Assembly (NCBI GenBank): GCA_017551925.1
Contig: JAFZKA010000047.1
Location: 1 to 64,000, forward strand
DNA length: 64,000 nucleotides
From: Bacteroidaceae bacterium
Lineage (GTDB): Bacteria; Bacteroidota; Bacteroidia; Bacteroidales; Bacteroidaceae
Reading direction: 5' to 3'
The notes under the pieces are model-generated. The model was not told the DNA's origin and made no database searches. It worked only from the letters and a program-made list of their open reading frames with translations. This document shows, piece after piece, positions 1 through 64,000 of this stretch; the first letter of the stretch is position 1, and each line of letters starts with the position of its first letter. The position numbers and the translations under genes were made by a program.

Positions 1-371
1 ACCTTGTTACAGTAGGTCATCACGGCAATATCGCACGCAATTATGGCCGATATCCCCGCCTCAAGTGCGGCATCAACTATATCGTGCACCAACGGGATGT
101 CCTCACCGTACATCACGGTGTTCAGAGTCAGGTAACTCTTGACTCCATGTGCATCGCACTGGCTGGCAATCTCACGCAGGTCATCGAGCGTAAAATGGCT
201 GGCACTGCGCGAGCGCATATTCAGTTTCTCCACGCCAAAGTAGATGGAACCCGCTCCGGCCTGGAACGCAGCAGCCAGACTCTCCCAAGAGCCCACCGGG
301 GCCATTATTTCAAAATCGTGCAATTGGGGACAGTCCCCTTTTGCACATTCTGATGTACTATTAGAATTCAT
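1..371 (-). CDS. U32-family protein (YegQ/TrhP-like), partial, 3' end outside window
   Basis: Read on the minus strand from an ATG at 371, the frame stays open to the window edge (about 123 codons). The conserved part begins FEIMAPVGSWESL and continues with AGAGSIYFGVEKLNMR, the N-terminal pattern of the U32 'peptidase' family. Members of this family are now linked to tRNA uridine-34 hydroxylation (TrhP/YegQ group); that role is inferred from family knowledge. The start overlaps the dusB stop as ATGA, so the two tRNA-modification genes are probably translationally coupled. The first ~19 codons are encoded by a REP-like inverted repeat (left arm 318-349) and look like an added N-terminal tail. 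The alternative internal ATG just before APVGS, at about 305, could be the ancestral start. The catalytic region is not in the window. Confidence 0.8.
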   Translation of the reverse strand, partial: MNSNSTSECAKGDCPQLHDFEIMAPVGSWESLAAAFQAGAGSIYFGVEKLNMRSRSASHFTLDDLREIASQCDAHGVKSYLTLNTVMYGEDIPLVHDIVDAALEAGISAIIACDIAVMTYCNK

Positions 372-446
372 ATATCCTTCAAAAAACTATCACTCTTTTC
401 AATGTGCAAAAGGGGACTGTCCCCAATTGCATGTCCCCAATTGCAC
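318..446. repeat. Inverted pair of REP-like palindromes (REPIN-like) at the dusB/U32 junction
   Basis: The left arm at 318-349 (GTGCAATTGGGGACAGTCCC, then CTTTTGCACATT) is matched in inverse orientation by 401-431. A partial second copy, TGTCCCCAATTGCAC, follows at 432-446. The two arms flank about 50 bases that hold the dusB stop and the U32 start. Each arm contains the palindrome GGGGACAGTCCCC, which recurs at 15054-15086. Such inverted REP pairs are typical of REPIN elements mobilised by RAYT transposases. No RAYT gene is present in this window, so mobility is inference. Confidence 0.8.
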
Positions 447-1411
447 GAAATGCGGTCCATGATGCTGAACAGGTCCGACACTGTCTCAGCCCGGAGCATC
501 TCGATACGGGTGTGGCGGAAATCCTCCAGACCCTTGAACAGCGGACTGGCAGCAAGATGACGGCGTATATGCACTATGCCGCGTCGCTCGTCCAGGCGGG
601 CTATGCTGTCAAGGGTCTCCTGCTTGAGCACATCCATCTTCCACTGGAAACCCGGATCCTCCCATAACTGACCGGTCTCCAGATAATGCTTGACCTCGCG
701 GAAAATCCAAGGCCGCCCAAAGCTGCCCCGGCCAATCATTATGGCATCTACCCCGTATCGGTCAAAACACTCCTTGGCACGTTCAGGTGTGGTAATATCA
801 CCGTTACCTATAATAGGTATCTTCATGCGCGGATTCTCCTTTACCTTACCGATGAGTGTCCAATCAGCCTGCCCCGTGTACATCTGCGCACGGGTACGTC
901 CGTGAATGGTCAGAGCCTGAATGCCGCAATCCTGCAACTGTTCGGCCAACTCAACAATTATCTTGCTCTCATCATTCCAACCCAGGCGGGTCTTGACTGT
1001 TACGGGAATCTTAACTGCATCAACCACCGCACGGGTAATCTCCAGCATCTTGGGAATGTTCTGCAACATGCCGGCACCGCCTCCCTTGCCTGCCACCTTC
1101 TTGACAGGGCAGCCAAAGTTCAGGTCCAGCACATCAGGGCCCGCAGCCTCAACCATCTTGGCTGCGCCCACCATAGCATCGGTATCCTTGCCGTATATCT
1201 GAATGGCCACGGGGCGCTCCTCATCACAAATGGTCAGTTTCTGCATGGAGCGGTTCACCTCACGTATCAGGGCATCGCTCGATACGAACTCGGTATAGAC
1301 CATATCGGCCCCGAACCGCTTGCACAGCAGGCGGAACGCAGGGTCGGTAACATCCTCCATAGGAGCCAGAAACACCGGCCTCTCCCCAAAATCAATACCT
1401 CCAATCTTCAT
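368..1411 (-). CDS. dusB: tRNA-dihydrouridine synthase (DusB-type)
   Basis: A 347-residue FMN-dependent enzyme that reduces uridine to dihydrouridine in tRNA D-loops. Visible family motifs in order are APMEDVTDPAFR near the N-terminus (FMN-barrel strand 1), DLNFGCPVKKV with the catalytic cysteine at about residue 100, KTRLGW, LTIHGRTRAQMYTG, IIGNGDI and DAIMIGRGSFGRPWIF (phosphate-binding end of the barrel). A small helical C-terminal domain follows. From about residue 321 the sequence no longer resembles the family. The last ~26 residues are encoded by the right arm of the REP pair at 401-446, so the natural end of the protein has been replaced or extended by repeat sequence. The ATG at 1411 is the only sensible start, since the barrel begins within 15 residues. 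It overlaps the downstream U32 gene by ATGA. Confidence 0.95.
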   Translation of the reverse strand: MKIGGIDFGERPVFLAPMEDVTDPAFRLLCKRFGADMVYTEFVSSDALIREVNRSMQKLTICDEERPVAIQIYGKDTDAMVGAAKMVEAAGPDVLDLNFGCPVKKVAGKGGGAGMLQNIPKMLEITRAVVDAVKIPVTVKTRLGWNDESKIIVELAEQLQDCGIQALTIHGRTRAQMYTGQADWTLIGKVKENPRMKIPIIGNGDITTPERAKECFDRYGVDAIMIGRGSFGRPWIFREVKHYLETGQLWEDPGFQWKMDVLKQETLDSIARLDERRGIVHIRRHLAASPLFKGLEDFRHTRIEMLRAETVSDLFSIMDRISCNWGHAIGDSPLLHIEKSDSFLKDI

Positions 1412-1470
1412 TTAAGGTGCTAAATTACTGATTTCCCACACATCTCTGCCTCTACATCGCAAAAAAAGCG

Positions 1471-1478
1471 TACTTTTG
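1471..1478 (+). promoter_or_regulatory. Candidate -7 promoter element for the GH95 gene
   Basis: TACTTTTG matches the Bacteroidetes -7 consensus TAnnTTTG and lies about 48 bases before the chosen GH95 start. I do not see a convincing -33 TTTG at the usual 19-21 base spacing, so this is a motif match only. Confidence 0.45.
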
Positions 1479-1525
1479 GTCCCGGATTAAAATACTTGTA
1501 TAATTCCAACCTAACCAAAATGACT

Positions 1526-3889
1526 ATGAAGAAATCATTGATCTTTGCTCTTGTGACACTTTTGTCGCTTTCATGCAGTTCAAAAAATCAGGAACTTAAA
1601 CTATGGTATGATGCTCCCGCCAAACAATGGACCGATGCCCTCCCGCTCGGTAATGGGCGCCTTGGTGCAATGATATTCGGCACTCCGGCACAGGAACGCA
1701 TCCAGATAAATGAGGAGACCATCTGGGGTGGAGGTCCGCACAATAACGTAAACTATGCCGCCAAGGACGGGCTGGAGCAGATCCGCCAAGCCCTGTGGGA
1801 AGGCCGTCGCTCTGACGCCCAGGCACTGTGTGATGAGTACATCTCTTCAAAAAGCGCACACGGAATGCCCTACCAGACAGCCGGCTCGCTGATGCTTGAT
1901 TTTGACGGAATTGCCGATTTCACCGACTATTACAGGGAGTTGGATATAGACCGCGCCGTGGCACTGACACGCTTCAAAGCCAATGGTGTTGAATATACCC
2001 GTGAGAGTTTTGTATCGTTCCCCGACCAGGTAATTGTGATGCGCCTTACCGCCTCACAGAAGGGTGCTCTCTCATTCACAGCCCGTTATGACCTGCCGTA
2101 CCGTGAGGAGCGCATTTCAGGCCGCTCGGCAGAGATTACAGGTAAACAGGCTGTCATGTCAATATCATGCAAAGGCGATGACCATGAAGGTATTGAAGGT
2201 AAGATTCGTTTTACTGACAAGACCCTGATTGTGCCTGAGGGTGGAAACATGAACGCCGCTGACAATACGATTAAAGTAAGCGATGCCGATGCGGTTACGA
2301 TATACATATCAATAGGCACCAACTTTGTGAACTACCAAAGCGTAAGTGCCGATGAAAACAAGGCTGTCGATGCACCCTTGAAACCTTTCATGGCAGGCAA
2401 AAAGAAATATGACAAGGTATTGGCTGCCCACATCAAGGAGTATCAGAAACAGTTCGGTACCGTAACTCTTGACCTGGGTACAAATGACCAGGCAAAACTG
2501 CCCACTGACCAGCGTGTTGCTCAGTTTGCAAGCACCTTTGACCCGCAGTTGGTTGAACTCTATTTCCAGTTCGGCCGATACCTGTTGATCTGCTGCTCAC
2601 AGCCGGGCGGACAGGCTGCAAACCTGCAGGGTATCTGGAACGAGAGCCGCCAGGCTCCCTGGGACGGCAAATACACCACCAACATCAATGTTGAGATGAA
2701 CTACTGGCCCGCATTCGTATGCGGCATATCCCAGACCTTTGACCCGTTCCTGCAACTGGTCAAGGACTGCGCCGAGCACGGTAAGGAAACAGCACAGATG
2801 TACGGCTGCCGCGGCTGGACCCTGCACCACAACACTGACATCTGGCGCTCAACCGGTGCAGTTGACGGTGCCTATAACGGTATGTGGCCCACCGGTGCAG
2901 CATGGTTCTGCCAGCAGATCTGGGACGGCTACCTGTTCAATCAGGATCCCAAGTACCTTAAGGAGATATATCCTATAATGAAGAGCGCCTGCGAGTTCTT
3001 TATAGACTTTTTGGTTGCAGAACCCGTATCGGGCAACAATTATCTGGTAGTAGCACCTTCATATTCACCTGAGAACGCACCCCACGTACAGGATGTACTG
3101 GGCAAGGGCAACATAACCACCGTATTTGGCGCCACCATGGATAACCAGATGATGGCCGATCTGTTCGGCAACACCATTGAGGCCGCAGCACTTATGGGTG
3201 AGAATGCAGCCTTTGTAGATACGCTCAAGAACATCAAGAGCCGTCTGGCTCCCATGAAGATAGGCAGTTGGGGACAACTCCAGGAGTGGTTTGAAGATTG
3301 GGATGACCCCAAGGACAACCACCGCCACGTATCACACCTGTGGGGCATGTATCCCGGCCGTCAGATTACAGCCGATGGCACACCTGACCTGTTCAAGGCC
3401 GTTCGCACCAGCCTTGAGGCCCGCGGTGACGAATCAACCGGTTGGTCAATGGGCTGGAAAGTCTGCCTCTGGGCACGTCTGCTTGACGGCAACCACGCCT
3501 ACAAACTCATTCAGGACCAGATCAAACCTGCCGGCGGACGCGGATTCGGCGGACGCGGCGGCACATACAACAACCTGTTTGATGCTCACCCGCCATTCCA
3601 GATTGACGGAAACTTCGGTTGCACCGCAGGTATAGCAGAGATGCTGGTTCAGAGCCACACCGGTAAGGTTGTGCTCCTGCCCGCCCTGCCCGATGTATGG
3701 AAAGACGGCTCAGTAAAGGGCCTGCAGTGCCGCGGCGGATTCATTCTTGAGGAACTGACCTGGAACAACGGCAAACCCGTAGCAGTCAAGGTCCGCTCCA
3801 CAGTAGGCGGAAAACTGAACATCTGCTGGAACGGAACCGACCAGACCCTTGACACCAAGGCCGGAAAGGTTTACAGCATATCATTTTGA
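1526..3889 (+). CDS. Glycoside hydrolase family 95 (alpha-L-fucosidase / alpha-L-galactosidase type) lipoprotein
   Basis: About 787 residues from the ATG at 1526. The longer frame from 1496 begins with TTG, and an ATG two codons upstream at 1520 is also possible. The N-terminus [19 protein letters not shown] is a lipoprotein signal peptide. GH95 hallmarks are the N-terminal beta-sandwich start ([14 protein letters not shown]), then [13 protein letters not shown] with the asparagine pair that assists catalysis in characterised GH95 enzymes, then PSYSPENAP carrying the presumed general-acid glutamate, [10 protein letters not shown], and [12 protein letters not shown] with the aspartate of the inverting mechanism. 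The family removes alpha-1,2-L-fucose, and some members remove alpha-L-galactose, from plant or host glycans. The xylan-type enzymes nearby make a plant hemicellulose side chain the likely target. Only 26 bases separate its stop from the next gene's start at 3916, suggesting co-transcription. Confidence 0.93.
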
Positions 3890-3915
3890 CTGAAATAACA
3901 CCTAAACAAACAAAT

Positions 3916-5118
3916 ATGAAAATCAAATCATTAGCCATGCAGGCCCTTATAGTAAGCCTGCTCCCTATGAGTGTATGCGCTCAGAAAAAGACAACAGTTG
4001 ACCTCTATGGATTCGTAGCAGCACAGTCATTCATGGATTCCCGTAAGAATATGGCAGGTGCCGAGGGTTTCCTCTCACTGTATCCCGCACCAGAAAACAA
4101 AAACCTGGCCGGCACAGATGAAAATGCTGTTTCAAACGAAACATGGTACGGCACAATGGCCCGTTTCGGCGTCAACATCAAAGGCCCCGAAATCTTTGGT
4201 GCAGCAAGCCGTGCAAGAGCAGAAATAGAGTTCTCAGGTCACTCACAGACAGAAAACCACGTTCTCTACCGTCACGCATTCATAGCATTGGATTGGGACG
4301 ATGAAACACTCCTTCTGGGTCAGACATGGCATCCTATGAATGACCTGTTCCCCTCAACCGTAAGCATTGCCCTGGGCTCTCCCTTCAACGCTCTGAACCG
4401 CAGCCCCCAGTTGCGCGGCGAGAAATATTTCGGTAAAGACAAGCAGAACAAGTTTATAATTGCAACCATTTTCCAGGCACTTAACACATCGGTAGGTCCT
4501 AACGGAAAGGTATATAATTACAACCGCTTTTCAGGCGTGCCCATGATCTATGCAGGTGCCGATTTCGCTTTCGGTGACCTCAAACTGGGAGCAGGTGCCG
4601 AATACCAGCGCATAGTGCCTTTCATTGACAGCAATGACAACAACAAGAAATACTATCTGAACGCCTTTTCAGGTATGATCCAGGCACAGTACAATCAGGA
4701 TAAGCTTTCAATTAAAGCCAAAGCACTGGTAGGCCAGAACATGTCACACTTGGGCATTTGCTCAGGATATGGCCGTGCTGCAGGCACTGACATTGAGTTT
4801 GTTCCACTTACCGCCGCCACCTCATGGGCTCAGGTCCAGTACGGTGATGCTCTCAAGTGGGGAATATTCAGCGGTTATATGAAGAACCTTGGTGCAAGCA
4901 AGGACCTCGCAGCAGTTTATCTAAATTGTGCCGCTGACATTGACCAGATGTGGAGAATCGCCCCCAGCGTATCATATACCGTAGGCAACATGAACCTTGC
5001 CTGTGAGTATGAACTGACCACAGTAGCATACGGAGATCGTGAGGCAAAAGGAACAGTCACAAACACCCACGACGTAAGCAACCACCGCGTCCTCTTCTCA
5101 GTTATGTACAGTTTCTGA
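3916..5118 (+). CDS. Outer-membrane porin-like beta-barrel protein (DcaP-like)
   Basis: About 400 residues from the ATG at 3916; the longer frame at 3886 starts with TTG. A cleavable signal peptide ends at VCAQ. The mature protein opens with VDLYGFVAAQSFMDSRKN and ends with a strand finishing in tyrosine-serine-phenylalanine, the aromatic C-terminus typical of outer-membrane barrels. The intervening sequence alternates polar and hydrophobic residues throughout. It resembles the DcaP-like porins that are common in Bacteroidales, but substrate cannot be told from sequence. Its position between GH95 and xylulokinase suggests uptake of small sugars released by the module. A structured repeat element begins 9 bases after the stop. 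Confidence 0.75.
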   Translation: MKIKSLAMQALIVSLLPMSVCAQKKTTVDLYGFVAAQSFMDSRKNMAGAEGFLSLYPAPENKNLAGTDENAVSNETWYGTMARFGVNIKGPEIFGAASRARAEIEFSGHSQTENHVLYRHAFIALDWDDETLLLGQTWHPMNDLFPSTVSIALGSPFNALNRSPQLRGEKYFGKDKQNKFIIATIFQALNTSVGPNGKVYNYNRFSGVPMIYAGADFAFGDLKLGAGAEYQRIVPFIDSNDNNKKYYLNAFSGMIQAQYNQDKLSIKAKALVGQNMSHLGICSGYGRAAGTDIEFVPLTAATSWAQVQYGDALKWGIFSGYMKNLGASKDLAAVYLNCAADIDQMWRIAPSVSYTVGNMNLACEYELTTVAYGDREAKGTVTNTHDVSNHRVLFSVMYSF

Positions 5119-5126
5119 TTGCACAG

Positions 5127-5392
5127 AACTTTTTTGGGTATCGGTATTAAAGCCTGCGATTTGCAGTAGCAGAACAATCAGTTTGGGGAGCATTCAGTGA
5201 CTTGGCGTTAAGCGCAAAACCTTGGGAGGATCCCGTTAAAAACGGCACTGTTCGAGGAACGTTCGACCCCATAGGGGGCGATGAGGACGAGTTTGCCGTT
5301 TAGGGTCCGGAAAGGTCTTGCGTAGCCAAGGAGCGGCTGCTCCCCAAACTGATTGTTCTGCGAAGTTTCAGATACTGATACCCAAAAAAGTT
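5127..5392 (+). repeat. Structured intergenic element, copy 1
   Basis: Long terminal inverted arms (AACTTTTTTGGGTATC at 5127 and GATACCCAAAAAAGTT-type sequence ending at 5392) enclose a perfect 23-bp inner stem (5169-5191 with 5339-5361). The core runs from GGGGAGC to GCTCCCC. Inside are GGATCCC/GGGTCC, AAACGGC/GCCGTTT and a hairpin at 5263-5281. Copies 2 and 3 share nearly the whole core sequence. The element fills the gap between the porin stop (5118) and the xylB promoter (5432-5462) and contains no plausible reading frame. It may be a transcribed structured RNA, a MITE-like element or both. Confidence 0.85.
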
Positions 5393-5397
5393 CCCAA

Positions 5398-5430
5398 AGT
5401 ACACAGAAGGAACCGTCCCTATTGTGTACT
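5398..5430. repeat. REP-like palindrome, second family
   Basis: AGTACACA at 5398-5405 and TGTGTACT at 5423-5430 form a perfect inverted repeat around GAAGGAACCGTCCCTA. The internal GGAACCGTCCC is itself partly palindromic. It differs from the GGGGACAGTCCCC family and sits between structured element copy 1 and the xylB promoter. It may act as a stem-loop in the transcript; its function is unknown. Confidence 0.6.
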
Positions 5431-5431
5431 A

Positions 5432-5462
5432 TTGCGTGTTATCTACTTTTTCAGTATATTTG
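5432..5462 (+). promoter_or_regulatory. xylB promoter (-33 TTG, -7 TATATTTG)
   Basis: TTG at 5432-5434 and TATATTTG at 5455-5462 are separated by 20 bases, matching the Bacteroidetes sigma-ABfr consensus. The start codon follows at 5503, giving a leader of roughly 35 bases. This suggests that xylB and GH8 can be transcribed independently of the GH95-porin pair. Confidence 0.65.
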
Positions 5463-5502
5463 CTGCCTAAATGCAAAATAGAACCAATTAATATATAACG
5501 GA

Positions 5503-6981
5503 ATGTACTTATTAGGTTATGACATAGGCAGCTCTTCAGTGAAGTGCAGTCTTGTAGATGCCCAGAACGGCAGTTGCGTGGCAACAGCGTTTGCCCCCAA
5601 GAGTGAAGCACCCATTAAAGCAGTCAACCCGGGATGGGCTGAACAGAACCCTGAAGACTGGTGGTCATATCTCAAAGCAGCCACCGCCGACGTACTCTCC
5701 CAGTGCAAGGTAAATACAGCCGATATCAAGGCAATAGGTATCTCATATCAGATGCACGGCCTTGTATGCGTTGACAAGAACCAGAAAGTGTTGCGCCCCG
5801 CAATCATCTGGTGTGACTCACGCGCAGTAGGCATCGGTGAAGAGGCTTTCCAGGATCTGGGCCGTTCACAGTGCCTGACACACCTGCTCAACACCCCCGG
5901 AAACTTTACCGCATCAAAGTTGGCCTGGGTAAAGCGCAACGAACCGAAAACGTTTGACAAGATTGACAAGATCATGCTCCCGGGCGACTACATTGCAATG
6001 CGTCTGACCGGTGAGATAGCAACCACAATATCAGGTCTTTCAGAGGGAATGTTCTGGGATTTCCAGACAGGCGATGTAGCAGGTTTCCTGCTTGACTACT
6101 ACGGAATACCCCGTTCATTCATACCCAAGATTGTGCCCACATTCGCCGAGCAGGGCAAACTGACCTCAGCAGCCGCCAAGGAACTTGGCCTGACTGAGGG
6201 TACACCCGTAACCTACCGTGCCGGTGACCAGCCCAACAACGCACTTTCACTCAACGTATTCGAGCCCGGTGAAATTGCATCAACCGCAGGTACCTCAGGC
6301 GTTGTTTACGGTGTAAACGGCGAGATCAGTTATGATCCCAAATCAAGAGTGAACACATTCGCTCACGTAAACCACAAGACCGGTTTCAACCGTCTGGGCA
6401 TATTGCTCTGCATCAACGGCACAGGTATTCTGAACGCATGGATGAAGCGCAACATTGTACCTGAGGGCATAGGTTATGCTGAAATGAATGACCTTGCATC
6501 ACAGGCCCCCATCGGTGCCGGCGGCGTATCAGTACTGCCTTTCGGCAACGGTGCCGAGCGCGTACTTGAGAACAAGGAGCGCGGTTGCAGTTTCAATGGT
6601 GTGAACTTTAATATTCACAACCGCTCACACCTGCTTCGCGCAGCCCAGGAGGGTATTGTATTCTCATTCAAATACGGAATTGAGATAATGGAGGATATGG
6701 GTATGCCTGTCAACAAGATACACGCAGGTAACGCCAACATGTTCCTGAGCCCGTTGTTCCGCAACACCCTGGCAGGTGTAACCGGAGCCACCATTGAACT
6801 CTATGACACCGACGGTTCAATAGGTGCAGCCAAGGGTGCAGGTATGGGTGCACATATCTACAATGACCACAACGAGGCATTCGCATCACTCCAGAAAATC
6901 CGTGTCATTGAGCCCAAGGCAGCCGATATGCCGGCTTATGACGAGGCTTACCAGCGCTGGAAATCATACGTTCAACAATAA
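5503..6981 (+). CDS. xylB: Xylulokinase (FGGY family)
   Basis: A 492-residue FGGY carbohydrate kinase that phosphorylates D-xylulose to xylulose 5-phosphate for the pentose phosphate pathway; cytoplasmic. Motifs are LLGYDIGSSSVKCSL (N-terminal phosphate-1 loop), ISYQMHGLVCVD (the QMHG sugar-binding segment characteristic of xylulokinases), PAIIWCDSRA, LPGDYIAMRLTGE, a catalytic aspartate in YRAGDQPNNA at about residue 240, STAGTSGVV, and AGNANMFLSPLFRNTLA near the C-terminus. Length is normal for the family. The ATG at 5503 is preceded by a good promoter and no upstream in-frame ATG. GH8 follows 16 bases downstream, so the two form an operon. No xylose isomerase or xylose transporter is present in the window; these must be encoded elsewhere. 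Confidence 0.93.
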   Translation: MYLLGYDIGSSSVKCSLVDAQNGSCVATAFAPKSEAPIKAVNPGWAEQNPEDWWSYLKAATADVLSQCKVNTADIKAIGISYQMHGLVCVDKNQKVLRPAIIWCDSRAVGIGEEAFQDLGRSQCLTHLLNTPGNFTASKLAWVKRNEPKTFDKIDKIMLPGDYIAMRLTGEIATTISGLSEGMFWDFQTGDVAGFLLDYYGIPRSFIPKIVPTFAEQGKLTSAAAKELGLTEGTPVTYRAGDQPNNALSLNVFEPGEIASTAGTSGVVYGVNGEISYDPKSRVNTFAHVNHKTGFNRLGILLCINGTGILNAWMKRNIVPEGIGYAEMNDLASQAPIGAGGVSVLPFGNGAERVLENKERGCSFNGVNFNIHNRSHLLRAAQEGIVFSFKYGIEIMEDMGMPVNKIHAGNANMFLSPLFRNTLAGVTGATIELYDTDGSIGAAKGAGMGAHIYNDHNEAFASLQKIRVIEPKAADMPAYDEAYQRWKSYVQQ

Positions 6982-6997
6982 AGCCAATTAACTGACA

Positions 6998-8281
6998 ATG
7001 AGAAAAATTACAATCATCATGGCGGCCCTTTGCGTAGTCCTGGGCTTAGCTACATGTTCTTCATCAAAAGGTGCATCAAAACTGGCTCCGGCCAAGAAGG
7101 GTTATGTCGAGACAGGCAAATACCGCAACTATCTCAAGGAACTGGGTTACAGCCAGGCTGAAATTGACGCCAAGATCAGTGAAATCTATTCAATCATATT
7201 TGAGGGCCCCGATGCCGCTTACCACGATGTTGACGTTGAGGTTGACGGCAAGATGGTTCCCATGGGTTATATATCAGACGTAAAGAACAATGACGTACGT
7301 ACCGAGGGTCAGTCTTACGCAATGATGATTGCCGTACAGATGGACAAACCTGAAATGTTCAACCGCATCTGGCGCTGGTCAAGACACTACATGCGTCACA
7401 ATGAGGACGGTCCCTCACACGGTCTGTTCGCATGGTCATGCCGCACTGACGGCCGCCGCACATCACAGGGTTCAGCCAGTGACGGTGAACTTTACTATGT
7501 AACTGACCTGCTGCTGGCATCACGCCGCTGGGGCAGTTATGAGGAGTTCAACTACCTGGCCGAAGCTCAGGAACTGCTTAACGACCTGTTCTCAAAGGAC
7601 GGTACAGGCAATGTTACCAACATCATCAACATGGATGTCAAACTCATCAACTTCTGCCCTGACTCACGTTCAAACCTCTGGACCGATCCTTCATACCATC
7701 TGCCCGCATTCTATGAGATCTGGGCCGAGACAGCCAAGGACGGCCGTGAGGCAATCTACCGCGAACTGGCCGACAGCGCCCGCGCATACCTGCATCGCGC
7801 ATGTGACCCCGTTACCGGTATCAACCCCGACCAGAGCCAGTTTGACGGTACTCCAAACCGCGGCAGTGAGTTCCACTATGACTCATGGCGTGTTCCTATG
7901 AACATTGCAATGGACTTTACCTGGTATCATAAGGATGCAGAATGGCAGACCGAGTATGCCAACAAGTTCCAGAAAGCAATCCTGGGCCGTTATGGCATAT
8001 ATGATTTCAAGGATCAGTTCGCACTCAACGGTGACGAGTCAAAGCGTCCCATGGGCGGCGGCCGCTGGCGTCCAAACCTGCGTCACTCAATTGGTTTTGT
8101 AGGCACCATGGCCACCACAGCCCTTATGTGTGACAGCGAGTACAACCAGGAGTTGGTAAAGCATATGTTCTCACTCAAGCATGAGCCCTATGAGGACGGA
8201 TACTTTGACATCTACTATGATGGTCTTATCTATCTGTTCGCATTGCTCCACCTGAGCGGAAACTATCGTATGGCCTGGTAA
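6998..8281 (+). CDS. GH8 reducing-end xylose-releasing exo-oligoxylanase, lipoprotein
   Basis: 427 residues. The N-terminus has a lipobox (LATC, cysteine 20), so the mature protein is membrane-anchored, probably facing the periplasm. The GH8 fold is indicated by VRTEGQSYAMM with the proposed acid glutamate at residue 103, RWSRHYMRH, LFAWSC, SASDGELYYVTDLLLASRRWG and the late WRPNLRHSIGFVGTMA. It is closest to the exo-oligoxylanase (Rex) branch, which removes single xyloses from the reducing end of xylo-oligosaccharides. That would feed directly into the xylulokinase encoded upstream. The specificity is inferred from the overall pattern and context. A clear intrinsic terminator follows at 8305-8351. 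Confidence 0.88.
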   Translation: MRKITIIMAALCVVLGLATCSSSKGASKLAPAKKGYVETGKYRNYLKELGYSQAEIDAKISEIYSIIFEGPDAAYHDVDVEVDGKMVPMGYISDVKNNDVRTEGQSYAMMIAVQMDKPEMFNRIWRWSRHYMRHNEDGPSHGLFAWSCRTDGRRTSQGSASDGELYYVTDLLLASRRWGSYEEFNYLAEAQELLNDLFSKDGTGNVTNIINMDVKLINFCPDSRSNLWTDPSYHLPAFYEIWAETAKDGREAIYRELADSARAYLHRACDPVTGINPDQSQFDGTPNRGSEFHYDSWRVPMNIAMDFTWYHKDAEWQTEYANKFQKAILGRYGIYDFKDQFALNGDESKRPMGGGRWRPNLRHSIGFVGTMATTALMCDSEYNQELVKHMFSLKHEPYEDGYFDIYYDGLIYLFALLHLSGNYRMAW

Positions 8282-8304
8282 TTTCCAGTTGTAAAAATAC
8301 TTAC

Positions 8305-8351
8305 AGAGCGAGGCATTCTCCCAAGAAACGCGGGAACGCCTCGCTCTTTTT
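8305..8351 (+). terminator. Intrinsic terminator after GH8
   Basis: AGAGCGAGGC and GCCTCGCTCT form a 10-bp stem around a 23-base loop, followed by TTTTTC. It ends the xylB-GH8 transcript before the separate fasciclin gene. Confidence 0.85.
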
Positions 8352-8466
8352 CACACCTGTTTTAACGCAAAAAACCGCCCTACACGCATTATTATTAAAT
8401 AAAATTGGTTATCTTTACGCGCCGAACCAACTAGATAGCGACTAAAATAATTAATAACCAACTAAT

Positions 8467-10620
8467 ATGAACTTACTTAACCAAAAAAATCCGCTAGGTA
8501 AACTAGTGCTGACAATCGCCGTTGCGGCTGTAGCCGGAGCGGTTCAGATTTCCTGCAGTGATGTTTGGAGCGAACAGCATCCTGGAAACTATTACATCAA
8601 CTCAGGAGAGACCCTCGCCTCATTTCTTGAAAACCATCCTTCAGGTGAATTCACAAGTTTTGTTTATATCCTGAAAAAGGCCAATATCTGGGGTGAAATG
8701 AAAACTTACGGAGAGCATACCTGTTTTGCTCCCACCAATGAAGCCTTTGAGGAGTACCTCAAGGAAAGAAGGGCCGATGCAGAAAAAATGGCCGACGGCT
8801 ATAAGAAAGACTCTGTTCTGGCTGCTTTCGCCAGCATAGAGAGCCTGCCTGAAAAGGTTTGTGACTCAATAGCCAAAACCCACCTTTGCTCCAGAACATT
8901 CTACTGCGCAGACATGGGTGGTGACGGTGCCTTCCCTTATCCTAACATGCTGGACCGTTTCCTCTCATATTTTTCATATGAGGATACCGTCTGGACTGAT
9001 GAAGACGGCAACCAACTTAAGAATGCAGCCGGAAGAGACACCTTCCGTATCAAGGTTGCATACCGCGTAAACCAGGAGTCAAAGATCGTTGAGGATGATG
9101 ACTCTGTTCAGAACGGTGTAGTTCACATCATTGACAAGGTATTGCGTCCAAGTAACAAGTTCCTGGACGGACTGATTAAAGATAACCCTAATATCAGTAT
9201 CTTTACACAGGCCATTTTCTCAACCAAACTCAGCGACACAATAAGCCAGTTCTTTGACACCAGATACCATACTGTTTCTTATGACTCAACAGTAACCTGC
9301 TACCAGCAGACTCCTGATATGTGCAGTGTCATCTATTCAACCGCATATGAGACTGATGAGCATGCAGTATTCCCAGAAAAGCGTTTGTTCAAATACACAC
9401 TGTTTGTTGTGCCTGATTCAGTATTGGAGGAAAAATATGGCATTACCAGTCTTGACCAACTTCGTACTTGGGTAGAGGCCAATTCAGGCTACAGCGGCGC
9501 AGGATTACCTGATACCGCAAGAGAGAGTGCTCTCAACCAGTTCATCTCATACCACATTCTGCCCATGAAGATGACTTATGACAAGTTCAACACATCACAG
9601 CAGAAGATCATAGATCACCGTACACAACTTGATGAGTTGGATGTTGAGGATTTCTATGAGACCATATTGCCCCACTCACTGATGCGTATCAGTTCTGCTT
9701 ATAATGTTGCAAAGAGTGCAACCGTAACCAAGAACCGTATCGGAATATTCATCAACCGTAAGGGAACTGAGAAACTCAGAGACCTTGGTGAACCTTTCGT
9801 ACCGGGAATCCGCATCAATAACCTGTCAAGCAGAAAGGATATCAAGTCTGACGCTGAGAACGGTATCTATTATTACGTTGACACAATGCTGCTTTACAAT
9901 GATGACACCAGAAATGCACTTGACACCAGAATCAGAGTTATGTCAAGTACCCTTTCTCCTGACTTCATAAACAGTAATGCCAACGGCCGTCTTTCATCAA
10001 GTGCAGGTGACGCAGACTGCTACACAACAGGTTTTATACGCGGTTTCTGCAAAAACTTTGACTGGACACAGGAGACTGAGTTCTATGTACGCTACCGTAA
10101 CGCTTCATTCGGTACACTTTATGGTGATGAGATTACCGTAAAGAACGTATATGACATTAACTACCGCCTGCCTTCAGTTCCCAAGCCCGGCACCTATGAA
10201 GTTCGTGTTTGGAACAACTCTCTCGGAACAAGTAGCAAGAATGACCGTGGTATGGCCATCTTCTACATCCGTGAAGGTGCCGATGGAGAGTGGGTTCCTT
10301 GTACAACTCCTCTTGATATGCGTCTTGCCGGATCTAACCCCAGAGTTGGTTGGCAGCAGTACAAATCAGACACTGACTCTCTCATGATTGACAGAACCAT
10401 GCATAACAACGGTTACATGAAGGCTCCTGATATCTATGACAACATCAATGACAGTGAGAACTGCTACAGAATGATTGTTGCAAAACAGTTCATGAAACCT
10501 GATACTGATTACTATCTGAGAATGCGTCAGGTTCTTGCCGCAGGTGTTATGCCGTTCAGTTTCATTGAGTTGGCTTCAAAGAGCATCTATGATGCTGAAA
10601 CACCGGAGAACAGACACTGA
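8467..10620 (+). CDS. Fasciclin-domain lipoprotein of the glycan-utilization locus
   Basis: 717 residues with an N-terminal hydrophobic segment ending in QISCSDVW, a lipoprotein signal. A first FAS1-like unit is visible at residues ~40-230 (FTSFVYILKKANIW, HTCFAPTNEAFEEYL, VVHIIDKVLRPS). A second spans ~240-450 (SIFTQAIFSTKLSDT, ALNQFISYHILPMKMT). A C-terminal beta-rich region follows. FAS1 domains mediate adhesion or binding. In Bacteroidales PULs such proteins sit beside SusC/SusD and are thought to be surface-exposed, but no enzymatic role is known. Two related proteins are encoded at 31945 and 38742 on the other strand. It has its own upstream region (8282-8466) with a TATCTTTA near-match to the -7 motif at about 8410, and is followed by a strong terminator. 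Confidence 0.75.
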   Translation: MNLLNQKNPLGKLVLTIAVAAVAGAVQISCSDVWSEQHPGNYYINSGETLASFLENHPSGEFTSFVYILKKANIWGEMKTYGEHTCFAPTNEAFEEYLKERRADAEKMADGYKKDSVLAAFASIESLPEKVCDSIAKTHLCSRTFYCADMGGDGAFPYPNMLDRFLSYFSYEDTVWTDEDGNQLKNAAGRDTFRIKVAYRVNQESKIVEDDDSVQNGVVHIIDKVLRPSNKFLDGLIKDNPNISIFTQAIFSTKLSDTISQFFDTRYHTVSYDSTVTCYQQTPDMCSVIYSTAYETDEHAVFPEKRLFKYTLFVVPDSVLEEKYGITSLDQLRTWVEANSGYSGAGLPDTARESALNQFISYHILPMKMTYDKFNTSQQKIIDHRTQLDELDVEDFYETILPHSLMRISSAYNVAKSATVTKNRIGIFINRKGTEKLRDLGEPFVPGIRINNLSSRKDIKSDAENGIYYYVDTMLLYNDDTRNALDTRIRVMSSTLSPDFINSNANGRLSSSAGDADCYTTGFIRGFCKNFDWTQETEFYVRYRNASFGTLYGDEITVKNVYDINYRLPSVPKPGTYEVRVWNNSLGTSSKNDRGMAIFYIREGADGEWVPCTTPLDMRLAGSNPRVGWQQYKSDTDSLMIDRTMHNNGYMKAPDIYDNINDSENCYRMIVAKQFMKPDTDYYLRMRQVLAAGVMPFSFIELASKSIYDAETPENRH

Positions 10621-10636
10621 TTTAACAGTATAATCC

Positions 10637-10673
10637 AAAAAAGAAGGAGCCCGTCTGGACTCCTTCTTTTTTT
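10637..10673. terminator. Bidirectional terminator between convergent genes
   Basis: AAAAAAGAAGGAG and CTCCTTCTTTTTTT form a long A/T-flanked stem with a short loop. It lies between the fasciclin gene (plus) and the CotH-like gene (minus, stop at 10688), so it can stop transcription from either side. Confidence 0.9.
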
Positions 10674-10687
10674 ATACCCGCTACCGG

Positions 10688-13225
10688 TTATTCCATATAT
10701 ATCTTTTCAGTGCTGATGGTGCCGTCCTCATAAATATACTTTACGATATTAAGACCTTTATAAGGATCGCTTGAGGGAACGCCTGAGGTATTATAATAGA
10801 TGACATCCTTTATCTCAACCATGTCACGCTCATAAGATTCAACACCGCTTACGCCGCCTATAGCCTCAATGTAAAATGATGAGACCGTGGCATCGGGGGT
10901 ATAATTTACAGTACTGCCCCATAAAGTGGATTTGCGCTCCACACCGTTAACGGTTTCAGTAAGGTTCCATCCCAGAATCTCATATCCGCTCTTTTTATGA
11001 CTGCCTTCAAAACGGTATTCCCTGTCAGTGTAAAGAGAACCGTTGAACTTGGCTTCAGTAAGAGGTACACCGTTTATAGATACAATGTAATACTTGCAAT
11101 CCATCTTCTTGACATTGGTATTTACCTTTGCCGGAATGATATTACCAAGTCCGAAACGCTCCTGGAGTTGTGAATACATGGCCGGTATTCTGGCTGCACC
11201 CCACTTTTTCATTGACTCAACCTCATTGTTCCAGTTTTTGCTCATACCGTCCTTAAAATAGGGCTGCTCTCCGGCCAACTGGTCATGGGCCCAATTGATC
11301 CAGTAGTTCATATTGGTTGAGGTCAGAAAATCACCCATATAGACTGAAAGCCTGTCAATGAACATCTCCCTGTAATCAGGAACATAGTTTATCAGGTTTC
11401 TGAAAGTGGCGGTACTTATTGCAGTATTGTGGTTTTTGTCACTGGTTATGTTATTCGGCTCGCGCAGAACCCACTTGAGGTTCTCACCGGTGGCAGGACA
11501 GAAACCGTAAAGGTTAAAGGCGCGGTCCACATCCTTGAGAATCCATCTCCAACGCCCCTCAGGGGTATTGGGTTTCCAAACAACAATATTGTTTGACGGG
11601 AAATCAGTATTGCCAAAAAAGATATGGCATATCATTGCATTTGTATATTCAACCACGTCCATACGTTCCTCATACTCAGCAAGTGTATGGTGGTTTATGG
11701 AATCTATGCACCAGTCAAAGAACTCGGCATAGTCATCATAATTACCCTCCTTAAGTTCTCCTCTTGGCTGCTTTGATGTAAGTTCTACAAGCGTAATGTC
11801 TTCAAGGCCGTTATAATGGGTCCAGATATTGTCTTCATTGCCACGCTCACGAATATTTATCAGGCCCTTGTATTCTGTATTGATATAGTATATTGCAGGC
11901 TGGTATCCCTGCCAGTCAACATCTACATAGGAACCTATCATCAGTTGAGCCACACCGTCACGCATATAGGAGTATCCGTTGTCGTTTCCGCTGGCACGCA
12001 GAGCCAGTGAAGGAACACCCGTTATACCCTTACGCGTATTTTTCCAGAAATTGTAATTAAAGGTATCCGAGCCGTCAAACCTGCTGTTTGCATAGACAAT
12101 GACAGACTTGAGGGTATTGATTCTGGTATATGCACCTCCTACACGAATCTCACATGACCTTGTCATTCTGGGCTCACCACCAGACTCGTTGTAATAATGG
12201 AAAAAGGCCGGACGGCGCCAGTTGTGTATGAGAGAACGGTCATGGGCCTCAGAATCATTTTTGGGCTGATTCTCAAAAATACCGTACTCCGCATTGTACA
12301 GGTCCTCAGGGTTGACAGAAAGAGCAACCGTAGGAATTGACAGCTTACGGCCATGCAGAATATACAGATGCGGGATTGCAGGCGGTGTAATATAACCCTC
12401 CTTAAAGAGCGAGGCCTTGATCTGCGTATTAGTCCTGATAAAAAGGCCCTTATATGCAGACTGTTCAAGTATCGGAGAGTCAAGTGTAGGTTCTGTTCCG
12501 TTCAAAGTATAGTGACATACCACGTCATCAGGTACAGGATCTCCGTTGGAACATATCTCAGTTCCTTCAGTCATATATCTGACTTGCAGAGCTGACCCGT
12601 ACTGCCCCTCCTGCTGTTGGGCGTCAGTGCTGATATAACCTGTAGGCGTAATATACGGCTGCGGCAGGATGGCTATTGCCAGGCCCCCTGTATTGGGCTC
12701 TCCCTTTGTTACCTTAAGTTCATAGCCAAGAGAGTCTGCACCGTCAGAGATACGTCCGTAGGCCACGTCAGTAACCACCATTGCAGGTAGTTCAACTGAG
12801 TCTGCCTTTTCCTTTCCGGGCTCAAAAAGATATAAATAACTGACAGTATCAGTAGTTATCCTGAAATCAGCGTGAACCTCAGTCTTGCCGTCAACCGTGA
12901 CAACGGTATCTGATTTGTCACAATAGACAACAAAATAACCCTTGGCAGGTATTTCAACATCAGGCAGTTCATAGCCTTTCTTGTACTTTGACTTTTTGCC
13001 TATACGCCAATCCTTGAGTGAAACAGCCTCCTGCCCGGGATTATACAATTCAACCCATCCGTCAGGATATTCCATAAGCAAATCCAGTTCTCTTGTTCCG
13101 TGTGTTGACTGCATAACCTCATTAATTACGAGTTTATGCCAACAACTGTCAGGAGTGGCGTTACACACATTCCATAAGCCTGAAACAGCCGATGCAAACA
13201 CTGCAGCAGCAATCTTGAAATTCAT
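10688..13225 (-). CDS. Secreted CotH-family protein with lamin-tail domain and T9SS-like C-terminus
   Basis: About 845 residues from the ATG at 13225, where the signal peptide starts; the longer frame from 13264 adds 13 residues before it. Order of parts: signal peptide; lamin-tail domain (LVINEVMQSTHG, DGWVELYNPGQEAVSLKDW); a chitobiase/HEX-type segment (YTLNGTEPTLDSP); then the CotH kinase-like core. Core motifs are RSCEIRVGGAYTR, LALRASGNDNGYSYMRD, GLINIRERGNED, HIFFGNTDFPSNNIVVW and WRWILKDVDRAFNLYG. CotH in spore formers is an atypical protein kinase; the role in Bacteroidales is unknown. The end (VIYYNTSGVP to KGLNIVKYIYEDG and a final KIYME) resembles a type IX secretion sorting domain and matches the ends of the two giant proteins at 18287 and 22552. 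It is separated from the sigma operon by a terminator and has its own -7 motif. Confidence 0.82.
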   Translation of the reverse strand: MNFKIAAAVFASAVSGLWNVCNATPDSCWHKLVINEVMQSTHGTRELDLLMEYPDGWVELYNPGQEAVSLKDWRIGKKSKYKKGYELPDVEIPAKGYFVVYCDKSDTVVTVDGKTEVHADFRITTDTVSYLYLFEPGKEKADSVELPAMVVTDVAYGRISDGADSLGYELKVTKGEPNTGGLAIAILPQPYITPTGYISTDAQQQEGQYGSALQVRYMTEGTEICSNGDPVPDDVVCHYTLNGTEPTLDSPILEQSAYKGLFIRTNTQIKASLFKEGYITPPAIPHLYILHGRKLSIPTVALSVNPEDLYNAEYGIFENQPKNDSEAHDRSLIHNWRRPAFFHYYNESGGEPRMTRSCEIRVGGAYTRINTLKSVIVYANSRFDGSDTFNYNFWKNTRKGITGVPSLALRASGNDNGYSYMRDGVAQLMIGSYVDVDWQGYQPAIYYINTEYKGLINIRERGNEDNIWTHYNGLEDITLVELTSKQPRGELKEGNYDDYAEFFDWCIDSINHHTLAEYEERMDVVEYTNAMICHIFFGNTDFPSNNIVVWKPNTPEGRWRWILKDVDRAFNLYGFCPATGENLKWVLREPNNITSDKNHNTAISTATFRNLINYVPDYREMFIDRLSVYMGDFLTSTNMNYWINWAHDQLAGEQPYFKDGMSKNWNNEVESMKKWGAARIPAMYSQLQERFGLGNIIPAKVNTNVKKMDCKYYIVSINGVPLTEAKFNGSLYTDREYRFEGSHKKSGYEILGWNLTETVNGVERKSTLWGSTVNYTPDATVSSFYIEAIGGVSGVESYERDMVEIKDVIYYNTSGVPSSDPYKGLNIVKYIYEDGTISTEKIYME

Positions 13226-13251
13226 ATTTTGTCTGTTTATTAAAGAATGTC

Positions 13252-13259
13252 CAAAGTTA
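13252..13259 (-). promoter_or_regulatory. Candidate -7 element for the CotH gene
   Basis: On the minus strand TAACTTTG, an exact TAnnTTTG match, lies about 27 bases upstream of the ATG at 13225. No ideal -33 is visible. Confidence 0.5.
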
Positions 13260-13285
13260 GGCAAAAAACGGGCAACAGGGGCAAA

Positions 13286-13315
13286 GAAAAAGGGATGATT
13301 TGCATCACCCCTTTT
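13286..13315 (-). terminator. Terminator of the sigma-factor operon
   Basis: On the minus strand AAAAGGGGTGAT and ATCATCCCTTTT pair around a three-base loop and are followed by TTTCTTTG. It lies just after the stop of the 249-residue protein at 13334. Confidence 0.7.
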
Positions 13316-13333
13316 ACTGTAGATATCAATTGT

Positions 13334-14083
13334 TTATCTTGTCCTGTTAGGAGGGAAAGTACCCTGATTCCAATTGTTGCCCGGCATTGTGAAAGGCCTT
13401 GCAGAACCGGAGCCGGAATTTGTTGAACCGGGATTCGTTGAACCGGGAGTAAATCCGGGATATGAACCATACGGATAAGAACCGCGATTCTCCTCATAAC
13501 GCTTGCGTCTCTCCTCAAAACGCTTTATCGTTGCTGAATCAGGTCTCTGCCAGTTACGCCAGTAGTTCTCCCACCACTGCTGTTGCTGAGCATCGGCCTG
13601 CTGCATTTCATGCTGACGGAGCCTCTGATAATCAAAGATATGAGGCTGCATCATGAACTGAGGATTCATCTGGTTCCACTGTCCCATCATACGGGACTGG
13701 CGCTCGGTATTCTGCCTGTTCTCATCAGACCAACGGCCCCAAATTTTCTGTCCAAGTTCAAACTGGGCCATGGCAACTTTCTGACGGGTGGAATCGGGGA
13801 GAGCCTTTTCCAGTTTATCCATGTAGTCCTTGTTGATCTCTGACCAACGCTTGATATACTCACGTGATTCAGGCTTGAGTTCACGGTTCAGTTTTGCCAG
13901 TTCCTCATTATGCTCAATGTAGATTTTGGCAAACTTCTGATACTCCTTTTTGGTCAGATTGGCACTTTCCATTATGAAACGAAGTGACGCATTGATCATC
14001 TGTTCATCCTTATTATCAGTCTGAGAGCAGACCGGCAAGGACAAACCGAGCAGAATAACCAATGCTGTCAACAACCTTTTCAT
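13334..14083 (-). CDS. Secreted Q/N/M-rich protein of the sigma-factor operon, function unknown
   Basis: 249 residues with a signal peptide (cleavage around VCSQ). Residues ~25-125 are charged and helical (for example YQKFAKIYIEHNEELAKLN) and recall periplasmic Spy/CpxP-like or LTXXQ helical proteins in character; I cannot assign it to either family. The middle is rich in Q, M, N and W (RMMGQWNQMNPQFMM; DAQQQQWWENYWRNW). The last ~50 residues are low-complexity G/S/P/N (GSTNPGSTNSGSG) and look disordered. The start is 4 bases after the stop of the putative anti-sigma gene, so it is the third gene of an ECF sigma operon. It may be an envelope-stress effector or sensor; that is inference from position. 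Confidence 0.6.
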   Translation of the reverse strand: MKRLLTALVILLGLSLPVCSQTDNKDEQMINASLRFIMESANLTKKEYQKFAKIYIEHNEELAKLNRELKPESREYIKRWSEINKDYMDKLEKALPDSTRQKVAMAQFELGQKIWGRWSDENRQNTERQSRMMGQWNQMNPQFMMQPHIFDYQRLRQHEMQQADAQQQQWWENYWRNWQRPDSATIKRFEERRKRYEENRGSYPYGSYPGFTPGSTNPGSTNSGSGSARPFTMPGNNWNQGTFPPNRTR

Positions 14084-14087
14084 AAAA

Positions 14088-14417
14088 TCAATTGCCGTAA
14101 TAGTTACTCATCATAGAGTAAACGCCAAGTTCTTCGGCAGACATTGTCTGGAACACCTCATCAATACTGGCACACTGTGAAATGCTCTCATAGTCAGGAA
14201 TATCAAACCTGCTTGAACCGAACGGATGCAACAGCAGCAAAGCGACTGCGGCTGCACTTGCAGCACCGGCAAACATGGCAATGAACTTGCGTTCCCTGCG
14301 CTGTTTACGCTGCTTTCCAATCTGGGACACAACACGCTCTGTCATGTCATCCAGGAAATGCTCAGGCATTCTGTAAGGCATTTCCCTACTCAAACTTTCC
14401 AGATCCAACTCTTTCAT
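14088..14417 (-). CDS. Putative anti-sigma factor, single-pass membrane protein
   Basis: 109 residues. The N-terminal ~45 residues are charged and presumably cytoplasmic (DDMTERVVSQIGKQRKQRRERK). One transmembrane helix follows at ~47-64 (FIAMFAGAASAAAVALLLL), then a short extracytoplasmic tail. Size, topology and the ATGA overlap with the upstream ECF sigma gene fit an anti-sigma factor, although no zinc-binding ZAS motif (HxxxCxxC) is present. Assignment rests on context. Confidence 0.6.
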   Translation of the reverse strand: MKELDLESLSREMPYRMPEHFLDDMTERVVSQIGKQRKQRRERKFIAMFAGAASAAAVALLLLHPFGSSRFDIPDYESISQCASIDEVFQTMSAEELGVYSMMSNYYGN

Positions 14418-15004
14418 AACTGATGTTCTAATATATAATCCTTTATTTTTTGTACCGCGTAATGATAATTGGTCTTGAGCGTATTTACGCTGTCACCCAC
14501 TATCTGATGGATCTCCTCATAACTCTTGTCATCATAATAACGCAAGTTGAATACCATCTTCTGTTTGGCAGGTAACAATGCTATTGCCTCCTGTAGCAAA
14601 ACCAGAGTCTCATCTGCATTAGGGCTTACCTCCTCACGAACGCTTTCCTTAAGCGAATCTCCCAGATCATCAACTGAGAGCGTAAATCCTGCCCTGTTCT
14701 TTAAGAGTTTAAGACTCTCATTAGTTGCTATCTTATAGAGCCAGGATGAAAGCGGAAACTCATTTGAATATGTGCTACGATACTTGTAAACATTAATCAT
14801 AGTCTCCTGCAAACAATCCTCAGCATCGTCATGCGCCACTACCATTCTGCGTATGTGCCAGTACAACTGCTCACCATACTTCTGCATAATAAGGCGCACC
14901 GCCTGCTCAACGTGACTGTCATCACACAGCATACGGGCAATGGATTCATCGCTCACTGAAAGGGATCCTTGACTCTGCATACTGTCATTCAAATCACGCT
15001 TCAT
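14414..15004 (-). CDS. RNA polymerase sigma-70 factor, ECF subfamily
   Basis: 196 residues. Region 2 is visible at ~65-120 (DAEDCLQETMINVYKY, then PLSSWLYKIATNESLKLLK). Region 4 is at ~140-190 (LPAKQKMVFNLRYYDDKSYEEI, then NTLKTNYHYAVQKIKDYI), with the helix-turn-helix that reads the -35. The gene leads a three-gene operon with a putative anti-sigma factor and a secreted protein, the usual layout for an envelope-responsive ECF system. A near-consensus -7 (TAACTTTC, 15034-15027) lies about 25 bases upstream. It is directly downstream of the GH43 gene of the PUL, but a palindrome separates them, and the partner genes are not SusC-type anti-sigma regulators. I therefore do not link it to the PUL. 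Confidence 0.9.
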   Translation of the reverse strand: MKRDLNDSMQSQGSLSVSDESIARMLCDDSHVEQAVRLIMQKYGEQLYWHIRRMVVAHDDAEDCLQETMINVYKYRSTYSNEFPLSSWLYKIATNESLKLLKNRAGFTLSVDDLGDSLKESVREEVSPNADETLVLLQEAIALLPAKQKMVFNLRYYDDKSYEEIHQIVGDSVNTLKTNYHYAVQKIKDYILEHQL

Positions 15005-15053
15005 CTCTATTATATCAACGCGGCACGAAAGTTAAATTATTATGATTTTTTAA

Positions 15054-15086
15054 CATGCAATTGGGGACTGTCCCCAATTGCATGTG
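15054..15086. repeat. REP-like palindrome, GGGGACAGTCCCC family
   Basis: A 33-base palindrome, ACATGCAATTGGGGAC and its complement around one central base. Its core is the same as the two arms at 318-349 and 401-431. It lies 4 bases beyond the GH43 stop (15090) and upstream of the ECF sigma gene. On either strand it would form a 16-bp hairpin and could act as a transcript 3' end, but there is no T-run. Confidence 0.8.
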
Positions 15087-15089
15087 TCA

Positions 15090-16721
15090 TCAATACACTG
15101 CCTGCTTAAAATAATCAAAGTCGGCATAGCCGCCTGCGCTCTCAGTAGCAAAACTGTACAGTCCGGTACGGTAACCGGTAAAGTAATCCAGACTGAATGA
15201 CATCTGGAGCACGGCATCAACATCCTGCCAGTTCTTACCGTCAAGAGAATAACTCATGAACGCCTGGTCTGCACGCTCGCCATCGGCCTGCGGAGTAAAC
15301 ACATAGCGGATCTTGAGCCAGACCTTATCCTGGGCAAGAGGAATGCGCAACGCCTCGGTATCAGGATTGGGCTGCTCTGTTCCCTGTGCCTGCGGTCCGC
15401 GACGACGACCCATATTGCGGTGAGTCAGTGCAACAAGGCTCTTTTTGCCGTCGGCTGCAACCTCAACACCTATGGTGCAGTAATTGCTCTGGAAAGCAAT
15501 GATACCGGCTCTGTCACCGGGTTTCATACCGCTGGCGTCCATACATACCTCGCTGTAGCAACGGGGGCCTACAGTGCGCTGTGTGAGAGTATTGCGGGCA
15601 TTCATCACATTAGTGGCAATCTGACCGGTCTTAAGACGGAGCCAGCCCTTGCGCTCGGTAACTGACCATGCTGCATTGTCGGGCTTATGGTTCCACTGCC
15701 ATACCACGTCAAGTTCATTCTTCTTGTAGTTGAACTCATCATTATCCCAGGTACGGTTCTTGCCGCTCTCAGGCAGGTTTACGGTAAACTGCTTTACAGG
15801 AATTGTCTCATCGCCAAGTATAGGCCATCCGTCAACCCATTTCATAGGCTGCAGGGTAGGAATGCGGCCTACAGCGCCATGATCCTGGAACATGATTGCA
15901 TACCAGTCACCCTTCTGGGTCTCGATGATACCGCCCTGTGCTACACCGTCACCGCGGCCGTCAAATGCGCCGCTCAGTATGGTCTTGCTCTCATAAGGAC
16001 CAAACAAGTTTTTTGAGCGCCAGCAGGTCTCAGTACGTACGCCTCCGCTTGGCCAGTCAATGTCAAGAACATAGTAATACTCACCGATGTGATAGATATG
16101 GGCGCCCTCGGCACGCAGGTTGTAACCCTGACGCGGAGAATCAATAATGATTTTCTCTTCGGCACCGGCCTTGATGGCTGAACCGTCGGGCTCAAGTTCA
16201 ATGATACGTATCTCACCGTTGCCCCAAACCACATACAGGTGGCCGTCCTCAAACAACATGCTTGCATCATGGAACGGACGGTCTATAACAAAACGTTCCC
16301 AGTTGCTCTTGGTGATATCCTTGGTGTGGTAGATGTATGTCTTGTTCTGGTCATTGGCTATGAACAGGGCATAATATGTACCGTTTACATAACGGAGTGA
16401 TGTTGCCCACTGGCCCTTGCCATAGGCATTACGGCCGTTACGCAGGTTATAAACATCATCATCCTCAAGATAGTCATACACATAACTCAACAATTCCCAA
16501 TGAACCAGATCCTTGGAGTGCATTATGGGAGCACCCGGACAGAAATACATGGTAGTACTTACCATATAATAGTCATTGCCCACACGGATCCAGTCATTAT
16601 CGGGAATGTCAGTATATGTCAGCGGGTTGACACACTCTGTGGTCTTGTTTCCCGCAGTACATCCTGACCATGCCCCAATTAACATGGTCAGGATTAAAGT
16701 AATCAAAGTCCTCGTTTTCAT
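15090..16721 (-). CDS. GH43 beta-xylosidase / arabinofuranosidase with C-terminal beta-sandwich, lipoprotein
   Basis: About 543 residues from the ATG at 16721; the frame extends to 16781 but overlaps the upstream gene and precedes the signal peptide. MKTRTLITLILTMLIGAWSG followed by cysteine is a lipoprotein signal. The five-bladed GH43 propeller spans ~40-320, with the three acidic residues in YTDIPD (base), FHDASM (pKa modulator) and LRAEGAHIY (acid). GAVGRIPTLQPMKW is also typical of the xylosidase branch. Residues ~340-540 form the concanavalin-like domain common in these enzymes (GYRTGLYSFATESAGGYADF). It likely removes xylose or arabinose from xylo-oligosaccharides. It is the last gene of the PUL and starts 37 bases after the preceding GH43 stop. 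Confidence 0.9.
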   Translation of the reverse strand: MKTRTLITLILTMLIGAWSGCTAGNKTTECVNPLTYTDIPDNDWIRVGNDYYMVSTTMYFCPGAPIMHSKDLVHWELLSYVYDYLEDDDVYNLRNGRNAYGKGQWATSLRYVNGTYYALFIANDQNKTYIYHTKDITKSNWERFVIDRPFHDASMLFEDGHLYVVWGNGEIRIIELEPDGSAIKAGAEEKIIIDSPRQGYNLRAEGAHIYHIGEYYYVLDIDWPSGGVRTETCWRSKNLFGPYESKTILSGAFDGRGDGVAQGGIIETQKGDWYAIMFQDHGAVGRIPTLQPMKWVDGWPILGDETIPVKQFTVNLPESGKNRTWDNDEFNYKKNELDVVWQWNHKPDNAAWSVTERKGWLRLKTGQIATNVMNARNTLTQRTVGPRCYSEVCMDASGMKPGDRAGIIAFQSNYCTIGVEVAADGKKSLVALTHRNMGRRRGPQAQGTEQPNPDTEALRIPLAQDKVWLKIRYVFTPQADGERADQAFMSYSLDGKNWQDVDAVLQMSFSLDYFTGYRTGLYSFATESAGGYADFDYFKQAVY

Positions 16722-16758
16722 TGCACAAATTTGGAAAAACAAATAGAAAAAAACTATA

Positions 16759-18114
16759 TCAATTAAATGTGAGCCAGTCAACCTGAATCTTACCGTCAGT
16801 TATCATGCGTACTTTAAGGTTATGGATACCCTTGGCAGCGCCCTTGACAGGAGCGTCAACGGTAACAAGCTGGCGGTCAGCAGGAATATCAACGGTTGCA
16901 ATAACCTTGTCACCCTGCAGAATCTCCAACTTTCCGGCCGATGGAGCAACCACCTTTACAGTAACCTTCTTGGGAGCCTTCTTGAAATTGACAGTGTTGT
17001 ACTTTGCCCATGCACCCTTCTCATAGAAAACGGTTTTCCAGCCTGCAAAATAGTTGCTCGGCTCCAGATAAGCGATTGAGTCACCGCTCTGGCTGAGTGC
17101 AGTGTAACGGTCAAGTTGTATCTGAGTGTCAGACTGTGTAACGCCTATACCGCGCAGGGTAGGCTTAACCATCTTGATTTCACCCTTTTCATCATCAAAG
17201 AATATGCTGTCAGCGCAAACTGAACGGTTCTTGTCAAATTCAGGTGAATACTCATTGTGGTGGTAGAACAGATAGGTCTGACCCTTGAACTCAATGATTG
17301 AGTGGTGGTTGGTCCAGCACTTGTTGGCATGCTCCTCAAAGAAAACGCCCTTGAACTCATAAGGACCGAATATGTTGTCAGCAACGCAATATGCCAGAAC
17401 CTCCTCAACATCACGTGCCCACGGGAAAGTCATGTAGTACTTGCCGCCGTGCTTGTAAAGGTACGGACCCTCAACAAGACCCTTGGTGGGAACGCCCTCA
17501 ACACGATGACGGTCAGCGGGATCAGTTGATACTGATTTCCAGTCAGGATTGAGTTTTGTAATGGTGATACCAGGCATAACCAGATAACCGGTGCCGTCAT
17601 CATCAACAAAGATACAGGGGTCAATACCGCCTACGCCCTCAATAGGACTCTCCTCAGGAGTATAAGGTCCCTCGGGATAGTCTGATGTGCATATACCTAC
17701 GCGGTTTCCGCCCATTCCGCGACGACCGTTTGCACTGGGCTGCGGTTTTGCACCTGCAGGGAAGAAGAAATAATACTTGCCGTTTGTAGGATTCTGCTTG
17801 CAGTCAGGAGCCCACATTGAATAACCTTTCTCATTTACCCAGGGAGCGCTCCACTGGTCAACAATCATACCATGGTCTGTCCAATCTGTAAGGTTGGCCG
17901 ATGAAAATACGTGGTAATCAGCCATGCAGAACCAGTCCTTACGGGCATACTCTGCGGGAGCCTTGATGTCATGTGACGGGAAAACATACACGCGGTCACC
18001 TACAACAAGAGCCGAAGGATCAGCCGAGAACTGGTCACGAACAATAGGATTCTGAGCCTGTGCGGCAATGCCGGCCAGCATAAGTGCTGCCAAAACAGTA
18101 AATCTTGCTTTCAT
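16759..18114 (-). CDS. Secreted GH43 glycosidase with C-terminal CBM6-like domain
   Basis: 451 residues with a signal peptide ending at AQAQ. The catalytic propeller (~25-320) shows the acidic triad in SADPSALVVGDRVYVFPSHD (base), GIDPCIFVDDDG and GLVEGPYLYKHGGKYYMTF (acid). A late histidine motif, WTNHHSIIEFKGQTYLFYHH, is typical of GH43. The C-terminal ~130 residues (from YLEPSNYFAGW to KIQVDWLTF) resemble a CBM6 xylan-binding module. The likely substrate is arabinoxylan or xylo-oligosaccharide. An exact -7 motif lies upstream (18158-18165), so it and the following GH43 may form their own transcript. Confidence 0.9.
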   Translation of the reverse strand: MKARFTVLAALMLAGIAAQAQNPIVRDQFSADPSALVVGDRVYVFPSHDIKAPAEYARKDWFCMADYHVFSSANLTDWTDHGMIVDQWSAPWVNEKGYSMWAPDCKQNPTNGKYYFFFPAGAKPQPSANGRRGMGGNRVGICTSDYPEGPYTPEESPIEGVGGIDPCIFVDDDGTGYLVMPGITITKLNPDWKSVSTDPADRHRVEGVPTKGLVEGPYLYKHGGKYYMTFPWARDVEEVLAYCVADNIFGPYEFKGVFFEEHANKCWTNHHSIIEFKGQTYLFYHHNEYSPEFDKNRSVCADSIFFDDEKGEIKMVKPTLRGIGVTQSDTQIQLDRYTALSQSGDSIAYLEPSNYFAGWKTVFYEKGAWAKYNTVNFKKAPKKVTVKVVAPSAGKLEILQGDKVIATVDIPADRQLVTVDAPVKGAAKGIHNLKVRMITDGKIQVDWLTFN

Positions 18115-18157
18115 TGATAATTATAATGAGGTTAATAATATGCGCATAAAGTGATTT

Positions 18158-18165
18158 CAAAGATA
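18158..18165 (-). promoter_or_regulatory. Candidate -7 element for the GH43 pair
   Basis: Minus-strand TATCTTTG, an exact TAnnTTTG match, about 44 bases before the ATG at 18114. It follows the terminator-like hairpin of the upstream gene. Confidence 0.5.
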
Positions 18166-18230
18166 TTGCATTTTTGGCTAATACATACTATCCGTGGCCT
18201 TAAAAAGTAATAATCAAAGGCATAAATGAA

Positions 18231-18263
18231 ACCGGCGGAGAACTTTAATGGTCCTCCGCCGGT
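18231..18263 (-). terminator. Terminator-like hairpin after the 1349-residue protein gene
   Basis: ACCGGCGGAG and CTCCGCCGGT form a 10-bp GC-rich stem around 13 bases. On the minus strand it is followed by TTTCATTT, and it lies 24 bases beyond the stop codon. Confidence 0.7.
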
Positions 18264-18286
18264 AAAATGGGGATTTATTCAATAAA

Positions 18287-21200
18287 TCACTTGATCAGTT
18301 CAATCTCAGAAACAGCCTCGCCGTTGCTCAGGATAGAACGCTTGATAACGATCTCACCTGCCTTGGGAGCCTCAATCTGGATACCATCCAGGCTGAAGAA
18401 CTGAACACCGATTACATCAGCCTCAGGAGCATCAGCGAACAGGATCAACTCATCAACCTTAGCCTGCTGCTCTCTGATAAGTGCAGCATAGTTTGCTGTT
18501 GAATCAGCATCGGTAATAATCAGACCAGCACCTGATACATCAACATGACCTGAACCTGAAGCACCTGTGATGGTGTAGGTAATCTTAAGGTCACTGCCTG
18601 CTGATACCCATACATTCTCCTGACTGAAGGTCTTAGGTGATGTGCTCTTTGAACCCTTAAGTTCAAGGCTTACTGAATCAGTAACAAAATTGAACTTAGA
18701 GTTAGAAAGGTTGTTCTGGTACATATCAACATTTACAGTGTAAATACCTGCGGGCAGGCCCTTAACTGTGGTACTTGCTGAACCGGTGGTGTTATTCTCA
18801 AAGTGGATACCGGCAATGAACTCATGACCGTCATTCTCCCAATCCATAGCTGCTCTACCAGGATAGCAAGAACCTGATGAGCCATAAGAACCGGCGAATG
18901 TGATAGTCCACTCAGGAATTACAGTAGTGTTGTTGCTTGCGCTTACAACCCACTTGCCGCTGCTGTTCTTGCGCATGTCAACACCGGCCTGAGCCTTGGT
19001 TGCCATAAAGTAGTTAGGAATCAGGACTGATACGTCAAGACCATCGGCGATTGTGTCAGACTTAGCGGCAAGAGCCTTGTAAAGCTGGAGGATAGAAGCC
19101 TCACGGAGTACATTCTCAAGAGCCGGATCACTTGACATCAGATTGTCAACGGTATTCTTAATCTCATCCTTTCTGTCACCAAAGTCATAACCCATGCCAA
19201 CTGCAAAGTTGTACAACTCCTTGATCTGTCTTGTCTGAGCTTCAATAGTTTCAGGCTTGAAGATAAAGTTGTTGTAGCACTCACACAGAGTCTTGTAATA
19301 AGCGGTAAGGGCATCGTCAGAATCATTGATTACATCAACTGCAGCCATAACGTCCTCATAAGTACGCTGCATTGTTACAAACTCATCAAAGAACTTGAAT
19401 ACAGATTTGTCAATGGAATCCTTTATCTGTGCGGCCTTCTCATCAAACTTGCCATTCAATTCCACGCGAGCATCAAGAGCCTTGATTTCATCCTCATAGA
19501 GTTTAACTTCAGCGGCAATCTCAGCATTGGTCTTTTCTGAGCAATCCCAGAACAAATTGTTGTCAAGGTGATCAGAAAGAGTAATGTAAGCAGCAAGATC
19601 CTGATATATAACCTTGTTCTCATCTTCAAACTCATCAATCTTGTTATATGCCTTTTCCTCTGTAGCATAGAACAGGTCAACGGTATCAACGCGCAACTGC
19701 ATCTTGTCAATCTCAGCCTGAACTGCGGCTGCGGCAGCTAAGTAAGCGCTAGGCTTGGTATCCTCCCAGTTCTCATATGAATAGAAATCAGCAATCTCTG
19801 TCAGTTTATCAAACTGAACACCCAGATACTGATCCTCTGTCTCAAGTTCCTCAAGTTTTTCAAGAGCAGCATTCACAGTCTTGTTCAACTTGGATACATA
19901 CGGGAATGAAAGACTACGCAATTGCTGTATCTCAAAATCACTCATAAGGATTCCGTCGGTACCATTCTTCTTTACGACCCATTCAATTATATAGTTGCCA
20001 TCCTGCGGTACTGTAAAGTTGAAAGAGAATGACTCTACTCCACTAGGCCAGTTTCCATAAGGCTCACTATACACCTGAATGTCAGTATAAACAGACCTTA
20101 CTGTCGGAGCGAATGTTCCGATAACAATCTTATTTTCATCACTTATTTTCTGTATATCACTAGCGTTTTCAACGTCATAAGGATAAATATAGATGGTGGT
20201 CGTTTTTGCAGTTTCCCAATGCGTAGCACTGAAACTGAGCACATAGGATTCGCCAGCCTTAAGGGCAATAGGATTGTTCTTATCTAAACCGCAAGCCAAG
20301 TGACCGTTATCTGTACCCTCGGAACGACCGGAGAAATAATAACCTGCATCAAAACCGGATTTAGGATTGGTCCAGAACAGACGGCTCTTTGTGCTCTTAT
20401 TCTTGCCATCACCTACAGTAAACTTATCCTTTCCGTTCCAAACAGCTGTACCAACAGGCACAGACTGGGTTTCAGTACTGTTTTCTCTAAATTTTGACTC
20501 AAATACAGCTGCAAGTTCAGGATTATGATCAAAGTCACCAAAACCAAGACTTATAGTTGCATTCTTACCATAGTCAGTACCCTCACCCTTGATGTTCACA
20601 AACTCAAATGTGTAGTCGCCATCAAGGTCACCATTGGCGATATCGGCATCACTACGTACATAGGTGGTGGTTGAGTCTGTTGATTCGCTGATCTTCCAGA
20701 TTTCCTTGACACCTGACTTGGTAACACGCAGCCAACCTAATTTTGAAGTTTCACCTAAATCATCAAACTCAAGTTTTCTGGTAAATTTTACAGTAATTGA
20801 GTTGATAGGCTCAAGTCCGAATGAGCCATTCTCATACGGAGAAGAAATAAACTTAGGAGGCAAATTCTTAAGTGAATATACACCCTTGTCAATATTGGGG
20901 TTAGGAGTTGAAAGCTCATTGGTAAAGTCATGAACCTTCTTGCCGGCCTTAATCCAGTCAACATCAAGAGCGGTGGGGAACAACTTGCCGTTATAGTTCA
21001 GGCGAAGGGCCTCATCATCAGGATTGAAGAAAGATACACGTACTGAGTCATATACACTGAACAGACTCGGAGTAACCTTACCGGTGTTGGGATCCGTATA
21101 AGGCTTGGTCCACATGTACATGTAGCCGTCATCATGATACTCGGCTGAATTGATATCAACCTTTGTCCAGGCGTTTGACTTTTTACGGTAGCCCCATACC

Positions 21201-22336
21201 TCAAAATACTGACCGTCAAGTTCAATGGCTGCAATACCGGTCTCCGCCTCCGCATTCTTGGCCAGTTCCTTAAGGTTGGTCTCATAACCAAAGTCAACAC
21301 GGATCATATCCTTGTGGTGCTCAACACCACCAATCCATGACTTGGTGAGTGACATATTGTCAAGCAGGAATTCAGTACTGTCTGATGAGAATGACAGACG
21401 TACAAAGAACTTGTCAGGCTGATTGATGCAGGTCAGAGTATCACCGGCCTTAAGAGTCTTGCCTGCAGCAGCGAGTTCCTCATCAGAGGGACGCCAGTTC
21501 CAGTCATTGTACCAATAGTAACCGTGACGATATACATAACCGTCAGCAATTGAGTCATTCAGGTAATAGGTCATGTATGTAAACTTCTGCCACTCACCGG
21601 TAAATTCAGATTCTTCAAACTCAAATCTGTTATTGTACTGATAATTGTCGGCATCACTTACAAGACCCATTGAGAAAGGCTTCTCTGAGTTGTAGTAACC
21701 GCGCATGATGTCAGCATAGAAATAAGGAGCAGTATTAGCCTTTGGAGTAACCTTCATGTATAATGTCAAACGGTATGAAGACTGATCTTCAATGTTCAAG
21801 CCACGTACAAACAGGTTTCTGCGATAGTTAGCAACCTTGCCTGAACTATAGGTATCTGCACCAGTTGCATCGGCTGATGTGTATCTGAAATAATACTTTC
21901 CGCCACTTTCACCATACTCAGCAAATGCAGCATTACGATCCTGGTCCTGACCGCCGTCAAATTCCAGACCGTAATCCTCATTGGCATAAATGGCTTTTGC
22001 CTTATCATTCTTGTTGTTTGAGGTAACAACACCGTTCTTAAGAGGAATGATACTGTCAGTTCTTACCATGAATACCTCATAGTCTTTAGAACCGTCATAA
22101 ATGTTGGCACTGCTGACAGTACCTGTTGCAATCTTGTTGAAATAGGTAATTTCCTTGATTGTGTCAACAGCAGTGTTACACCACAAATCCCAAGCCTCAT
22201 CAGGATCAGTTCCGTCTGGAACCTCAAAGTTCTGATTGAAGATTACCTTAGGATCGCCGGGGTAACGGACCAGATCCTGGGATACCAAAGGCATTGCAGC
22301 CAATAGCGCTCCCGCAAATAAGTAGAATTTCTTCAT
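18287..22336 (-). CDS. Giant secreted multidomain protein, paralogue 1, with T9SS-like C-terminal motif
   Basis: 1349 residues with a signal peptide (MKKFYLFAGALLAAMPLVSQ). I do not recognise a named family. Visible parts: an N-terminal beta-rich region (~25-340) with paired aromatic motifs; an Ig-like region (~340-640) with the conserved HDFTNELSTPNPNIDKGVYS and LPPKFISSPYENGSFGL; a long acidic helical region (~850-1130) rich in E, K, A and L that may be coiled coil; a jelly-roll-like segment (~1150-1300, GIHFENNTTGSASTTVKGLP); and a C-terminus reading VQFFSLDGIQIEAPKAGEIV then a basic tail. The end resembles a type IX secretion sorting signal. It is clearly paralogous to the next upstream gene. 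Location between SusC/D genes and GH43 enzymes suggests a surface glycan-binding role. Confidence 0.7.
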   Translation of the reverse strand: MKKFYLFAGALLAAMPLVSQDLVRYPGDPKVIFNQNFEVPDGTDPDEAWDLWCNTAVDTIKEITYFNKIATGTVSSANIYDGSKDYEVFMVRTDSIIPLKNGVVTSNNKNDKAKAIYANEDYGLEFDGGQDQDRNAAFAEYGESGGKYYFRYTSADATGADTYSSGKVANYRRNLFVRGLNIEDQSSYRLTLYMKVTPKANTAPYFYADIMRGYYNSEKPFSMGLVSDADNYQYNNRFEFEESEFTGEWQKFTYMTYYLNDSIADGYVYRHGYYWYNDWNWRPSDEELAAAGKTLKAGDTLTCINQPDKFFVRLSFSSDSTEFLLDNMSLTKSWIGGVEHHKDMIRVDFGYETNLKELAKNAEAETGIAAIELDGQYFEVWGYRKKSNAWTKVDINSAEYHDDGYMYMWTKPYTDPNTGKVTPSLFSVYDSVRVSFFNPDDEALRLNYNGKLFPTALDVDWIKAGKKVHDFTNELSTPNPNIDKGVYSLKNLPPKFISSPYENGSFGLEPINSITVKFTRKLEFDDLGETSKLGWLRVTKSGVKEIWKISESTDSTTTYVRSDADIANGDLDGDYTFEFVNIKGEGTDYGKNATISLGFGDFDHNPELAAVFESKFRENSTETQSVPVGTAVWNGKDKFTVGDGKNKSTKSRLFWTNPKSGFDAGYYFSGRSEGTDNGHLACGLDKNNPIALKAGESYVLSFSATHWETAKTTTIYIYPYDVENASDIQKISDENKIVIGTFAPTVRSVYTDIQVYSEPYGNWPSGVESFSFNFTVPQDGNYIIEWVVKKNGTDGILMSDFEIQQLRSLSFPYVSKLNKTVNAALEKLEELETEDQYLGVQFDKLTEIADFYSYENWEDTKPSAYLAAAAAVQAEIDKMQLRVDTVDLFYATEEKAYNKIDEFEDENKVIYQDLAAYITLSDHLDNNLFWDCSEKTNAEIAAEVKLYEDEIKALDARVELNGKFDEKAAQIKDSIDKSVFKFFDEFVTMQRTYEDVMAAVDVINDSDDALTAYYKTLCECYNNFIFKPETIEAQTRQIKELYNFAVGMGYDFGDRKDEIKNTVDNLMSSDPALENVLREASILQLYKALAAKSDTIADGLDVSVLIPNYFMATKAQAGVDMRKNSSGKWVVSASNNTTVIPEWTITFAGSYGSSGSCYPGRAAMDWENDGHEFIAGIHFENNTTGSASTTVKGLPAGIYTVNVDMYQNNLSNSKFNFVTDSVSLELKGSKSTSPKTFSQENVWVSAGSDLKITYTITGASGSGHVDVSGAGLIITDADSTANYAALIREQQAKVDELILFADAPEADVIGVQFFSLDGIQIEAPKAGEIVIKRSILSNGEAVSEIELIK

Positions 22337-22425
22337 AAATACAGTTATTAAAAAGGTTAATAATATAAATAGGATTATTTCAATTCTAGGGAATAAACCT
22401 GTTATCTACTATATATGGACAAACC

Positions 22426-22433
22426 CAAAGTTA
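22426..22433 (-). promoter_or_regulatory. Candidate -7 element for giant paralogue 1
   Basis: Minus-strand TAACTTTG, an exact TAnnTTTG match, about 90 bases upstream of the ATG at 22336 and downstream of the hairpin at 22499-22526. Confidence 0.45.
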
Positions 22434-22498
22434 AACTATTATAGTACACATTATATATTCAATTAACATTTATTAACTGATTTATGATTAAACCAAGA

Positions 22499-22526
22499 CA
22501 GGCGGACTGCTCTTGCAATCCGCCTG
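22499..22526 (-). terminator. Hairpin after giant paralogue 2
   Basis: CAGGCGGA and TCCGCCTG form an 8-bp stem with a 12-base loop, 25 bases beyond the stop at 22552. The T-run on the minus strand is weak (TGTCTTGGTTT), so termination may be partial. Confidence 0.55.
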
Positions 22527-22551
22527 CCTATTATAGGATAGCTATTTTTTG

Positions 22552-25500
22552 TTATTTGATAATAACAGTACTAGCCTCACTCTTACCGTTGATGGTAACT
22601 ATTCTGATCAGGATCTGGCCGGGCTGAGGAGCGGGAACCAGGATACCGTCAAGAGTAGTGTACTCAACCTTAACCTGAGCAGCCTCATAGCTGTCAACGA
22701 ATGAGATGAGTTCCTCAAGAACCTTCTGCTCATCGGCAGCAGCCTTTTCATAATCAAAGCCGGCAAGAGGCTCAAGCAGAGTCATAGCAAAGTTATCGAT
22801 CATAGCCCATGAGTTAACATTTGCCATGTCAATAGCGAGCTTAACGCTGCTACCATCAGCAACTACAACTGAGTCAATCCAGAGGTTAGCCTCTTCTGGA
22901 CGTGGATGTGTATCAGAACCGATGTTGGTAGGAGCAAGAACTGTGTAAACAGAGTCTGCAGTGGTAACAATGAACTTGTGCTTGTTGTTACCTGCGTCAA
23001 CGCTTACGTTGAAACCAACACCAATCTTGTAAACACCGGCAGGCAGAGCCTCAACAGTCTGTGACATGCTTACAAATGCATTCCAGTCCATAGCAAGATA
23101 TGCATCAAAGATCGGAGCCTTGTTCTCATCCCAAGCAAGAGCCTCAGAACCAATGTGTACATTGTTGCCGTTAGGATTAACCAACCAGCCCGGGAATATA
23201 TCCTCACTCTCGCCCTTCTTAGCTTTCCAGCGATCATGCGGCTCACCCCACTGGTAGTAGTACTTGTCAACGCCGTCAAGAGGCAGTTCTGTATAGAGGT
23301 TGAAGTTGCGGATAAAGCCTGACAGATCAAGTTCGTCACTCAGACCGTCGCTTTCAGCAATCTCCTTATAGATAGCAACCTTGATGGCGCTCTTCATTAC
23401 CTCAACAAGTGCAAGGTCATCAAATACGGCACCTGCAACTCTTGAATTGATTTCATCGGCAGCATCGCCAAAGTCTGCATTGACCTTCTCAGCAAGAGCA
23501 GCCAGTGACTTGATACGTACTGTTGTGGCAGCAGCGGCAGCAATATAAGCATTGTATTCGTTGACTGCACCATTCAGAGCAGCAATAACCTGGGTGAGTT
23601 CATCATCTGACAGAGTTGCAAGATCATCAACAACAGCATAAGCAGCATCAATTTGTTCAAGAATATTTGCATACTCATCAATTGAAGTAGCAGCATTAGG
23701 ATCATTGGCAACAGCATCAGCCTTCTCTACAGCCTTGAAGAAATCAAGTGACAGAGTTCTGCGTGCATCCATTGCCTTACCGGCAGCCTCAAACTGAGCC
23801 TGAACAGCCTTAATGGAATCATCGGTCTTATCAAAGCACTCAAAGTCTGCATAGTCAGCAAGAATATCCTCCATAGCTGCATATGCTTCGGTCTGATCAT
23901 AATCTACACCATCCAGAGCAACAAGAGAATCACTATAAGCCTCTACCTTCTCTTCAAGAGCAGCATATGCACCCCACATTGTATCAACTACCTTAATACG
24001 GGCCTTAAGGTTGCTGTTTGCTTTGTCAAGGCTGTCTGTTACAGTATTGTAACGGCTGGGCTTGGTATCACTGAAGTCAACATAAGCGTCATAAACAGCC
24101 TGTGTAGCCTCATAAACATCACCGGAATACTGCTCCTCGTTATCTGCAACCAAATCAAAGTTTGCTTCAAGTGAAGTAAGAGCATTGTTCAACTTGCTGA
24201 CATAAGGATAACCAAGTGTAAAGTTGGACTTGATGCTCAGGTACCACAGGATCTTACCACCCTTGTGGCCACCACCCCATGAACCTTCCTTAGGAAGTGT
24301 AAGAGCTAATTTATAAGTACCAACACTCAAGTTGGCTGAAATGGAATACTCCTTAACTTCGTCAACCTGTCCGCCTTCATCAACTTTGATACCGCTGCCA
24401 CCATATGAACCTGTTGCAATTTCCTTGCCGGCTGCATCATAAATGAATATGTCCATGTTGGCATCATCATTCCATGAACTCTTATTGCAACCTGTTATAC
24501 CAAATGAGATAGCAGTTGCACCAGCCTCGGCAACATCAAATGTATAATACAACTTGCAGCATTTGCTTGCATTGTTCTCGGCGCCTGTGCTTACACCATA
24601 GAGACCCCACATGAGACCCTTTGTATAAGCGCCGGTGAATGATTTGATCTTAGCAGCACATCTATCACCGGTAATTCCGGTAATACCGAGAGTCTTAAGG
24701 TCAGTTGTGAAATCACCGTCCTCATAACTTGCAAAGTCAAGAGAAGCAACATCGGTTGCCATTACGGTCTCACCGAATGAGTAGTCAATAGAGGTATTCT
24801 GAGCATAGTCAGTACCAAAACCCTGAATGTTAGCCAGAGTGAATGAGTAGTCACCCTCAAGAGCACCGTTCTTGGTTATGTCAGCCTGCTGGCGGGTGAA
24901 TACGAGAACTGAGTCAGCCTCATCATCAGGATTCTGAGCTGAAGGAATCCAGAACTCCTTGACACCCTCCTTCTCTACCATAAGCAGAGCATACTTTGAA
25001 GTACTGCCTGATGCGGGATCGATCAGAACCGGTCTTGAGAAATCAAACTTAACAGAAGTCAGGTCACCAGGAAGCTGGAATGAACCCTTTTCATACTGCA
25101 AACCTGTAAGTACAGGAGGCAGGTTCTTCATTGAATAAACGCCCTTGCCGATGTTGGGGTTAGGAGTAGCGATTTCATTTGTAAAGTCATGAACCTTCTT
25201 GCCGTCCTTAATCCATATTGTATCAAGAGCCATCGGGAACTGACTGCCGGTGTAGTTAAGACGCAGAGCCTTCTCATCAGGATTTCTGAAACTTACAAGA
25301 ATAGAATCATAAACATCAAACTTGTTTACGGTATATGATGAGCCGTTAATGGTCGGCTTTGACCACATATACATATAGCCGTCATCATGATACTCAGCAG
25401 AGTTGATAGGAATCTTATACCACTTGCCGGTTCTAGCACGGTAACCCACAACATCAAAGTACTCACCAGCAAGTTCAATGGCATTTACAAAGCTGTTCTT

Positions 25501-26610
25501 ACCAGCCTCAATGGCAAGATCCTTAAGGTTTGTATCATAACCAAAGTCAACGCGGATCATATCATTGTGATATTCAACACCGCCAATCCATGATTTGGTA
25601 AGAGAGATGTTATCAACTGAGAATATTGTGCTGTCTGATGCAAATGACAGACGAACAAAGAACTTGTCAGGCTGCTTTACGTGCTTGAGTGAATCAGTTG
25701 CACCCAGGGTAACACCTGCAGCGGCAAGAGCTTCGTCAGACGGACGGAAAGCCCACTCTGAACCACCTGCCCACCAGTAAGCGGTATAGCAGAAAGCGTC
25801 AGCGATTGAGTCATTCAGGTAGTAGGTCATAAATGTAACCTTCTCCCACTTATCATACTCAAAGTCCTCTTTCTTGTACTCAAAAGTCTTGTTGTACTGA
25901 TAAGTCTTGCTGTCATCAACATAACCCATTGAGAAAGGCTTCTCTGAATGGAAATAACCACGCATTACGTCAGCATAGAAAGTAGGCTTGGTATTACCTT
26001 TAGCTTTAGCCTTTACATAAAGTGTCAAACGATAAGAAGAGTTTTTCTCAACATTCAGACCACGTACAAAAAGGTTACGACGATAGTTAGGAACTATACC
26101 ATCACTATAATTTCCGGCACCCTTTGCATTGTCTGATGTGTACTCAAAGTAATATTTACCACCGTTCTCACCATATGCAGCGAAAGCCTCATTACGCTCC
26201 TGATCCAGACCCTCGTCATAGACCAAAGTGTAATCATCAGCATCGTAATAACCACCCTTGATATCACCGGCATCATCGGTAGTCATTACACCGTTCTTCA
26301 TTAAGATCAGTGAATCCTTGACAAAAGTTGTATTCCACTTAGCAGCATCATCTGTGTAGATCTTAAGACTGCTCTCAGAACCTACGTGATTGATGTAAGT
26401 AAGCTGATAGATGGTGTCAACAGCGGTTGTTGACCACTGTTCCCAAGCAGCATCGGCATCAAGACCGTCGGTTGCTTCAAACTTTTGTGTAAACATGACC
26501 TTAGCATCGTCAGAAGTACGAACGACTGTCGTCTCTTCCACCTGTGCCATAACGCTGACAGGTAATGCCAACATTATGAGTCCAGTCAAAAATAAGTCTC
26601 GTTTTTTCAT
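22552..26610 (-). CDS. Giant secreted multidomain protein, paralogue 2, with T9SS-like C-terminal motif
   Basis: 1352 residues with a signal peptide ending near VMAQ. It shares its architecture and many long identical stretches with the adjacent 1349-residue protein: YRRNLFVRGLN, FFVRLSF, KSWIGGVE, DMIRVDFGY, SAEYHDDGYMYMW and KKVHDFTNE. Its middle domain differs (DRCAAKIKSFTGAYTKGLMW and GKILWYLSIKSNF), suggesting exchange of a binding module. Residues ~830-1090 are alanine/aspartate/glutamate-rich helices. The end reads VEYTTLDGILVPAPQPGQIL then a short basic tail, a type IX sorting-like motif. Its likely role is surface binding or scaffolding for the polysaccharide, by position only. No enzymatic motif is recognised. 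It starts 129 bases after the SusD stop. Confidence 0.7.
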   Translation of the reverse strand: MKKRDLFLTGLIMLALPVSVMAQVEETTVVRTSDDAKVMFTQKFEATDGLDADAAWEQWSTTAVDTIYQLTYINHVGSESSLKIYTDDAAKWNTTFVKDSLILMKNGVMTTDDAGDIKGGYYDADDYTLVYDEGLDQERNEAFAAYGENGGKYYFEYTSDNAKGAGNYSDGIVPNYRRNLFVRGLNVEKNSSYRLTLYVKAKAKGNTKPTFYADVMRGYFHSEKPFSMGYVDDSKTYQYNKTFEYKKEDFEYDKWEKVTFMTYYLNDSIADAFCYTAYWWAGGSEWAFRPSDEALAAAGVTLGATDSLKHVKQPDKFFVRLSFASDSTIFSVDNISLTKSWIGGVEYHNDMIRVDFGYDTNLKDLAIEAGKNSFVNAIELAGEYFDVVGYRARTGKWYKIPINSAEYHDDGYMYMWSKPTINGSSYTVNKFDVYDSILVSFRNPDEKALRLNYTGSQFPMALDTIWIKDGKKVHDFTNEIATPNPNIGKGVYSMKNLPPVLTGLQYEKGSFQLPGDLTSVKFDFSRPVLIDPASGSTSKYALLMVEKEGVKEFWIPSAQNPDDEADSVLVFTRQQADITKNGALEGDYSFTLANIQGFGTDYAQNTSIDYSFGETVMATDVASLDFASYEDGDFTTDLKTLGITGITGDRCAAKIKSFTGAYTKGLMWGLYGVSTGAENNASKCCKLYYTFDVAEAGATAISFGITGCNKSSWNDDANMDIFIYDAAGKEIATGSYGGSGIKVDEGGQVDEVKEYSISANLSVGTYKLALTLPKEGSWGGGHKGGKILWYLSIKSNFTLGYPYVSKLNNALTSLEANFDLVADNEEQYSGDVYEATQAVYDAYVDFSDTKPSRYNTVTDSLDKANSNLKARIKVVDTMWGAYAALEEKVEAYSDSLVALDGVDYDQTEAYAAMEDILADYADFECFDKTDDSIKAVQAQFEAAGKAMDARRTLSLDFFKAVEKADAVANDPNAATSIDEYANILEQIDAAYAVVDDLATLSDDELTQVIAALNGAVNEYNAYIAAAAATTVRIKSLAALAEKVNADFGDAADEINSRVAGAVFDDLALVEVMKSAIKVAIYKEIAESDGLSDELDLSGFIRNFNLYTELPLDGVDKYYYQWGEPHDRWKAKKGESEDIFPGWLVNPNGNNVHIGSEALAWDENKAPIFDAYLAMDWNAFVSMSQTVEALPAGVYKIGVGFNVSVDAGNNKHKFIVTTADSVYTVLAPTNIGSDTHPRPEEANLWIDSVVVADGSSVKLAIDMANVNSWAMIDNFAMTLLEPLAGFDYEKAAADEQKVLEELISFVDSYEAAQVKVEYTTLDGILVPAPQPGQILIRIVTINGKSEASTVIIK

Positions 26611-26699
26611 AAAAATAAAGTTTAAATTGATAATTAGGTTGAAAAAAACTTTTTTCCTTTTTTAGTTAATAAATAATGTTTTCTAACACATATCAAATC

Positions 26700-26731
26700 C
26701 TCTCCCGCAGTCACAAGCGACTGCGAGAGAG
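26700..26731 (-). terminator. Hairpin after the second SusD gene
   Basis: CTCTCCCGCAGTC and GACTGCGAGAGAG form a 13-base stem with one mismatch and a 6-base loop, just after the SusD stop at 26740. There is no strong T-run, so it may stabilise the SusCD transcript or reduce readthrough instead of terminating fully. Confidence 0.5.
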
Positions 26732-26739
26732 AGATTAAA

Positions 26740-28746
26740 TCAATAATAAACTGAAGTGTTCAGGCGCAAGAACCAACTCTGCGGGAACAGGTCCTCATCA
26801 CCGTCATCACCCTTAAGGGTATTATAGAGATCACTGTTACGGCCGGCAAACGGATTTGTAGGTGTAGCATCATCTCTTGAAGCAACCCTGTCAGCAAAGA
26901 ATGCCTTGTCAAACTTGATCTGCTCCTGGCTCAAATCAGGTTTGGTAGGATCATACTCGGCTTTATCATAAGCACGGTGCATTGAGATTCTCATCAGGTC
27001 ACCAAAACGATAACCCTCAAAGCAGGTCTCAAGTGCCATCTCATCAAGAATCATCTCCTCAACCCTGCGGATAGTGTCAATAAGATTGTTACCTACACTC
27101 TCTGAAGGATCAAGAGAAATGGTATAATACTTGTTCATAGCGGCGTCACCTGATCCACGTGAATGGATACCCATATTGACACCTCTGCTACTGTTGTTGG
27201 TATTTGAAACAGGTCTTACATAATCAGCAGCCGACGGATTGTTGGGATCATTATTGATGTTTATCTGATCCGTAACAATCTGGTATCGCACACTATCAAA
27301 ATAGTTAAGCGGGAAGGCAATACCAAGTGCTGTAGCTTTATCCTGTTCCTCCAAGTTAATTCTGTCTACAATGAAACTTTCAGTAAGGCCGTTCTTGAGT
27401 ACCGCAAATGCCATATTTGGTAAGCCAGCTCTATTCAGGGCCTCTGCAAGCCTCAAATATACGACATCATTTCGATATAAAGAAATTTTTTCTGAATTAA
27501 TTTTCTTTAACGTTTGCTTGGCGGTATTTTCAAGCAGTGACTTTATGTCTTTAGAGTCACGTGCCTTGACCTCAAAAATTGACTGCAGTCTCAAATCACC
27601 GCGCAGCAGAGGATTTACCTGCATGCCTACAGGGTCAGACATATACTCGGCAACAGAAACACCGGTAAGAGGTATGATGTCATGATAGCAGTAAACCTGA
27701 CGCTGGCTCAGACTTGACATAGCCTTTGAATATGTAAGTTGCGGATAGTAGCGGTTCTCCTCAGTTGAGTTGAAAATATCCGGCAGTTTACTGGTTATAC
27801 CTGCATACTCTTCGGATGCCATAGGTATATAGGTGATAGGCTTGGCATTTGTACCGAAGTTTGAAGCATAAGAATCCTCACCCAACTTGGTGAAAGTGGT
27901 ACCGTTCCACAGAATCATACCTGTTCCCGTACTGATATTACGCAGAATGTCAGCCTGATTGTTGTAGTAAAGGTAATCATGATAGTACTTGGCTGCCTTT
28001 TCAAACTGCTCTGACCAGAGATAGAGGTCACCCATGATCAGACGTACCGGAATCAGAAGGTCCTGTGAATTATGTTTCTGTGATTTTGAACCCTCATCAT
28101 TATCGCTGCCACCCAGACTGCCATAGTTGAGGAGTTTGTAATCAGGATATTTGTTCTCATTCTGTTCAAACTCAACCAGAAGTTCTTTTGCAAGAGTCTT
28201 GATATCCATCAGTCTGAACTTACCGCTGGTAGCCTCATCACCGCTGGTAATCGGCTCATTAACATAATATACACGACCGTAGATCTGAGCCATCTGCAGA
28301 TATGTCCATGCCCTGTAGCAGAGAACGGGGATATACTCCTTGAGGAACACGTTCTTACCGTTTGAATAAAGTGAGGTATCAACGTTTGCAAGGAAATAGT
28401 TGCAGTTGTTTATGACAGCATAATAATCAATAGGGCGATTATACTTGTTGTCAGCACTCAGATTAGCAAAATCATAATTGTAAAGTTCAGTGATTTCAGG
28501 AGTCTGGTTACCGGTCAAGGTTACCAGGTCACCACGGATCTCTCCCAAAAGAACGGTGCGGTCAGCAATCTCCTGAATCTTCTGGATGATACCCATTACT
28601 GAATAAACAGTATCCTGGGCGGTCATCTCATGACCATAGTCATATGTCTTGGAATCAACCTTGAGCATATCCTGACAAGAGGAGATTCCGGCCGTAAATA
28701 TAACGGCCAAAGCCAAAGTGAATATTGTTTTTGCTTTCATATTCAT
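26740..28746 (-). CDS. SusD/RagB-family surface glycan-binding lipoprotein (pair 2)
   Basis: 668 residues with a lipoprotein signal (IFTAGISSCQDML). The SusD helical scaffold is visible in YYAVINNCNYFLANVD, LCYRAWTYLQMAQIYGRVYYV, DLYLWSEQFEKAAKYYHDYL, DVVYLRLAEALNRAGLP and the late RVEEMILDEMALETCFEGYRFGDLMR, all characteristic TPR-like segments. SusD proteins cap the TonB-dependent SusC channel and bind the glycan at the cell surface. Its start is 6 bases from the SusC stop, so the two are co-expressed. A second in-frame ATG at 28740 is equally possible. Confidence 0.92.
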   Translation of the reverse strand: MNMKAKTIFTLALAVIFTAGISSCQDMLKVDSKTYDYGHEMTAQDTVYSVMGIIQKIQEIADRTVLLGEIRGDLVTLTGNQTPEITELYNYDFANLSADNKYNRPIDYYAVINNCNYFLANVDTSLYSNGKNVFLKEYIPVLCYRAWTYLQMAQIYGRVYYVNEPITSGDEATSGKFRLMDIKTLAKELLVEFEQNENKYPDYKLLNYGSLGGSDNDEGSKSQKHNSQDLLIPVRLIMGDLYLWSEQFEKAAKYYHDYLYYNNQADILRNISTGTGMILWNGTTFTKLGEDSYASNFGTNAKPITYIPMASEEYAGITSKLPDIFNSTEENRYYPQLTYSKAMSSLSQRQVYCYHDIIPLTGVSVAEYMSDPVGMQVNPLLRGDLRLQSIFEVKARDSKDIKSLLENTAKQTLKKINSEKISLYRNDVVYLRLAEALNRAGLPNMAFAVLKNGLTESFIVDRINLEEQDKATALGIAFPLNYFDSVRYQIVTDQININNDPNNPSAADYVRPVSNTNNSSRGVNMGIHSRGSGDAAMNKYYTISLDPSESVGNNLIDTIRRVEEMILDEMALETCFEGYRFGDLMRISMHRAYDKAEYDPTKPDLSQEQIKFDKAFFADRVASRDDATPTNPFAGRNSDLYNTLKGDDGDEDLFPQSWFLRLNTSVYY

Positions 28747-28752
28747 ACCGTA

Positions 28753-31700
28753 TTATAGATTAATCTTCAATCCAAGCGAGAAATTGGTGGACTGGGGTAA
28801 CAGTCCGCGGTCAATTCCACGGGTAAGGATGTCATTGCTTGTAGAGAACTCAGGATCAGAACCGAGATACTTTGTCAGAGTGAACAGATTGTTGGCTGAA
28901 CCCCAAATGGTAATACCCTGCAGGTAAGTTGTAGCCATAGGAATCTTGTAACTCAAAGTAACGTTCTTTAAACGCAGGTATGAGCCATCCTCAATCCAAC
29001 GGTCTGAGAAACGTGAGTTTCCGTGAGGATCACCATAAGAAATTCTGGGCATATCTGTAACCTGACCTTCGGTAGCCCAACGGTTGGTAACAGCAACTGT
29101 CTGATTCATAAAGCGTGAACCACTCTCAAGAATCATACGCTCATAGTTGTAAATATCACCGCCTATTGAATAGGTGAATGTTGCACTCAAAGTAAAGTTA
29201 TTGACGCTCAACTTTGTGAACAGACGGCCGTAGAAATCAGGATTGGGATCACCAATCTGAACCATATCCTTGGTGTCAAGGATTCCGTCATTGTTTGTAT
29301 CAACAAAATATACATCACCACCAACAGGATCAACATTACCGTTAACGGTATTGATCTTGTAACCGGCTGCAACAGCATCATCGGTAGTGGCAAATACGCC
29401 CTTGGTCTTATATCCGTAGAATATTCCTACAGGGCTGCCCTCCTCTGTTCTGATTGTAGCATCCAGATAGGTATTGTTCAATGCTCTGCCGTCAGGCAGT
29501 TTGGTAATCTTATTGGTATAGTGTCCAAGGCTTGCACCGGCCTCCCACTTAACCATGTTGGTGTTTATGATCTTGGTGTTGAAAACAACATCAAAGCCTA
29601 CGTTTGACAGAGAACCGCCGTTGCTCCATGAGTTTGGAATACCGGTCAGATATGACAGGCTGCTTATGGAGAGCAGGTTGTCAGTTACACTGTAGAACAT
29701 ATTGGCAGAGAGTGACAACTTGTTGTTGAACATATTCATATCCAATCCTGCTGTGAGTTTCTTGGTAGTCTCCCACTGCAATGAGTTGTTACCGATATTT
29801 GAGAGTGCAACACCCTGCATCTGAACAACCTTAACAGGATAGAAATAGGTCTTGGCTGCAGAATCATCAAATCCGTCATTACCTGTCAGGTCAAATCCGG
29901 CATTCAGTTTAAGGTAGTTAACCATAGGAACCTTGAACCAAGGCTCTGAAGATACTATCCATGAACCTGAAACTGAAGGGAACAAACCCCATGGCACACC
30001 GAACAGTTTGAGTCCGTTGGATACTTCGCCACCGAATCTTGATGAAGATGAGATACCCAGAGCGGCTGTAACGTAATACTTTTCACGATAGTTGTAGTTG
30101 CCCTGAGCCCACCATGTGAGAGAGATATCAGTAGCATCACTACCGTCAGTCTCCTTGAACTTGAGATCTCCATTCATGTTAGGAGTCTTATCGTTACCGG
30201 AGTTGTATCCTGTCATTGAGGTAAGGATCATGGAGTTGTTTATGTAACGGAAACCTGCCTGGGCATTTACATCATGAGCCTTGAAACGACGGGCAAATGT
30301 CAGATAGGTATCGCTCATAAAGCCGTCCTTCTTGGCATTCATTGCAGAAACCTTGTTAGTTATGGTACCGGTTCCCTCAATCTTGAACTTAGGTGTTCCC
30401 TTGGTAGGAATAAAGTAGTTCTCATCAGCATTTGCAAGGGTATATGTGAAATGCTCAGAGAGTGAGAAATAGCGGTTGAAATCCCACTTGGGAGTAACTG
30501 ACATGGTTATGAGGCGGTTACCGAAACTGTTCTTGTTGATACCCTCACCGTTTGTCAGAATTGAAAGCGGGTTGGCAAGTGAAACCTCGGTACCGATTAT
30601 CTCATCAAGATAGTTGTCCTCACTTGCAATGAAGTGTGAAAGCATGTGGTTCTTGTCATACTCATAAGGAGCCAGGAACGGAGCCTTGATAAGTGACAGG
30701 AATCCGGGTGAGTTGATCATTGTGTTGTCAATGTCAGCCGGAACACCGTCATCACGCATATTACGGTTTACATCACTGTATGAAGCGTCAAAACGCAATG
30801 ACAGGTTGTTGCTCAGAATGATATCTGAATTCAGACGCAGGCTGAATCTGTCATAATTGTTGTTCTTGAGAGTTGCATCACCCATAGCATAACCTACAGC
30901 AAGGTTATAGTTGGCAATGTCATCACCACCCTGAACGTTCACGTTGTAGTTCTGGATGAAAGCGTTCTGGTAAGATACATCCTTCCAGTCTGTATCATTG
31001 TGATACTCCTTATAGTAATAATAGGATTCATCAGACTGAAGGAACTTGAAGGTATTGATTTTGGCACCTGTGCTGCCCAGCAGTTCTGAAGCATAGTTCC
31101 TGTACTCTGATGCGTTCATCATTACAGGGGTCCTGGGAATGAGTTGGAAATTACCTGTAAGATTCACATCAATCTTGGTAGCCATACTCTTGTTACGCTT
31201 GGTGTTGATAAGAATCACACCGTTGGCACCCTTAGGACCGTATATGCCATAACCGTTTCTGAGCACTGATACAGACTCAATATCCTCAACCGGAATGTTT
31301 GCAAGAATATTGTTGTAGAAACCGGAGTGCATTGAAACATCGGCAAAACCGTTATCAATAAATACACCGTCAAGCACAATCAGAGGCTGAGTATTGATAT
31401 TGAGAGAACTTACACCGTCAATCTGCATATCAATACCTACTCCAATCTGACCGGAACGGGTAAGAGAATAAACACTACCCTGAAGTGACTGCTGAATCTG
31501 GTTGTCAACAGAGATATCTGCATTCACACCTGAAAGACCGGCCACAACAGCGTTGGCGCCTGTTGTCTTGTTGGAATAAATTTCAGAGAATTCATCAGAA
31601 TACATCTTGACATCAATTCCATCCTGATTGCCGTTGAGAGAACGTACAATTGTATTGCAACCCTCAAGTGAGAATGTAAGCGTAGCAACATACTCAGGAA

Positions 31701-31929
31701 CTCTGAGAGAGTATGTACCGTTCTCCTTGGTCATTGTGGAGTAAAGCGCATTGTTATAAGCCTGCACCTTGACACCTGCCATCGGTGAACCCAGAGCTGC
31801 GTCAGAAACAACACCAGTGATAACAACCATTCCGTCAGAATCGCTGTTCTGCGCTACAACAGGAGCCGAGCACAAAAGTAAACCGATCAGCCCCATAGGT
31901 AAAAACCTTTTCTTATTCAATATATTCAT
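28753..31929 (-). CDS. SusC/RagA-family TonB-dependent outer-membrane transporter (pair 2)
   Basis: 1058 residues. Signal peptide (ending at VVAQ), carboxypeptidase-regulatory-like domain (~30-115, ITGVVSDAALGSPMAGVKV), plug domain (~140-245, with PLIVLDGVFIDN and IESVSVLRNGYGIYGPKGANGVILI) and a ~22-strand barrel to the end (FSLGLKINL). The plug lacks the usual LQGKVAGVQ-type wording of many SusC proteins (here QSLQGSVYSLTRSG), so it is a diverged branch. It imports oligosaccharides bound by the adjacent SusD using TonB energy. The gene sits 15 bases after the fasciclin-like gene, within one transcript. Confidence 0.92.
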   Translation of the reverse strand: MNILNKKRFLPMGLIGLLLCSAPVVAQNSDSDGMVVITGVVSDAALGSPMAGVKVQAYNNALYSTMTKENGTYSLRVPEYVATLTFSLEGCNTIVRSLNGNQDGIDVKMYSDEFSEIYSNKTTGANAVVAGLSGVNADISVDNQIQQSLQGSVYSLTRSGQIGVGIDMQIDGVSSLNINTQPLIVLDGVFIDNGFADVSMHSGFYNNILANIPVEDIESVSVLRNGYGIYGPKGANGVILINTKRNKSMATKIDVNLTGNFQLIPRTPVMMNASEYRNYASELLGSTGAKINTFKFLQSDESYYYYKEYHNDTDWKDVSYQNAFIQNYNVNVQGGDDIANYNLAVGYAMGDATLKNNNYDRFSLRLNSDIILSNNLSLRFDASYSDVNRNMRDDGVPADIDNTMINSPGFLSLIKAPFLAPYEYDKNHMLSHFIASEDNYLDEIIGTEVSLANPLSILTNGEGINKNSFGNRLITMSVTPKWDFNRYFSLSEHFTYTLANADENYFIPTKGTPKFKIEGTGTITNKVSAMNAKKDGFMSDTYLTFARRFKAHDVNAQAGFRYINNSMILTSMTGYNSGNDKTPNMNGDLKFKETDGSDATDISLTWWAQGNYNYREKYYVTAALGISSSSRFGGEVSNGLKLFGVPWGLFPSVSGSWIVSSEPWFKVPMVNYLKLNAGFDLTGNDGFDDSAAKTYFYPVKVVQMQGVALSNIGNNSLQWETTKKLTAGLDMNMFNNKLSLSANMFYSVTDNLLSISSLSYLTGIPNSWSNGGSLSNVGFDVVFNTKIINTNMVKWEAGASLGHYTNKITKLPDGRALNNTYLDATIRTEEGSPVGIFYGYKTKGVFATTDDAVAAGYKINTVNGNVDPVGGDVYFVDTNNDGILDTKDMVQIGDPNPDFYGRLFTKLSVNNFTLSATFTYSIGGDIYNYERMILESGSRFMNQTVAVTNRWATEGQVTDMPRISYGDPHGNSRFSDRWIEDGSYLRLKNVTLSYKIPMATTYLQGITIWGSANNLFTLTKYLGSDPEFSTSNDILTRGIDRGLLPQSTNFSLGLKINL

Positions 31930-31944
31930 ATCTCTATCTTTTTA

Positions 31945-33672
31945 TCATTCAATAACAGGTTCCAGAATGATGCAGTCCAACCACAATTGGCCGCTGTACC
32001 TGGTTGCATCCTGTACAAGACTCTGCACCTTGATTCTTAACTTTGCCTCATTCTTGCTGTCCTTGTCATAGTTGCAAGCAGGAACATCAATCTCACATAT
32101 CTGGATAGTATCTATCTTTGATATATTGTTATAAAACTCCTCCTGTTCATAGAATGGCGGTTCATCAATATCCTTCATACTGGCATGGAGTGTATCCGGC
32201 ATAGGATTATCACCTGAATAAAGAATATCAACAGCAATCTGATTTGATTTTACATTCTTTACAGAACTGGTATCGGGGAATACCACGAGTTTAACCTTAT
32301 ACTTACCCTTGAGAGTGTTTCTGATCTTGAACTCAGTTTCCCAATCGGGTTTACTGTCCTTACTTGAAATTCTTGCAGCAAATACATTGGTAAGTTTCTG
32401 ACCCTTGACACTTGAGATATATGCCCTGTTGTGAAGGATTACAGTATTGTCATAATCGTCATACTCCTCTGCCTCAAGTTTGATTACCCTGTTAAAGGTC
32501 TTGGCATCATCAAACGGCCACTTGTCAACAATATAAATCATACCGTTACTGCACTTGACAGAGTCATAACTCTTGAACAGGCCATTGGCGGCAAACGGTT
32601 TGTCATATACATTGAAACGAACCCTGTTCTTCAGGTTGTAGTTACGACTGTAGGTTGTTGAGATAACAGAATCTTTCTTGCTGAGTTGGATCTTGCTATT
32701 CATATTGAAGAGCATATCGGTCATCATTGAATATTTGGTGTAGAACACCTGCAATGAATCAGGATCTGTCTCCTTCTTGCCGTATGTGAAGAATTTTGAG
32801 ATTGAATCATACTCCAGTGTCCAAAGTGCAGGAGTAGGCAGAACCATATAATAGGTACTGTCCTCTTCACTTATATCACCGAACTTGTCAAGCAGGATAC
32901 TCTTTCTGATAATGACAGAGTCAACATACTCCATGACACCGGTAACAGGGTTGATACCTGATGATACACTCTTGAGTTCATCAATCTTCTCTTCTGTGTA
33001 CTTGTCATAGAAATCGCCCAGAATGGTGCGGTAGTCATAAGCGACCTTCTTTCCGTCAGACTTGATATCATGTGAGTTACGGGTAAGATACTCGTAAATG
33101 GTAGGACGATACTTTAACTGACCTCCCAAAAGGTGCAGGATACCGTTCTTGCACAGGATGTTGATGGAATTGGGCTCAGTCTTGTAAGGAACACCGCCTA
33201 TACCGGCACTGGTGTTCGGATAAGTCTTGTTGCTCATCATGACCACCTTTTCATCGGTTTTTGATGAAACGGTGTAACGGAAACGTGCAATGTGGTTCTG
33301 GATAAACTCCTGACCGGCACGCTTATTCTCAGTATAACTCTTTTCCTCTTTCTTGTATTTTGTCCAGTCTTCATCATCAACTGATGAATCAAGAGGAAGC
33401 CATACAGTAATGAACTGGTCGTCACCAAGCAGATCCCAATATGTATCTGAGGTCAGCTTGTCACCGTTGAACATGTATGTATTCTGCAACGCTTCAATAA
33501 AATTCTCAGCGCCGGGAATATTCTGAATAGCCTCAGCCAAGGTTACCAGATTGCTGCCGTTATAACTTGAATCATTCTTATAATGATCCATCCAATCACT
33601 GCAGGAACCCAGAGTGAGGACAGTTAAGACAACCCAAACGGATTTACTTAATGAATTGAAATATCTTTTCAT
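31945..33672 (-). CDS. Fasciclin-like PUL lipoprotein
   Basis: 575 residues, lipoprotein signal (LTLGSCSDWM). The first ~180 residues resemble one FAS1 unit: LAEAIQNIPGAENFIEALQNT, TVWLPLDSSVDDEDW, FIQNHIARFRYTVSS and KNGILHLLGGQLKYRPTIYEYL. A second, weaker unit may follow (~200-380, ending SNGMIYIVDKWPF). The last ~180 residues are a beta-rich domain (VIKLEAEEYDDYDNT and LWLDCIILEP) with carbohydrate-binding character. It lies between SusD of pair 1 and SusC of pair 2 with gaps of 22 and 15 bases, so it is part of the same operon. A surface-exposed accessory binding role is inferred. Confidence 0.7.
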   Translation of the reverse strand: MKRYFNSLSKSVWVVLTVLTLGSCSDWMDHYKNDSSYNGSNLVTLAEAIQNIPGAENFIEALQNTYMFNGDKLTSDTYWDLLGDDQFITVWLPLDSSVDDEDWTKYKKEEKSYTENKRAGQEFIQNHIARFRYTVSSKTDEKVVMMSNKTYPNTSAGIGGVPYKTEPNSINILCKNGILHLLGGQLKYRPTIYEYLTRNSHDIKSDGKKVAYDYRTILGDFYDKYTEEKIDELKSVSSGINPVTGVMEYVDSVIIRKSILLDKFGDISEEDSTYYMVLPTPALWTLEYDSISKFFTYGKKETDPDSLQVFYTKYSMMTDMLFNMNSKIQLSKKDSVISTTYSRNYNLKNRVRFNVYDKPFAANGLFKSYDSVKCSNGMIYIVDKWPFDDAKTFNRVIKLEAEEYDDYDNTVILHNRAYISSVKGQKLTNVFAARISSKDSKPDWETEFKIRNTLKGKYKVKLVVFPDTSSVKNVKSNQIAVDILYSGDNPMPDTLHASMKDIDEPPFYEQEEFYNNISKIDTIQICEIDVPACNYDKDSKNEAKLRIKVQSLVQDATRYSGQLWLDCIILEPVIE

Positions 33673-33694
33673 ATTGTTCTGTTTTTTTTAGTTG

Positions 33695-35398
33695 TTACTC
33701 CGCCTTCTTTATGAATTCGTCCTCAACATATACAGGATTCTGTTTGAGTTTGTCATTGATCTTGATCTCATCCTTGTAAATTGGGAAGAACAGAGCGTTA
33801 AGATCTGTCATCTTGATACGAACGGCATTGCTGCTGCTTGAATCAAATTTCTTTTCAATCTTTTTCCAGAGATACGATGTGTTACCGTCACGCAAAGATT
33901 TGCGGGAAAGGTCAAACCAGCGTTTGCCCTCAAACATAAGTTCACGACGACGCTCGTCAAGAACCAGTTCCTCCATGGCATCCGGGCTGACTGCATACTT
34001 GTTGTAATCAAGATAGTCAGCAGCACTGTAACCGCCGCCCGAATACTGTCCCAATGCACGTCTGTTAACAGCATCAACCAGTTTGAAAGCAATCTGGAAC
34101 ATAGAGTCGCGCTGGGTACTTGCAGCCTCGCCATAAAGTTCCTTTGCCTTAAGAACCTGAGCCTCGGCTGCCATAAGCAGTACGTCAGAATAACGGTAGA
34201 TTATCCAGTTCGGCTCAGAATTGTTACGTACTGAATTCTTGAACTTTCTCTGATTGGTAACCTCAATGGCACCGCTTGTCAGGTCAAACTCAAGAGACTC
34301 ATATACATACTTTACAATATAGTCATCATCAGACTTTGCAGAACGTATGTTCTGATAGTAACGACCGTCATATTTCTGAATCCAGATATCCTTTGAGGCC
34401 ATCTTGGAACCCTTCAGATAACCGCCGTTAAGTTCTTTCTTGCCGTAAAAGTCGCCGATAAACGGATTGCTTGCACCTGAACCGTAAGGCAGTTCGAAAA
34501 GGATCTCAAAAGCATTTCCTGAACCGAAAATTTCAGTGTATGCATAACCCATTCTGGCACCGCTTGCGCTCTGGAACATCTCTCTTATAAGAGGATAACC
34601 GTTATAAAGGTCAATCATACATGATGTACCTTCCTTTTCAAGGTCTTCCTTGTACTCCTCAATCTTTCTTTTGGTAACATCGGCACAACGGTTGATAACG
34701 CTGTCCCACTCACCTTTCCAAAGATACATATCGGCAAGCATGGCATTGATGGCTGCCTTGGTGAAACGTGCGGTGTTAGCCAGTTCTGTAGGATACTTGT
34801 TAGGAGCGTACATCTTGATACCCTCAAGATCACTGATCAATGAATTGAGAATGGTATCAAAAGGAGTCTGTCCGATAAAGAAATCCTTGGTATCGTCAAT
34901 TGATGGCTCTGTTACATAAGGAACATCCTTATATGCACGGATAAGATACCAGTATGCAAGGCTGCGGATAGCAATTGCTTCGGCCTCATTAGCCTTAAGT
35001 TCACCAAATGAGTAGTTAGGATCATTCTCCTGAACTGAAGGTGCAAAGTGCAGAACCGTGTTGGCACGGTTTATAGCATCATAGAAACATTTGTACTTTA
35101 CATAGTCACTGGTTGACAGAATGTCATCCTCAAGTATCTGCTCAATTGCCTCAGGGGTACCGCTACCGGCAATGACATTGTCGGAACGCAACTCACCCCA
35201 GACAAGCATACGCTTTGCGCAGTCACCGCTCTCAAGTGCCGCATATGAACCCAAGAGAACGCTCTCCACGTCACTCATATCAGTCCAGAAGTTCTCAAGC
35301 ACGATGTCATTAAGAGGCATCAGAGTGAGGAAATCCTTGCACGATGAAACTGACAGTCCCACCAGAATAATGCAAATCAGTGATTTTATCTTTTTCAT
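33695..35398 (-). CDS. SusD/RagB-family surface glycan-binding lipoprotein (pair 1)
   Basis: 567 residues, lipoprotein signal (VGLSVSSCKDFL). Classic SusD features are LMPLNDIVLENFWTDMSDVES, YKCFYDAINRANTVLHFAP, EAEAIAIRSLAYWYLIRAYKDVPYV, AINAMLADMYLWKGEWDSVIN, WIIYRYSDVLLMAAEAQVLKA and LDERRRELMFEGKRWFDLSR. It works as the lid and binding protein for SusC pair 1, whose gene stops 19 bases upstream. It is a more canonical SusD than the 668-residue one. Confidence 0.96.
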   Translation of the reverse strand: MKKIKSLICIILVGLSVSSCKDFLTLMPLNDIVLENFWTDMSDVESVLLGSYAALESGDCAKRMLVWGELRSDNVIAGSGTPEAIEQILEDDILSTSDYVKYKCFYDAINRANTVLHFAPSVQENDPNYSFGELKANEAEAIAIRSLAYWYLIRAYKDVPYVTEPSIDDTKDFFIGQTPFDTILNSLISDLEGIKMYAPNKYPTELANTARFTKAAINAMLADMYLWKGEWDSVINRCADVTKRKIEEYKEDLEKEGTSCMIDLYNGYPLIREMFQSASGARMGYAYTEIFGSGNAFEILFELPYGSGASNPFIGDFYGKKELNGGYLKGSKMASKDIWIQKYDGRYYQNIRSAKSDDDYIVKYVYESLEFDLTSGAIEVTNQRKFKNSVRNNSEPNWIIYRYSDVLLMAAEAQVLKAKELYGEAASTQRDSMFQIAFKLVDAVNRRALGQYSGGGYSAADYLDYNKYAVSPDAMEELVLDERRRELMFEGKRWFDLSRKSLRDGNTSYLWKKIEKKFDSSSSNAVRIKMTDLNALFFPIYKDEIKINDKLKQNPVYVEDEFIKKAE

Positions 35399-35417
35399 AA
35401 TTGTCTGCGTTTAAAGA

Positions 35418-38400
35418 TTAGAACTGTACTGAAACGCCAAACGTAACTTGCTTGGAACGAGGAGTCTGTGCTCTATCCATTGCAACACTGCCGGCACCGG
35501 CGCTGACCTCAGGATCCATACCGGTGTACTTGGTCCATACAAGAACGTTGTTCAAGTTCAAATTGAAACTTACACCGCCCAAACCGATCTTCTTGGTGAT
35601 CTTTGGGTCAAGTGAATAGTTGAGAGCTGTGAAATTCCAGCGCAGGAATGAACCGTCCTCAACATAGCGGTCACTACCTAAGTAGTTGCGGCCGGCCTGA
35701 TAAAGAGCACGAGGCATGATGGTCTCGTCACCCTCAACACGCCAACGCCAGTTGATAGCGGCTGAGGTGTTGTTGGTGTTGTACATACACTCGGCATCCA
35801 TACGTGAACCGTTCACAATCTTGTTACCCCAACGGAAGTTGAACTGGTTGTTCCATGAGAGACGACCCAGTGACATACGAATGCTGAAACCACCATTGAG
35901 TTTAGGCAGAGAACTACCCAGGTAAACAATATCAAGTTCATTGATGTTACCGTCATGGTTGATATCCTCATAGATAGCGTCACCACCCTTGAAGGTAAGT
36001 TCATGGGTTGTACCCCAAGCGAACTTCATAGGTTTGGACTTACCCTTCTGGTTGAGGATAACCTCACCGTTCTCATCTCTTACGACAGGAGCGTTAGGAC
36101 CCTTTACACCGGGAACCTCAACGGGTGAGTATTCTGTGTACTGATATACACCCAGATACTTGAAACCGTAGATTGAACCGAATGAGTTCTTAAGAGCAAC
36201 GTATGACAGGTAAGAACCGTTGTTGTAGTCAAAGTCCTTGTTCATCTTTTCAAGCAGAGTAGGATTGAGTTCAAGGATCTGGTTGGTGTTGTCAGCGAAT
36301 GAAATGTTACCGCTGATGTTGAAATCCTTGCCCCATATCTTGGCTGAATAGATTCTGTTTGCAGCCAGGCTGAACTCCCAACCCTCATTCTTCATAGAAC
36401 CGTCATTCACATAAGAGAGTGACTCAAAGCCTGATGAAGACGGGATTGAATAACCGTTGTTCAGCATCTTGGTTGTGGTACGGGTATAAATATCAACGTT
36501 CATGTTGAGTTTATCCTTGAACAGACCGAAGTCAAAGCCTAAGTTCCATGATTCTGTCTCCTCCCACTGCATGGTACTCATCCTGATGTTTGAAGGATAA
36601 ATGGTAGCAGTGCTCAGATATGAAGAACCGCTTGAATACTTACTGTAGAACAGACCGTCACCACCGGGAGCGTTACCTGTGATACCCCAACTCAAACGGG
36701 TAGCCATCATGGTAAGCAGACCTGACTGACGGAGACCGTCAAACCACTTTTCATCACTTACATTCCAACGTCCTGAGATGGCAGGGAATGTACCCCAACG
36801 TGATGCATCACCAAAACGTGTGTTACCGTCTGAACGTGAGGTGAAGTCAAATGAATACTTACTCTTGTATGAGTAGTGTGCAGTAAACGTAACGTTCATG
36901 CTGCGGCTGCGGCTTGCGCCGGTTGACATGTCAGGATTGTTGCTGGGTACTGCAGTTGATTCAAATCCTCCCGGAACCTTGTTCACACCTGAACTCTGGC
37001 TCTTACCGTTGCTGGTGTTGAGCTGATATCTAACCATTGCCATGAATGAATGGTTCTTGTTCTTGAGGTGAGGAATAAAGGTCAGAGAGTGTGTTGTACC
37101 GATTGATGAGTTCTTGTTTGAACTCTCAGTCTTCTTGTTGGCATTGCTGTCAGACCAACCGTTACGGGCAAGCAATGAAGGAGAATAACTTTCATTGTTG
37201 CTGTTTGTAACACCGAATGTGATACGTGCATCGTAGGTAAGTCTGGTCTGATCATTCTCAAGACCCAGAAGGTTATATACAATCTGGAACTCAGGATTTA
37301 CATTCAGAGAAGTGCTGTACTGTTTCCTGAAGTCAGCGTCTGCCAACGGGTTGATATCGGTGGGCAGTTCCTGTGACTGAGTGGTAGGAACAATAAAGTA
37401 ATCACCTGTGGGGTTGCCCTGACGATCCTCATAGTAGATTGCCAAGTTAGGCATCATCTTCATGGCTGTACTGATAGCCGCTGAATTCTGCTTGTTCTTG
37501 GTATAGGTCATTGAGAAGTTTGTAACAACCTTGATACGGTCAGAAACGAAATAGTCAAATGCAACACGTGATGTGAAACGGTTCATCTTCTGGCCGATTA
37601 CAGAACCTGTCTGTGTATCAAAGCCGGCAGAAATACGGAAATTGGCCTTGTCACCACCACCTGATACTGAAACGTTGTGTGACTGCTGGATACCGAACTT
37701 CTTAACCTCTGAAACCCAGTCTGTGTTGTTGTTGTACATTTCATAGAGAGGCTTGGACTCATCATACTGAATCTCCCAGATCTTGTCAGTCTTGGTATCA
37801 TTCAGTTTCTCATTGAAGAATGCCTCCTTAAGGAACATGGTGTACTCATCACCTGTAAGCAGTTGGTAACCCTCTGGCTGCCAGGTTCCGTTGAAACGGT
37901 ATGAGTAGTTTACACGGGTCTTACCGCGTGAACCACGCTTGGTCTTGATTTCCATTACACCGTTTGTACCGCGGGCACCCCAGATGGCTGTTGCGGCAGC
38001 ATCCTTAAGAACTGAGATTGATGCGATATCCTCAGGATTGATGTTCAGCAACTCTGATACCTTTTCAGTATCATTTGAGTTGTTTGTAAAGTCAAAGTTG
38101 TTCTCAAGGTTGGAGTCAACCTGCCAGATGTTGCCGTCAACTACGATAAGCGGGTTGGCATCACCGGTAAGGGTAGCCACACCACGAAGGTGCATTGTTG
38201 AACGTGCACCAAGGTTACCTGAGTCAAACACAATATCAAGACCGGTGATACGACCCTGAAGAGCCTCATCGACTGTGGTTATACCGAGACCCTCAAACTC
38301 CTCCATATTGATAGTCTGGACTGAATTTGAAGCCTCACGCAAAGGAATTGGAAGACCCGATGTCTCCTGCACGCGCTCGGCAGTGATTTCAACGGTCGGA

Positions 38401-38729
38401 AGTTCTCCCTGATCCTTCATCTTGATTTCATAATAGAGTTTTGTGATAGGAATATCAACTGTCTCATATCCTACGTATGTGATCTGAATCCTGTCCTTAG
38501 GATTGACCAGACGGAAAGAGAAGTTACCTTCAATATCAGTAATGGCGTGTGCCACAATACGGTCTGCCGCATCTCTCTCGGTCACGTTCACCATCATCAT
38601 AGGGCCTTCATTGTCCTCAATGACACCACTGATGATATCACCGGCTTTCTGAGCGTAAAGTAAGCCCGGAAGAGAGGCCACTGCCAGAGCAAAAGCAGCT
38701 CTTGAAAATAATTTATTGTTCATTGTCAT
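35418..38729 (-). CDS. SusC/RagA-family TonB-dependent outer-membrane transporter (pair 1)
   Basis: 1103 residues (an ATG at 38723 is an alternative start). Signal peptide ends near LLYAQ. A regulatory-like beta domain (~28-115, IISGVIEDNEGPMMMVNVTE, ITYVGYETVDI) is followed by a stretch with PTVEITAERVQ. The plug domain shows TVDEALQGRITGLDIVF, STMHLRGVATLTGDANPLIVVDGN and IASISVLKDAAATAIWGARGTNGVMEI, the standard SusC pattern. The rest is the barrel, ending KQVTFGVSVQF. It imports long oligosaccharides in complex with the SusD encoded 19 bases downstream. Confidence 0.96.
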   Translation of the reverse strand: MTMNNKLFSRAAFALAVASLPGLLYAQKAGDIISGVIEDNEGPMMMVNVTERDAADRIVAHAITDIEGNFSFRLVNPKDRIQITYVGYETVDIPITKLYYEIKMKDQGELPTVEITAERVQETSGLPIPLREASNSVQTINMEEFEGLGITTVDEALQGRITGLDIVFDSGNLGARSTMHLRGVATLTGDANPLIVVDGNIWQVDSNLENNFDFTNNSNDTEKVSELLNINPEDIASISVLKDAAATAIWGARGTNGVMEIKTKRGSRGKTRVNYSYRFNGTWQPEGYQLLTGDEYTMFLKEAFFNEKLNDTKTDKIWEIQYDESKPLYEMYNNNTDWVSEVKKFGIQQSHNVSVSGGGDKANFRISAGFDTQTGSVIGQKMNRFTSRVAFDYFVSDRIKVVTNFSMTYTKNKQNSAAISTAMKMMPNLAIYYEDRQGNPTGDYFIVPTTQSQELPTDINPLADADFRKQYSTSLNVNPEFQIVYNLLGLENDQTRLTYDARITFGVTNSNNESYSPSLLARNGWSDSNANKKTESSNKNSSIGTTHSLTFIPHLKNKNHSFMAMVRYQLNTSNGKSQSSGVNKVPGGFESTAVPSNNPDMSTGASRSRSMNVTFTAHYSYKSKYSFDFTSRSDGNTRFGDASRWGTFPAISGRWNVSDEKWFDGLRQSGLLTMMATRLSWGITGNAPGGDGLFYSKYSSGSSYLSTATIYPSNIRMSTMQWEETESWNLGFDFGLFKDKLNMNVDIYTRTTTKMLNNGYSIPSSSGFESLSYVNDGSMKNEGWEFSLAANRIYSAKIWGKDFNISGNISFADNTNQILELNPTLLEKMNKDFDYNNGSYLSYVALKNSFGSIYGFKYLGVYQYTEYSPVEVPGVKGPNAPVVRDENGEVILNQKGKSKPMKFAWGTTHELTFKGGDAIYEDINHDGNINELDIVYLGSSLPKLNGGFSIRMSLGRLSWNNQFNFRWGNKIVNGSRMDAECMYNTNNTSAAINWRWRVEGDETIMPRALYQAGRNYLGSDRYVEDGSFLRWNFTALNYSLDPKITKKIGLGGVSFNLNLNNVLVWTKYTGMDPEVSAGAGSVAMDRAQTPRSKQVTFGVSVQF

Positions 38730-38741
38730 TTGATTTTCTGA

Positions 38742-41700
38742 TTAACGTTCACGTTTCAAGATAGAGGGATGTATCAGAGGTCTGTCAATCTGATGTATAA
38801 CCACATATGATGACGTCTCAATCTTAGATGTGTAAGTGGTCAACGCTGTAATTGAAGCCTGATTGTACTCATACTCACGGCACATGACGTTGTACAACGG
38901 CAATCCGTTCACGCTGTTAACTTTCTGCACATAACGGGTAACATATTTTCCGTTTTCATCCTTATAACGGACACTGATGTCAGTACCACCTGAAACCTCA
39001 AGTCTGGTGAACTGGCCGTCATCCATGAATGCGGTCTCATAAGCAGCCCACTTGGCAACGGTTCCGTCATTGTTTCTGCCTGCATTGAAAGGAGCGTTGA
39101 CATAAACTGAATTATCCTGGATATGATACTTGAGGAAATTCTTAAGTCTTGCGCGCTCATAATCCAACAGATCCTTAAGATAGTCTGCAGTCTTGATGTT
39201 TGATGCTATCTCACCCGGATCAGGATAGCCGATCTGGATTGTCAATGCTCTCAGAGTATCTCTGTACATCTTGTCTGCTATACCCTTGGTTGCACCTTTG
39301 TTAGGATATAACTTAAGGAGTTCTGTATTAATATCAGTATAAATCTTTGAAATAGCATCAAGTGAATCATCGCTGTAAATCACACCTGCATTAAGAAGTG
39401 AATCCAATGACGCATTTGTAGGTACATACAGTGTGTAGTGGTATGTATTCAAAGTTGAGATACATTTGTCAGAACCGATAGCGTGTGAGTTTGACTTGTC
39501 TGCCAACAAAGGTTTGCCGTCCTTTGGATAAAGGGGTTTCTTGGCAGAATTCTTGGCCAATGAATTGGCTGTACGTCCGTTAGACCTGATCATCAGTTTA
39601 TAGAAAGTACTGAACTCCGGACGGAGTGAATCAGATATTACGTCATACGCTGCATTACGTGAAGTAAAGAGAGGTCTGTCAATCAGATAGGTTCTACCGT
39701 TACCGCTCTTGCTCAGATCATAACGTCTCAGAACCTTTACGTTCTCATTATGTTCAATCTGCCAGCCGCCGGCAACCTCCATCTGGGCCAGATTAGCCTC
39801 ATCGTCCATGTTAGGCACGGTCTTGATGCGGACAGTTCCTCTACCCTTGGTCTGGAAGAAACGGTAGCCGTTCATATCCAGGCCGGCGCTGACACTGTCA
39901 CTTTCAATGTCACCTATTATAATATGGTAGTCAAGCAGGTCACCAAGACGGTTCATTATGATCTGGCTCTCTGAAGTCTCAGTATCATTCAGCTTTTTAG
40001 GAGCCTCATATGTAAGATGTGACAGGGAGTTACCGATAATCTTGTTCTGGTCTGGATCATAATTGTACCAGTCAGCAACGATAGTCTTAAGTGACGGATC
40101 ATATGCGAATACAATTGCGTGCAGATTGCTTCCCGCATTGCCCAGAGGGAATGAAACCGGGTCAACCCAAACCAACTTGTTAGGCATCTCGGCATCATTC
40201 TGATCCCTGATTACAGGAACAAAGAAACTGTAAGTTGAAACCATTGAGTTCAGATAGGCACTGAATGAGAGTGTCTTGTTCTCAATAGCCATATTGATGA
40301 TATCAAGTTTGTCATTGACAAGAGTAGGATATGATACTGAACGGTAAGCGGTAGGAGCATATACCTTATTAGTAAAATATATGGCACCGTTGCAGCACAT
40401 TACAACTGAGTCGATTGATTCAATTGCAGCCCTGACTCCGCCTGCACCCTCGAACATCGGGTCATTGGCATCATTCAGAACGCTTTCAAACTTGCTGGGA
40501 ACAGAACCTACAAGTGAGTAAAGCATGTTGTTGTTGACCAACTTTGATATTACCTTATAAGGTATAGAGTCCATATCATCGGCAACCATCTGCGGATTGG
40601 CCATCATTACATCAACAGATACATTCTTGTACTGCTGCTTTCCGTATCTCTCACGCAGAGAAACGCCAGCCTCCTTAAGCCACCACTCGCTGATAGCCTT
40701 ATCAGTAGGAACAAGCATTACAGCCATGTTGTGCTGGAGTTGCTTGGCATTCTCCTCACTTGAACCCGGTATAGGAGTGAAGTATTCGTTCCATCCCGGA
40801 TCAAAACGGAGTGCTGACTGCTGCTCATCCCAGGTAGTTCCGTCAGGAAGGTCTGTAAGAGGAACCACACCGTCAGAGTAATCCTGGTTGTTCTCTGAGA
40901 AGTAACGCTTTATAAAAACTGCAGAATTAGGATCTGAAAGTGCGTTGGCCAGTGCCGGACTTGTAAGATAGCCGTCCTGGATAAGTTGTCTGACCTCTGA
41001 TGTCTTTGTAGTGTTTGCATAAGGAGCAGAGAACCTCTCAATGATAGAACTGTATATTGATGATTTTGACTGACTGGGTGCACTTGACAGGTACTCAGCC
41101 ATGTTCGGAAGCAGATAAACCACATCACTCATCACGTGAAGGAATCCGTTGAAACATTTCTTGTTCTGGAAAGCGATTCTGATACCGTTCACGCTGGCCT
41201 CATTCGGGTCACGAGCGGGTTTGCCGGTGGGATGAAGCAGAGGATAATCTCCCTGGTTGAAAAGGAAATCATAATCAGAATCCTCCAGCTTGTTCATCTC
41301 AAGGAACTTCTGTACAAAGAACACGATCGGGCGGATAGTACCATCCTGAAGGATGGGAACACCTGCAGCAGCCTTGTCGCGTACATTACTCCAATAAGGA
41401 TTGTGGTTGGGATCAGGCATATCCGCCAACTGGTAGATTGGAATAGAGTCAGTGTACCTTGAGGCTGAGATTCTTCTCATACAGTTACCGACAACGGGGT
41501 CAGTCTGGTCGTTACCACCGGTAGTGGAAAGGGCGGCCACCTGATAAACGTTGTTCAGCATGGAACCGTTGAGAATCATCTTCATCTGGGCAATGCTGAG
41601 TTCATTGAAATTCTGGACACCTGAACCGTCAGCCTTTCTGAACGGGCAGTTGTCACCAAAGAATCTCTCAAAGGCTGCATCATCGGCAACAAACAGGGTC

Positions 41701-41948
41701 TTACTGCCGGTTTTGTCAAGCACCTTCTTCTGATCAAGGGTATCAATCAACTTTACGTAGTAATTGAAAGTGTACCCCTCAAAACCTTCCTGCAAGGTCT
41801 GATAAATACTGGTACCGAGCCATTCAGGGAAATGGGTGTCAAGATCATAATCCGGTTTGCAGGACGAAACGCCGAACAATACCGAAAGAGAAAAAACGAC
41901 CAATCCCGCCAGACCTGAACGGTTCGTCAAAGAATTTGATTTTTTCAT
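38742..41948 (-). CDS. Large multi-fasciclin-domain PUL lipoprotein
   Basis: 1068 residues, lipoprotein signal (SVLFGVSSCKPDYD). At least three FAS1-like units can be traced. The first is at ~40-290 (IYQTLQEGFEGYTFNYYVKLID, KTLFVADDAAFERFFGDNC, FLHVMSDVVYLLPNM). The second is around ~400-540 (MAVMLVPTDKAISEWW, CCNGAIYFTNKVYAP). A C-terminal one is at ~850-1060 (YTLYVPTNASLDSLLNAG, RLKNFLKYHIQDNSVYV, YVVIHQIDRPLIHP). It is the first surface protein of the operon, 47 bases after the cytoplasmic GH43 and 12 bases before SusC. Function is unknown; glycan binding or assembly with SusC/SusD is the likely reason for this conserved neighbourhood. Confidence 0.75.
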   Translation of the reverse strand: MKKSNSLTNRSGLAGLVVFSLSVLFGVSSCKPDYDLDTHFPEWLGTSIYQTLQEGFEGYTFNYYVKLIDTLDQKKVLDKTGSKTLFVADDAAFERFFGDNCPFRKADGSGVQNFNELSIAQMKMILNGSMLNNVYQVAALSTTGGNDQTDPVVGNCMRRISASRYTDSIPIYQLADMPDPNHNPYWSNVRDKAAAGVPILQDGTIRPIVFFVQKFLEMNKLEDSDYDFLFNQGDYPLLHPTGKPARDPNEASVNGIRIAFQNKKCFNGFLHVMSDVVYLLPNMAEYLSSAPSQSKSSIYSSIIERFSAPYANTTKTSEVRQLIQDGYLTSPALANALSDPNSAVFIKRYFSENNQDYSDGVVPLTDLPDGTTWDEQQSALRFDPGWNEYFTPIPGSSEENAKQLQHNMAVMLVPTDKAISEWWLKEAGVSLRERYGKQQYKNVSVDVMMANPQMVADDMDSIPYKVISKLVNNNMLYSLVGSVPSKFESVLNDANDPMFEGAGGVRAAIESIDSVVMCCNGAIYFTNKVYAPTAYRSVSYPTLVNDKLDIINMAIENKTLSFSAYLNSMVSTYSFFVPVIRDQNDAEMPNKLVWVDPVSFPLGNAGSNLHAIVFAYDPSLKTIVADWYNYDPDQNKIIGNSLSHLTYEAPKKLNDTETSESQIIMNRLGDLLDYHIIIGDIESDSVSAGLDMNGYRFFQTKGRGTVRIKTVPNMDDEANLAQMEVAGGWQIEHNENVKVLRRYDLSKSGNGRTYLIDRPLFTSRNAAYDVISDSLRPEFSTFYKLMIRSNGRTANSLAKNSAKKPLYPKDGKPLLADKSNSHAIGSDKCISTLNTYHYTLYVPTNASLDSLLNAGVIYSDDSLDAISKIYTDINTELLKLYPNKGATKGIADKMYRDTLRALTIQIGYPDPGEIASNIKTADYLKDLLDYERARLKNFLKYHIQDNSVYVNAPFNAGRNNDGTVAKWAAYETAFMDDGQFTRLEVSGGTDISVRYKDENGKYVTRYVQKVNSVNGLPLYNVMCREYEYNQASITALTTYTSKIETSSYVVIHQIDRPLIHPSILKRER

Positions 41949-41995
41949 TTAATTGGTTATTTTGATTATTATTTGATTCTTAATCGCCTTGGGAG

Positions 41996-43024
41996 TCAAT
42001 CTATTCCCTCAATTGTCTTGATGTGTCCTTCTGCATCATACTCAAGTTCACAAACCTTGAGACTGCGGAGCCATGATTTGCCGCCTGAAGGAACACTGTC
42101 ATGATGGAACAGATACCATTTTCCTTTATACTCGATAATGGAATGATGGGTTGTCCAGCCCACAACGGGAGTAAGTATTACACCCTGATAAGTGAACGGG
42201 CCGTAAGGGTTGTCACCGGTTGCATAGCACAGGAAATGGCTGTCACCGGTTGAATATGAGAAATAATATTTGCCTTTGTACTTGTGCATCCATGATGCCT
42301 CAAAGAAACGGTGGGGATCATCAGCCTTGAGAGGGTTGCCTTTTTCATCAACCACCAGGATTGGACGCGGAGCCTCTGCAAAGTTCAGACCGTCCTTGGT
42401 CAGGCGTACGCAGCGGCTTGGGAGAGCATCCTCCTTGCCCTCGGGCAGATACGGAGTCTCAAGATGGATATTATCCTTGTAGCGCTGGAGTTGTCCGCCC
42501 CAAAGGCCACCGAAATATACATACACCTCACCGTCGGCATCATCGCGGAATGCGCACATGTCAATGCTGTAACTGCCGGCTACGGGTGCGGGATTGGGAA
42601 TGAACGGACCCTCAGGACGCTGAGCGATTGCTGTACCCCAGTGGAAAACATCATTGCGGTCTTTCATGGGGAAATACATTATGTAACGCTTTACTTTCTT
42701 GCTGAAGCCCATACCCTGGGACTGCTCTTCTGCATTTGTCGGAACCTCAATCTCATATTCCTGGACATCACAGTCCCACAGTTGGCGACCTGCCCATGGA
42801 ATATCTTCAAGGCCAATTACTTTACCATGGTCAACGACCTGACCATTCATAACATCATCAGTGGAAAGGACATGATAATCTTTCATTACGTACTGGTCAC
42901 CGTTGTCGTTCTCGACATTCTCACATTCCCAGTCGTGTGAAGGATAAATGTAAACCCTGCCATTGAACACATGAACAGAGGGATCTGCCATGTAATCGGA
43001 GGGGAAGAGATAACGTTTCTTCAT
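41996..43024 (-). CDS. GH43 glycosidase without signal peptide (cytoplasmic beta-xylosidase type)
   Basis: 342 residues. The N-terminus MKKRYLFPSDYMADPSVHVF goes straight into the first propeller blade, so there is no signal peptide and the enzyme is expected in the cytoplasm. Catalytic residues: aspartate of MADPSVHV (base), aspartate in SYSIDMCAFRDD, glutamate in FFEASWMHKYKGKYYF (acid); WTTHHSIIEYKGKWYLFHHD is the typical late histidine segment. It likely hydrolyses short xylo-oligosaccharides or arabinosides imported by the SusC pairs, giving xylose for the xylulokinase at 5503. It is the first gene of the PUL transcript, with a long upstream non-coding region. Confidence 0.9.
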   Translation of the reverse strand: MKKRYLFPSDYMADPSVHVFNGRVYIYPSHDWECENVENDNGDQYVMKDYHVLSTDDVMNGQVVDHGKVIGLEDIPWAGRQLWDCDVQEYEIEVPTNAEEQSQGMGFSKKVKRYIMYFPMKDRNDVFHWGTAIAQRPEGPFIPNPAPVAGSYSIDMCAFRDDADGEVYVYFGGLWGGQLQRYKDNIHLETPYLPEGKEDALPSRCVRLTKDGLNFAEAPRPILVVDEKGNPLKADDPHRFFEASWMHKYKGKYYFSYSTGDSHFLCYATGDNPYGPFTYQGVILTPVVGWTTHHSIIEYKGKWYLFHHDSVPSGGKSWLRSLKVCELEYDAEGHIKTIEGID

Positions 43025-43458
43025 AAGTTCATTGGTTAATATATTATTATTAAAATTTTCAGTTAGCGGCCAAAGTTAACCATTTTTTTGCTTGGATACA
43101 CTCTTGAGGCAATTTTTTTATTAAAAAAGGCACAAAAAATAAAATCAGGCAGGTTCCGGAGGCCGAAAAAGAGAAAAGGCGCCTTGCGCGCCCCTCTCAT
43201 TAATGCCTTCCTTGACTATCTTCACAGACAATCGGAATAATTTCCACGAAAGTCAATTACTAACCAAATATGTGCATGAAAACTTATGGCGCAAAAGTAG
43301 TGGTAAAGTTTTTTTCATGCACTATCAGCATGTGCCGTACAGATTAATATTTGTGCCATAATGTGCGAAAAACATCATTCTGAGCAGGGTTTGCTGTTTC
43401 GTCAACATTAAAAATTGTTTCATAGGAATTGTCATGAAACATCTGACGCAGGCAAAAT
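43025..43458 (-). promoter_or_regulatory. PUL upstream control region
   Basis: About 430 bases without a gene, between the PUL and the tRNA-Gln terminator. It holds two exact minus-strand -7 motifs, TAACTTTG (43078-43071) and TACTTTTG (43299-43292). The second lies within an inverted repeat formed by GTGCATGAAAACTT (43272-43285) and AAGTTTTTTTCATGCAC (43306-43322). A GC hairpin, GGCGC/GCGCC (43178-43192) flanked by GAGA/TCTC, sits between them. The layout suggests a regulated promoter with an operator-like palindrome and a possible ~260-base leader. No regulator gene is adjacent. Confidence 0.5.
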
Positions 43459-43487
43459 AAAAACGGGAGGTGTTATCTCCCGTTTTT
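43459..43487 (-). terminator. Terminator of tRNA-Gln
   Basis: On the minus strand AAAACGGGAG and CTCCCGTTTT form a 10-bp stem with a 7-base loop, followed by TATTTT. It starts directly at the tRNA 3' end. Confidence 0.85.
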
Positions 43488-43488
43488 G

Positions 43489-43559
43489 CTGTCGTACCCG
43501 GATTCGAACCAGGACAAACAGAACCAAAACCTGTTGTGCTACCATTACACCATACGACA
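43489..43559 (-). tRNA. tRNA-Gln (anticodon UUG)
   Basis: A 71-base cloverleaf. The acceptor stem TGTCGTA pairs perfectly with TACGACA. The D-arm has AATGGTAGC, the anticodon stem ACAGG/TCTGT encloses loop TTTTGGT (anticodon TTG, glutamine), and the T-arm has GGTTCGAATCC. The discriminator base is G and CCA is not encoded. It lies downstream of tyrS in the same direction. Confidence 0.93.
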
Positions 43560-43605
43560 ATCGCCTTATAACCCTGATGGGCGTGCAAAAGTACTAAAAA
43601 TCCGT

Positions 43606-44904
43606 TTACTCTGCTATCAGCAGGTAATAATTCTTTTTGCCTCGCTGAAGCACAATGTAGCGTCCGTCAACAAGATCAGCCTCAGTGATTGCACGCGAGT
43701 GGTCATAAGTTTTTTCCTTGTTGATTGAAACGCCACCGCCCTGCATCATCTTTCTGGCTTCACTCTTTGAGAAAAAAACCGGACAAATGTCAGTCAGGAA
43801 ATCAGAGGCTTTTATCTCTTGTCCAAGAACTGAACGGTCAAATCTGAACTGCGGTACACCGTCAAATACAGAAAGAAGCATTGACTCATCAATAGACTTG
43901 AGTTCATCTGATGAAGATGAGTTTCCGAACAGTATTTCTGATGCGCCGGCGGCTGCCTCATAATCAGCCTCGCTGTGAACCATACAGGTTACGTCCTTGG
44001 CCAGACGTTTCTGGAGCAGACGCAGATGCGGAGCGGCTTCATGTTCGGCTATCAGGGCCTCACACTCTTCCTTCTCAATATTTGTGAATATCTTGATGTA
44101 GCGCTTGGCATCCTCATCGCTTACGTTCAGCCAGAACTGGTAGAACTTGTAAGGTGATGTGTATTCAGGGTTAAGCCATACGTTGCCGCCCTCGGTCTTG
44201 CCAAACTTGGTGCCGTCGGACTTGGTTATGAGAGGACAGGTCAGGGCAAAGCACTCCGTACCGTTGATACGGCGGATCAGTTCTGCACCGGTGGTAATGT
44301 TACCCCACTGGTCTGCACCGCCCATCTGGAGTTTGCAGTTCTTATGCTCGTTCAGATAGAGGAAATCATAACCCTGAAGCAACTGGTAAGTAAACTCGGT
44401 AAATGAAAGACCGTCACGGGCCTCACCGTTCAAGCGCTTCTTTACGGAGTCTTTTGCCATCATGTAATTGACGGTGATATGCTTACCTATGTCACGTGAG
44501 AAATCAAGGAAAGTTACATCCTTGAGCCAGTCATAATTATTTACAAGTTCAGCCTTGTTGGGGGCGTCGCTGTCAAAGTCAAGGAACTTGGCAAGTTGCT
44601 TGCGGATACACTCCACATTGTGTTTCAAAGTCTCCTCATTCAAGAGGTTGCGCTCCTGCGATTTACCGCTGGGATCACCTATCATTCCGGTTGCACCTCC
44701 AATCAATGCAAGCGGTTTGTGACCGCAACGCTGGAAATGACGCAGGATCATAATACTGCAAAGATGGCCTATGTGAAGTGAATCTGCCGTGGGGTCAAAT
44801 CCAACATAAGCCGTAACCTGCTCTTTGTTCAAAAGTTCATCAGTTCCGGGCATCATCTGGTGAATCATGCCCCTCCAGGTAAGTTCTTCAACAAAATTAG
44901 TCAT
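43606..44904 (-). CDS. tyrS: Tyrosyl-tRNA synthetase
   Basis: 432 residues. Class I catalytic core with the HIGH-type motif in [32 protein letters not shown], the tyrosine/tRNA segment [33 protein letters not shown] and the KMSKS-equivalent [12 protein letters not shown]. The C-terminal ~80 residues ([34 protein letters not shown]) form the S4-like RNA-binding domain. It charges tRNA-Tyr in the cytoplasm. A textbook promoter lies upstream (44938-44967), immediately past structured element copy 4. Confidence 0.98.
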
Positions 44905-44937
44905 AGTTATGATTTTAGATTCTCTTTAAAAAGTGCG

Positions 44938-44967
44938 CAAATATACAATTCTTTGCTTACAATCGCA
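44938..44967 (-). promoter_or_regulatory. tyrS promoter (-33 TTG, -7 TATATTTG)
   Basis: On the minus strand TTG (44967-44965) and TATATTTG (44945-44938) are 19 bases apart, the Bacteroidetes consensus. The ATG is at 44904. Confidence 0.7.
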
Positions 44968-44995
44968 AAAAGACAATATCATTTCTTGATTCTCC

Positions 44996-45192
44996 AAGCC
45001 GTAGTATAAGATTTCAGGAGTATTTGCGGAGGGCGTTAAGCGGAGAGCCCTGGAGATGCCGGATAAGACATCACTTGTTTGACGACGAATAGACACCGAA
45101 GGTGGCTATGATGGAGGAGTTTGATGTTTAGGCATCGTAGGGGTTCGGAGTAGCCCGGAGGAACCTACTCCTGAAATCTTATACTACGGCTT
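44996..45192 (+). repeat. Structured intergenic element, copy 4 (divergent)
   Basis: A perfect 27-base inverted repeat (44996-45022 with 45166-45192) encloses a core that aligns with copies 1-3 at GGCGTTAAGCG, CACCGAAGGTG, GGAGTTTG and GTTTAGG. Most stem sequences differ, yet the same pairings form: GATGCC/GGCATC, GACATC/GATGTT and a hairpin at 45089-45109. The right arm covers the last codons and stop of the tatD-like gene (45179). The other end stops just upstream of the tyrS promoter. There is no reading frame inside. Confidence 0.75.
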
Positions 45193-45817
45193 TTGATAAA
45201 AGAAAACGGCGGTGATTCTCCACTACAATATTCTCTATTTCTTCAAAATCAGTTTCTCTGACATCGGCAGCAAACTTTATCACATCTGAGATAGAGGTTG
45301 CACCATCGGTTTCAACAAAGAGACGGGTTGAGGGAATCTGTTTAAGGGACTCAGGATTACATTTGATGCCAAATGAGACCAGTATGCCGTTGTTGTACAG
45401 TTGAGTCATCTGCTCGGGACCGCCGCGGAAACCATGAATCAGCCACTGTTGTTGAGGGCGGAGTTGTTTGTGCAGACGTATTATACTGTCAAAATTACGC
45501 ACTACGTGCAGAATCATGGGCTTTCTGAAACGCTCGGAGAGTTCTGCCTGACGGACAAAAGCCTGTTCCTGCAGATCATGGGCGGGACCTTTCAGGGAAT
45601 CGAATCCGCACTCGCCCACAGCAAGGACCTGAGGCAATGCAAGCAGATGTTCAAGGTTGCGGAAAGAATCCTCATCACTGCCCGTAACTTCCCAAGGGTG
45701 AAGGCCGGCACTGAAAAAATCTCCCTTCCGAACAGGCAGAGGGCCGCAGCCTATGCAAATCAGTGCCTCTCCCGGCACTTCAGGCAATTTATGAGTATGT
45801 ATATCCTTAATTTTCAA
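45179..45817 (-). CDS. TatD-family metal-dependent hydrolase
   Basis: 212 residues. Metal-binding motifs in order are DIHTHK at the N-terminus, GLHPWE, the glutamate of VGECGFDS, LHVVRN, IHGFRG and VETDG; these are the TatD DNase family ligands (usual length ~260, so this is a short version common in Bacteroidales). Only a TTG at 45817 can serve as start without cutting the HxH motif, and it lies 3 bases after the yidD stop (TAG AAA TTG). The last two valine codons and the stop fall inside the terminal arm of structured element copy 4. It is part of the rnpA-yidD-tatD string. Confidence 0.88.
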   Translation of the reverse strand: MKIKDIHTHKLPEVPGEALICIGCGPLPVRKGDFFSAGLHPWEVTGSDEDSFRNLEHLLALPQVLAVGECGFDSLKGPAHDLQEQAFVRQAELSERFRKPMILHVVRNFDSIIRLHKQLRPQQQWLIHGFRGGPEQMTQLYNNGILVSFGIKCNPESLKQIPSTRLFVETDGATSISDVIKFAADVRETDFEEIENIVVENHRRFLLSKAVV

Positions 45818-45820
45818 TTT

Positions 45821-46063
45821 CTATGGAACCGGATCATAGCCAGATCCGCCACCCGGGCGGCATCGCAATACACGCTTTACAGCAAGCCATGTACCCTTGA
45901 AAGGGCCGTGTTTGGTTATTGCTTCAATGGCATATTGCGAACAAGTGGGGGTGAAACGGCATGAAGGGGGAGTAAGAGGTGAAATGAATGCCCTGTAAAA
46001 TCTGATCGGGAGCATCAGCAGCCAGCCCAACGATTTGGTAAATATTTCCAACAAACATTTCAT
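45821..46063 (-). CDS. yidD: Membrane protein insertion efficiency factor YidD
   Basis: 80 residues. The family signature is clear: [35 protein letters not shown] with the cysteine pair, and [13 protein letters not shown] at the end. It is a small peripheral inner-membrane protein that assists YidC-dependent insertion. Its ATG overlaps the rnpA stop (ATGA), the widely conserved rnpA-yidD arrangement. Confidence 0.97.
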
Positions 46064-46470
46064 TGCTGAGGATGCTCTGTTTCTCTGACGGAATTAACAA
46101 GACGGTCCATAGCCAACTGCAGTTTAGAGCGGAGTTTTTCTGTTTCCCACAGTTTGTTGTCATTGAACAGAAAAGCCAATGCAAGTCCCTGTTTACGTTC
46201 AGAGACAATCTCTTTCAACTGGGCCGAAGAGGTGCGGTAAAACTCACGGATCTGGCGCTTTATGCGGTTGCGGTCAACCGCATGATGGAAATTGCGCTTG
46301 GGGGCACTGATAAGGATACGGACACCGTCAAAAGAGGCGTCATCAACAAGGAGCCAAACCAGGCGTACGGGAAAGACCGCAATCTGACGGTTTCCCTCAC
46401 TGAACAGCCTGTCAACCATCTTTGTGCCGCACAAGCGCTCCTGTTTGGTGAATGTGTACCCCCTTTCCAT
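46060..46470 (-). CDS. rnpA: Ribonuclease P protein component
   Basis: About 136 residues from the ATG at 46470; a TTG three codons upstream is less likely. [20 protein letters not shown] at the N-terminus, then the RNR-type motif in [20 protein letters not shown], confirm the RNase P protein that helps the catalytic RNA process tRNA 5' ends. It sits in the hemD-rnpA-yidD-tatD series. A terminator-like hairpin with its T-tract touching the ATG lies directly upstream (46471-46527), so expression may depend on readthrough. Confidence 0.96.
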
Positions 46471-46527
46471 AAAAAACAAAGACGGGTTCCTCTTGTGGCC
46501 GTAGAGCCAGAAAGACAGGAACCCGTC
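46471..46527 (-). terminator. Terminator/attenuator-like hairpin abutting the rnpA start
   Basis: On the minus strand GACGGGTTCCT and AGGAACCCGTC form an 11-bp stem, with an inner TGGC/GCCA hairpin, followed by TTTGTTTTTT. The rnpA ATG follows directly after this tract. It ends the hemD transcript or acts as an attenuator for rnpA-yidD-tatD; no separate -7 motif is visible downstream of it. Confidence 0.75.
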
Positions 46528-46542
46528 AGTATAGAATTAAAA

Positions 46543-47292
46543 TTACTTCTTGTTATTGGCGGCAAACCATGCGTCAATAGCAGCCGACATGGAGGTGATT
46601 CCGGGAACCGGAGCCTCAATGTCAAGACGCAGACCTGCATCGCGGATAGCCTTGGCGGTCGTTCCGCCAAAACATCCTATAATTTTTTCACCCTGTACAA
46701 AGTCAGGAGCATTCTGCTTGAGCGACTCTATTCCGGCGGGGCTGAAGAATACAAGCATATCAAAATCATCAAGTTCTCCTGCCTTGAACTCATTGCTTAC
46801 AGTGCGGTACATGACAGCCTCTGTGTGTGCTATCTTGTTGGCATCAAGCAACTCCTTGAGTTCACCGGTATGCACGTTTGACATGGGAATGAAATACTTC
46901 TCTGTCTTGTGCTTGAGGATTGGAGCCATAAGGCTGTCAACCTTACCGGTATTGCCAAAGAATACCTTGCGTTTACGATACTGTACATATTTCTGTATAT
47001 AGAGAGAAACCGTCTCTGTAATGCAGAAATATTTCATATCCTCAGGGATATTGACTCTCATCTCGGCGCAAAGCTGGAAGAAATGATCTACAGCATGACG
47101 TGAAGTAAACACAACTGCAGTATGGTCCAGAATGTTAACATGCTGCGCTCTGAAATCCTTTACTGAAAGCGGGTCAACGCGAATGAAAGGTTTGAATACG
47201 AATTCAACGCCATACTTCTCAGCCAGATCAAAATACGGAGACTTGCCTGTTGCAGGCTGCGGCTGAGATATGAGGACTTTTTTAACTTTCAA
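46543..47292 (-). CDS. hemD: Uroporphyrinogen-III synthase (Bacteroidales type)
   Basis: 249 residues. Recognised from KVLISQPQPATGKSPYFDLAE, ILDHTAVVFTSRHAVDHFF, YRKRKVFFGNTGKVDSL and AVMYRTVSNEF, plus the late FFSPAGIESL and CFGGTTAKAIRDAGL. It cyclises hydroxymethylbilane with inversion of ring D in heme/corrinoid synthesis. The family is poorly conserved, but this form is stable in Bacteroidetes. The start appears to be TTG at 47292, because no ATG precedes the conserved KKVLISQ; the next gene upstream (DUF4271) stops 12 bases away. Confidence 0.85.
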   Translation of the reverse strand: MKVKKVLISQPQPATGKSPYFDLAEKYGVEFVFKPFIRVDPLSVKDFRAQHVNILDHTAVVFTSRHAVDHFFQLCAEMRVNIPEDMKYFCITETVSLYIQKYVQYRKRKVFFGNTGKVDSLMAPILKHKTEKYFIPMSNVHTGELKELLDANKIAHTEAVMYRTVSNEFKAGELDDFDMLVFFSPAGIESLKQNAPDFVQGEKIIGCFGGTTAKAIRDAGLRLDIEAPVPGITSMSAAIDAWFAANNKK

Positions 47293-47304
47293 TTTATCTA
47301 CAGT

Positions 47305-47997
47305 TTAAATTAGACCTACAAAATTATTCAAAATGACAACCTCAATTATTACAGGTGCTATTTCGAACGCACAAAGGTACAAAATAAATCCTGAATTGGA
47401 ACGCCTATTCTTAAATAAGGAGGTTTTTATCTTAAAAATAATTCCAATAATGACCAGAATGCGCACCAGACCGCAAAAAACAAGCACTAAAAAGAGAGGC
47501 AGTCCCAGAAACATGACAACCAGTGAAAACGCCAGAATCAGAAAACCGGCCACTGAGAAATTCATCACTATGAAACAGTTCCATCTGATGGGTTTCAGCG
47601 CGATGGTCTGTGATTTATAGAGTCTGCTGTTGACAATTGTATATAAAAGAAGTTTTGCAGTAAAAAAGCCTGTAAACAGCGATGAAATCAGCAATAATGA
47701 ATAAACCGGACCCGTTCCGGGCTCAGTTATATCAGACGTATAAAGAACAATGGCAAAGGCGACGCTTATGCATGAAAGGACAAATACGGATATAAAGCCT
47801 ATTGTCGGAAAAAGCGGATACCATACATCTGAGTCAGGATTGTTGAACCTGTACATGGACCTTACGGCTTTCTTGTATGAAGCATTGTACGGAGCCATAA
47901 TGACCAGCATCAGGATCAGAGTGACAGTCACGGCCAACAACAACCAGTCATTTATCGCAACCGGAGTGTTCAGTATGGAAATTGAGGCCGGAATCAT
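47305..47997 (-). CDS. DUF4271-type integral membrane protein
   Basis: 230 residues with about six hydrophobic segments (for example WLLLAVTVTLILMLVIMAP, FISVFVLSCISVAFAIVLY, VMNFSVAGFLILAFSLVVMF, FLVLVFCGLVRILVIIGIIF). Matches in size and position the DUF4271 proteins encoded next to hemD in Bacteroidales; biochemical role unknown. Its ATG overlaps the LOG gene stop (ATGA). Confidence 0.75.
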   Translation of the reverse strand: MIPASISILNTPVAINDWLLLAVTVTLILMLVIMAPYNASYKKAVRSMYRFNNPDSDVWYPLFPTIGFISVFVLSCISVAFAIVLYTSDITEPGTGPVYSLLLISSLFTGFFTAKLLLYTIVNSRLYKSQTIALKPIRWNCFIVMNFSVAGFLILAFSLVVMFLGLPLFLVLVFCGLVRILVIIGIIFKIKTSLFKNRRSNSGFILYLCAFEIAPVIIEVVILNNFVGLI

Positions 47998-48581
47998 TTC
48001 TTTACAAGAATCTTGCTCGTAACGTCATTCCAATCTGAAATTGAATCCAACAGTTCCATGACCTGTTGGGGAGTATCGGCTATTGCCCAAAGACGCTTGA
48101 ATACAGGGTTCATGAATCCACGCTCGGTAGTACGGTCAAGCATCTCAAAAATGGGTTGATAGTAATTGTCCGTATTCAAAATGATTATGGGCTTGACAAA
48201 CAGGCCCAGCATTTTCCAGGTTATTATCTCAAACAATTCCTCAAAGGTTCCGGTTCCGCCAGGCAGAGCAATGACGGCATCGGCCATCTTGGACATCATG
48301 CGTTTGCGCTCATGCATGTTTTCAGTAACGATAACCTCTGACAGGCCCTGATGCAACCACCCTTTGTCTATCATAAATTTAGGAATTATTCCAACAGCCT
48401 TGCCTCCGGCATCAAGGGCGCCGTCCTCAACGGCAGCCATCAGTCCGGTGGAGCCGGCTCCGGTTACAAGAGTCATGCCGGCCGAAGCGATAAGACTGCC
48501 CAGGCTGTATGCTGCATCCTTGAACACGGGCTCCACATCGGCGCTTGACGCCCCGTAAACCACAATTGTCTTTCTCTCCAT
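47994..48581 (-). CDS. LOG-family (TIGR00730) nucleotide 5'-monophosphate phosphoribohydrolase
   Basis: About 195 residues from the ATG at 48581; the frame extends to 48740 but into ahcY. Rossmann-like start KTIVVYGASSADVEPVF, then GAGSTGLMAAVEDGAL, ENMHERKRMMSKMADAVIAL and the catalytic PGGTGTFEELFEIITW. The family releases bases from nucleotide 5'-monophosphates (known for cytokinin activation); the physiological substrate in Bacteroidales is unclear. It begins immediately after the ahcY stop, so the two are in one transcript. Confidence 0.92.
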   Translation of the reverse strand: MERKTIVVYGASSADVEPVFKDAAYSLGSLIASAGMTLVTGAGSTGLMAAVEDGALDAGGKAVGIIPKFMIDKGWLHQGLSEVIVTENMHERKRMMSKMADAVIALPGGTGTFEELFEIITWKMLGLFVKPIIILNTDNYYQPIFEMLDRTTERGFMNPVFKRLWAIADTPQQVMELLDSISDWNDVTSKILVKK

Positions 48582-48582
48582 C

Positions 48583-49998
48583 TTAATAACGGTAGTGCTC
48601 TGCTTTATATGGTCCTTCAACCGGAACACCGATATAATCGGCCTGCGCCTGCGTGAGTTTTGAAAGATGTACGCCGATGCGCTCCAGATGCAGACGTGCC
48701 ACCTCCTCATCAAGATGCTTGGGCAAGCGGTAAACGTCAACAGGGTATTTCTTGTTAAAGAGTTCTATCTGAGCCAGGGTCTGGTTGGTGAAACTGTTGC
48801 TCATCACAAAACTGGGGTGACCTGTTGCGCAACCAAGATTGACCAGACGACCGTCGGCCAGCAGAATGATGCTGTGACCATCGGCAAAGAAATAACGGTC
48901 AACCTGGGGTTTTACGTTCTGACACTTTATGCCGGGCAGTTTCTTGAGTTTGTCAACCTGAATCTCACTGTCAAAGTGACCTATGTTGCAGACTATTGCC
49001 TGATCAGGCATAACCTTGAGATGTTCAGTCGTAATAACATCAATATTGCCTGTTGTAGTTACAAATATGTTGCCAAGGGGAGCAGCCTCCTCCATTGTCA
49101 CAACCTCATAGCCCTCCATGGCGGCCTGCAATGCGCAGATGGGGTCAATCTCAGTAACCAGTACGCGGGCACCGTATGAACGCATGCTCTGTGCACAGCC
49201 CTTGCCAACCTCACCGTAACCTGCCACGACGCAAACCTTACCTGCTATCATGACATCGGTTGCACGCTTGATGCCGTCGGCAAGTGATTCACGGCAGCCG
49301 TACAGGTTGTCGAACTTGCTCTTGGTAACGGAGTCATTTACATTGAATGCGGGGAAAAGCAACTCACCGTTCTGCTGCATGCGGTACAGACGATGTACGC
49401 CGGTGGTGGTCTCCTCACTCACACCCTTTATGTTTTTGGCAATATTCTGCCAGTATGAATTGCCCTTAATCTTGGCAACCTCTTTAAGAGCGGCCAGAAG
49501 TTCGCGTTCATCGGCCGATTCTGCCTCATAATCAAGAGCCTTGGGATCTTTCTCACCCTTAACGCCAAGATGTATCATGAGTGTAGCGTCGCCGCCGTCA
49601 TCAACAATCATATTGGGACCTCCCTCAGGGAAATTCATGGCCTGAAGCGTGCACCACCAGTACTCCTTGGCTGTCTCGCCTTTCCAGGCAAAAACGGCAG
49701 CACTGCCGGCGGCTGCAATCGCTGCTGCAGCATGATCCTGTGTGGAATATATATTGCATGAGCACCAACGGATATCGGCACCCAGTTCATGCAGGGTCTC
49801 TATCAGCACTGCCGTCTGAATTGTCATGTGCAACGAGCCCATTATTCGGGCACCCTTAAGCGGTTTGGAGTCACGGTACTTGTCGCGGAGAGCCATCAGG
49901 CCGGGCATCTCCTTTTCTGCCATCTCAATCTCCTTGCGGCCGAATTCAGCCAACTTAATGTCTGCCACCTTGTACGGCAGGTTTGAATAAAGTTCCAT
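48583..49998 (-). CDS. ahcY: S-adenosylhomocysteine hydrolase
   Basis: 471 residues from the ATG at 49998 ([20 protein letters not shown]); the longer frame to 50127 reads into the repeat element and is not protein. Motifs: [15 protein letters not shown] (substrate), [38 protein letters not shown] (NAD-binding) and the C-terminal KAEHYRY. It splits S-adenosylhomocysteine to adenosine and homocysteine in the methyl cycle. A canonical promoter lies upstream, and structured element copy 2 lies beyond that. Confidence 0.97.
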
Positions 49999-50028
49999 AT
50001 AGTGCTGTTCTGTTTTTGTTTCGGATTG

Positions 50029-50059
50029 CAAAGATATAATGAAAATGATGATATCCCAA
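50029..50059 (-). promoter_or_regulatory. ahcY promoter (-33 TTG, -7 TATCTTTG)
   Basis: Minus-strand TTG (50059-50057) and TATCTTTG (50036-50029) with 20 bases between. The ATG follows at 49998. Confidence 0.7.
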
Positions 50060-50064
50060 CATAT

Positions 50065-50325
50065 CTTTTGGGGTATCAGTATTACTGTCCCCGTTTGCAG
50101 AAGCAGAACTGTCAGTTTGGGGAGCATTCAGTGACTTGGCGTGAAGCGCAAGACCTTGGGAGGATCCCGTTAAAAACGGCACTGTCCGAGGAACGTTCGA
50201 CCCCGTAGGGGGCGATAAGGACGAGTTTGCCGTTTAGGGTCCGGAAAGGTCTTGCGTAGCCAAGGAGCGGCTGCTCCCCAAACTGATAGTTCTGCGTTGT
50301 TTCAGATACTGATACCCCAAAAAGT
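50065..50325 (+). repeat. Structured intergenic element, copy 2
   Basis: Outer arms (CTTTTGGGGTATCAGTAT near 50065 and its complement ending near 50325) enclose a 23-bp inner stem (50103-50125 with 50273-50295, one G/U). The core has GGATCCC (50162)/GGGTCC (50237), AAACGGC (50174)/GCCGTTT (50229), GTCC (50184)/GGAC (50219) and a hairpin at 50197-50215. It lies exactly between the yifB stop (50326) and the ahcY promoter (50059), on the opposite strand sense to both genes. Confidence 0.85.
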
Positions 50326-51864
50326 TCACTCCCCCCAAGAGCCGCGATCAAGGCTGCGATACCCGATAGCCTCAGCAATATGCTGCGGAGTAATGTTAGC
50401 AGAGCATTCCATATCAGCAATCGTGCGCGCAACCTTAAGTATGCGGTCATATGCACGGGCTGACAGATTCAGCCGGTTCATGGCCTCACCCAGAATCCTT
50501 ATGGCCGAAGGTTCTGCCTGAGCATATCTGCCAAGCAGGCGCGAATCCATCTGAGCATTGCAATATATGCCCTTTTCATCGGCAAATCTGGCCGCCTGAA
50601 TGCCGCGGGCCGCAATGACACGTTCACGTATTGAAGAACTGTGCTCACCGCTCTGACCTGACGACATATCATCAAAACCCACCGGCTGAATCTCACATTG
50701 TATGTCAAAGCGGTCCATAAGCGGCCCTGACACCCTGCCCAGATAGCGCTCAATGATGGCAGGAGTACAATGACACTCTTTGGTGGGATGATTGTAGTAT
50801 CCGCAAGGGCAGGGATTCATTGAAGCCACCAGCATGAATGAGGCCGGATACTCAACCCTGTATTTTGCCCTTGAAATCACAATTGTCCTGTCCTCAAGAG
50901 GCTGTCTGAGCACCTCAAGGGCAGACCTTGTGAATTCCGGCAGTTCATCAAGATAGAGCACGCCGTTATGGGCAAGCGATATTTCACCGGGCTGCGCATT
51001 TGCACCGCCTCCTGTCAGTGCCACATTTGTAATGGTGTGGTGAGGATGCCGGAAAGGGCGTTCGGTTATGAGAGCAGATCCATGTCCCGTAAATCCGGCC
51101 ACGGAATGTATTCGGGTGGTCTCAATGCTCTCCTCCTTGGTCAGAGGCGGCAGAATTGAAGAGAGCGCGCGAGCCATCATTGATTTTCCGCTTCCGGGCG
51201 GACCGATCATAATCAGATTGTGACCACCGCTCGCGGCCACCTCAAGGGCACGTTTTACAGCCACCTGGCCTTTGACATCTGCAAAATCAGCATAAGACTG
51301 CGTAATGCCCGGCTCAAAAGCAACATCGGAACGTTCTGTTACGCCTATGTGACCGGGAGCATCATTCAAAAGGTCAACGACCTCACGTATGGTACTTGCC
51401 CCATAAACCTCAATGCCCTCTATAACAGCAGCCTCAGGTGCATTCTGGATTGGCAGGATTATTCCCTTGAAACCCTCACTACGGGCGCGTATGGCCATTG
51501 ACAGCGCGCCCTTGACAGGCTGCAGGGTGCCGTCCAGACTCAGTTCGCCCATTATCACATAATCATTCAGCAGGTCAGCCCTGAGTTGGCCCACCGATGC
51601 CATTATCCCTATGGCCAGCGGCAAATCATACGCCGCCCCCTCCTTTCGTATGTCAGCAGGAGCCATATTGATTATAATCTGGCATGAAGGAAACTTGTAG
51701 CCGTTCACCTGAAAAGCCGAAACTATTCTCTCATGGCTCTCCTTGACGGCACTGTCAGGCAATCCCACAAGAAAGAATCTGATACCGCGCGATGTACTCG
51801 CCTCAATTGTCACGATGTATGCGTCTATCCCCTGGACAGCCGCACCGAAAACCTTGATAAGCAT
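50326..51864 (-). CDS. YifB/ComM-family Mg-chelatase-like AAA+ ATPase
   Basis: 512 residues. An N-terminal Lon-like domain (~1-170, VGLPDSAVKESHERI and GELSLDGTLQPVKGAL) is followed by the AAA+ core with Walker A GPPGSGKSMMARAL, Walker B GVLYLDELPEF, and the zinc-like segment MNPCPCGYYNHPTKEC. The C-terminal Mg_chelatase_C helical domain ends with SANITPQHIAEAIGYRSLDR. In naturally transformable bacteria ComM is a helicase for branch migration; a similar recombination role is likely here. An exact -7 motif (51915-51908) precedes it. Confidence 0.95.
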   Translation of the reverse strand: MLIKVFGAAVQGIDAYIVTIEASTSRGIRFFLVGLPDSAVKESHERIVSAFQVNGYKFPSCQIIINMAPADIRKEGAAYDLPLAIGIMASVGQLRADLLNDYVIMGELSLDGTLQPVKGALSMAIRARSEGFKGIILPIQNAPEAAVIEGIEVYGASTIREVVDLLNDAPGHIGVTERSDVAFEPGITQSYADFADVKGQVAVKRALEVAASGGHNLIMIGPPGSGKSMMARALSSILPPLTKEESIETTRIHSVAGFTGHGSALITERPFRHPHHTITNVALTGGGANAQPGEISLAHNGVLYLDELPEFTRSALEVLRQPLEDRTIVISRAKYRVEYPASFMLVASMNPCPCGYYNHPTKECHCTPAIIERYLGRVSGPLMDRFDIQCEIQPVGFDDMSSGQSGEHSSSIRERVIAARGIQAARFADEKGIYCNAQMDSRLLGRYAQAEPSAIRILGEAMNRLNLSARAYDRILKVARTIADMECSANITPQHIAEAIGYRSLDRGSWGE

Positions 51865-51907
51865 GATTATATATGGTATTAAAAATGGTGTTGTTCATGT
51901 CAGCATT

Positions 51908-51915
51908 CAAATATA
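51908..51915 (-). promoter_or_regulatory. Candidate -7 element for yifB
   Basis: Minus-strand TATATTTG, an exact TAnnTTTG match, 43 bases upstream of the ATG at 51864 and just past the stop of the upstream lipoprotein gene (51923). Confidence 0.5.
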
Positions 51916-51922
51916 ACTGATT

Positions 51923-52999
51923 TCAATCAAATACCGTTCTGAATTTTAAAGGTTTGTCTGTGTCTTTCTTTTGAGTATCCTTTTTGGTCAGGACCCTGGA
52001 CAGTTCCTGATCAAGTTCAAAAGTATTGTCAGTTTTGAAAATAACTCTTCGGGATTCATTGTAAAGGACATAAACCGGCACCTTCTTTATCTTGGCAGTC
52101 CTGACAATCCGGCTGTGCCAACCCTGAGGGTCATTATATGATGTCCAACTTAACGAATCCTTTGAAACAGCCTGAATCCATCGGTCCCGGTTAACGTCAA
52201 TTGAAACGTCAATCACGCTGAATTTGTAGTCAACGTATCTGTTCCGGAGTTTTGCCATCTCCTGTCTTGCCAGAAGCCCGTCATCCTGCCATGATGACCA
52301 TACCAGAACAAGAAGTTTTTCTGAAAGGTCACCTATGTTGGCAAACTGTTGCCTCACACCTGCAGTATCAAAAAGGAGATACAGGTTCGGAGGAGCCGAT
52401 GCCGATGCCGAAGGAGCCTCTGAAAACTCAGCCTTGAGCGTAACAAGAAACGGCGCATCCTGCATGTTGCCGCTCATTCTTGAAATGAGTTTCTCGATTA
52501 CAGACTGCTCGGCATGGTAATTGAGGACCATCCTGTCATATATGAGGTATGGCGTAATCTCATTGAACGGGTCTGTTGTAATAAGCGAATCTATTCTTGC
52601 AGCAGCCTGCTCTACGCAAGTGTCCTGCATTGAAGACAGATAGAATGACTGGTATGAATCATTGCAATAACCGCCCGACAACTTGGTAGGGCCGTTGTCT
52701 GACGGAACAAACAGAGTGGATACCACTCCTTTTTCAGCAAACACAGGCTGACGGCGTCCGTCAGGCAGAATAAGGATTAGGGTAGTTACCGTGTCAGGAT
52801 TGAAAGACCATTTGAACTGTCCCTTGTTGCAGCGGATAGTATCGGTCCCGTCAAACCTGGAATCCAATCCTATAACAAGAATGGAATCGTTCCCGCCGTC
52901 CTGAATTGTTCCACGCAACGTGAATGTATCACGGTGACTGCAAGCGGCAATCACAAAGACAACAATAATCAGAATAACGGCCGGAACTCTTGTTCTCAT
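51923..52999 (-). CDS. DUF4369/thioredoxin-like lipoprotein lacking the CXXC site
   Basis: 358 residues, lipoprotein signal (VFVIAACSHRD). Residues ~25-120 resemble the DUF4369 beta domain found before Bacteroidales TlpA-like thioredoxins (FTLRGTIQDGGNDSILVIG). A thioredoxin-like fold occupies ~215-350 (EKLLVLVWSSWQDDG, VIDVSIDVNRDRWIQA, KIKKVPVYVLYNESR with the cis-proline). The usual WCxxC is replaced by WSSWQ, so it cannot do disulfide chemistry. It may be a binding or structural protein of the envelope. It starts 8 bases after the typA stop. Confidence 0.75.
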   Translation of the reverse strand: MRTRVPAVILIIVVFVIAACSHRDTFTLRGTIQDGGNDSILVIGLDSRFDGTDTIRCNKGQFKWSFNPDTVTTLILILPDGRRQPVFAEKGVVSTLFVPSDNGPTKLSGGYCNDSYQSFYLSSMQDTCVEQAAARIDSLITTDPFNEITPYLIYDRMVLNYHAEQSVIEKLISRMSGNMQDAPFLVTLKAEFSEAPSASASAPPNLYLLFDTAGVRQQFANIGDLSEKLLVLVWSSWQDDGLLARQEMAKLRNRYVDYKFSVIDVSIDVNRDRWIQAVSKDSLSWTSYNDPQGWHSRIVRTAKIKKVPVYVLYNESRRVIFKTDNTFELDQELSRVLTKKDTQKKDTDKPLKFRTVFD

Positions 53000-53007
53000 A
53001 CCAGATG

Positions 53008-54801
53008 TTATTTTGCGGCGCGCTTGCGCTCCAGTTCATTCAGTATGATCTTGCGCATACGCATGCTCTTGGGTGTAACCTCAACGTACTCATCGTTCTT
53101 GATATACTCCAGAGCCTCCTCAAGTGAGAATATAACGGGAGGAGCGATATGAGCCTTTTCATCGGCACCGCTGGCACGCATGTTGGTAAGCTGCTTGCTC
53201 TTGGTCACGTTGATTACAAGGTCCTTCTCATGAACGTGCTCACCAACCACCTGGCCTGCATATACCTGATCCTGCGGGTTCACAAAGAATTTGCCGCGGT
53301 CCTGCAGTTTGTCAAGAGCGTATGCAAATACTGTACCTGTCTCCATGGCAACCATTGAACCGTTGGTACGGCGCTCAATGTCACCCTTGTAAGGCTGATA
53401 CTCCTTGAAACGGTGTGCCATTACGGCCTCACCCTGTGATGCGGTAAGCACGTTTGTACGGAGTCCGATGATACCGCGTGAAGGGATATCGAACACAATG
53501 ACTACGCGGTCACCCTGGGTGTCCATTGATGTCATCTCACCCTTGCGCTTGGTGGCCAGGTCAATCATCTTGCTTGAAAACTCCTCAGGCACGCTGATGG
53601 TCAGTTCCTCAATAGGCTCGCAAGTCTTGCCGTCTATCTCCTTCATGATAACCTGCGGCTGACCCACCTGAAGTTCATAGCCCTCACGGCGCATGGTCTC
53701 AATAAGGATTGACAGATGCAGCACGCCACGGCCTGAAACAATCCACTTGCCGTCCTCCTCTGTGCGGCGTACGCGCAGGGCCAGGTTCTTGTCAAGTTCC
53801 AGGTTCAGACGGTCCTGAATGTGTCGTGATGTTACGTATTTACCCTCCTTTCCAAAGAATGGTGAGTCATTTATAGAGAAGAGCATACTCATGGTAGGCT
53901 CATCGATTGCAATAGGTGGCAGAGGATCGGGGTTCTCGGCATCACAGATGGTATCACCAATCTCAAACTTGTCAAGACCTACAATGGCGCAAATATCGCC
54001 GGCCTCAACAGTGGGAACGCGCTTGCGGCCCATACCCTCAAAAGTATGGAGTTCCTTTATCTTGACTTTCTCCTTGGTGCCGTCACGATGTGCCAGCGTG
54101 CAGGTCATACCCTCATTCAGGACACCGCGGTTTACACGGCCCACAGCGATTCGGCCGGTATATGATGAGTAGTCAAGCGATGTGATAAGCATCTGCAGGG
54201 TGCCCTCCTCCTGCTTGGGAGCGGGGATGTGCTCAATGATAGCATCAAGCAGGGGCAGGATATTATCTGTAGGCTGTTTCCAGTCCGTGCTCATCCAGTT
54301 CTGCTTGGCAGAGCCGTAGAGTACGGGGAAATCCAACTGATCCTCAGTGGCATCAAGAGCGAACATAAGGTCAAACACCATCTCATAGACCTCATCAGGG
54401 CGGCAGTTGGGCTTATCTACCTTATTTACTACTACTATAGGCTTGAGTCCTATCTGAAGTGCCTTCTGCAACACGAAACGGGTCTGTGGCATCGGGCCCT
54501 CAAAGGCATCGACCAGAAGTATGCAGCCATCGGCCATGTTGAGCACGCGCTCCACCTCACCTCCAAAGTCAGAGTGTCCCGGAGTGTCAATGATGTTGAT
54601 CTTGGTATCCTTATAAGTAATGGAGACGTTCTTGGAGAGAATGGTTATACCACGCTCACGCTCCAAGTCATTGTTGTCAAGCATCAGTTCACCTTTGGCC
54701 TGATTGTCACGGAACAGGTGTCCGGCAAGCATCATCTTGTCAACCAAGGTGGTCTTTCCGTGGTCAACGTGGGCAATAATTGCGATGTTCCTTATGTTCA
54801 T
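53008..54801 (-). CDS. typA: Translational GTPase TypA/BipA
   Basis: 597 residues, full length. G1 [17 protein letters not shown], the switch I region ERERGITI, G3 [19 protein letters not shown] and G4 [12 protein letters not shown] define the GTPase domain. EF-G-like domains II, III and V follow ([21 protein letters not shown]), and the C-terminal domain unique to TypA ends with [17 protein letters not shown]. It is a ribosome-associated factor needed for growth at low temperature and other stresses in many bacteria. A leader of about 300 bases with several hairpins lies upstream. Confidence 0.98.
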
Positions 54802-55117
54802 ATTGTTATTAAATTATCCTTTCCTAATCCGTATTCCATCCGGTTGGATGCTCGCCGTTTTTCGGCTCGGTTATTTTTTGGTTTTCTTGGCCCGATGGGC
54901 CTTGAAAACCGCTAACTGGAAACTTATCTGCGTATTAGGAACAACCTTTTTTTAGTTTCCTTCTGGAAACGCGCTTCGTTCCATTTCATTTCACTACGCT
55001 TGCCGGCCTTCCAGGCCGGGTAAAACCAAACCATTTTTCGCTTCGCTTTAATGGTATGGTTTTACTGGGTGCAGAGGGGAACCTTCTGCTGGTTTGGAGT
55101 TTCCGGGTGCAAAGTTA
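54802..55117 (-). promoter_or_regulatory. Long structured leader and promoter of typA
   Basis: An exact -7 motif, TAACTTTG (55117-55110, minus), would give a leader of roughly 300 bases. In it are an AATGGT-type hairpin (about 55021-55063, TAAAACCA paired with TGGTTTTA), CCGGCC/GGCCGG (about 55002-55018), GTTTCC/GGAAAC (about 54953-54970), GGTTTTC..GGCCC/GGGCC..GAAAACC (54880-54910) and CATCC/GGATG (54837-54850). A purine-rich stretch precedes the ATG. No reading frame of note. It may be a regulatory 5' leader. Confidence 0.5.
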
Positions 55118-55140
55118 CGGGAATTTTGTCAGATTTTTCA

Positions 55141-55170
55141 TTGTCAGTTAAAAAAGAAGATATATCTTTG
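55141..55170 (+). promoter_or_regulatory. rpsO promoter (-33 TTG, -7 TATCTTTG)
   Basis: TTG at 55141-55143 and TATCTTTG at 55163-55170, 19 bases apart, directly upstream of rpsO (ATG at 55208). Confidence 0.75.
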
Positions 55171-55207
55171 CGCCCGCTAAACGAGTTTTCACATAATTTT
55201 TAAGAAA

Positions 55208-55477
55208 ATGTATTTAGACAAAGAGAAAAAACAAGAAATCTTTGGACAATACGGAAAGTCCAACACGGATACTGGCTCACCTGAAGCCCAGATAGCCTTG
55301 TTCTCATACCGTATTTCCCATTTGACGGAACATCTTAAGGAGAACCGTAAGGATTATAGCACTGAAAGGGCACTGACCCAGTTGGTAGGTAAGCGCAGAA
55401 GACTGCTCAACTACCTCAAGGAGAGAGACATTGAGCGCTACCGCGCCATCGTTAAGGCTCTCGGCTTGCGCAAGTAA
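55208..55477 (+). CDS. rpsO: 30S ribosomal protein S15
   Basis: 89 residues, the standard length. Characteristic segments are [38 protein letters not shown] and the end [13 protein letters not shown]. It binds 16S rRNA helices in the small-subunit platform. It is a single-gene transcript with a canonical promoter and a strong terminator. Confidence 0.99.
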
Positions 55478-55492
55478 GGCTAAACGTAAAGG

Positions 55493-55527
55493 AAAAGGGG
55501 TTGATTCCAAGAGTCAACCCCTTTTTA
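55493..55527 (+). terminator. rpsO terminator
   Basis: AAAAGGGGTTGA and TCAACCCCTTTT form a 12-bp stem with a 9-base loop, followed by TATTTTT. Confidence 0.9.
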
Positions 55528-55549
55528 TTTTTCCTAAACAGGATGTTTT

Positions 55550-55780
55550 TCCCATTTGCAGTAGCAGAACTGTCGGTTTGGGGAGCATTCAGTGACTTGG
55601 CGTTAAGCGCAAGACCTTGGGAGGATCCCGTTAAAAACGGCGCTGTCCGAGGAACGTTGCACACCGAAGGTGGGCAAAAGGACGAGTTCGCCGTTTAGGG
55701 TCCGGAAAGGTGTTGCGTAGCCAAGGAGCGGCTGCTCCCCAAACTGACAGTTCTGCGGAGTTTCCAATACTGATACAACG
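55550..55780 (+). repeat. Structured intergenic element, copy 3
   Basis: The inner 23-base stem (55564-55586 with 55734-55756) and core match copies 1 and 2. The apical hairpin (55657-55677) has changed on both sides (TTGC, CACC with GGTG, GCAA) while keeping the A/G mismatch, as in copy 4. The outer left arm seen in copies 1 and 2 (GTATCAGTAT) is absent here, but its right counterpart persists to about 55777. It lies between the rpsO terminator and metG. Confidence 0.85.
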
Positions 55781-55844
55781 AAAATCTTTATTTTATGCGA
55801 ATAAAACCGTAACTTCGCGGTCTGAAACGATTTAGAGATAAAAT

Positions 55845-57905
55845 ATGAAAGATTACAAGAGGATTCTGGTTACATCGGCTCTGCCTTACGCCAACGGCCC
55901 GCTTCATATAGGCCATCTGGCCGGCGCATACGTTCCCGCCGATATTTATGTCCGTTACCAACGTCTCAAGAAGGTGGACGTGATGTTCATAGGAGGCAGT
56001 GACGAGCACGGAGTGCCCATCACCATCCGCGCCAAGAAGGAGGGCGTGACACCCAAGGAGATCATAGACCGCTACCACTATCAGATGAAGGACACCTTCA
56101 AGGGTATGGGTATCTCTTATGATATTTACGGACGTACCAGCAGTCCTGTACACCATAAGGTTGCATCAGATTTTTTCCGCAAGCTCTACGATACCGGCAA
56201 GTTCATCCAGAAAACCAGCGAGCAGTACTATGATGAGGAGGCCAAGATGTTCCTGGCAGACCGTTATATTACAGGTGAATGCCCTCACTGCCACTACGAC
56301 CATGCATACGGCGACCAGTGTGAAAAGTGCGGTACATCACTCTCACCCACTGAACTTATCAATCCCGTAAGCACCGTAAGCGGCAGCAAGCCCGTGATGA
56401 AGGAGACCACACACTGGTACCTGCCTCTGGAGCAGTATCAGGAGTGGCTTGAGAAGTGGATCCTGGAGGAGCACAAGGAGTGGCGCCCCAATGTCTATGG
56501 CCAGTGCAAGAGTTGGCTTGACATGGGCCTGCAGCCCCGTGCCGTGAGCCGTGACCTGGACTGGGGTATTCCTGTTCCGGTAGAGGGTGCCGAGGGCAAG
56601 GTGCTCTACGTTTGGTTTGACGCTCCCATAGGCTACATAAGCAACACCAAGGAGTTCTGTGACGCCCATCCCGAGCGCGGCAGTTGGGAGACCTGGTGGA
56701 AAGACCCTGACACCCGCCTGATACATTTCATCGGCAAGGACAACATAGTATTCCACTGCATTGTGTTCCCCGCCATGCTTAAGGCCGAAGGCACATTCAT
56801 TCTGCCCGACAACGTACCCAGCAACGAGTTCCTGAACCTTGAGGATGACAAGATCTCAACCTCACGCAACTGGGCCGTATGGGTACACGAGTATCTTGAG
56901 GATTTCCCCGGCAAGGCCGATGTAATGCGTTACGTGCTTACCGCCAACGCCCCTGAAACCAAGGACAACAACTTTACCTGGAAGGATTTCCAGGCCCGCA
57001 ACAATAACGAACTGGTAGCCGTTTACGGAAACTTTGTAAACCGCGCGCTGGTACTCACACAGAAGTACTTTGACGGCGTGGTTCCCCAGTGCGGTGAACT
57101 GACAGACTATGACCGCGACACCCTTAAGGAGTTTGCCGATGTAAAGCAGCAGCTTGAGTCACTGCTTGACAACTTCAAGTTCCGTGACGCACAGAAGGAG
57201 GCCATGAACCTGGCCCGCATAGGTAACAAATATTTGGCCGATACCGAGCCTTGGAAACTTGCCAAGACCGATATGAAAAGGGTTGAGACAATCCTGAACA
57301 TTGCGCTTCAGCTGGTAGCCAACCTGGCTATTGCCTTTGAGCCGTTCCTGCCGTTCTCAAGCGAGAAACTGCGCGGCATGATTGCCCTTGAAGGTGCCCA
57401 GTGGGACCGCCTTGGTGCCATTGACCTGCTGCCCGCCGGCCACAAACTGAACAAGCCCGAACTGCTGTTTGAAAAGATTGAGGATGATGTCATTGAGGCA
57501 CAGATCCAGAAACTGCTCAAGCGCAAAGAGGAGAATGAGAAGGCCGCTGCTGCAGCCCAGCCCGCCAAGCCCATCAAGGAGAACATACAGTTCCCGGAGT
57601 TTGAGAAACTGGATATCCGCGTAGGTACAGTGCTTGAGTGCATCAAGGTGCCCAAGTCAGACAAACTGCTCCAATTTAAGATTGATGACGGTCTGGGCGG
57701 ACGCACCATCCTGTCAGGTATAGCAAACTACTACAAACCTGAGGATCTGGTAGGCAAGCAGGTATGCTTCATTGCCAACCTTGCACCGCGCAAGATACTG
57801 GGCCGCGAGAGCCAGGGCATGATACTGAGCGCTCTCGATGCCGACGGCACACTGGCTGTAACCACAGTTCAGCGCCCCGTAAAACCCGGAAGCGAGGTTT
57901 GTTAA
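55845..57905 (+). CDS. metG: Methionyl-tRNA synthetase
   Basis: 686 residues. The HIGH motif is in [20 protein letters not shown], the zinc knuckle in [17 protein letters not shown], and the KMSKS-equivalent in [13 protein letters not shown]. The anticodon-binding helical domain follows. Residues ~575-686 are the tRNA-binding (EMAP/Trbp111) domain with [20 protein letters not shown] and [19 protein letters not shown]. It charges initiator and elongator tRNA-Met. A near-consensus -7 (TAACTTCG, 55810-55817) is upstream. It is followed 10 bases later by ispD. Confidence 0.98.
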
Positions 57906-57915
57906 ACCGGCACAT

Positions 57916-58620
57916 ATGAATACAGTCGGAGTCATACTTGCAGCAGGCTCCGGTTCAAGAACCGGCCTTTCCACCCCTAAGCAGTTCCTGCCTTTGGGTG
58001 GAAAGACTGTTTTGGAACACTCCGTACAGACTTTCAATAACCATCCCGGTATTGGCCAGGTGGTAATAGTTACCGCAACAGAATTCATTGATAAGGTTCA
58101 GGGGCTCGTCAAAGCGAACAACTGGTCCAAGGTTACGGCTGTATTGCCCGGTGGAAAGGAGCGTTTTGACTCCAGCCTGGCCGCCGTGCGTCATTTCAAG
58201 GACAGCCCTGATATGGTTATGCTCTTTCATGATGCAGCCCGCCCGCTGGTATCGGAACGCATCATTACCGATGCCCTCAAAGCCATGGAAACATACAATG
58301 CTGTTGATGTGGCCATTCCTGCCGTGGATACTATCGTGCAGTGCGATAAGGAGGGCACATACATGACCTCAATCCAGGACCGCAACCTGCTCTGGCGCAT
58401 GCAGACCCCGCAGGGATTCCGCCAGAAAACGATAGAACGGGCCTATGAGATTGCACTCAAGGACCCGCAATTTACAGCCACCGATGACTGCGGCACGGTA
58501 CTGCGCTACCTCCCTGATGAGAAGGTAGGCATTGTACGCGGAAGCGAACGCAATATCAAGCTGACTTACGCTGACGACCTCTCTTTACTAGATTTCCTGC
58601 TATCAGGCCCAGAACGATAG
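57916..58620 (+). CDS. ispD: 2-C-methyl-D-erythritol 4-phosphate cytidylyltransferase
   Basis: 234 residues. Nucleotidyltransferase motif LAAGSGSRTGLSTPKQFLPL, then FHDAARPLVSERIITDAL, TPQGFRQKTI and ATDDCGTVLRYL confirm IspD of the MEP isoprenoid pathway. It is co-transcribed with metG (10-base gap). Its 3' end overlaps that of the convergent YfhO gene by 65 bases. Confidence 0.96.
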   Translation: MNTVGVILAAGSGSRTGLSTPKQFLPLGGKTVLEHSVQTFNNHPGIGQVVIVTATEFIDKVQGLVKANNWSKVTAVLPGGKERFDSSLAAVRHFKDSPDMVMLFHDAARPLVSERIITDALKAMETYNAVDVAIPAVDTIVQCDKEGTYMTSIQDRNLLWRMQTPQGFRQKTIERAYEIALKDPQFTATDDCGTVLRYLPDEKVGIVRGSERNIKLTYADDLSLLDFLLSGPER

Positions 58621-61009
58621 CATACATAATCAGAACACAGACAATAGCAATCAAATCACCCTTGGCAATACTGTCAGGACGGAACTCCATGCGTATTTCA
58701 TGCTGACCGGCCGGAATGTTCATGGCGCGCAACAGATAATTGGCACGGAATATATCGGCAGGCTTGCCGTCAATGTATGCCTTCCAGCCATAGGGATAGA
58801 ATATCTCTGAGAATACTACTGTTCCGTCTTGAGGTGATGAAGATTTGTATGTAAGGACATCGGGAGCATAACTTGTAAGTTCAATGCTGCTTCCGCTGGC
58901 TGCGGGGTTGAAATCGGCCACATACTGCTTGTAGTCTTCACCTACTATTATTGTCGTGGCAAGGTCAACCTTGCCAAGTGCGGCACACTCCTCCTGAGGC
59001 GTAGCGGCAAGAGTAAGTGACGGTACGTACCAGGCATTGCCAAGGGCAGCGGGGTTACGCATTGGAGTCTCACGGCCGTCATCACCCTTGGTAATAATGT
59101 ATTTGCCGTTGAGCATGCTTATGACATCAAGGTCAACCTTTGAGAGATATACGTCAATTATATCCTGATAACGGCGCAGTTTGGCAGCACTGTAACCTCC
59201 GATAGACTTGAGATAGTATGAAGTACGTGAATCATTGAACGTGTTTGAAGTCAGATTAAGCACTCTGAAATGAGGATCTGTGTCTGCCATCAGAGCCTTT
59301 TCATACGGAAGCGCGGTAAAGGTTCCGTTAATCTGTTTCTGCGGTCTGAAATCACCTTCATTAAAGAAACGCTTGTCAACAGGCCACATATCGGCAACGA
59401 CTAACACTCCCAGAACCGCTATCATCCAGACCTTTTTGAGTTTCTCATTGGCATACAGCCATATTGTGCCGGCTGCCAGGACAATGAACAGCAGGGAACG
59501 GAAAGAGTCACTGCGGAGCATTGATGCGCGCTGGGCCACAATTGCCGAGAATACCCAATCAGGCAACTGATCCTGGAGAGAAGCGTCATTTGAAGACTGG
59601 AATGAGAACAATGAACCGCCAAACAACGCAAAGAACAGGCAAAGGCCGCCTGTTATGCCGGCTGCAATGTATATACTCCTGTTGAGTCGTTTGCGCTCAA
59701 TCCCGCCCTCCATAATCTGACGGATTGCCATAAAGCCGAGCAGAGGCACTGACATCTCTGCAACTATCAGTATTGAAGAGACTGAACGGAACTTGTTGTA
59801 CATGGGGAACCAGTTGTAGAACAACTCGGTAAACCACATCAGGTTCTTACCCCAAGCAAGGGCGAATGACAAGGCGGTTCCGGCCAAAATCGCCCATTTG
59901 AACGGCCCTTTGACAAGTATCAGTCCCAATACGAACAGGAAACAGACTATAGCACCCGCATATACCGGACCGGCTGTGAACGGCTGCTCACCCCAATATG
60001 TAGGGGCAGACTCGCAGAAACCCTTGGCATCGGCTTTGGATACGCCTTTTCCGGTAAGTTCCCTGTAAAGTTCAGAGTCTGTGCCCACGTTGTAACCTGA
60101 AGCATTTCCCATATAACCGGGAATAAGGAACGTGAGAGACTCATCGATTCCATAACTCCAGGCTGTGGCATAATCCAGGCTCAGTCCCTTGGGGGCATCG
60201 GTCTCATTGTCTGAAACAAGGTCTGAATGACCGCCGCGCATGGTCTCTTTTACATATTCGCTGTTTGCAAAGATATTGGAACAGCCGGTACCCAGGCCCA
60301 CTATGACCGATACGCCGAATATGGCTGAACCTAAAATAAGGTCTTTATACCGTTTCTCCTTAATATGCACGTATAACTCGGCAATGAAAAGCACACCGAT
60401 GAACATAAAGACATAATATGCCATCTGCGGATGCGGTGAAAAACCCATTGAGGTAAAGATCATTGTGAGCGCTGCTCCCAATCCGTATCTCTTTTGACGG
60501 AAAATGAATATGAATCCCGCAATCACAACAGCCATAAGTGCTATTGACCATGCCTTGGTGTGGTGTCCGGCCGGTTCTATTATATAGAAATATGAGGAGA
60601 ATCCCGTTGCAAGCGCACCCACTATGGCAAGCCAACGGTCAATCCCTACAGAACGCAGCAGAATAAAGAAACAGCAGAAATAGAGCATGAGCACAAGAGG
60701 CAGCCTTGTATTGTGTGAAGGGTGCAGCACCTTGTACAGGGGCTTCAGCAAGGTACTGGATTTGTAATGTCCGCCGCCGATCTGATAATTCGGCATACCT
60801 GAAAACATGGAGCCTGTCCACCAGGTATAATTTCCGGTATCCTCATGATACTTGACAGATTCATGTACAGCCTCCTTGAAATGAATGTTATCACCGGCAT
60901 ACAGTTCCTTTCCCTCAAAAACAGGGGCGCAGTAAACACAGGCGATAACAGCAAAGATTACCAATGCTGCCAGGTACGGCAGATATTTGAAATACTTGTT
61001 CTTATCCAT
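58556..61009 (-). CDS. YfhO-family multi-spanning membrane protein
   Basis: About 817 residues from the ATG at 61009; the longer frame to 61072 has no start context. Many hydrophobic helices (YLPYLAALVIFAVIACVYC near the N-terminus, LMLYFCCFFILL, AYYVFMFIGVLFIAELYV, GAIVCFLFVLGLILV, LIAIVCVLIMYAIVLGL at the C-terminus), with an N-terminal periplasmic loop KELYAGDNIHFKEAVHE. The C-terminal soluble part (VVFSEIFYPYGWKAYIDGKP, IPAGQHEIRMEFRP) is typical of YfhO-like GT-C type proteins. These are implicated in glycosylation of lipoteichoic acids or other surface polymers; the substrate here is unknown. It is divergent from the GT4 gene. Confidence 0.85.
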   Translation of the reverse strand: MDKNKYFKYLPYLAALVIFAVIACVYCAPVFEGKELYAGDNIHFKEAVHESVKYHEDTGNYTWWTGSMFSGMPNYQIGGGHYKSSTLLKPLYKVLHPSHNTRLPLVLMLYFCCFFILLRSVGIDRWLAIVGALATGFSSYFYIIEPAGHHTKAWSIALMAVVIAGFIFIFRQKRYGLGAALTMIFTSMGFSPHPQMAYYVFMFIGVLFIAELYVHIKEKRYKDLILGSAIFGVSVIVGLGTGCSNIFANSEYVKETMRGGHSDLVSDNETDAPKGLSLDYATAWSYGIDESLTFLIPGYMGNASGYNVGTDSELYRELTGKGVSKADAKGFCESAPTYWGEQPFTAGPVYAGAIVCFLFVLGLILVKGPFKWAILAGTALSFALAWGKNLMWFTELFYNWFPMYNKFRSVSSILIVAEMSVPLLGFMAIRQIMEGGIERKRLNRSIYIAAGITGGLCLFFALFGGSLFSFQSSNDASLQDQLPDWVFSAIVAQRASMLRSDSFRSLLFIVLAAGTIWLYANEKLKKVWMIAVLGVLVVADMWPVDKRFFNEGDFRPQKQINGTFTALPYEKALMADTDPHFRVLNLTSNTFNDSRTSYYLKSIGGYSAAKLRRYQDIIDVYLSKVDLDVISMLNGKYIITKGDDGRETPMRNPAALGNAWYVPSLTLAATPQEECAALGKVDLATTIIVGEDYKQYVADFNPAASGSSIELTSYAPDVLTYKSSSPQDGTVVFSEIFYPYGWKAYIDGKPADIFRANYLLRAMNIPAGQHEIRMEFRPDSIAKGDLIAIVCVLIMYAIVLGLIAGNLVKRGRQRKSA

Positions 61010-61091
61010 AAAAATTACGTTTCTGACTTGCGAAAGTACTATTTTTATCCCCATTCCCATAATCAGATTCACTTTTTGTTACTTTTTTTGT

Positions 61092-61099
61092 TACGTTTG
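61092..61099 (+). promoter_or_regulatory. Candidate -7 element for the GT4 gene
   Basis: TACGTTTG matches TAnnTTTG, 24 bases before the ATG at 61123. No -33 at ideal spacing; several TTTG runs lie close by. Confidence 0.45.
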
Positions 61100-61122
61100 C
61101 ACCCATAAACAGAGATAAAGAC

Positions 61123-62244
61123 ATGAAGATAGTAATACTCGGAACAGCCTGGCCCTATCGTGGCGGACTGACAGTCTATAACGAACGTTTGGCACACGAA
61201 TTTGCAGCCCAGGGTGATGAAGTGACCATATATACATTCACGCTTCAGTATCCCTCATTCCTGTTCCCCGGCAAGACACAATACTCCACTGAACCTGCCC
61301 CGCAAGACCTTAAGATTGTACGCAGCCTCAATTCAGTGAACCCCTTCAGTTGGGGAAAGACCGGAAGAGCGATAAAAGCCCTTAAACCCGATATCCTTGT
61401 CATAAAGTTCTGGCTGCCTTTCATGGCTCCATGTCTGGGACGTGTGGCACGCATCGTAAAGCGCGGCGGAACCAAAGTGGTTTCAATCCTTGACAACATC
61501 ATACCGCATGAGCACCGTCCCGGTGACCGCCTGTTCGGCCGCTATTTCACCCGTTCCGTTGACGGTTTTGTAGCCATGTCTGATTCTGTCCTTGAAGATC
61601 TGAATCAGTTTGACACCGTAAAGCCCAGAGTATTCTGCCGACACCCCCTGTATGACAACTTTGGAGCAAAGGCATCACGTGAAGAGGCTCTTAAGTTCCT
61701 TGGACTGGACCCCGGACAGCGTTACATGCTGTTTTTCGGACTGATCAGGGACTATAAGGGGCTGGATCTGTTGCTCAAGGCATATGCAGACAGCCGTTTC
61801 CGCAAGATGAACGTGAAACTGATAGTGGCAGGTGAATTCTACAGCGGCTCAGAGAAATACTTTGAGATGGAGAAGCAACTTGGGCTTGAAGGTATGGTGG
61901 TCTGGAAAAGCGATTTTGTACCTGACAGCGAGGTCCGTTACTGTTTCGGTGCTGCCGATATAATTGTCCAGCCCTACAAATCAGCCACACAGAGCGGCGT
62001 GACGCAGATAGCATATCACTTTGAAAAGCCTATGCTGGTGACAAATGTTGGCGGTCTGGCCGAGATTGTCCCTGACGGCAAGGTGGGCTATGTGGTTGAG
62101 CCTGACTCTGTCAAAATAGCCGATGCACTGGTGGATTTCTTTGAAAACAACCGTCAGGACCAGTTTACAGAGGGAATACTCTCTGAAAAGAAACAGTACG
62201 CCTGGTCAAATATGACAAGGTCCGTTAAGAAAGCGGCTGAATAG
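61123..62244 (+). CDS. Glycosyltransferase family 4 protein
   Basis: 373 residues. The GT-B N-terminal domain opens with KIVILGTAWPYRGGLTVYNERLAHEF. The C-terminal domain has FFGLIRDYKGLDLLLKAYA, KLIVAGEFYSGSEKYF, VRYCFGAADIIVQPYKSATQSGV and MLVTNVGGLAEIVPDGKVGYVVE. In this last part the usual E-x7-E is partly replaced (TQSGVTQIAY). The enzyme adds a sugar from a nucleotide donor to an LPS/capsule-type acceptor; heptose genes next to it support a surface polysaccharide. Confidence 0.92.
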   Translation: MKIVILGTAWPYRGGLTVYNERLAHEFAAQGDEVTIYTFTLQYPSFLFPGKTQYSTEPAPQDLKIVRSLNSVNPFSWGKTGRAIKALKPDILVIKFWLPFMAPCLGRVARIVKRGGTKVVSILDNIIPHEHRPGDRLFGRYFTRSVDGFVAMSDSVLEDLNQFDTVKPRVFCRHPLYDNFGAKASREEALKFLGLDPGQRYMLFFGLIRDYKGLDLLLKAYADSRFRKMNVKLIVAGEFYSGSEKYFEMEKQLGLEGMVVWKSDFVPDSEVRYCFGAADIIVQPYKSATQSGVTQIAYHFEKPMLVTNVGGLAEIVPDGKVGYVVEPDSVKIADALVDFFENNRQDQFTEGILSEKKQYAWSNMTRSVKKAAE

Positions 62245-62250
62245 AACTGA

Positions 62251-62721
62251 TTACTCCCAAAGCAGGAAATCCATTCCGCAGTTATCGGCAAACAGGCGGT
62301 CAGAAGGCTGGTCGCCAATCATCAGGGAGCGCTCCATGCTTATATCAGGATAATCTTTCATGGCCTGCTGCGCCATTCCCGTATTGGGTTTGCGCATAGG
62401 GTCACTGTCATCGACTGACGTGCACAGATAGATACGGTCTATCCTGCCTCCTGCATCTGCTATTTCCTTGAGCATGCGTGAATGTATATCCTCAAGTTGT
62501 TCCAAAGTCATCAGACCCTTGCCCACACCGCGCTGGTTAGTTACAATGAAAATATGCCTGAATGATGACGAATATCTGCCGATGAAATCAGGGAATCCCG
62601 GATTGAAACGGAACTCCTGCCAGTTCTTTACATAATCACCCGGAAGCCATACGTTGACTACCCCGTCACGGTCAAGGAACAGGGTGTCACACTTTTGGAG
62701 CAGAGAATCAGGGATGATCAT
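62251..62721 (-). CDS. gmhB: HAD-IIIA phosphatase, D-glycero-D-manno-heptose 1,7-bisphosphate phosphatase type
   Basis: 156 residues. HAD motif I LFLDRDGVVN, motif II IVTNQRGVGKG, motif III RKPNTGM and the acidic motif LMIGDQPSDRLFADNCG match GmhB/HisB-N phosphatases. The four-cysteine zinc loop of many GmhB proteins is absent (only YLCTSVDDSD). It dephosphorylates heptose 1,7-bisphosphate between the kinase step and the HddC step. Its ATG overlaps the stop of hddC (ATGA), which supports the pathway assignment. Confidence 0.88.
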   Translation of the reverse strand: MIIPDSLLQKCDTLFLDRDGVVNVWLPGDYVKNWQEFRFNPGFPDFIGRYSSSFRHIFIVTNQRGVGKGLMTLEQLEDIHSRMLKEIADAGGRIDRIYLCTSVDDSDPMRKPNTGMAQQAMKDYPDISMERSLMIGDQPSDRLFADNCGMDFLLWE

Positions 62722-63428
62722 AACTTTATGTTTGCAGGTAGAAAGGTCTGTGCCAGGGCATAATCCTCAGGTATGCCTATGTCAATGAAACTGCCTTCAG
62801 AGATGAATCCTGACAGACGCCCTACGGCAGACTCAGGCTCAAGGACATCTTTTTCAAAAGAAAACCTGTCAGGTTTATCCGTAAGCAGACCCGCACCGCA
62901 GTCTATACAATAGACTCCGCCGTTGATAAGGCCTTTTTCACAATACCTCTTTTCATTGAATGAGGTTATACGGTTGCCTGAATCAAGGATTACTGAGCCG
63001 TAGCGTTCAAAGCGCTCCATAGGTTTGAGCGCAATAGTCAAAGGGGTTACGGCCTTTTCACTGAATGAGCAGAGAGCGTTCAGGTCAACGTCAAAGAATG
63101 TATCGCCGTTAAGAATAACGCACCGCGGAGCAGTGACCTTTGAAAGCGCCAGTTTTATGCCGCCGCCGGTGCCGAGAGGAGTATCCTCAATAACCCACTC
63201 AATGGGAATGGGATAATCCTTCAGGGTATTCTGCACCCAATCAGTAACAGTTTCAGAGAGATAGCCCAGTGAGAGCACTATCTTACCCGGACGGAACGGC
63301 TCTATCCATGCCAGCAGCCACTCAAGGAAAGGACGGCCCCCCACGGGAGCCATACACTTGGGAACATCGCTCACTACGCTGCGCAGGCGCGTGCCCAATC
63401 CACCGGCAAGGATTACTGCATCAAACAT
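62718..63428 (-). CDS. hddC: D-glycero-alpha-D-manno-heptose 1-phosphate guanylyltransferase type nucleotidyltransferase
   Basis: About 236 residues from the ATG at 63428; a GTG one codon upstream is possible. Nucleotide-binding start DAVILAGGLGTRLRSVVSDVPKCMAPVGGRPFLEWL, ILNGDTFFDVDL, RITSFNEKR and GSFIDIGIPEDYALAQTFL identify a sugar-1-phosphate nucleotidyltransferase. Context (gmhA before, gmhB after) makes HddC/GmhD, which makes GDP-heptose, the best guess. The start overlaps the gmhA stop by one base (TGATG). Confidence 0.87.
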   Translation of the reverse strand: MFDAVILAGGLGTRLRSVVSDVPKCMAPVGGRPFLEWLLAWIEPFRPGKIVLSLGYLSETVTDWVQNTLKDYPIPIEWVIEDTPLGTGGGIKLALSKVTAPRCVILNGDTFFDVDLNALCSFSEKAVTPLTIALKPMERFERYGSVILDSGNRITSFNEKRYCEKGLINGGVYCIDCGAGLLTDKPDRFSFEKDVLEPESAVGRLSGFISEGSFIDIGIPEDYALAQTFLPANIKL

Positions 63429-64000
63429 CACTTTTTACCGAAAAGATTCTCCTCAACTATGGCGCAGATGATATGACCTATCAGGATATGTGACTCCTGA
63501 ATACGCGGGGTGCAATCTGACGGAACCTTAATGCATATATCAGCAAGGGAATCCATCTGGCAGGGTTTGCTGCCGGTAAGACCTATTGAGGTGATACCTT
63601 TCTCGCGGCAAACCTTGAGTGCCTCAACGATATTCTCTGAGTTTCCTGATGTGGAAATGCCTATAAAGACATCACCTTTGGAACCCTGGGCCTCAACCTG
63701 CCTTGAGAACAGATACTTGTAGCCTATGTCATTGCCTATGGCTGTCATGACCGATGTATCTGTGCTCAAAGAATGGGCAGGAATGCCGGGACGGGCAAAA
63801 TAGAACTGATTGACCAGTTCACCGGCCAGGTGCTGGGCATCGGCTGCAGAGCCTCCGTTACCGGCCAGCAGTGCGCTGTGACCGTTGCGGTATGCATCGG
63901 TCATTATCTCTGCAGCCCGGGCTATCTTGGCCAGAATCTCCTCATTATCAAGTATAGCCTGTTTGGTGGCTATTGACTGTGCTATCTCCTCTTTAATGCT
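63428..64000 (-). CDS. gmhA: Phosphoheptose isomerase, partial at its 5' end
   Basis: The frame remains open to the window edge (190 codons seen). The SIS domain contains ALLAGNGGSAADAQHLAGELVNQF, SRQVEAQGSKGDVFIGISTSGNSENI and the late QESHILIGHIICAIVE with the catalytic histidine. It converts sedoheptulose 7-phosphate to D-glycero-D-manno-heptose 7-phosphate, the first step of ADP/GDP-heptose synthesis. It leads the gmhA-hddC-gmhB set. Confidence 0.95.
   Translation of the reverse strand, partial: SIKEEIAQSIATKQAILDNEEILAKIARAAEIMTDAYRNGHSALLAGNGGSAADAQHLAGELVNQFYFARPGIPAHSLSTDTSVMTAIGNDIGYKYLFSRQVEAQGSKGDVFIGISTSGNSENIVEALKVCREKGITSIGLTGSKPCQMDSLADICIKVPSDCTPRIQESHILIGHIICAIVEENLFGKK

Follow-up and report, generated by a model that had tools for sequence, protein, structure and literature searches.

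The window, a 64,000-nt stretch of a Bacteroidaceae contig, contains four copies of a protein-free, rod-folding element that probably belongs to a phylum-spanning, non-autonomous family, recognised by its fold, active as RNA and copied in trans. The copies stand in unrelated flanks, carry G-U wobbles specific to one strand, conserve their loops and have relatives in other families and classes.

Results

Four copies of the element in the window

All four protein-free structured copies described in an earlier note are present where it placed them, and elements of the family measure approximately 130–330 nt. Copy 1 (5127–5393, plus strand) comprises an outer inverted repeat, arms and the rod core, with a covariance-model match at 5182–5348. 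The divergent copy 2 (44996–45192, plus; match 45012–45176) has its own outer arms (AAGCCGTAGTATAAGATTTCAGGAG) around the same rod core. Copy 3 (50063–50327, plus; match 50116–50282) stands between two minus-strand genes, one Mg-chelatase-like and the other for an adenosylhomocysteinase, and copy 4 occupies 55550–55785 (plus; match 55577–55743). An ungapped repeat finder grouped three of the four copies (234 nt), at 95% and 87% identity to the first. Covariance models R1 and R2 each returned exactly four matches on the window, all on the plus strand (E 1.2e-28 to 4.5e-41, rough values from a short calibration), with copies 2–4 included in the training of R1, copies 3–4 in that of R2, and copy 1 a close paralogue. 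The shared orientation reported earlier holds for the four window copies and ends beyond them, the next copy on the contig (67386–67617) lying on the minus strand.

Beyond the 23-base stem, an outer inverted repeat, GAACTTTTTGGGGTATC (TIR-A), occurs at both ends of copies 1 and 3. It spans 5128–5147 (plus) and 5372–5391 (minus) in copy 1, each with one mismatch, and 50063–50082 (plus, two mismatches) and 50306–50325 (minus) in copy 3; in copy 4 no more than its right half is present, in degenerate form, and copy 2 lacks the repeat altogether. Just outside copy 1, at 5407–5420 on the minus strand, lies the core of a different short palindrome, AGGGACGGTTCCTT (one match vs 0.01 expected); this second repeat adjoins several element copies.

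A nested fold with conserved loops and covarying stems

The predicted fold is nested: the element would form a rod interrupted by two internal loops of the type CGUUAA/UAG and capped by an apical motif that is also conserved. In copy 3 (plus strand), the 5' strand of internal loop A at 50140–50146 reads CGUGAAG (CGUUAAG in other copies) and faces UAG at 50257–50259, while internal loop B consists of CGUUAA at 50168–50173 and UAG at 50235–50237. The apical domain (50183–50227) runs from UGUYYGA through a variable but paired hairpin to GGACGAGUU; relative to copies 1 and 3, the apical stem of copy 4 carries paired substitutions (TCGACCCC..GGGGGCGA vs TGCACACC..GGTGGGCA). Folding exceeded chance for 50065–50325 (z −12.3) and for divergent copy 2 (z −9.9), and folding of the minus strand was strong as well (z −10.9). 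Two complementary blocks had been thought unable to nest, and a pseudoknot or switch had been proposed on that ground. A CUUGGC/GCCAAG pair nests outside GCAAGACC/GGUCUUGC, and the nested fold suffices, leaving a pseudoknot or switch superfluous; a pseudoknot of GCAAGACC/GGTCTTGC and CCTTGG/CCAAGG was accordingly rejected.

Alignment A2 comprised 27 sequences, 14 from the window's genome (G000, in which about 40 had been found) and 13 from sister genomes, omitting the near-duplicates L035 and L039 and the partial copies L047 and L048. Within the genus, a sequence-only alignment showed changes on both sides in 22 of 44 pairs, with 114 double-change cells vs a shuffled mean of 30 and 0–22 for slid structures. 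In the wider set, both sides had changed in 41/44 pairs of an alignment fitted to the model; alignments A3 and A4 follow the structure of the model, which biases their pair counts in its favour, and A3 contains two partial matches and a weak one (L108, E 0.17). These compensatory-change counts amount to strong covariation. The earlier proposal of a mobile or once-mobile element is supported, its folded plus strand being most simply an RNA.

The plus-strand core held 101 G-U cells vs 7 A-C cells, and the asymmetry was weak in the outer arm of the G000 copies (5 vs 2). A single-stranded DNA intermediate would give the same strand asymmetry. Among 82 matches in a fitted alignment, 14 of 69 unpaired columns were at least 90% one base, vs 3 of 82 paired columns: the loops hold sequence, and the stems hold pairing only.

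Copy number and spread across Bacteroidota

We counted at least 49 copies in G000 and found matches in 30 of the 37 genomes of the genus. At least 30/393 genomes of the order and at least 16/395 of the phylum also matched, both being lower bounds because searches over more than 40 genomes scored seven candidates per genome. Of these, 22 and 15, respectively, were not among the handles known as training sources, a status judged by handle although several training loci come from named contigs without a known one. With the covariance models, related elements were also detected in further families and further classes within the phylum, whose name, Bacteroidota, we infer from the titles of named matches.

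For 24 copies compared with their nearest copy, median identity was 0.95 in the core and 0.63 in the flanks, the latter being, in our reading, the baseline that unrelated sequence gives when gaps are treated leniently. As in bcr1-like dispersed repeats, the copies are intergenic and numerous, with a conserved secondary structure and compensatory changes. Using blastn, we obtained no match for a distant copy in plasmid collections or for a window copy in phage and plasmid collections. Among viral contigs, the minimal apical motif occurred in two and the long one in none.

Outer ends and genomic setting

With three mismatches allowed, G000 contains 49 TIR-A sites (control, 2), some around a different interior and one pair around an almost empty hairpin. 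The element in this genome therefore has the terminal inverted repeats of a MITE; the arms differ in other lineages, and in other families the rod core carries different outer ends by eye. Copy 2 and the L264 copy have arms in common that have diverged yet continue to pair, and for this one lineage we therefore rejected capture of the outer arms from landing-site sequence. No gene-sized interior was found between TIR-A pairs in G000, judged by spacing alone in a draft genome, and no gene was recognised by eye inside the element or between paired copies (4 and 7 loci). The earlier suggestion of a MITE with RNA structure comes close as an idea, but we found no autonomous partner and, by eye, no target-site duplication in the flanks or at the single presence/absence locus. 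At that locus, two species have the element and a third, with 95–96% identical flanks, has a 34-nt terminator-like hairpin in its place, the intergenic stretch being replaced rather than cleanly interrupted. G000 has an element at the same place.

Rough gene calls (ORFs of at least 90 aa) placed 35 of 43 copies between convergent or tandem genes; copies near contig ends were dropped, and a few of the 43 represent the same locus in two species. Copy 4 was miscalled as divergent because its upstream ORF has only 89 aa. A separate terminator-like hairpin precedes this copy. The copies showed no clear orientation preference with respect to the preceding gene (27 with it, 16 against it). Local GC skew gave no clear bias either (13/29 positive, a crude comparison over flanks of 2–3 kb), and no replication-strand bias was seen.

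Outside the genus, the flank comparison covered those 66 of 77 rows that were distinct and had complete flanks. A hairpin of at least 7 bp followed the rod in 53/66 and lay upstream in 13/66 (shuffled, 16/330), and a run of at least five T within 22 nt followed it in 30/66 and preceded it in 7/66 (shuffled, 13/330). Inspection by eye of the aligned copies from G000 showed no T run immediately downstream of the rod.

Searches for a known family or a partner gene

No Rfam family matched the element in a scan of the window and 46 loci (45 with members, one empty shell). At E up to 5, two chance-level matches fell outside the elements, FAM13A-AS1_2 (L020) and AsrC (L021), and Flavo-1 matched in 1/46 loci scanned, approximately 250 nt from the element and without overlap. 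The proposed HEARO/omega-RNA guide found no counterpart: no such family matched on the window or the 46 loci, allowing that TnpB guide RNAs need not all be in Rfam, the TnpB-type zinc ribbon PF07282 was found in 0/10 element-bearing genomes, and no variable unpaired segment able to act as a guide was seen by eye. Nor did any group II intron match on the window or the 46 loci. RVT_1 matched in 3/10 carriers and not in the other seven, G000 among these. A group II intron or retroelement relic is not supported, with no catalytic-domain RNA match and no RVT_1 match in those seven carriers, and we rejected the idea that the element's general partner is a resident reverse transcriptase of the RVT_1 family.

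PF01797 (Y1 transposase/RAYT) matched in 23/37 genomes of the genus and in 6/10 other carriers, and had no match in G000 (97% complete, with the most copies), G325, G214, G288 or G244. Within the genus, the element occurs in 19/23 genomes with PF01797 and in 11/14 without it. R2 detected no element at 46 PF01797 loci (of 68 places found; approximately 1.5 kb on each side), and R1, run on 20 of them, gave a single negligible match (13 bits, E 0.19). With no PF01797 match in G000 and no element at these loci, a Y1 transposase was rejected as a general partner. By REP/REPIN standards, no copies flank the Y1 gene at the 46 loci, and the element is larger than a 20–40 bp palindrome.

Discussion

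On our best reading, the rod element resembles bcr1-type repeats and appears more widely conserved. ERIC/IRU, BOX and Correia elements are similar short repeats with a narrow host range; the rod shares with them and with bcr1 its short length, intergenic position, lack of protein, repetition and predicted conserved secondary structure. According to PMC2267715, bcr1 is a stem-loop family of 147–167 bp with 12–31 copies, and the original paper, by its title as cited there, presents it as B. cereus group-specific and as having characteristics of a mobile element. Compared by description only, bcr1-type repeats are narrow in host, whereas the rod spans families and classes, its loops kept and its stems changing. 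Porphyromonas gingivalis, also a member of the Bacteroidales, harbours MITEs that are likewise protein-free with inverted ends. The ends of MITE239, MITE464/PgRS, MITE700 and BrickBuilt are described as matching resident IS5-family IS elements (PMC4596501), whereas G000 has no gene-sized TIR-A interior, a separation drawn from descriptions. Flavo-1 (RF01705) is another structured RNA motif of Bacteroidetes, whose hits in Flavobacterium psychrophilum are reported to fall on the sense or antisense strand of transcribed regions and to have no evident function (PMC9723704), but by covariance model it is a separate family. No description of the rod family was found in the literature searched; PMC8040213 contains unnamed palindromic Bacteroidetes candidates, among which it may already be listed.

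We favour an element whose plus strand would be transcribed and act as RNA. Its conserved loops may serve as docking sites for a trans-acting protein, of host or parasite, that would recognise the rod's fold; such recognition could lead to copying into intergenic sites without an enzyme of the element's own, and an inserted copy may assume the role of a 3'-end hairpin. A plain DNA-level MITE, in which the palindrome would be a transposase substrate or owe its perfection to template switching and no role would fall to the RNA, seems rather unlikely. It would account for the abundance of TIR-A in G000, around a different interior and a near-empty hairpin too, for the predominance of convergent or tandem gene pairs and for the slight strand asymmetry of the outer arm, but it fits poorly with internal loops that keep their sequence phylum-wide when the arms do not, with the excess of G-U over A-C on one strand of the core, and with the different outer ends seen by eye in other families. 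We also consider it unlikely that the rod is a SINE-like selfish lineage, in which the RNA itself replicates, its CGUUAA/UAG loops being recognised by a widespread enzyme that is neither RVT_1 nor Y1, and is inherited and amplified across the phylum while terminal modules are swapped.

Distinctly unlikely, in our judgement, is a domesticated 3'-end element, whose main role would be (bidirectional) termination or RNA stabilisation downstream of genes, with dispersal secondary. The hairpin that replaces the element in a relative, the T runs after the rod outside the genus and the convergent or tandem neighbours all suit this role; conserved internal loops, however, are superfluous for a terminator, copy 4 already follows a terminator-like hairpin, orientation shows no clear preference, and in G000 no such run was seen by eye immediately behind the rod in the aligned copies. 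REP/REPIN systems with TnpAREP offer a likeness in dispersed, palindromic, intergenic sequences without protein in Bacteroidetes, and the second short palindrome lies near several copies; yet REPs measure 20–40 bp (PMC3733652). It is very improbable that the rod is a large REP-like sequence mobilised as single-stranded DNA by a Y1 (TnpAREP/RAYT) transposase. In PMC6006769, Bacteroidetes TnpAREP genes of subclass 2.6 are reported to have atypical secondary structures on their flanks, with further copies in the genome; the GT[AG]G foot is said to be missing in this subclass. PF01797 is common in the genus and other carriers, and a strand-specific fold would also suit single-stranded DNA. Against this, G000, G325, G214, G288 and G244 have no PF01797 match, the element is about as frequent in genomes of the genus with PF01797 as without, and the PF01797 loci examined hold no element. 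A relic of a group II intron, or an orphan guide of the HEARO/IscB, TnpB omega-RNA or IS110 bridge type, would account for a long RNA that is structured, ends in palindromes and sits in a mobile context. With no such Rfam match on the window or the 46 loci, no PF07282 in ten carriers and RVT_1 in three of the ten, G000 not included, such an origin is hardly credible.

A predicted structured RNA that reaches tens of copies in some gut Bacteroidales, extends across the phylum and has no Rfam family represents a sizeable annotation gap. Because its loops are conserved and its stems are free to change, the rod family offers a clean test between selfish DNA and dispersed repeats that act at the RNA level. 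The factor that copies it, if found, may represent a new route for moving small sequences in Bacteroidota.

Copies in the window and its genome

Two covariance models of the element, R1 and R2, each matched the window at precisely the four positions claimed in the earlier note (copies 1 to 4: 5127-5393, the divergent 44996-45192, 50063-50327 and 55550-55785), copies 2-4 having helped to train R1 and copies 3-4 R2. All matches, 4 apiece, lay on the plus strand; the common orientation that had been proposed thus holds inside the window and fails beyond it, where the following copy along the contig runs the opposite way. Relative to shuffled sequence, the plus strand gave a folding z of -12.3 for copy 3, well beyond expectation, and -9.9 for copy 2; the minus strand of copy 3 folds too (z -10.9), as expected of a long palindrome. 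In the fold of copy 3, the complementary blocks previously said to be unable to nest do so, with GCAAGACC/GGUCUUGC enclosed by an outer CUUGGC/GCCAAG.

DNA searching returned 67 matching places in the window's own genome, arm fragments counted in, and R1 identified 49 copies. For 24 of the 49, core identity to the nearest copy was 0.91-0.98 (median 0.95), and the flanks 100-350 nt away reached a median of 0.63 and a maximum of 0.64, values that we take, by assumption, as the floor of a lenient alignment. Similar cores between flanks at this assumed floor indicate that the copies multiplied as units, not via duplication of their neighbourhoods. The window also holds two adjacent ORFs of ~1350 aa (18287-26610) with DNA blocks 72-88% alike, one of which gave no match in Pfam, together with a CotH kinase protein carrying a lamin-tail domain (10688-13264) and a TonB-plug protein (28753-31929).

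Fold and covariation

Covariation, proposed earlier as a check on the folded transcript, was evident in A2, a sequence-only alignment of 27 genus copies: both sides had changed in 22 of 44 consensus pairs, and double changes filled 114 cells, compared with a mean of 30 after shuffling and 0-22 with slid partners. In A3, a wider alignment fitted to the model's structure, double changes extended to 41 of the 44 pairs, and 94.1% of cells were paired. Read on the plus strand, wobble in the core comprised 101 G-U cells versus 7 A-C, and 32 versus 7 once pairs with G-U as the commonest state were removed; the outer arm of copies in the window's genome contained merely 5 G-U versus 2 A-C. This excess of G-U in the core argues that the plus strand is the folding strand, either as RNA or as single-stranded DNA. 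The folded strand probably acts as RNA and not merely as single-stranded DNA.

Conserved letters fall at unpaired positions, while the stems are almost wholly changed: in A4, a structure-fitted alignment of 82 matches, 14 of 69 unpaired columns reached 90% conservation versus 3 of 82 paired ones. By eye, two internal loops share a common form, CGUUAA opposite UAG, with UGUYUGA - hairpin - GAGUU at the apex. CGUUAA-like strings occur at least once in 77 of the 82 matches and at least twice in only 54, so one of the two internal loops is often varied. Retention of loops with change in stems would point to a nucleic acid whose reader makes contact with the loops.

Candidate partners and genomic placement

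In the few loci read, no protein was recognised inside the element or consistently adjoining it. Y1 transposase (PF01797) gave matches in 23 of the 37 genus genomes and in 6 of the 10 carriers from elsewhere; the window's genome, the richest in copies, gave none. Within the genus, the element was found in 19 of the 23 genomes having PF01797 and 11 of the 14 without it, so no association was seen. With 68 PF01797 places found and 46 loci examined, R2 detected no element (0/46), and R1, applied to 20 of the 46, gave a single negligible match. RVT_1 matched in 3 of 10 carriers, the window's genome not among them; a TnpB-type zinc ribbon was found in none of the 10.

Rough gene calls placed 43 copies in convergent (14), tandem (21) or divergent (8) contexts, at least one of the eight divergent calls, copy 4 of the window, being misassigned. 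The upstream gene ran with the element in 27 of the 43 cases and against it in 16, and GC skew revealed no bias (13 of 29 positive). At one locus compared in three genomes, the element sits between the stop codons of converging genes in G021 and G022, where G019 has a 34-nt terminator-like hairpin (GAAAAAAGGGGACGGTTGAACCGCCCCCTTTTTT) between flanks 96.3% and 95.1% identical to those of G021, a comparison that leaves out other species, which mostly matched one side only. Since the entire intergenic stretch is replaced with no target-site duplication, gain and loss are not distinguishable here; in the more distant genome of the window, an element follows the same gene.

Host range

Within the genus, 30 of 37 genomes carry the element, the window's among them. 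As 7 candidates were scored per genome, the wider carrier rates are lower bounds. Across the order, at least 8 of 393 genomes matched R1 and at least 30 of 393 matched R2, eight of the 30, including the window's genome, being known sources of R2 training sequences. In a phylum sample, at least 16 of 395 genomes matched, of which the window's alone is known to have supplied training sequence; the others comprise 2 of the same family, 1 of the same order, 4 of the same class and 8 of the phylum only. The exact apical-motif pattern, searched in one genome per species (84,980 species), returned 42 stretches whose titles all point to Bacteroidota (Bacteroidales, Bacteroidetes, Bacteroidaceae, Prevotellaceae, Rikenellaceae and Cryptobacteroides; many from ruminants), from which we take the phylum name, the pattern being narrow and no proof of absence outside Bacteroidota. 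Phage and plasmid collections gave no blastn match to the element; the minimal apical motif CTGTYTGAGCGAAGCGAGTTC is present in two IMG/VR viral contigs (L285 and L286). Tandem elements occur in G214, a genome of another family, at locus L072 with a spacing of 218 nt and at loci L068 and L079.

Ends and neighbouring repeats

In the window's genome, many copies bear a further inverted repeat, TIR-A (49 sites; control, 2). TIR-A also surrounds a different structured interior, core B, on contigs of that genome at C8:11979-12236 (L150) and C49:27871-28124 (L170) and, partly deleted, at C2:22486-22667 (L162) and C4:18822-19003 (L163); one core B motif looked for in the window gave no match. A near-empty, closed TIR-A shell, seen once (C42:15365-15424), would fit slippage deletion between CTGC repeats. 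A second, short palindrome, with AGGGACGGTTCCTT as its core and stems that vary, is frequently found next to the element or flanking it as an inverted pair: it occurs at 5407-5420 of the window and in the flanks of L004, L006, L007, L010, L011, L014, L020, L021 and L030, and stands inverted on both sides at L007, L021, L150 and L162.

Outside the genus, counted over 66 distinct cases, a perfect hairpin of at least 7 bp follows the conserved core fold (rod) in 53, versus 13 upstream and 16 of 330 shuffled sequences, and a T run of at least 5 follows it in 30 and precedes it in 7 (shuffled, 13/330). The hairpin loop is complementary over at least 5 nt to the rod end in 19 of the 53, versus 35 of 530 with shuffled tails, as in CTTGAC/GTCAAG, CTTGAT/ATCAAG and CTTGAA/TTCAAG. 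The terminal parts thus differ by lineage, and the rod persists. Loci L036 (G005) and L041 (G008), whose similar flanks suggest one locus in two species, have near-identical rods and apical domains that differ by several paired changes together, as if swapped between copies.

Relation to known families

The earlier note could assign the element to no family, and no match to a known family in Rfam 15 overlaps it. The scans applied the gathering score to the window and 20 loci (one an empty shell), an E limit of 5 to 6 loci and an E limit of 1 to another 20; all matches lay outside the elements and were at chance level or separate. One was a Flavo-1 RNA (L243:1158-1249, minus strand, 61 bits), ~250 nt downstream of a same-strand element. 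A literature search listed no description of the family.

The nearest kind is that of structured dispersed repeats, bcr1 for example, and the nearest system within the phylum is TnpAREP subclass 2.6, noted there for "atypical secondary structures" (PMC6006769), for which the partner test here was negative. On these grounds we class the element with structured mobile repeats, which it would resemble in its way of working; its conservation, however, spans a phylum and lies in the loops, and none of the partners searched for was found. That the family is real, conserved, structured and dispersed is almost certain, and on balance its copies would seem to be moved in trans by a putative factor that reads the fold.
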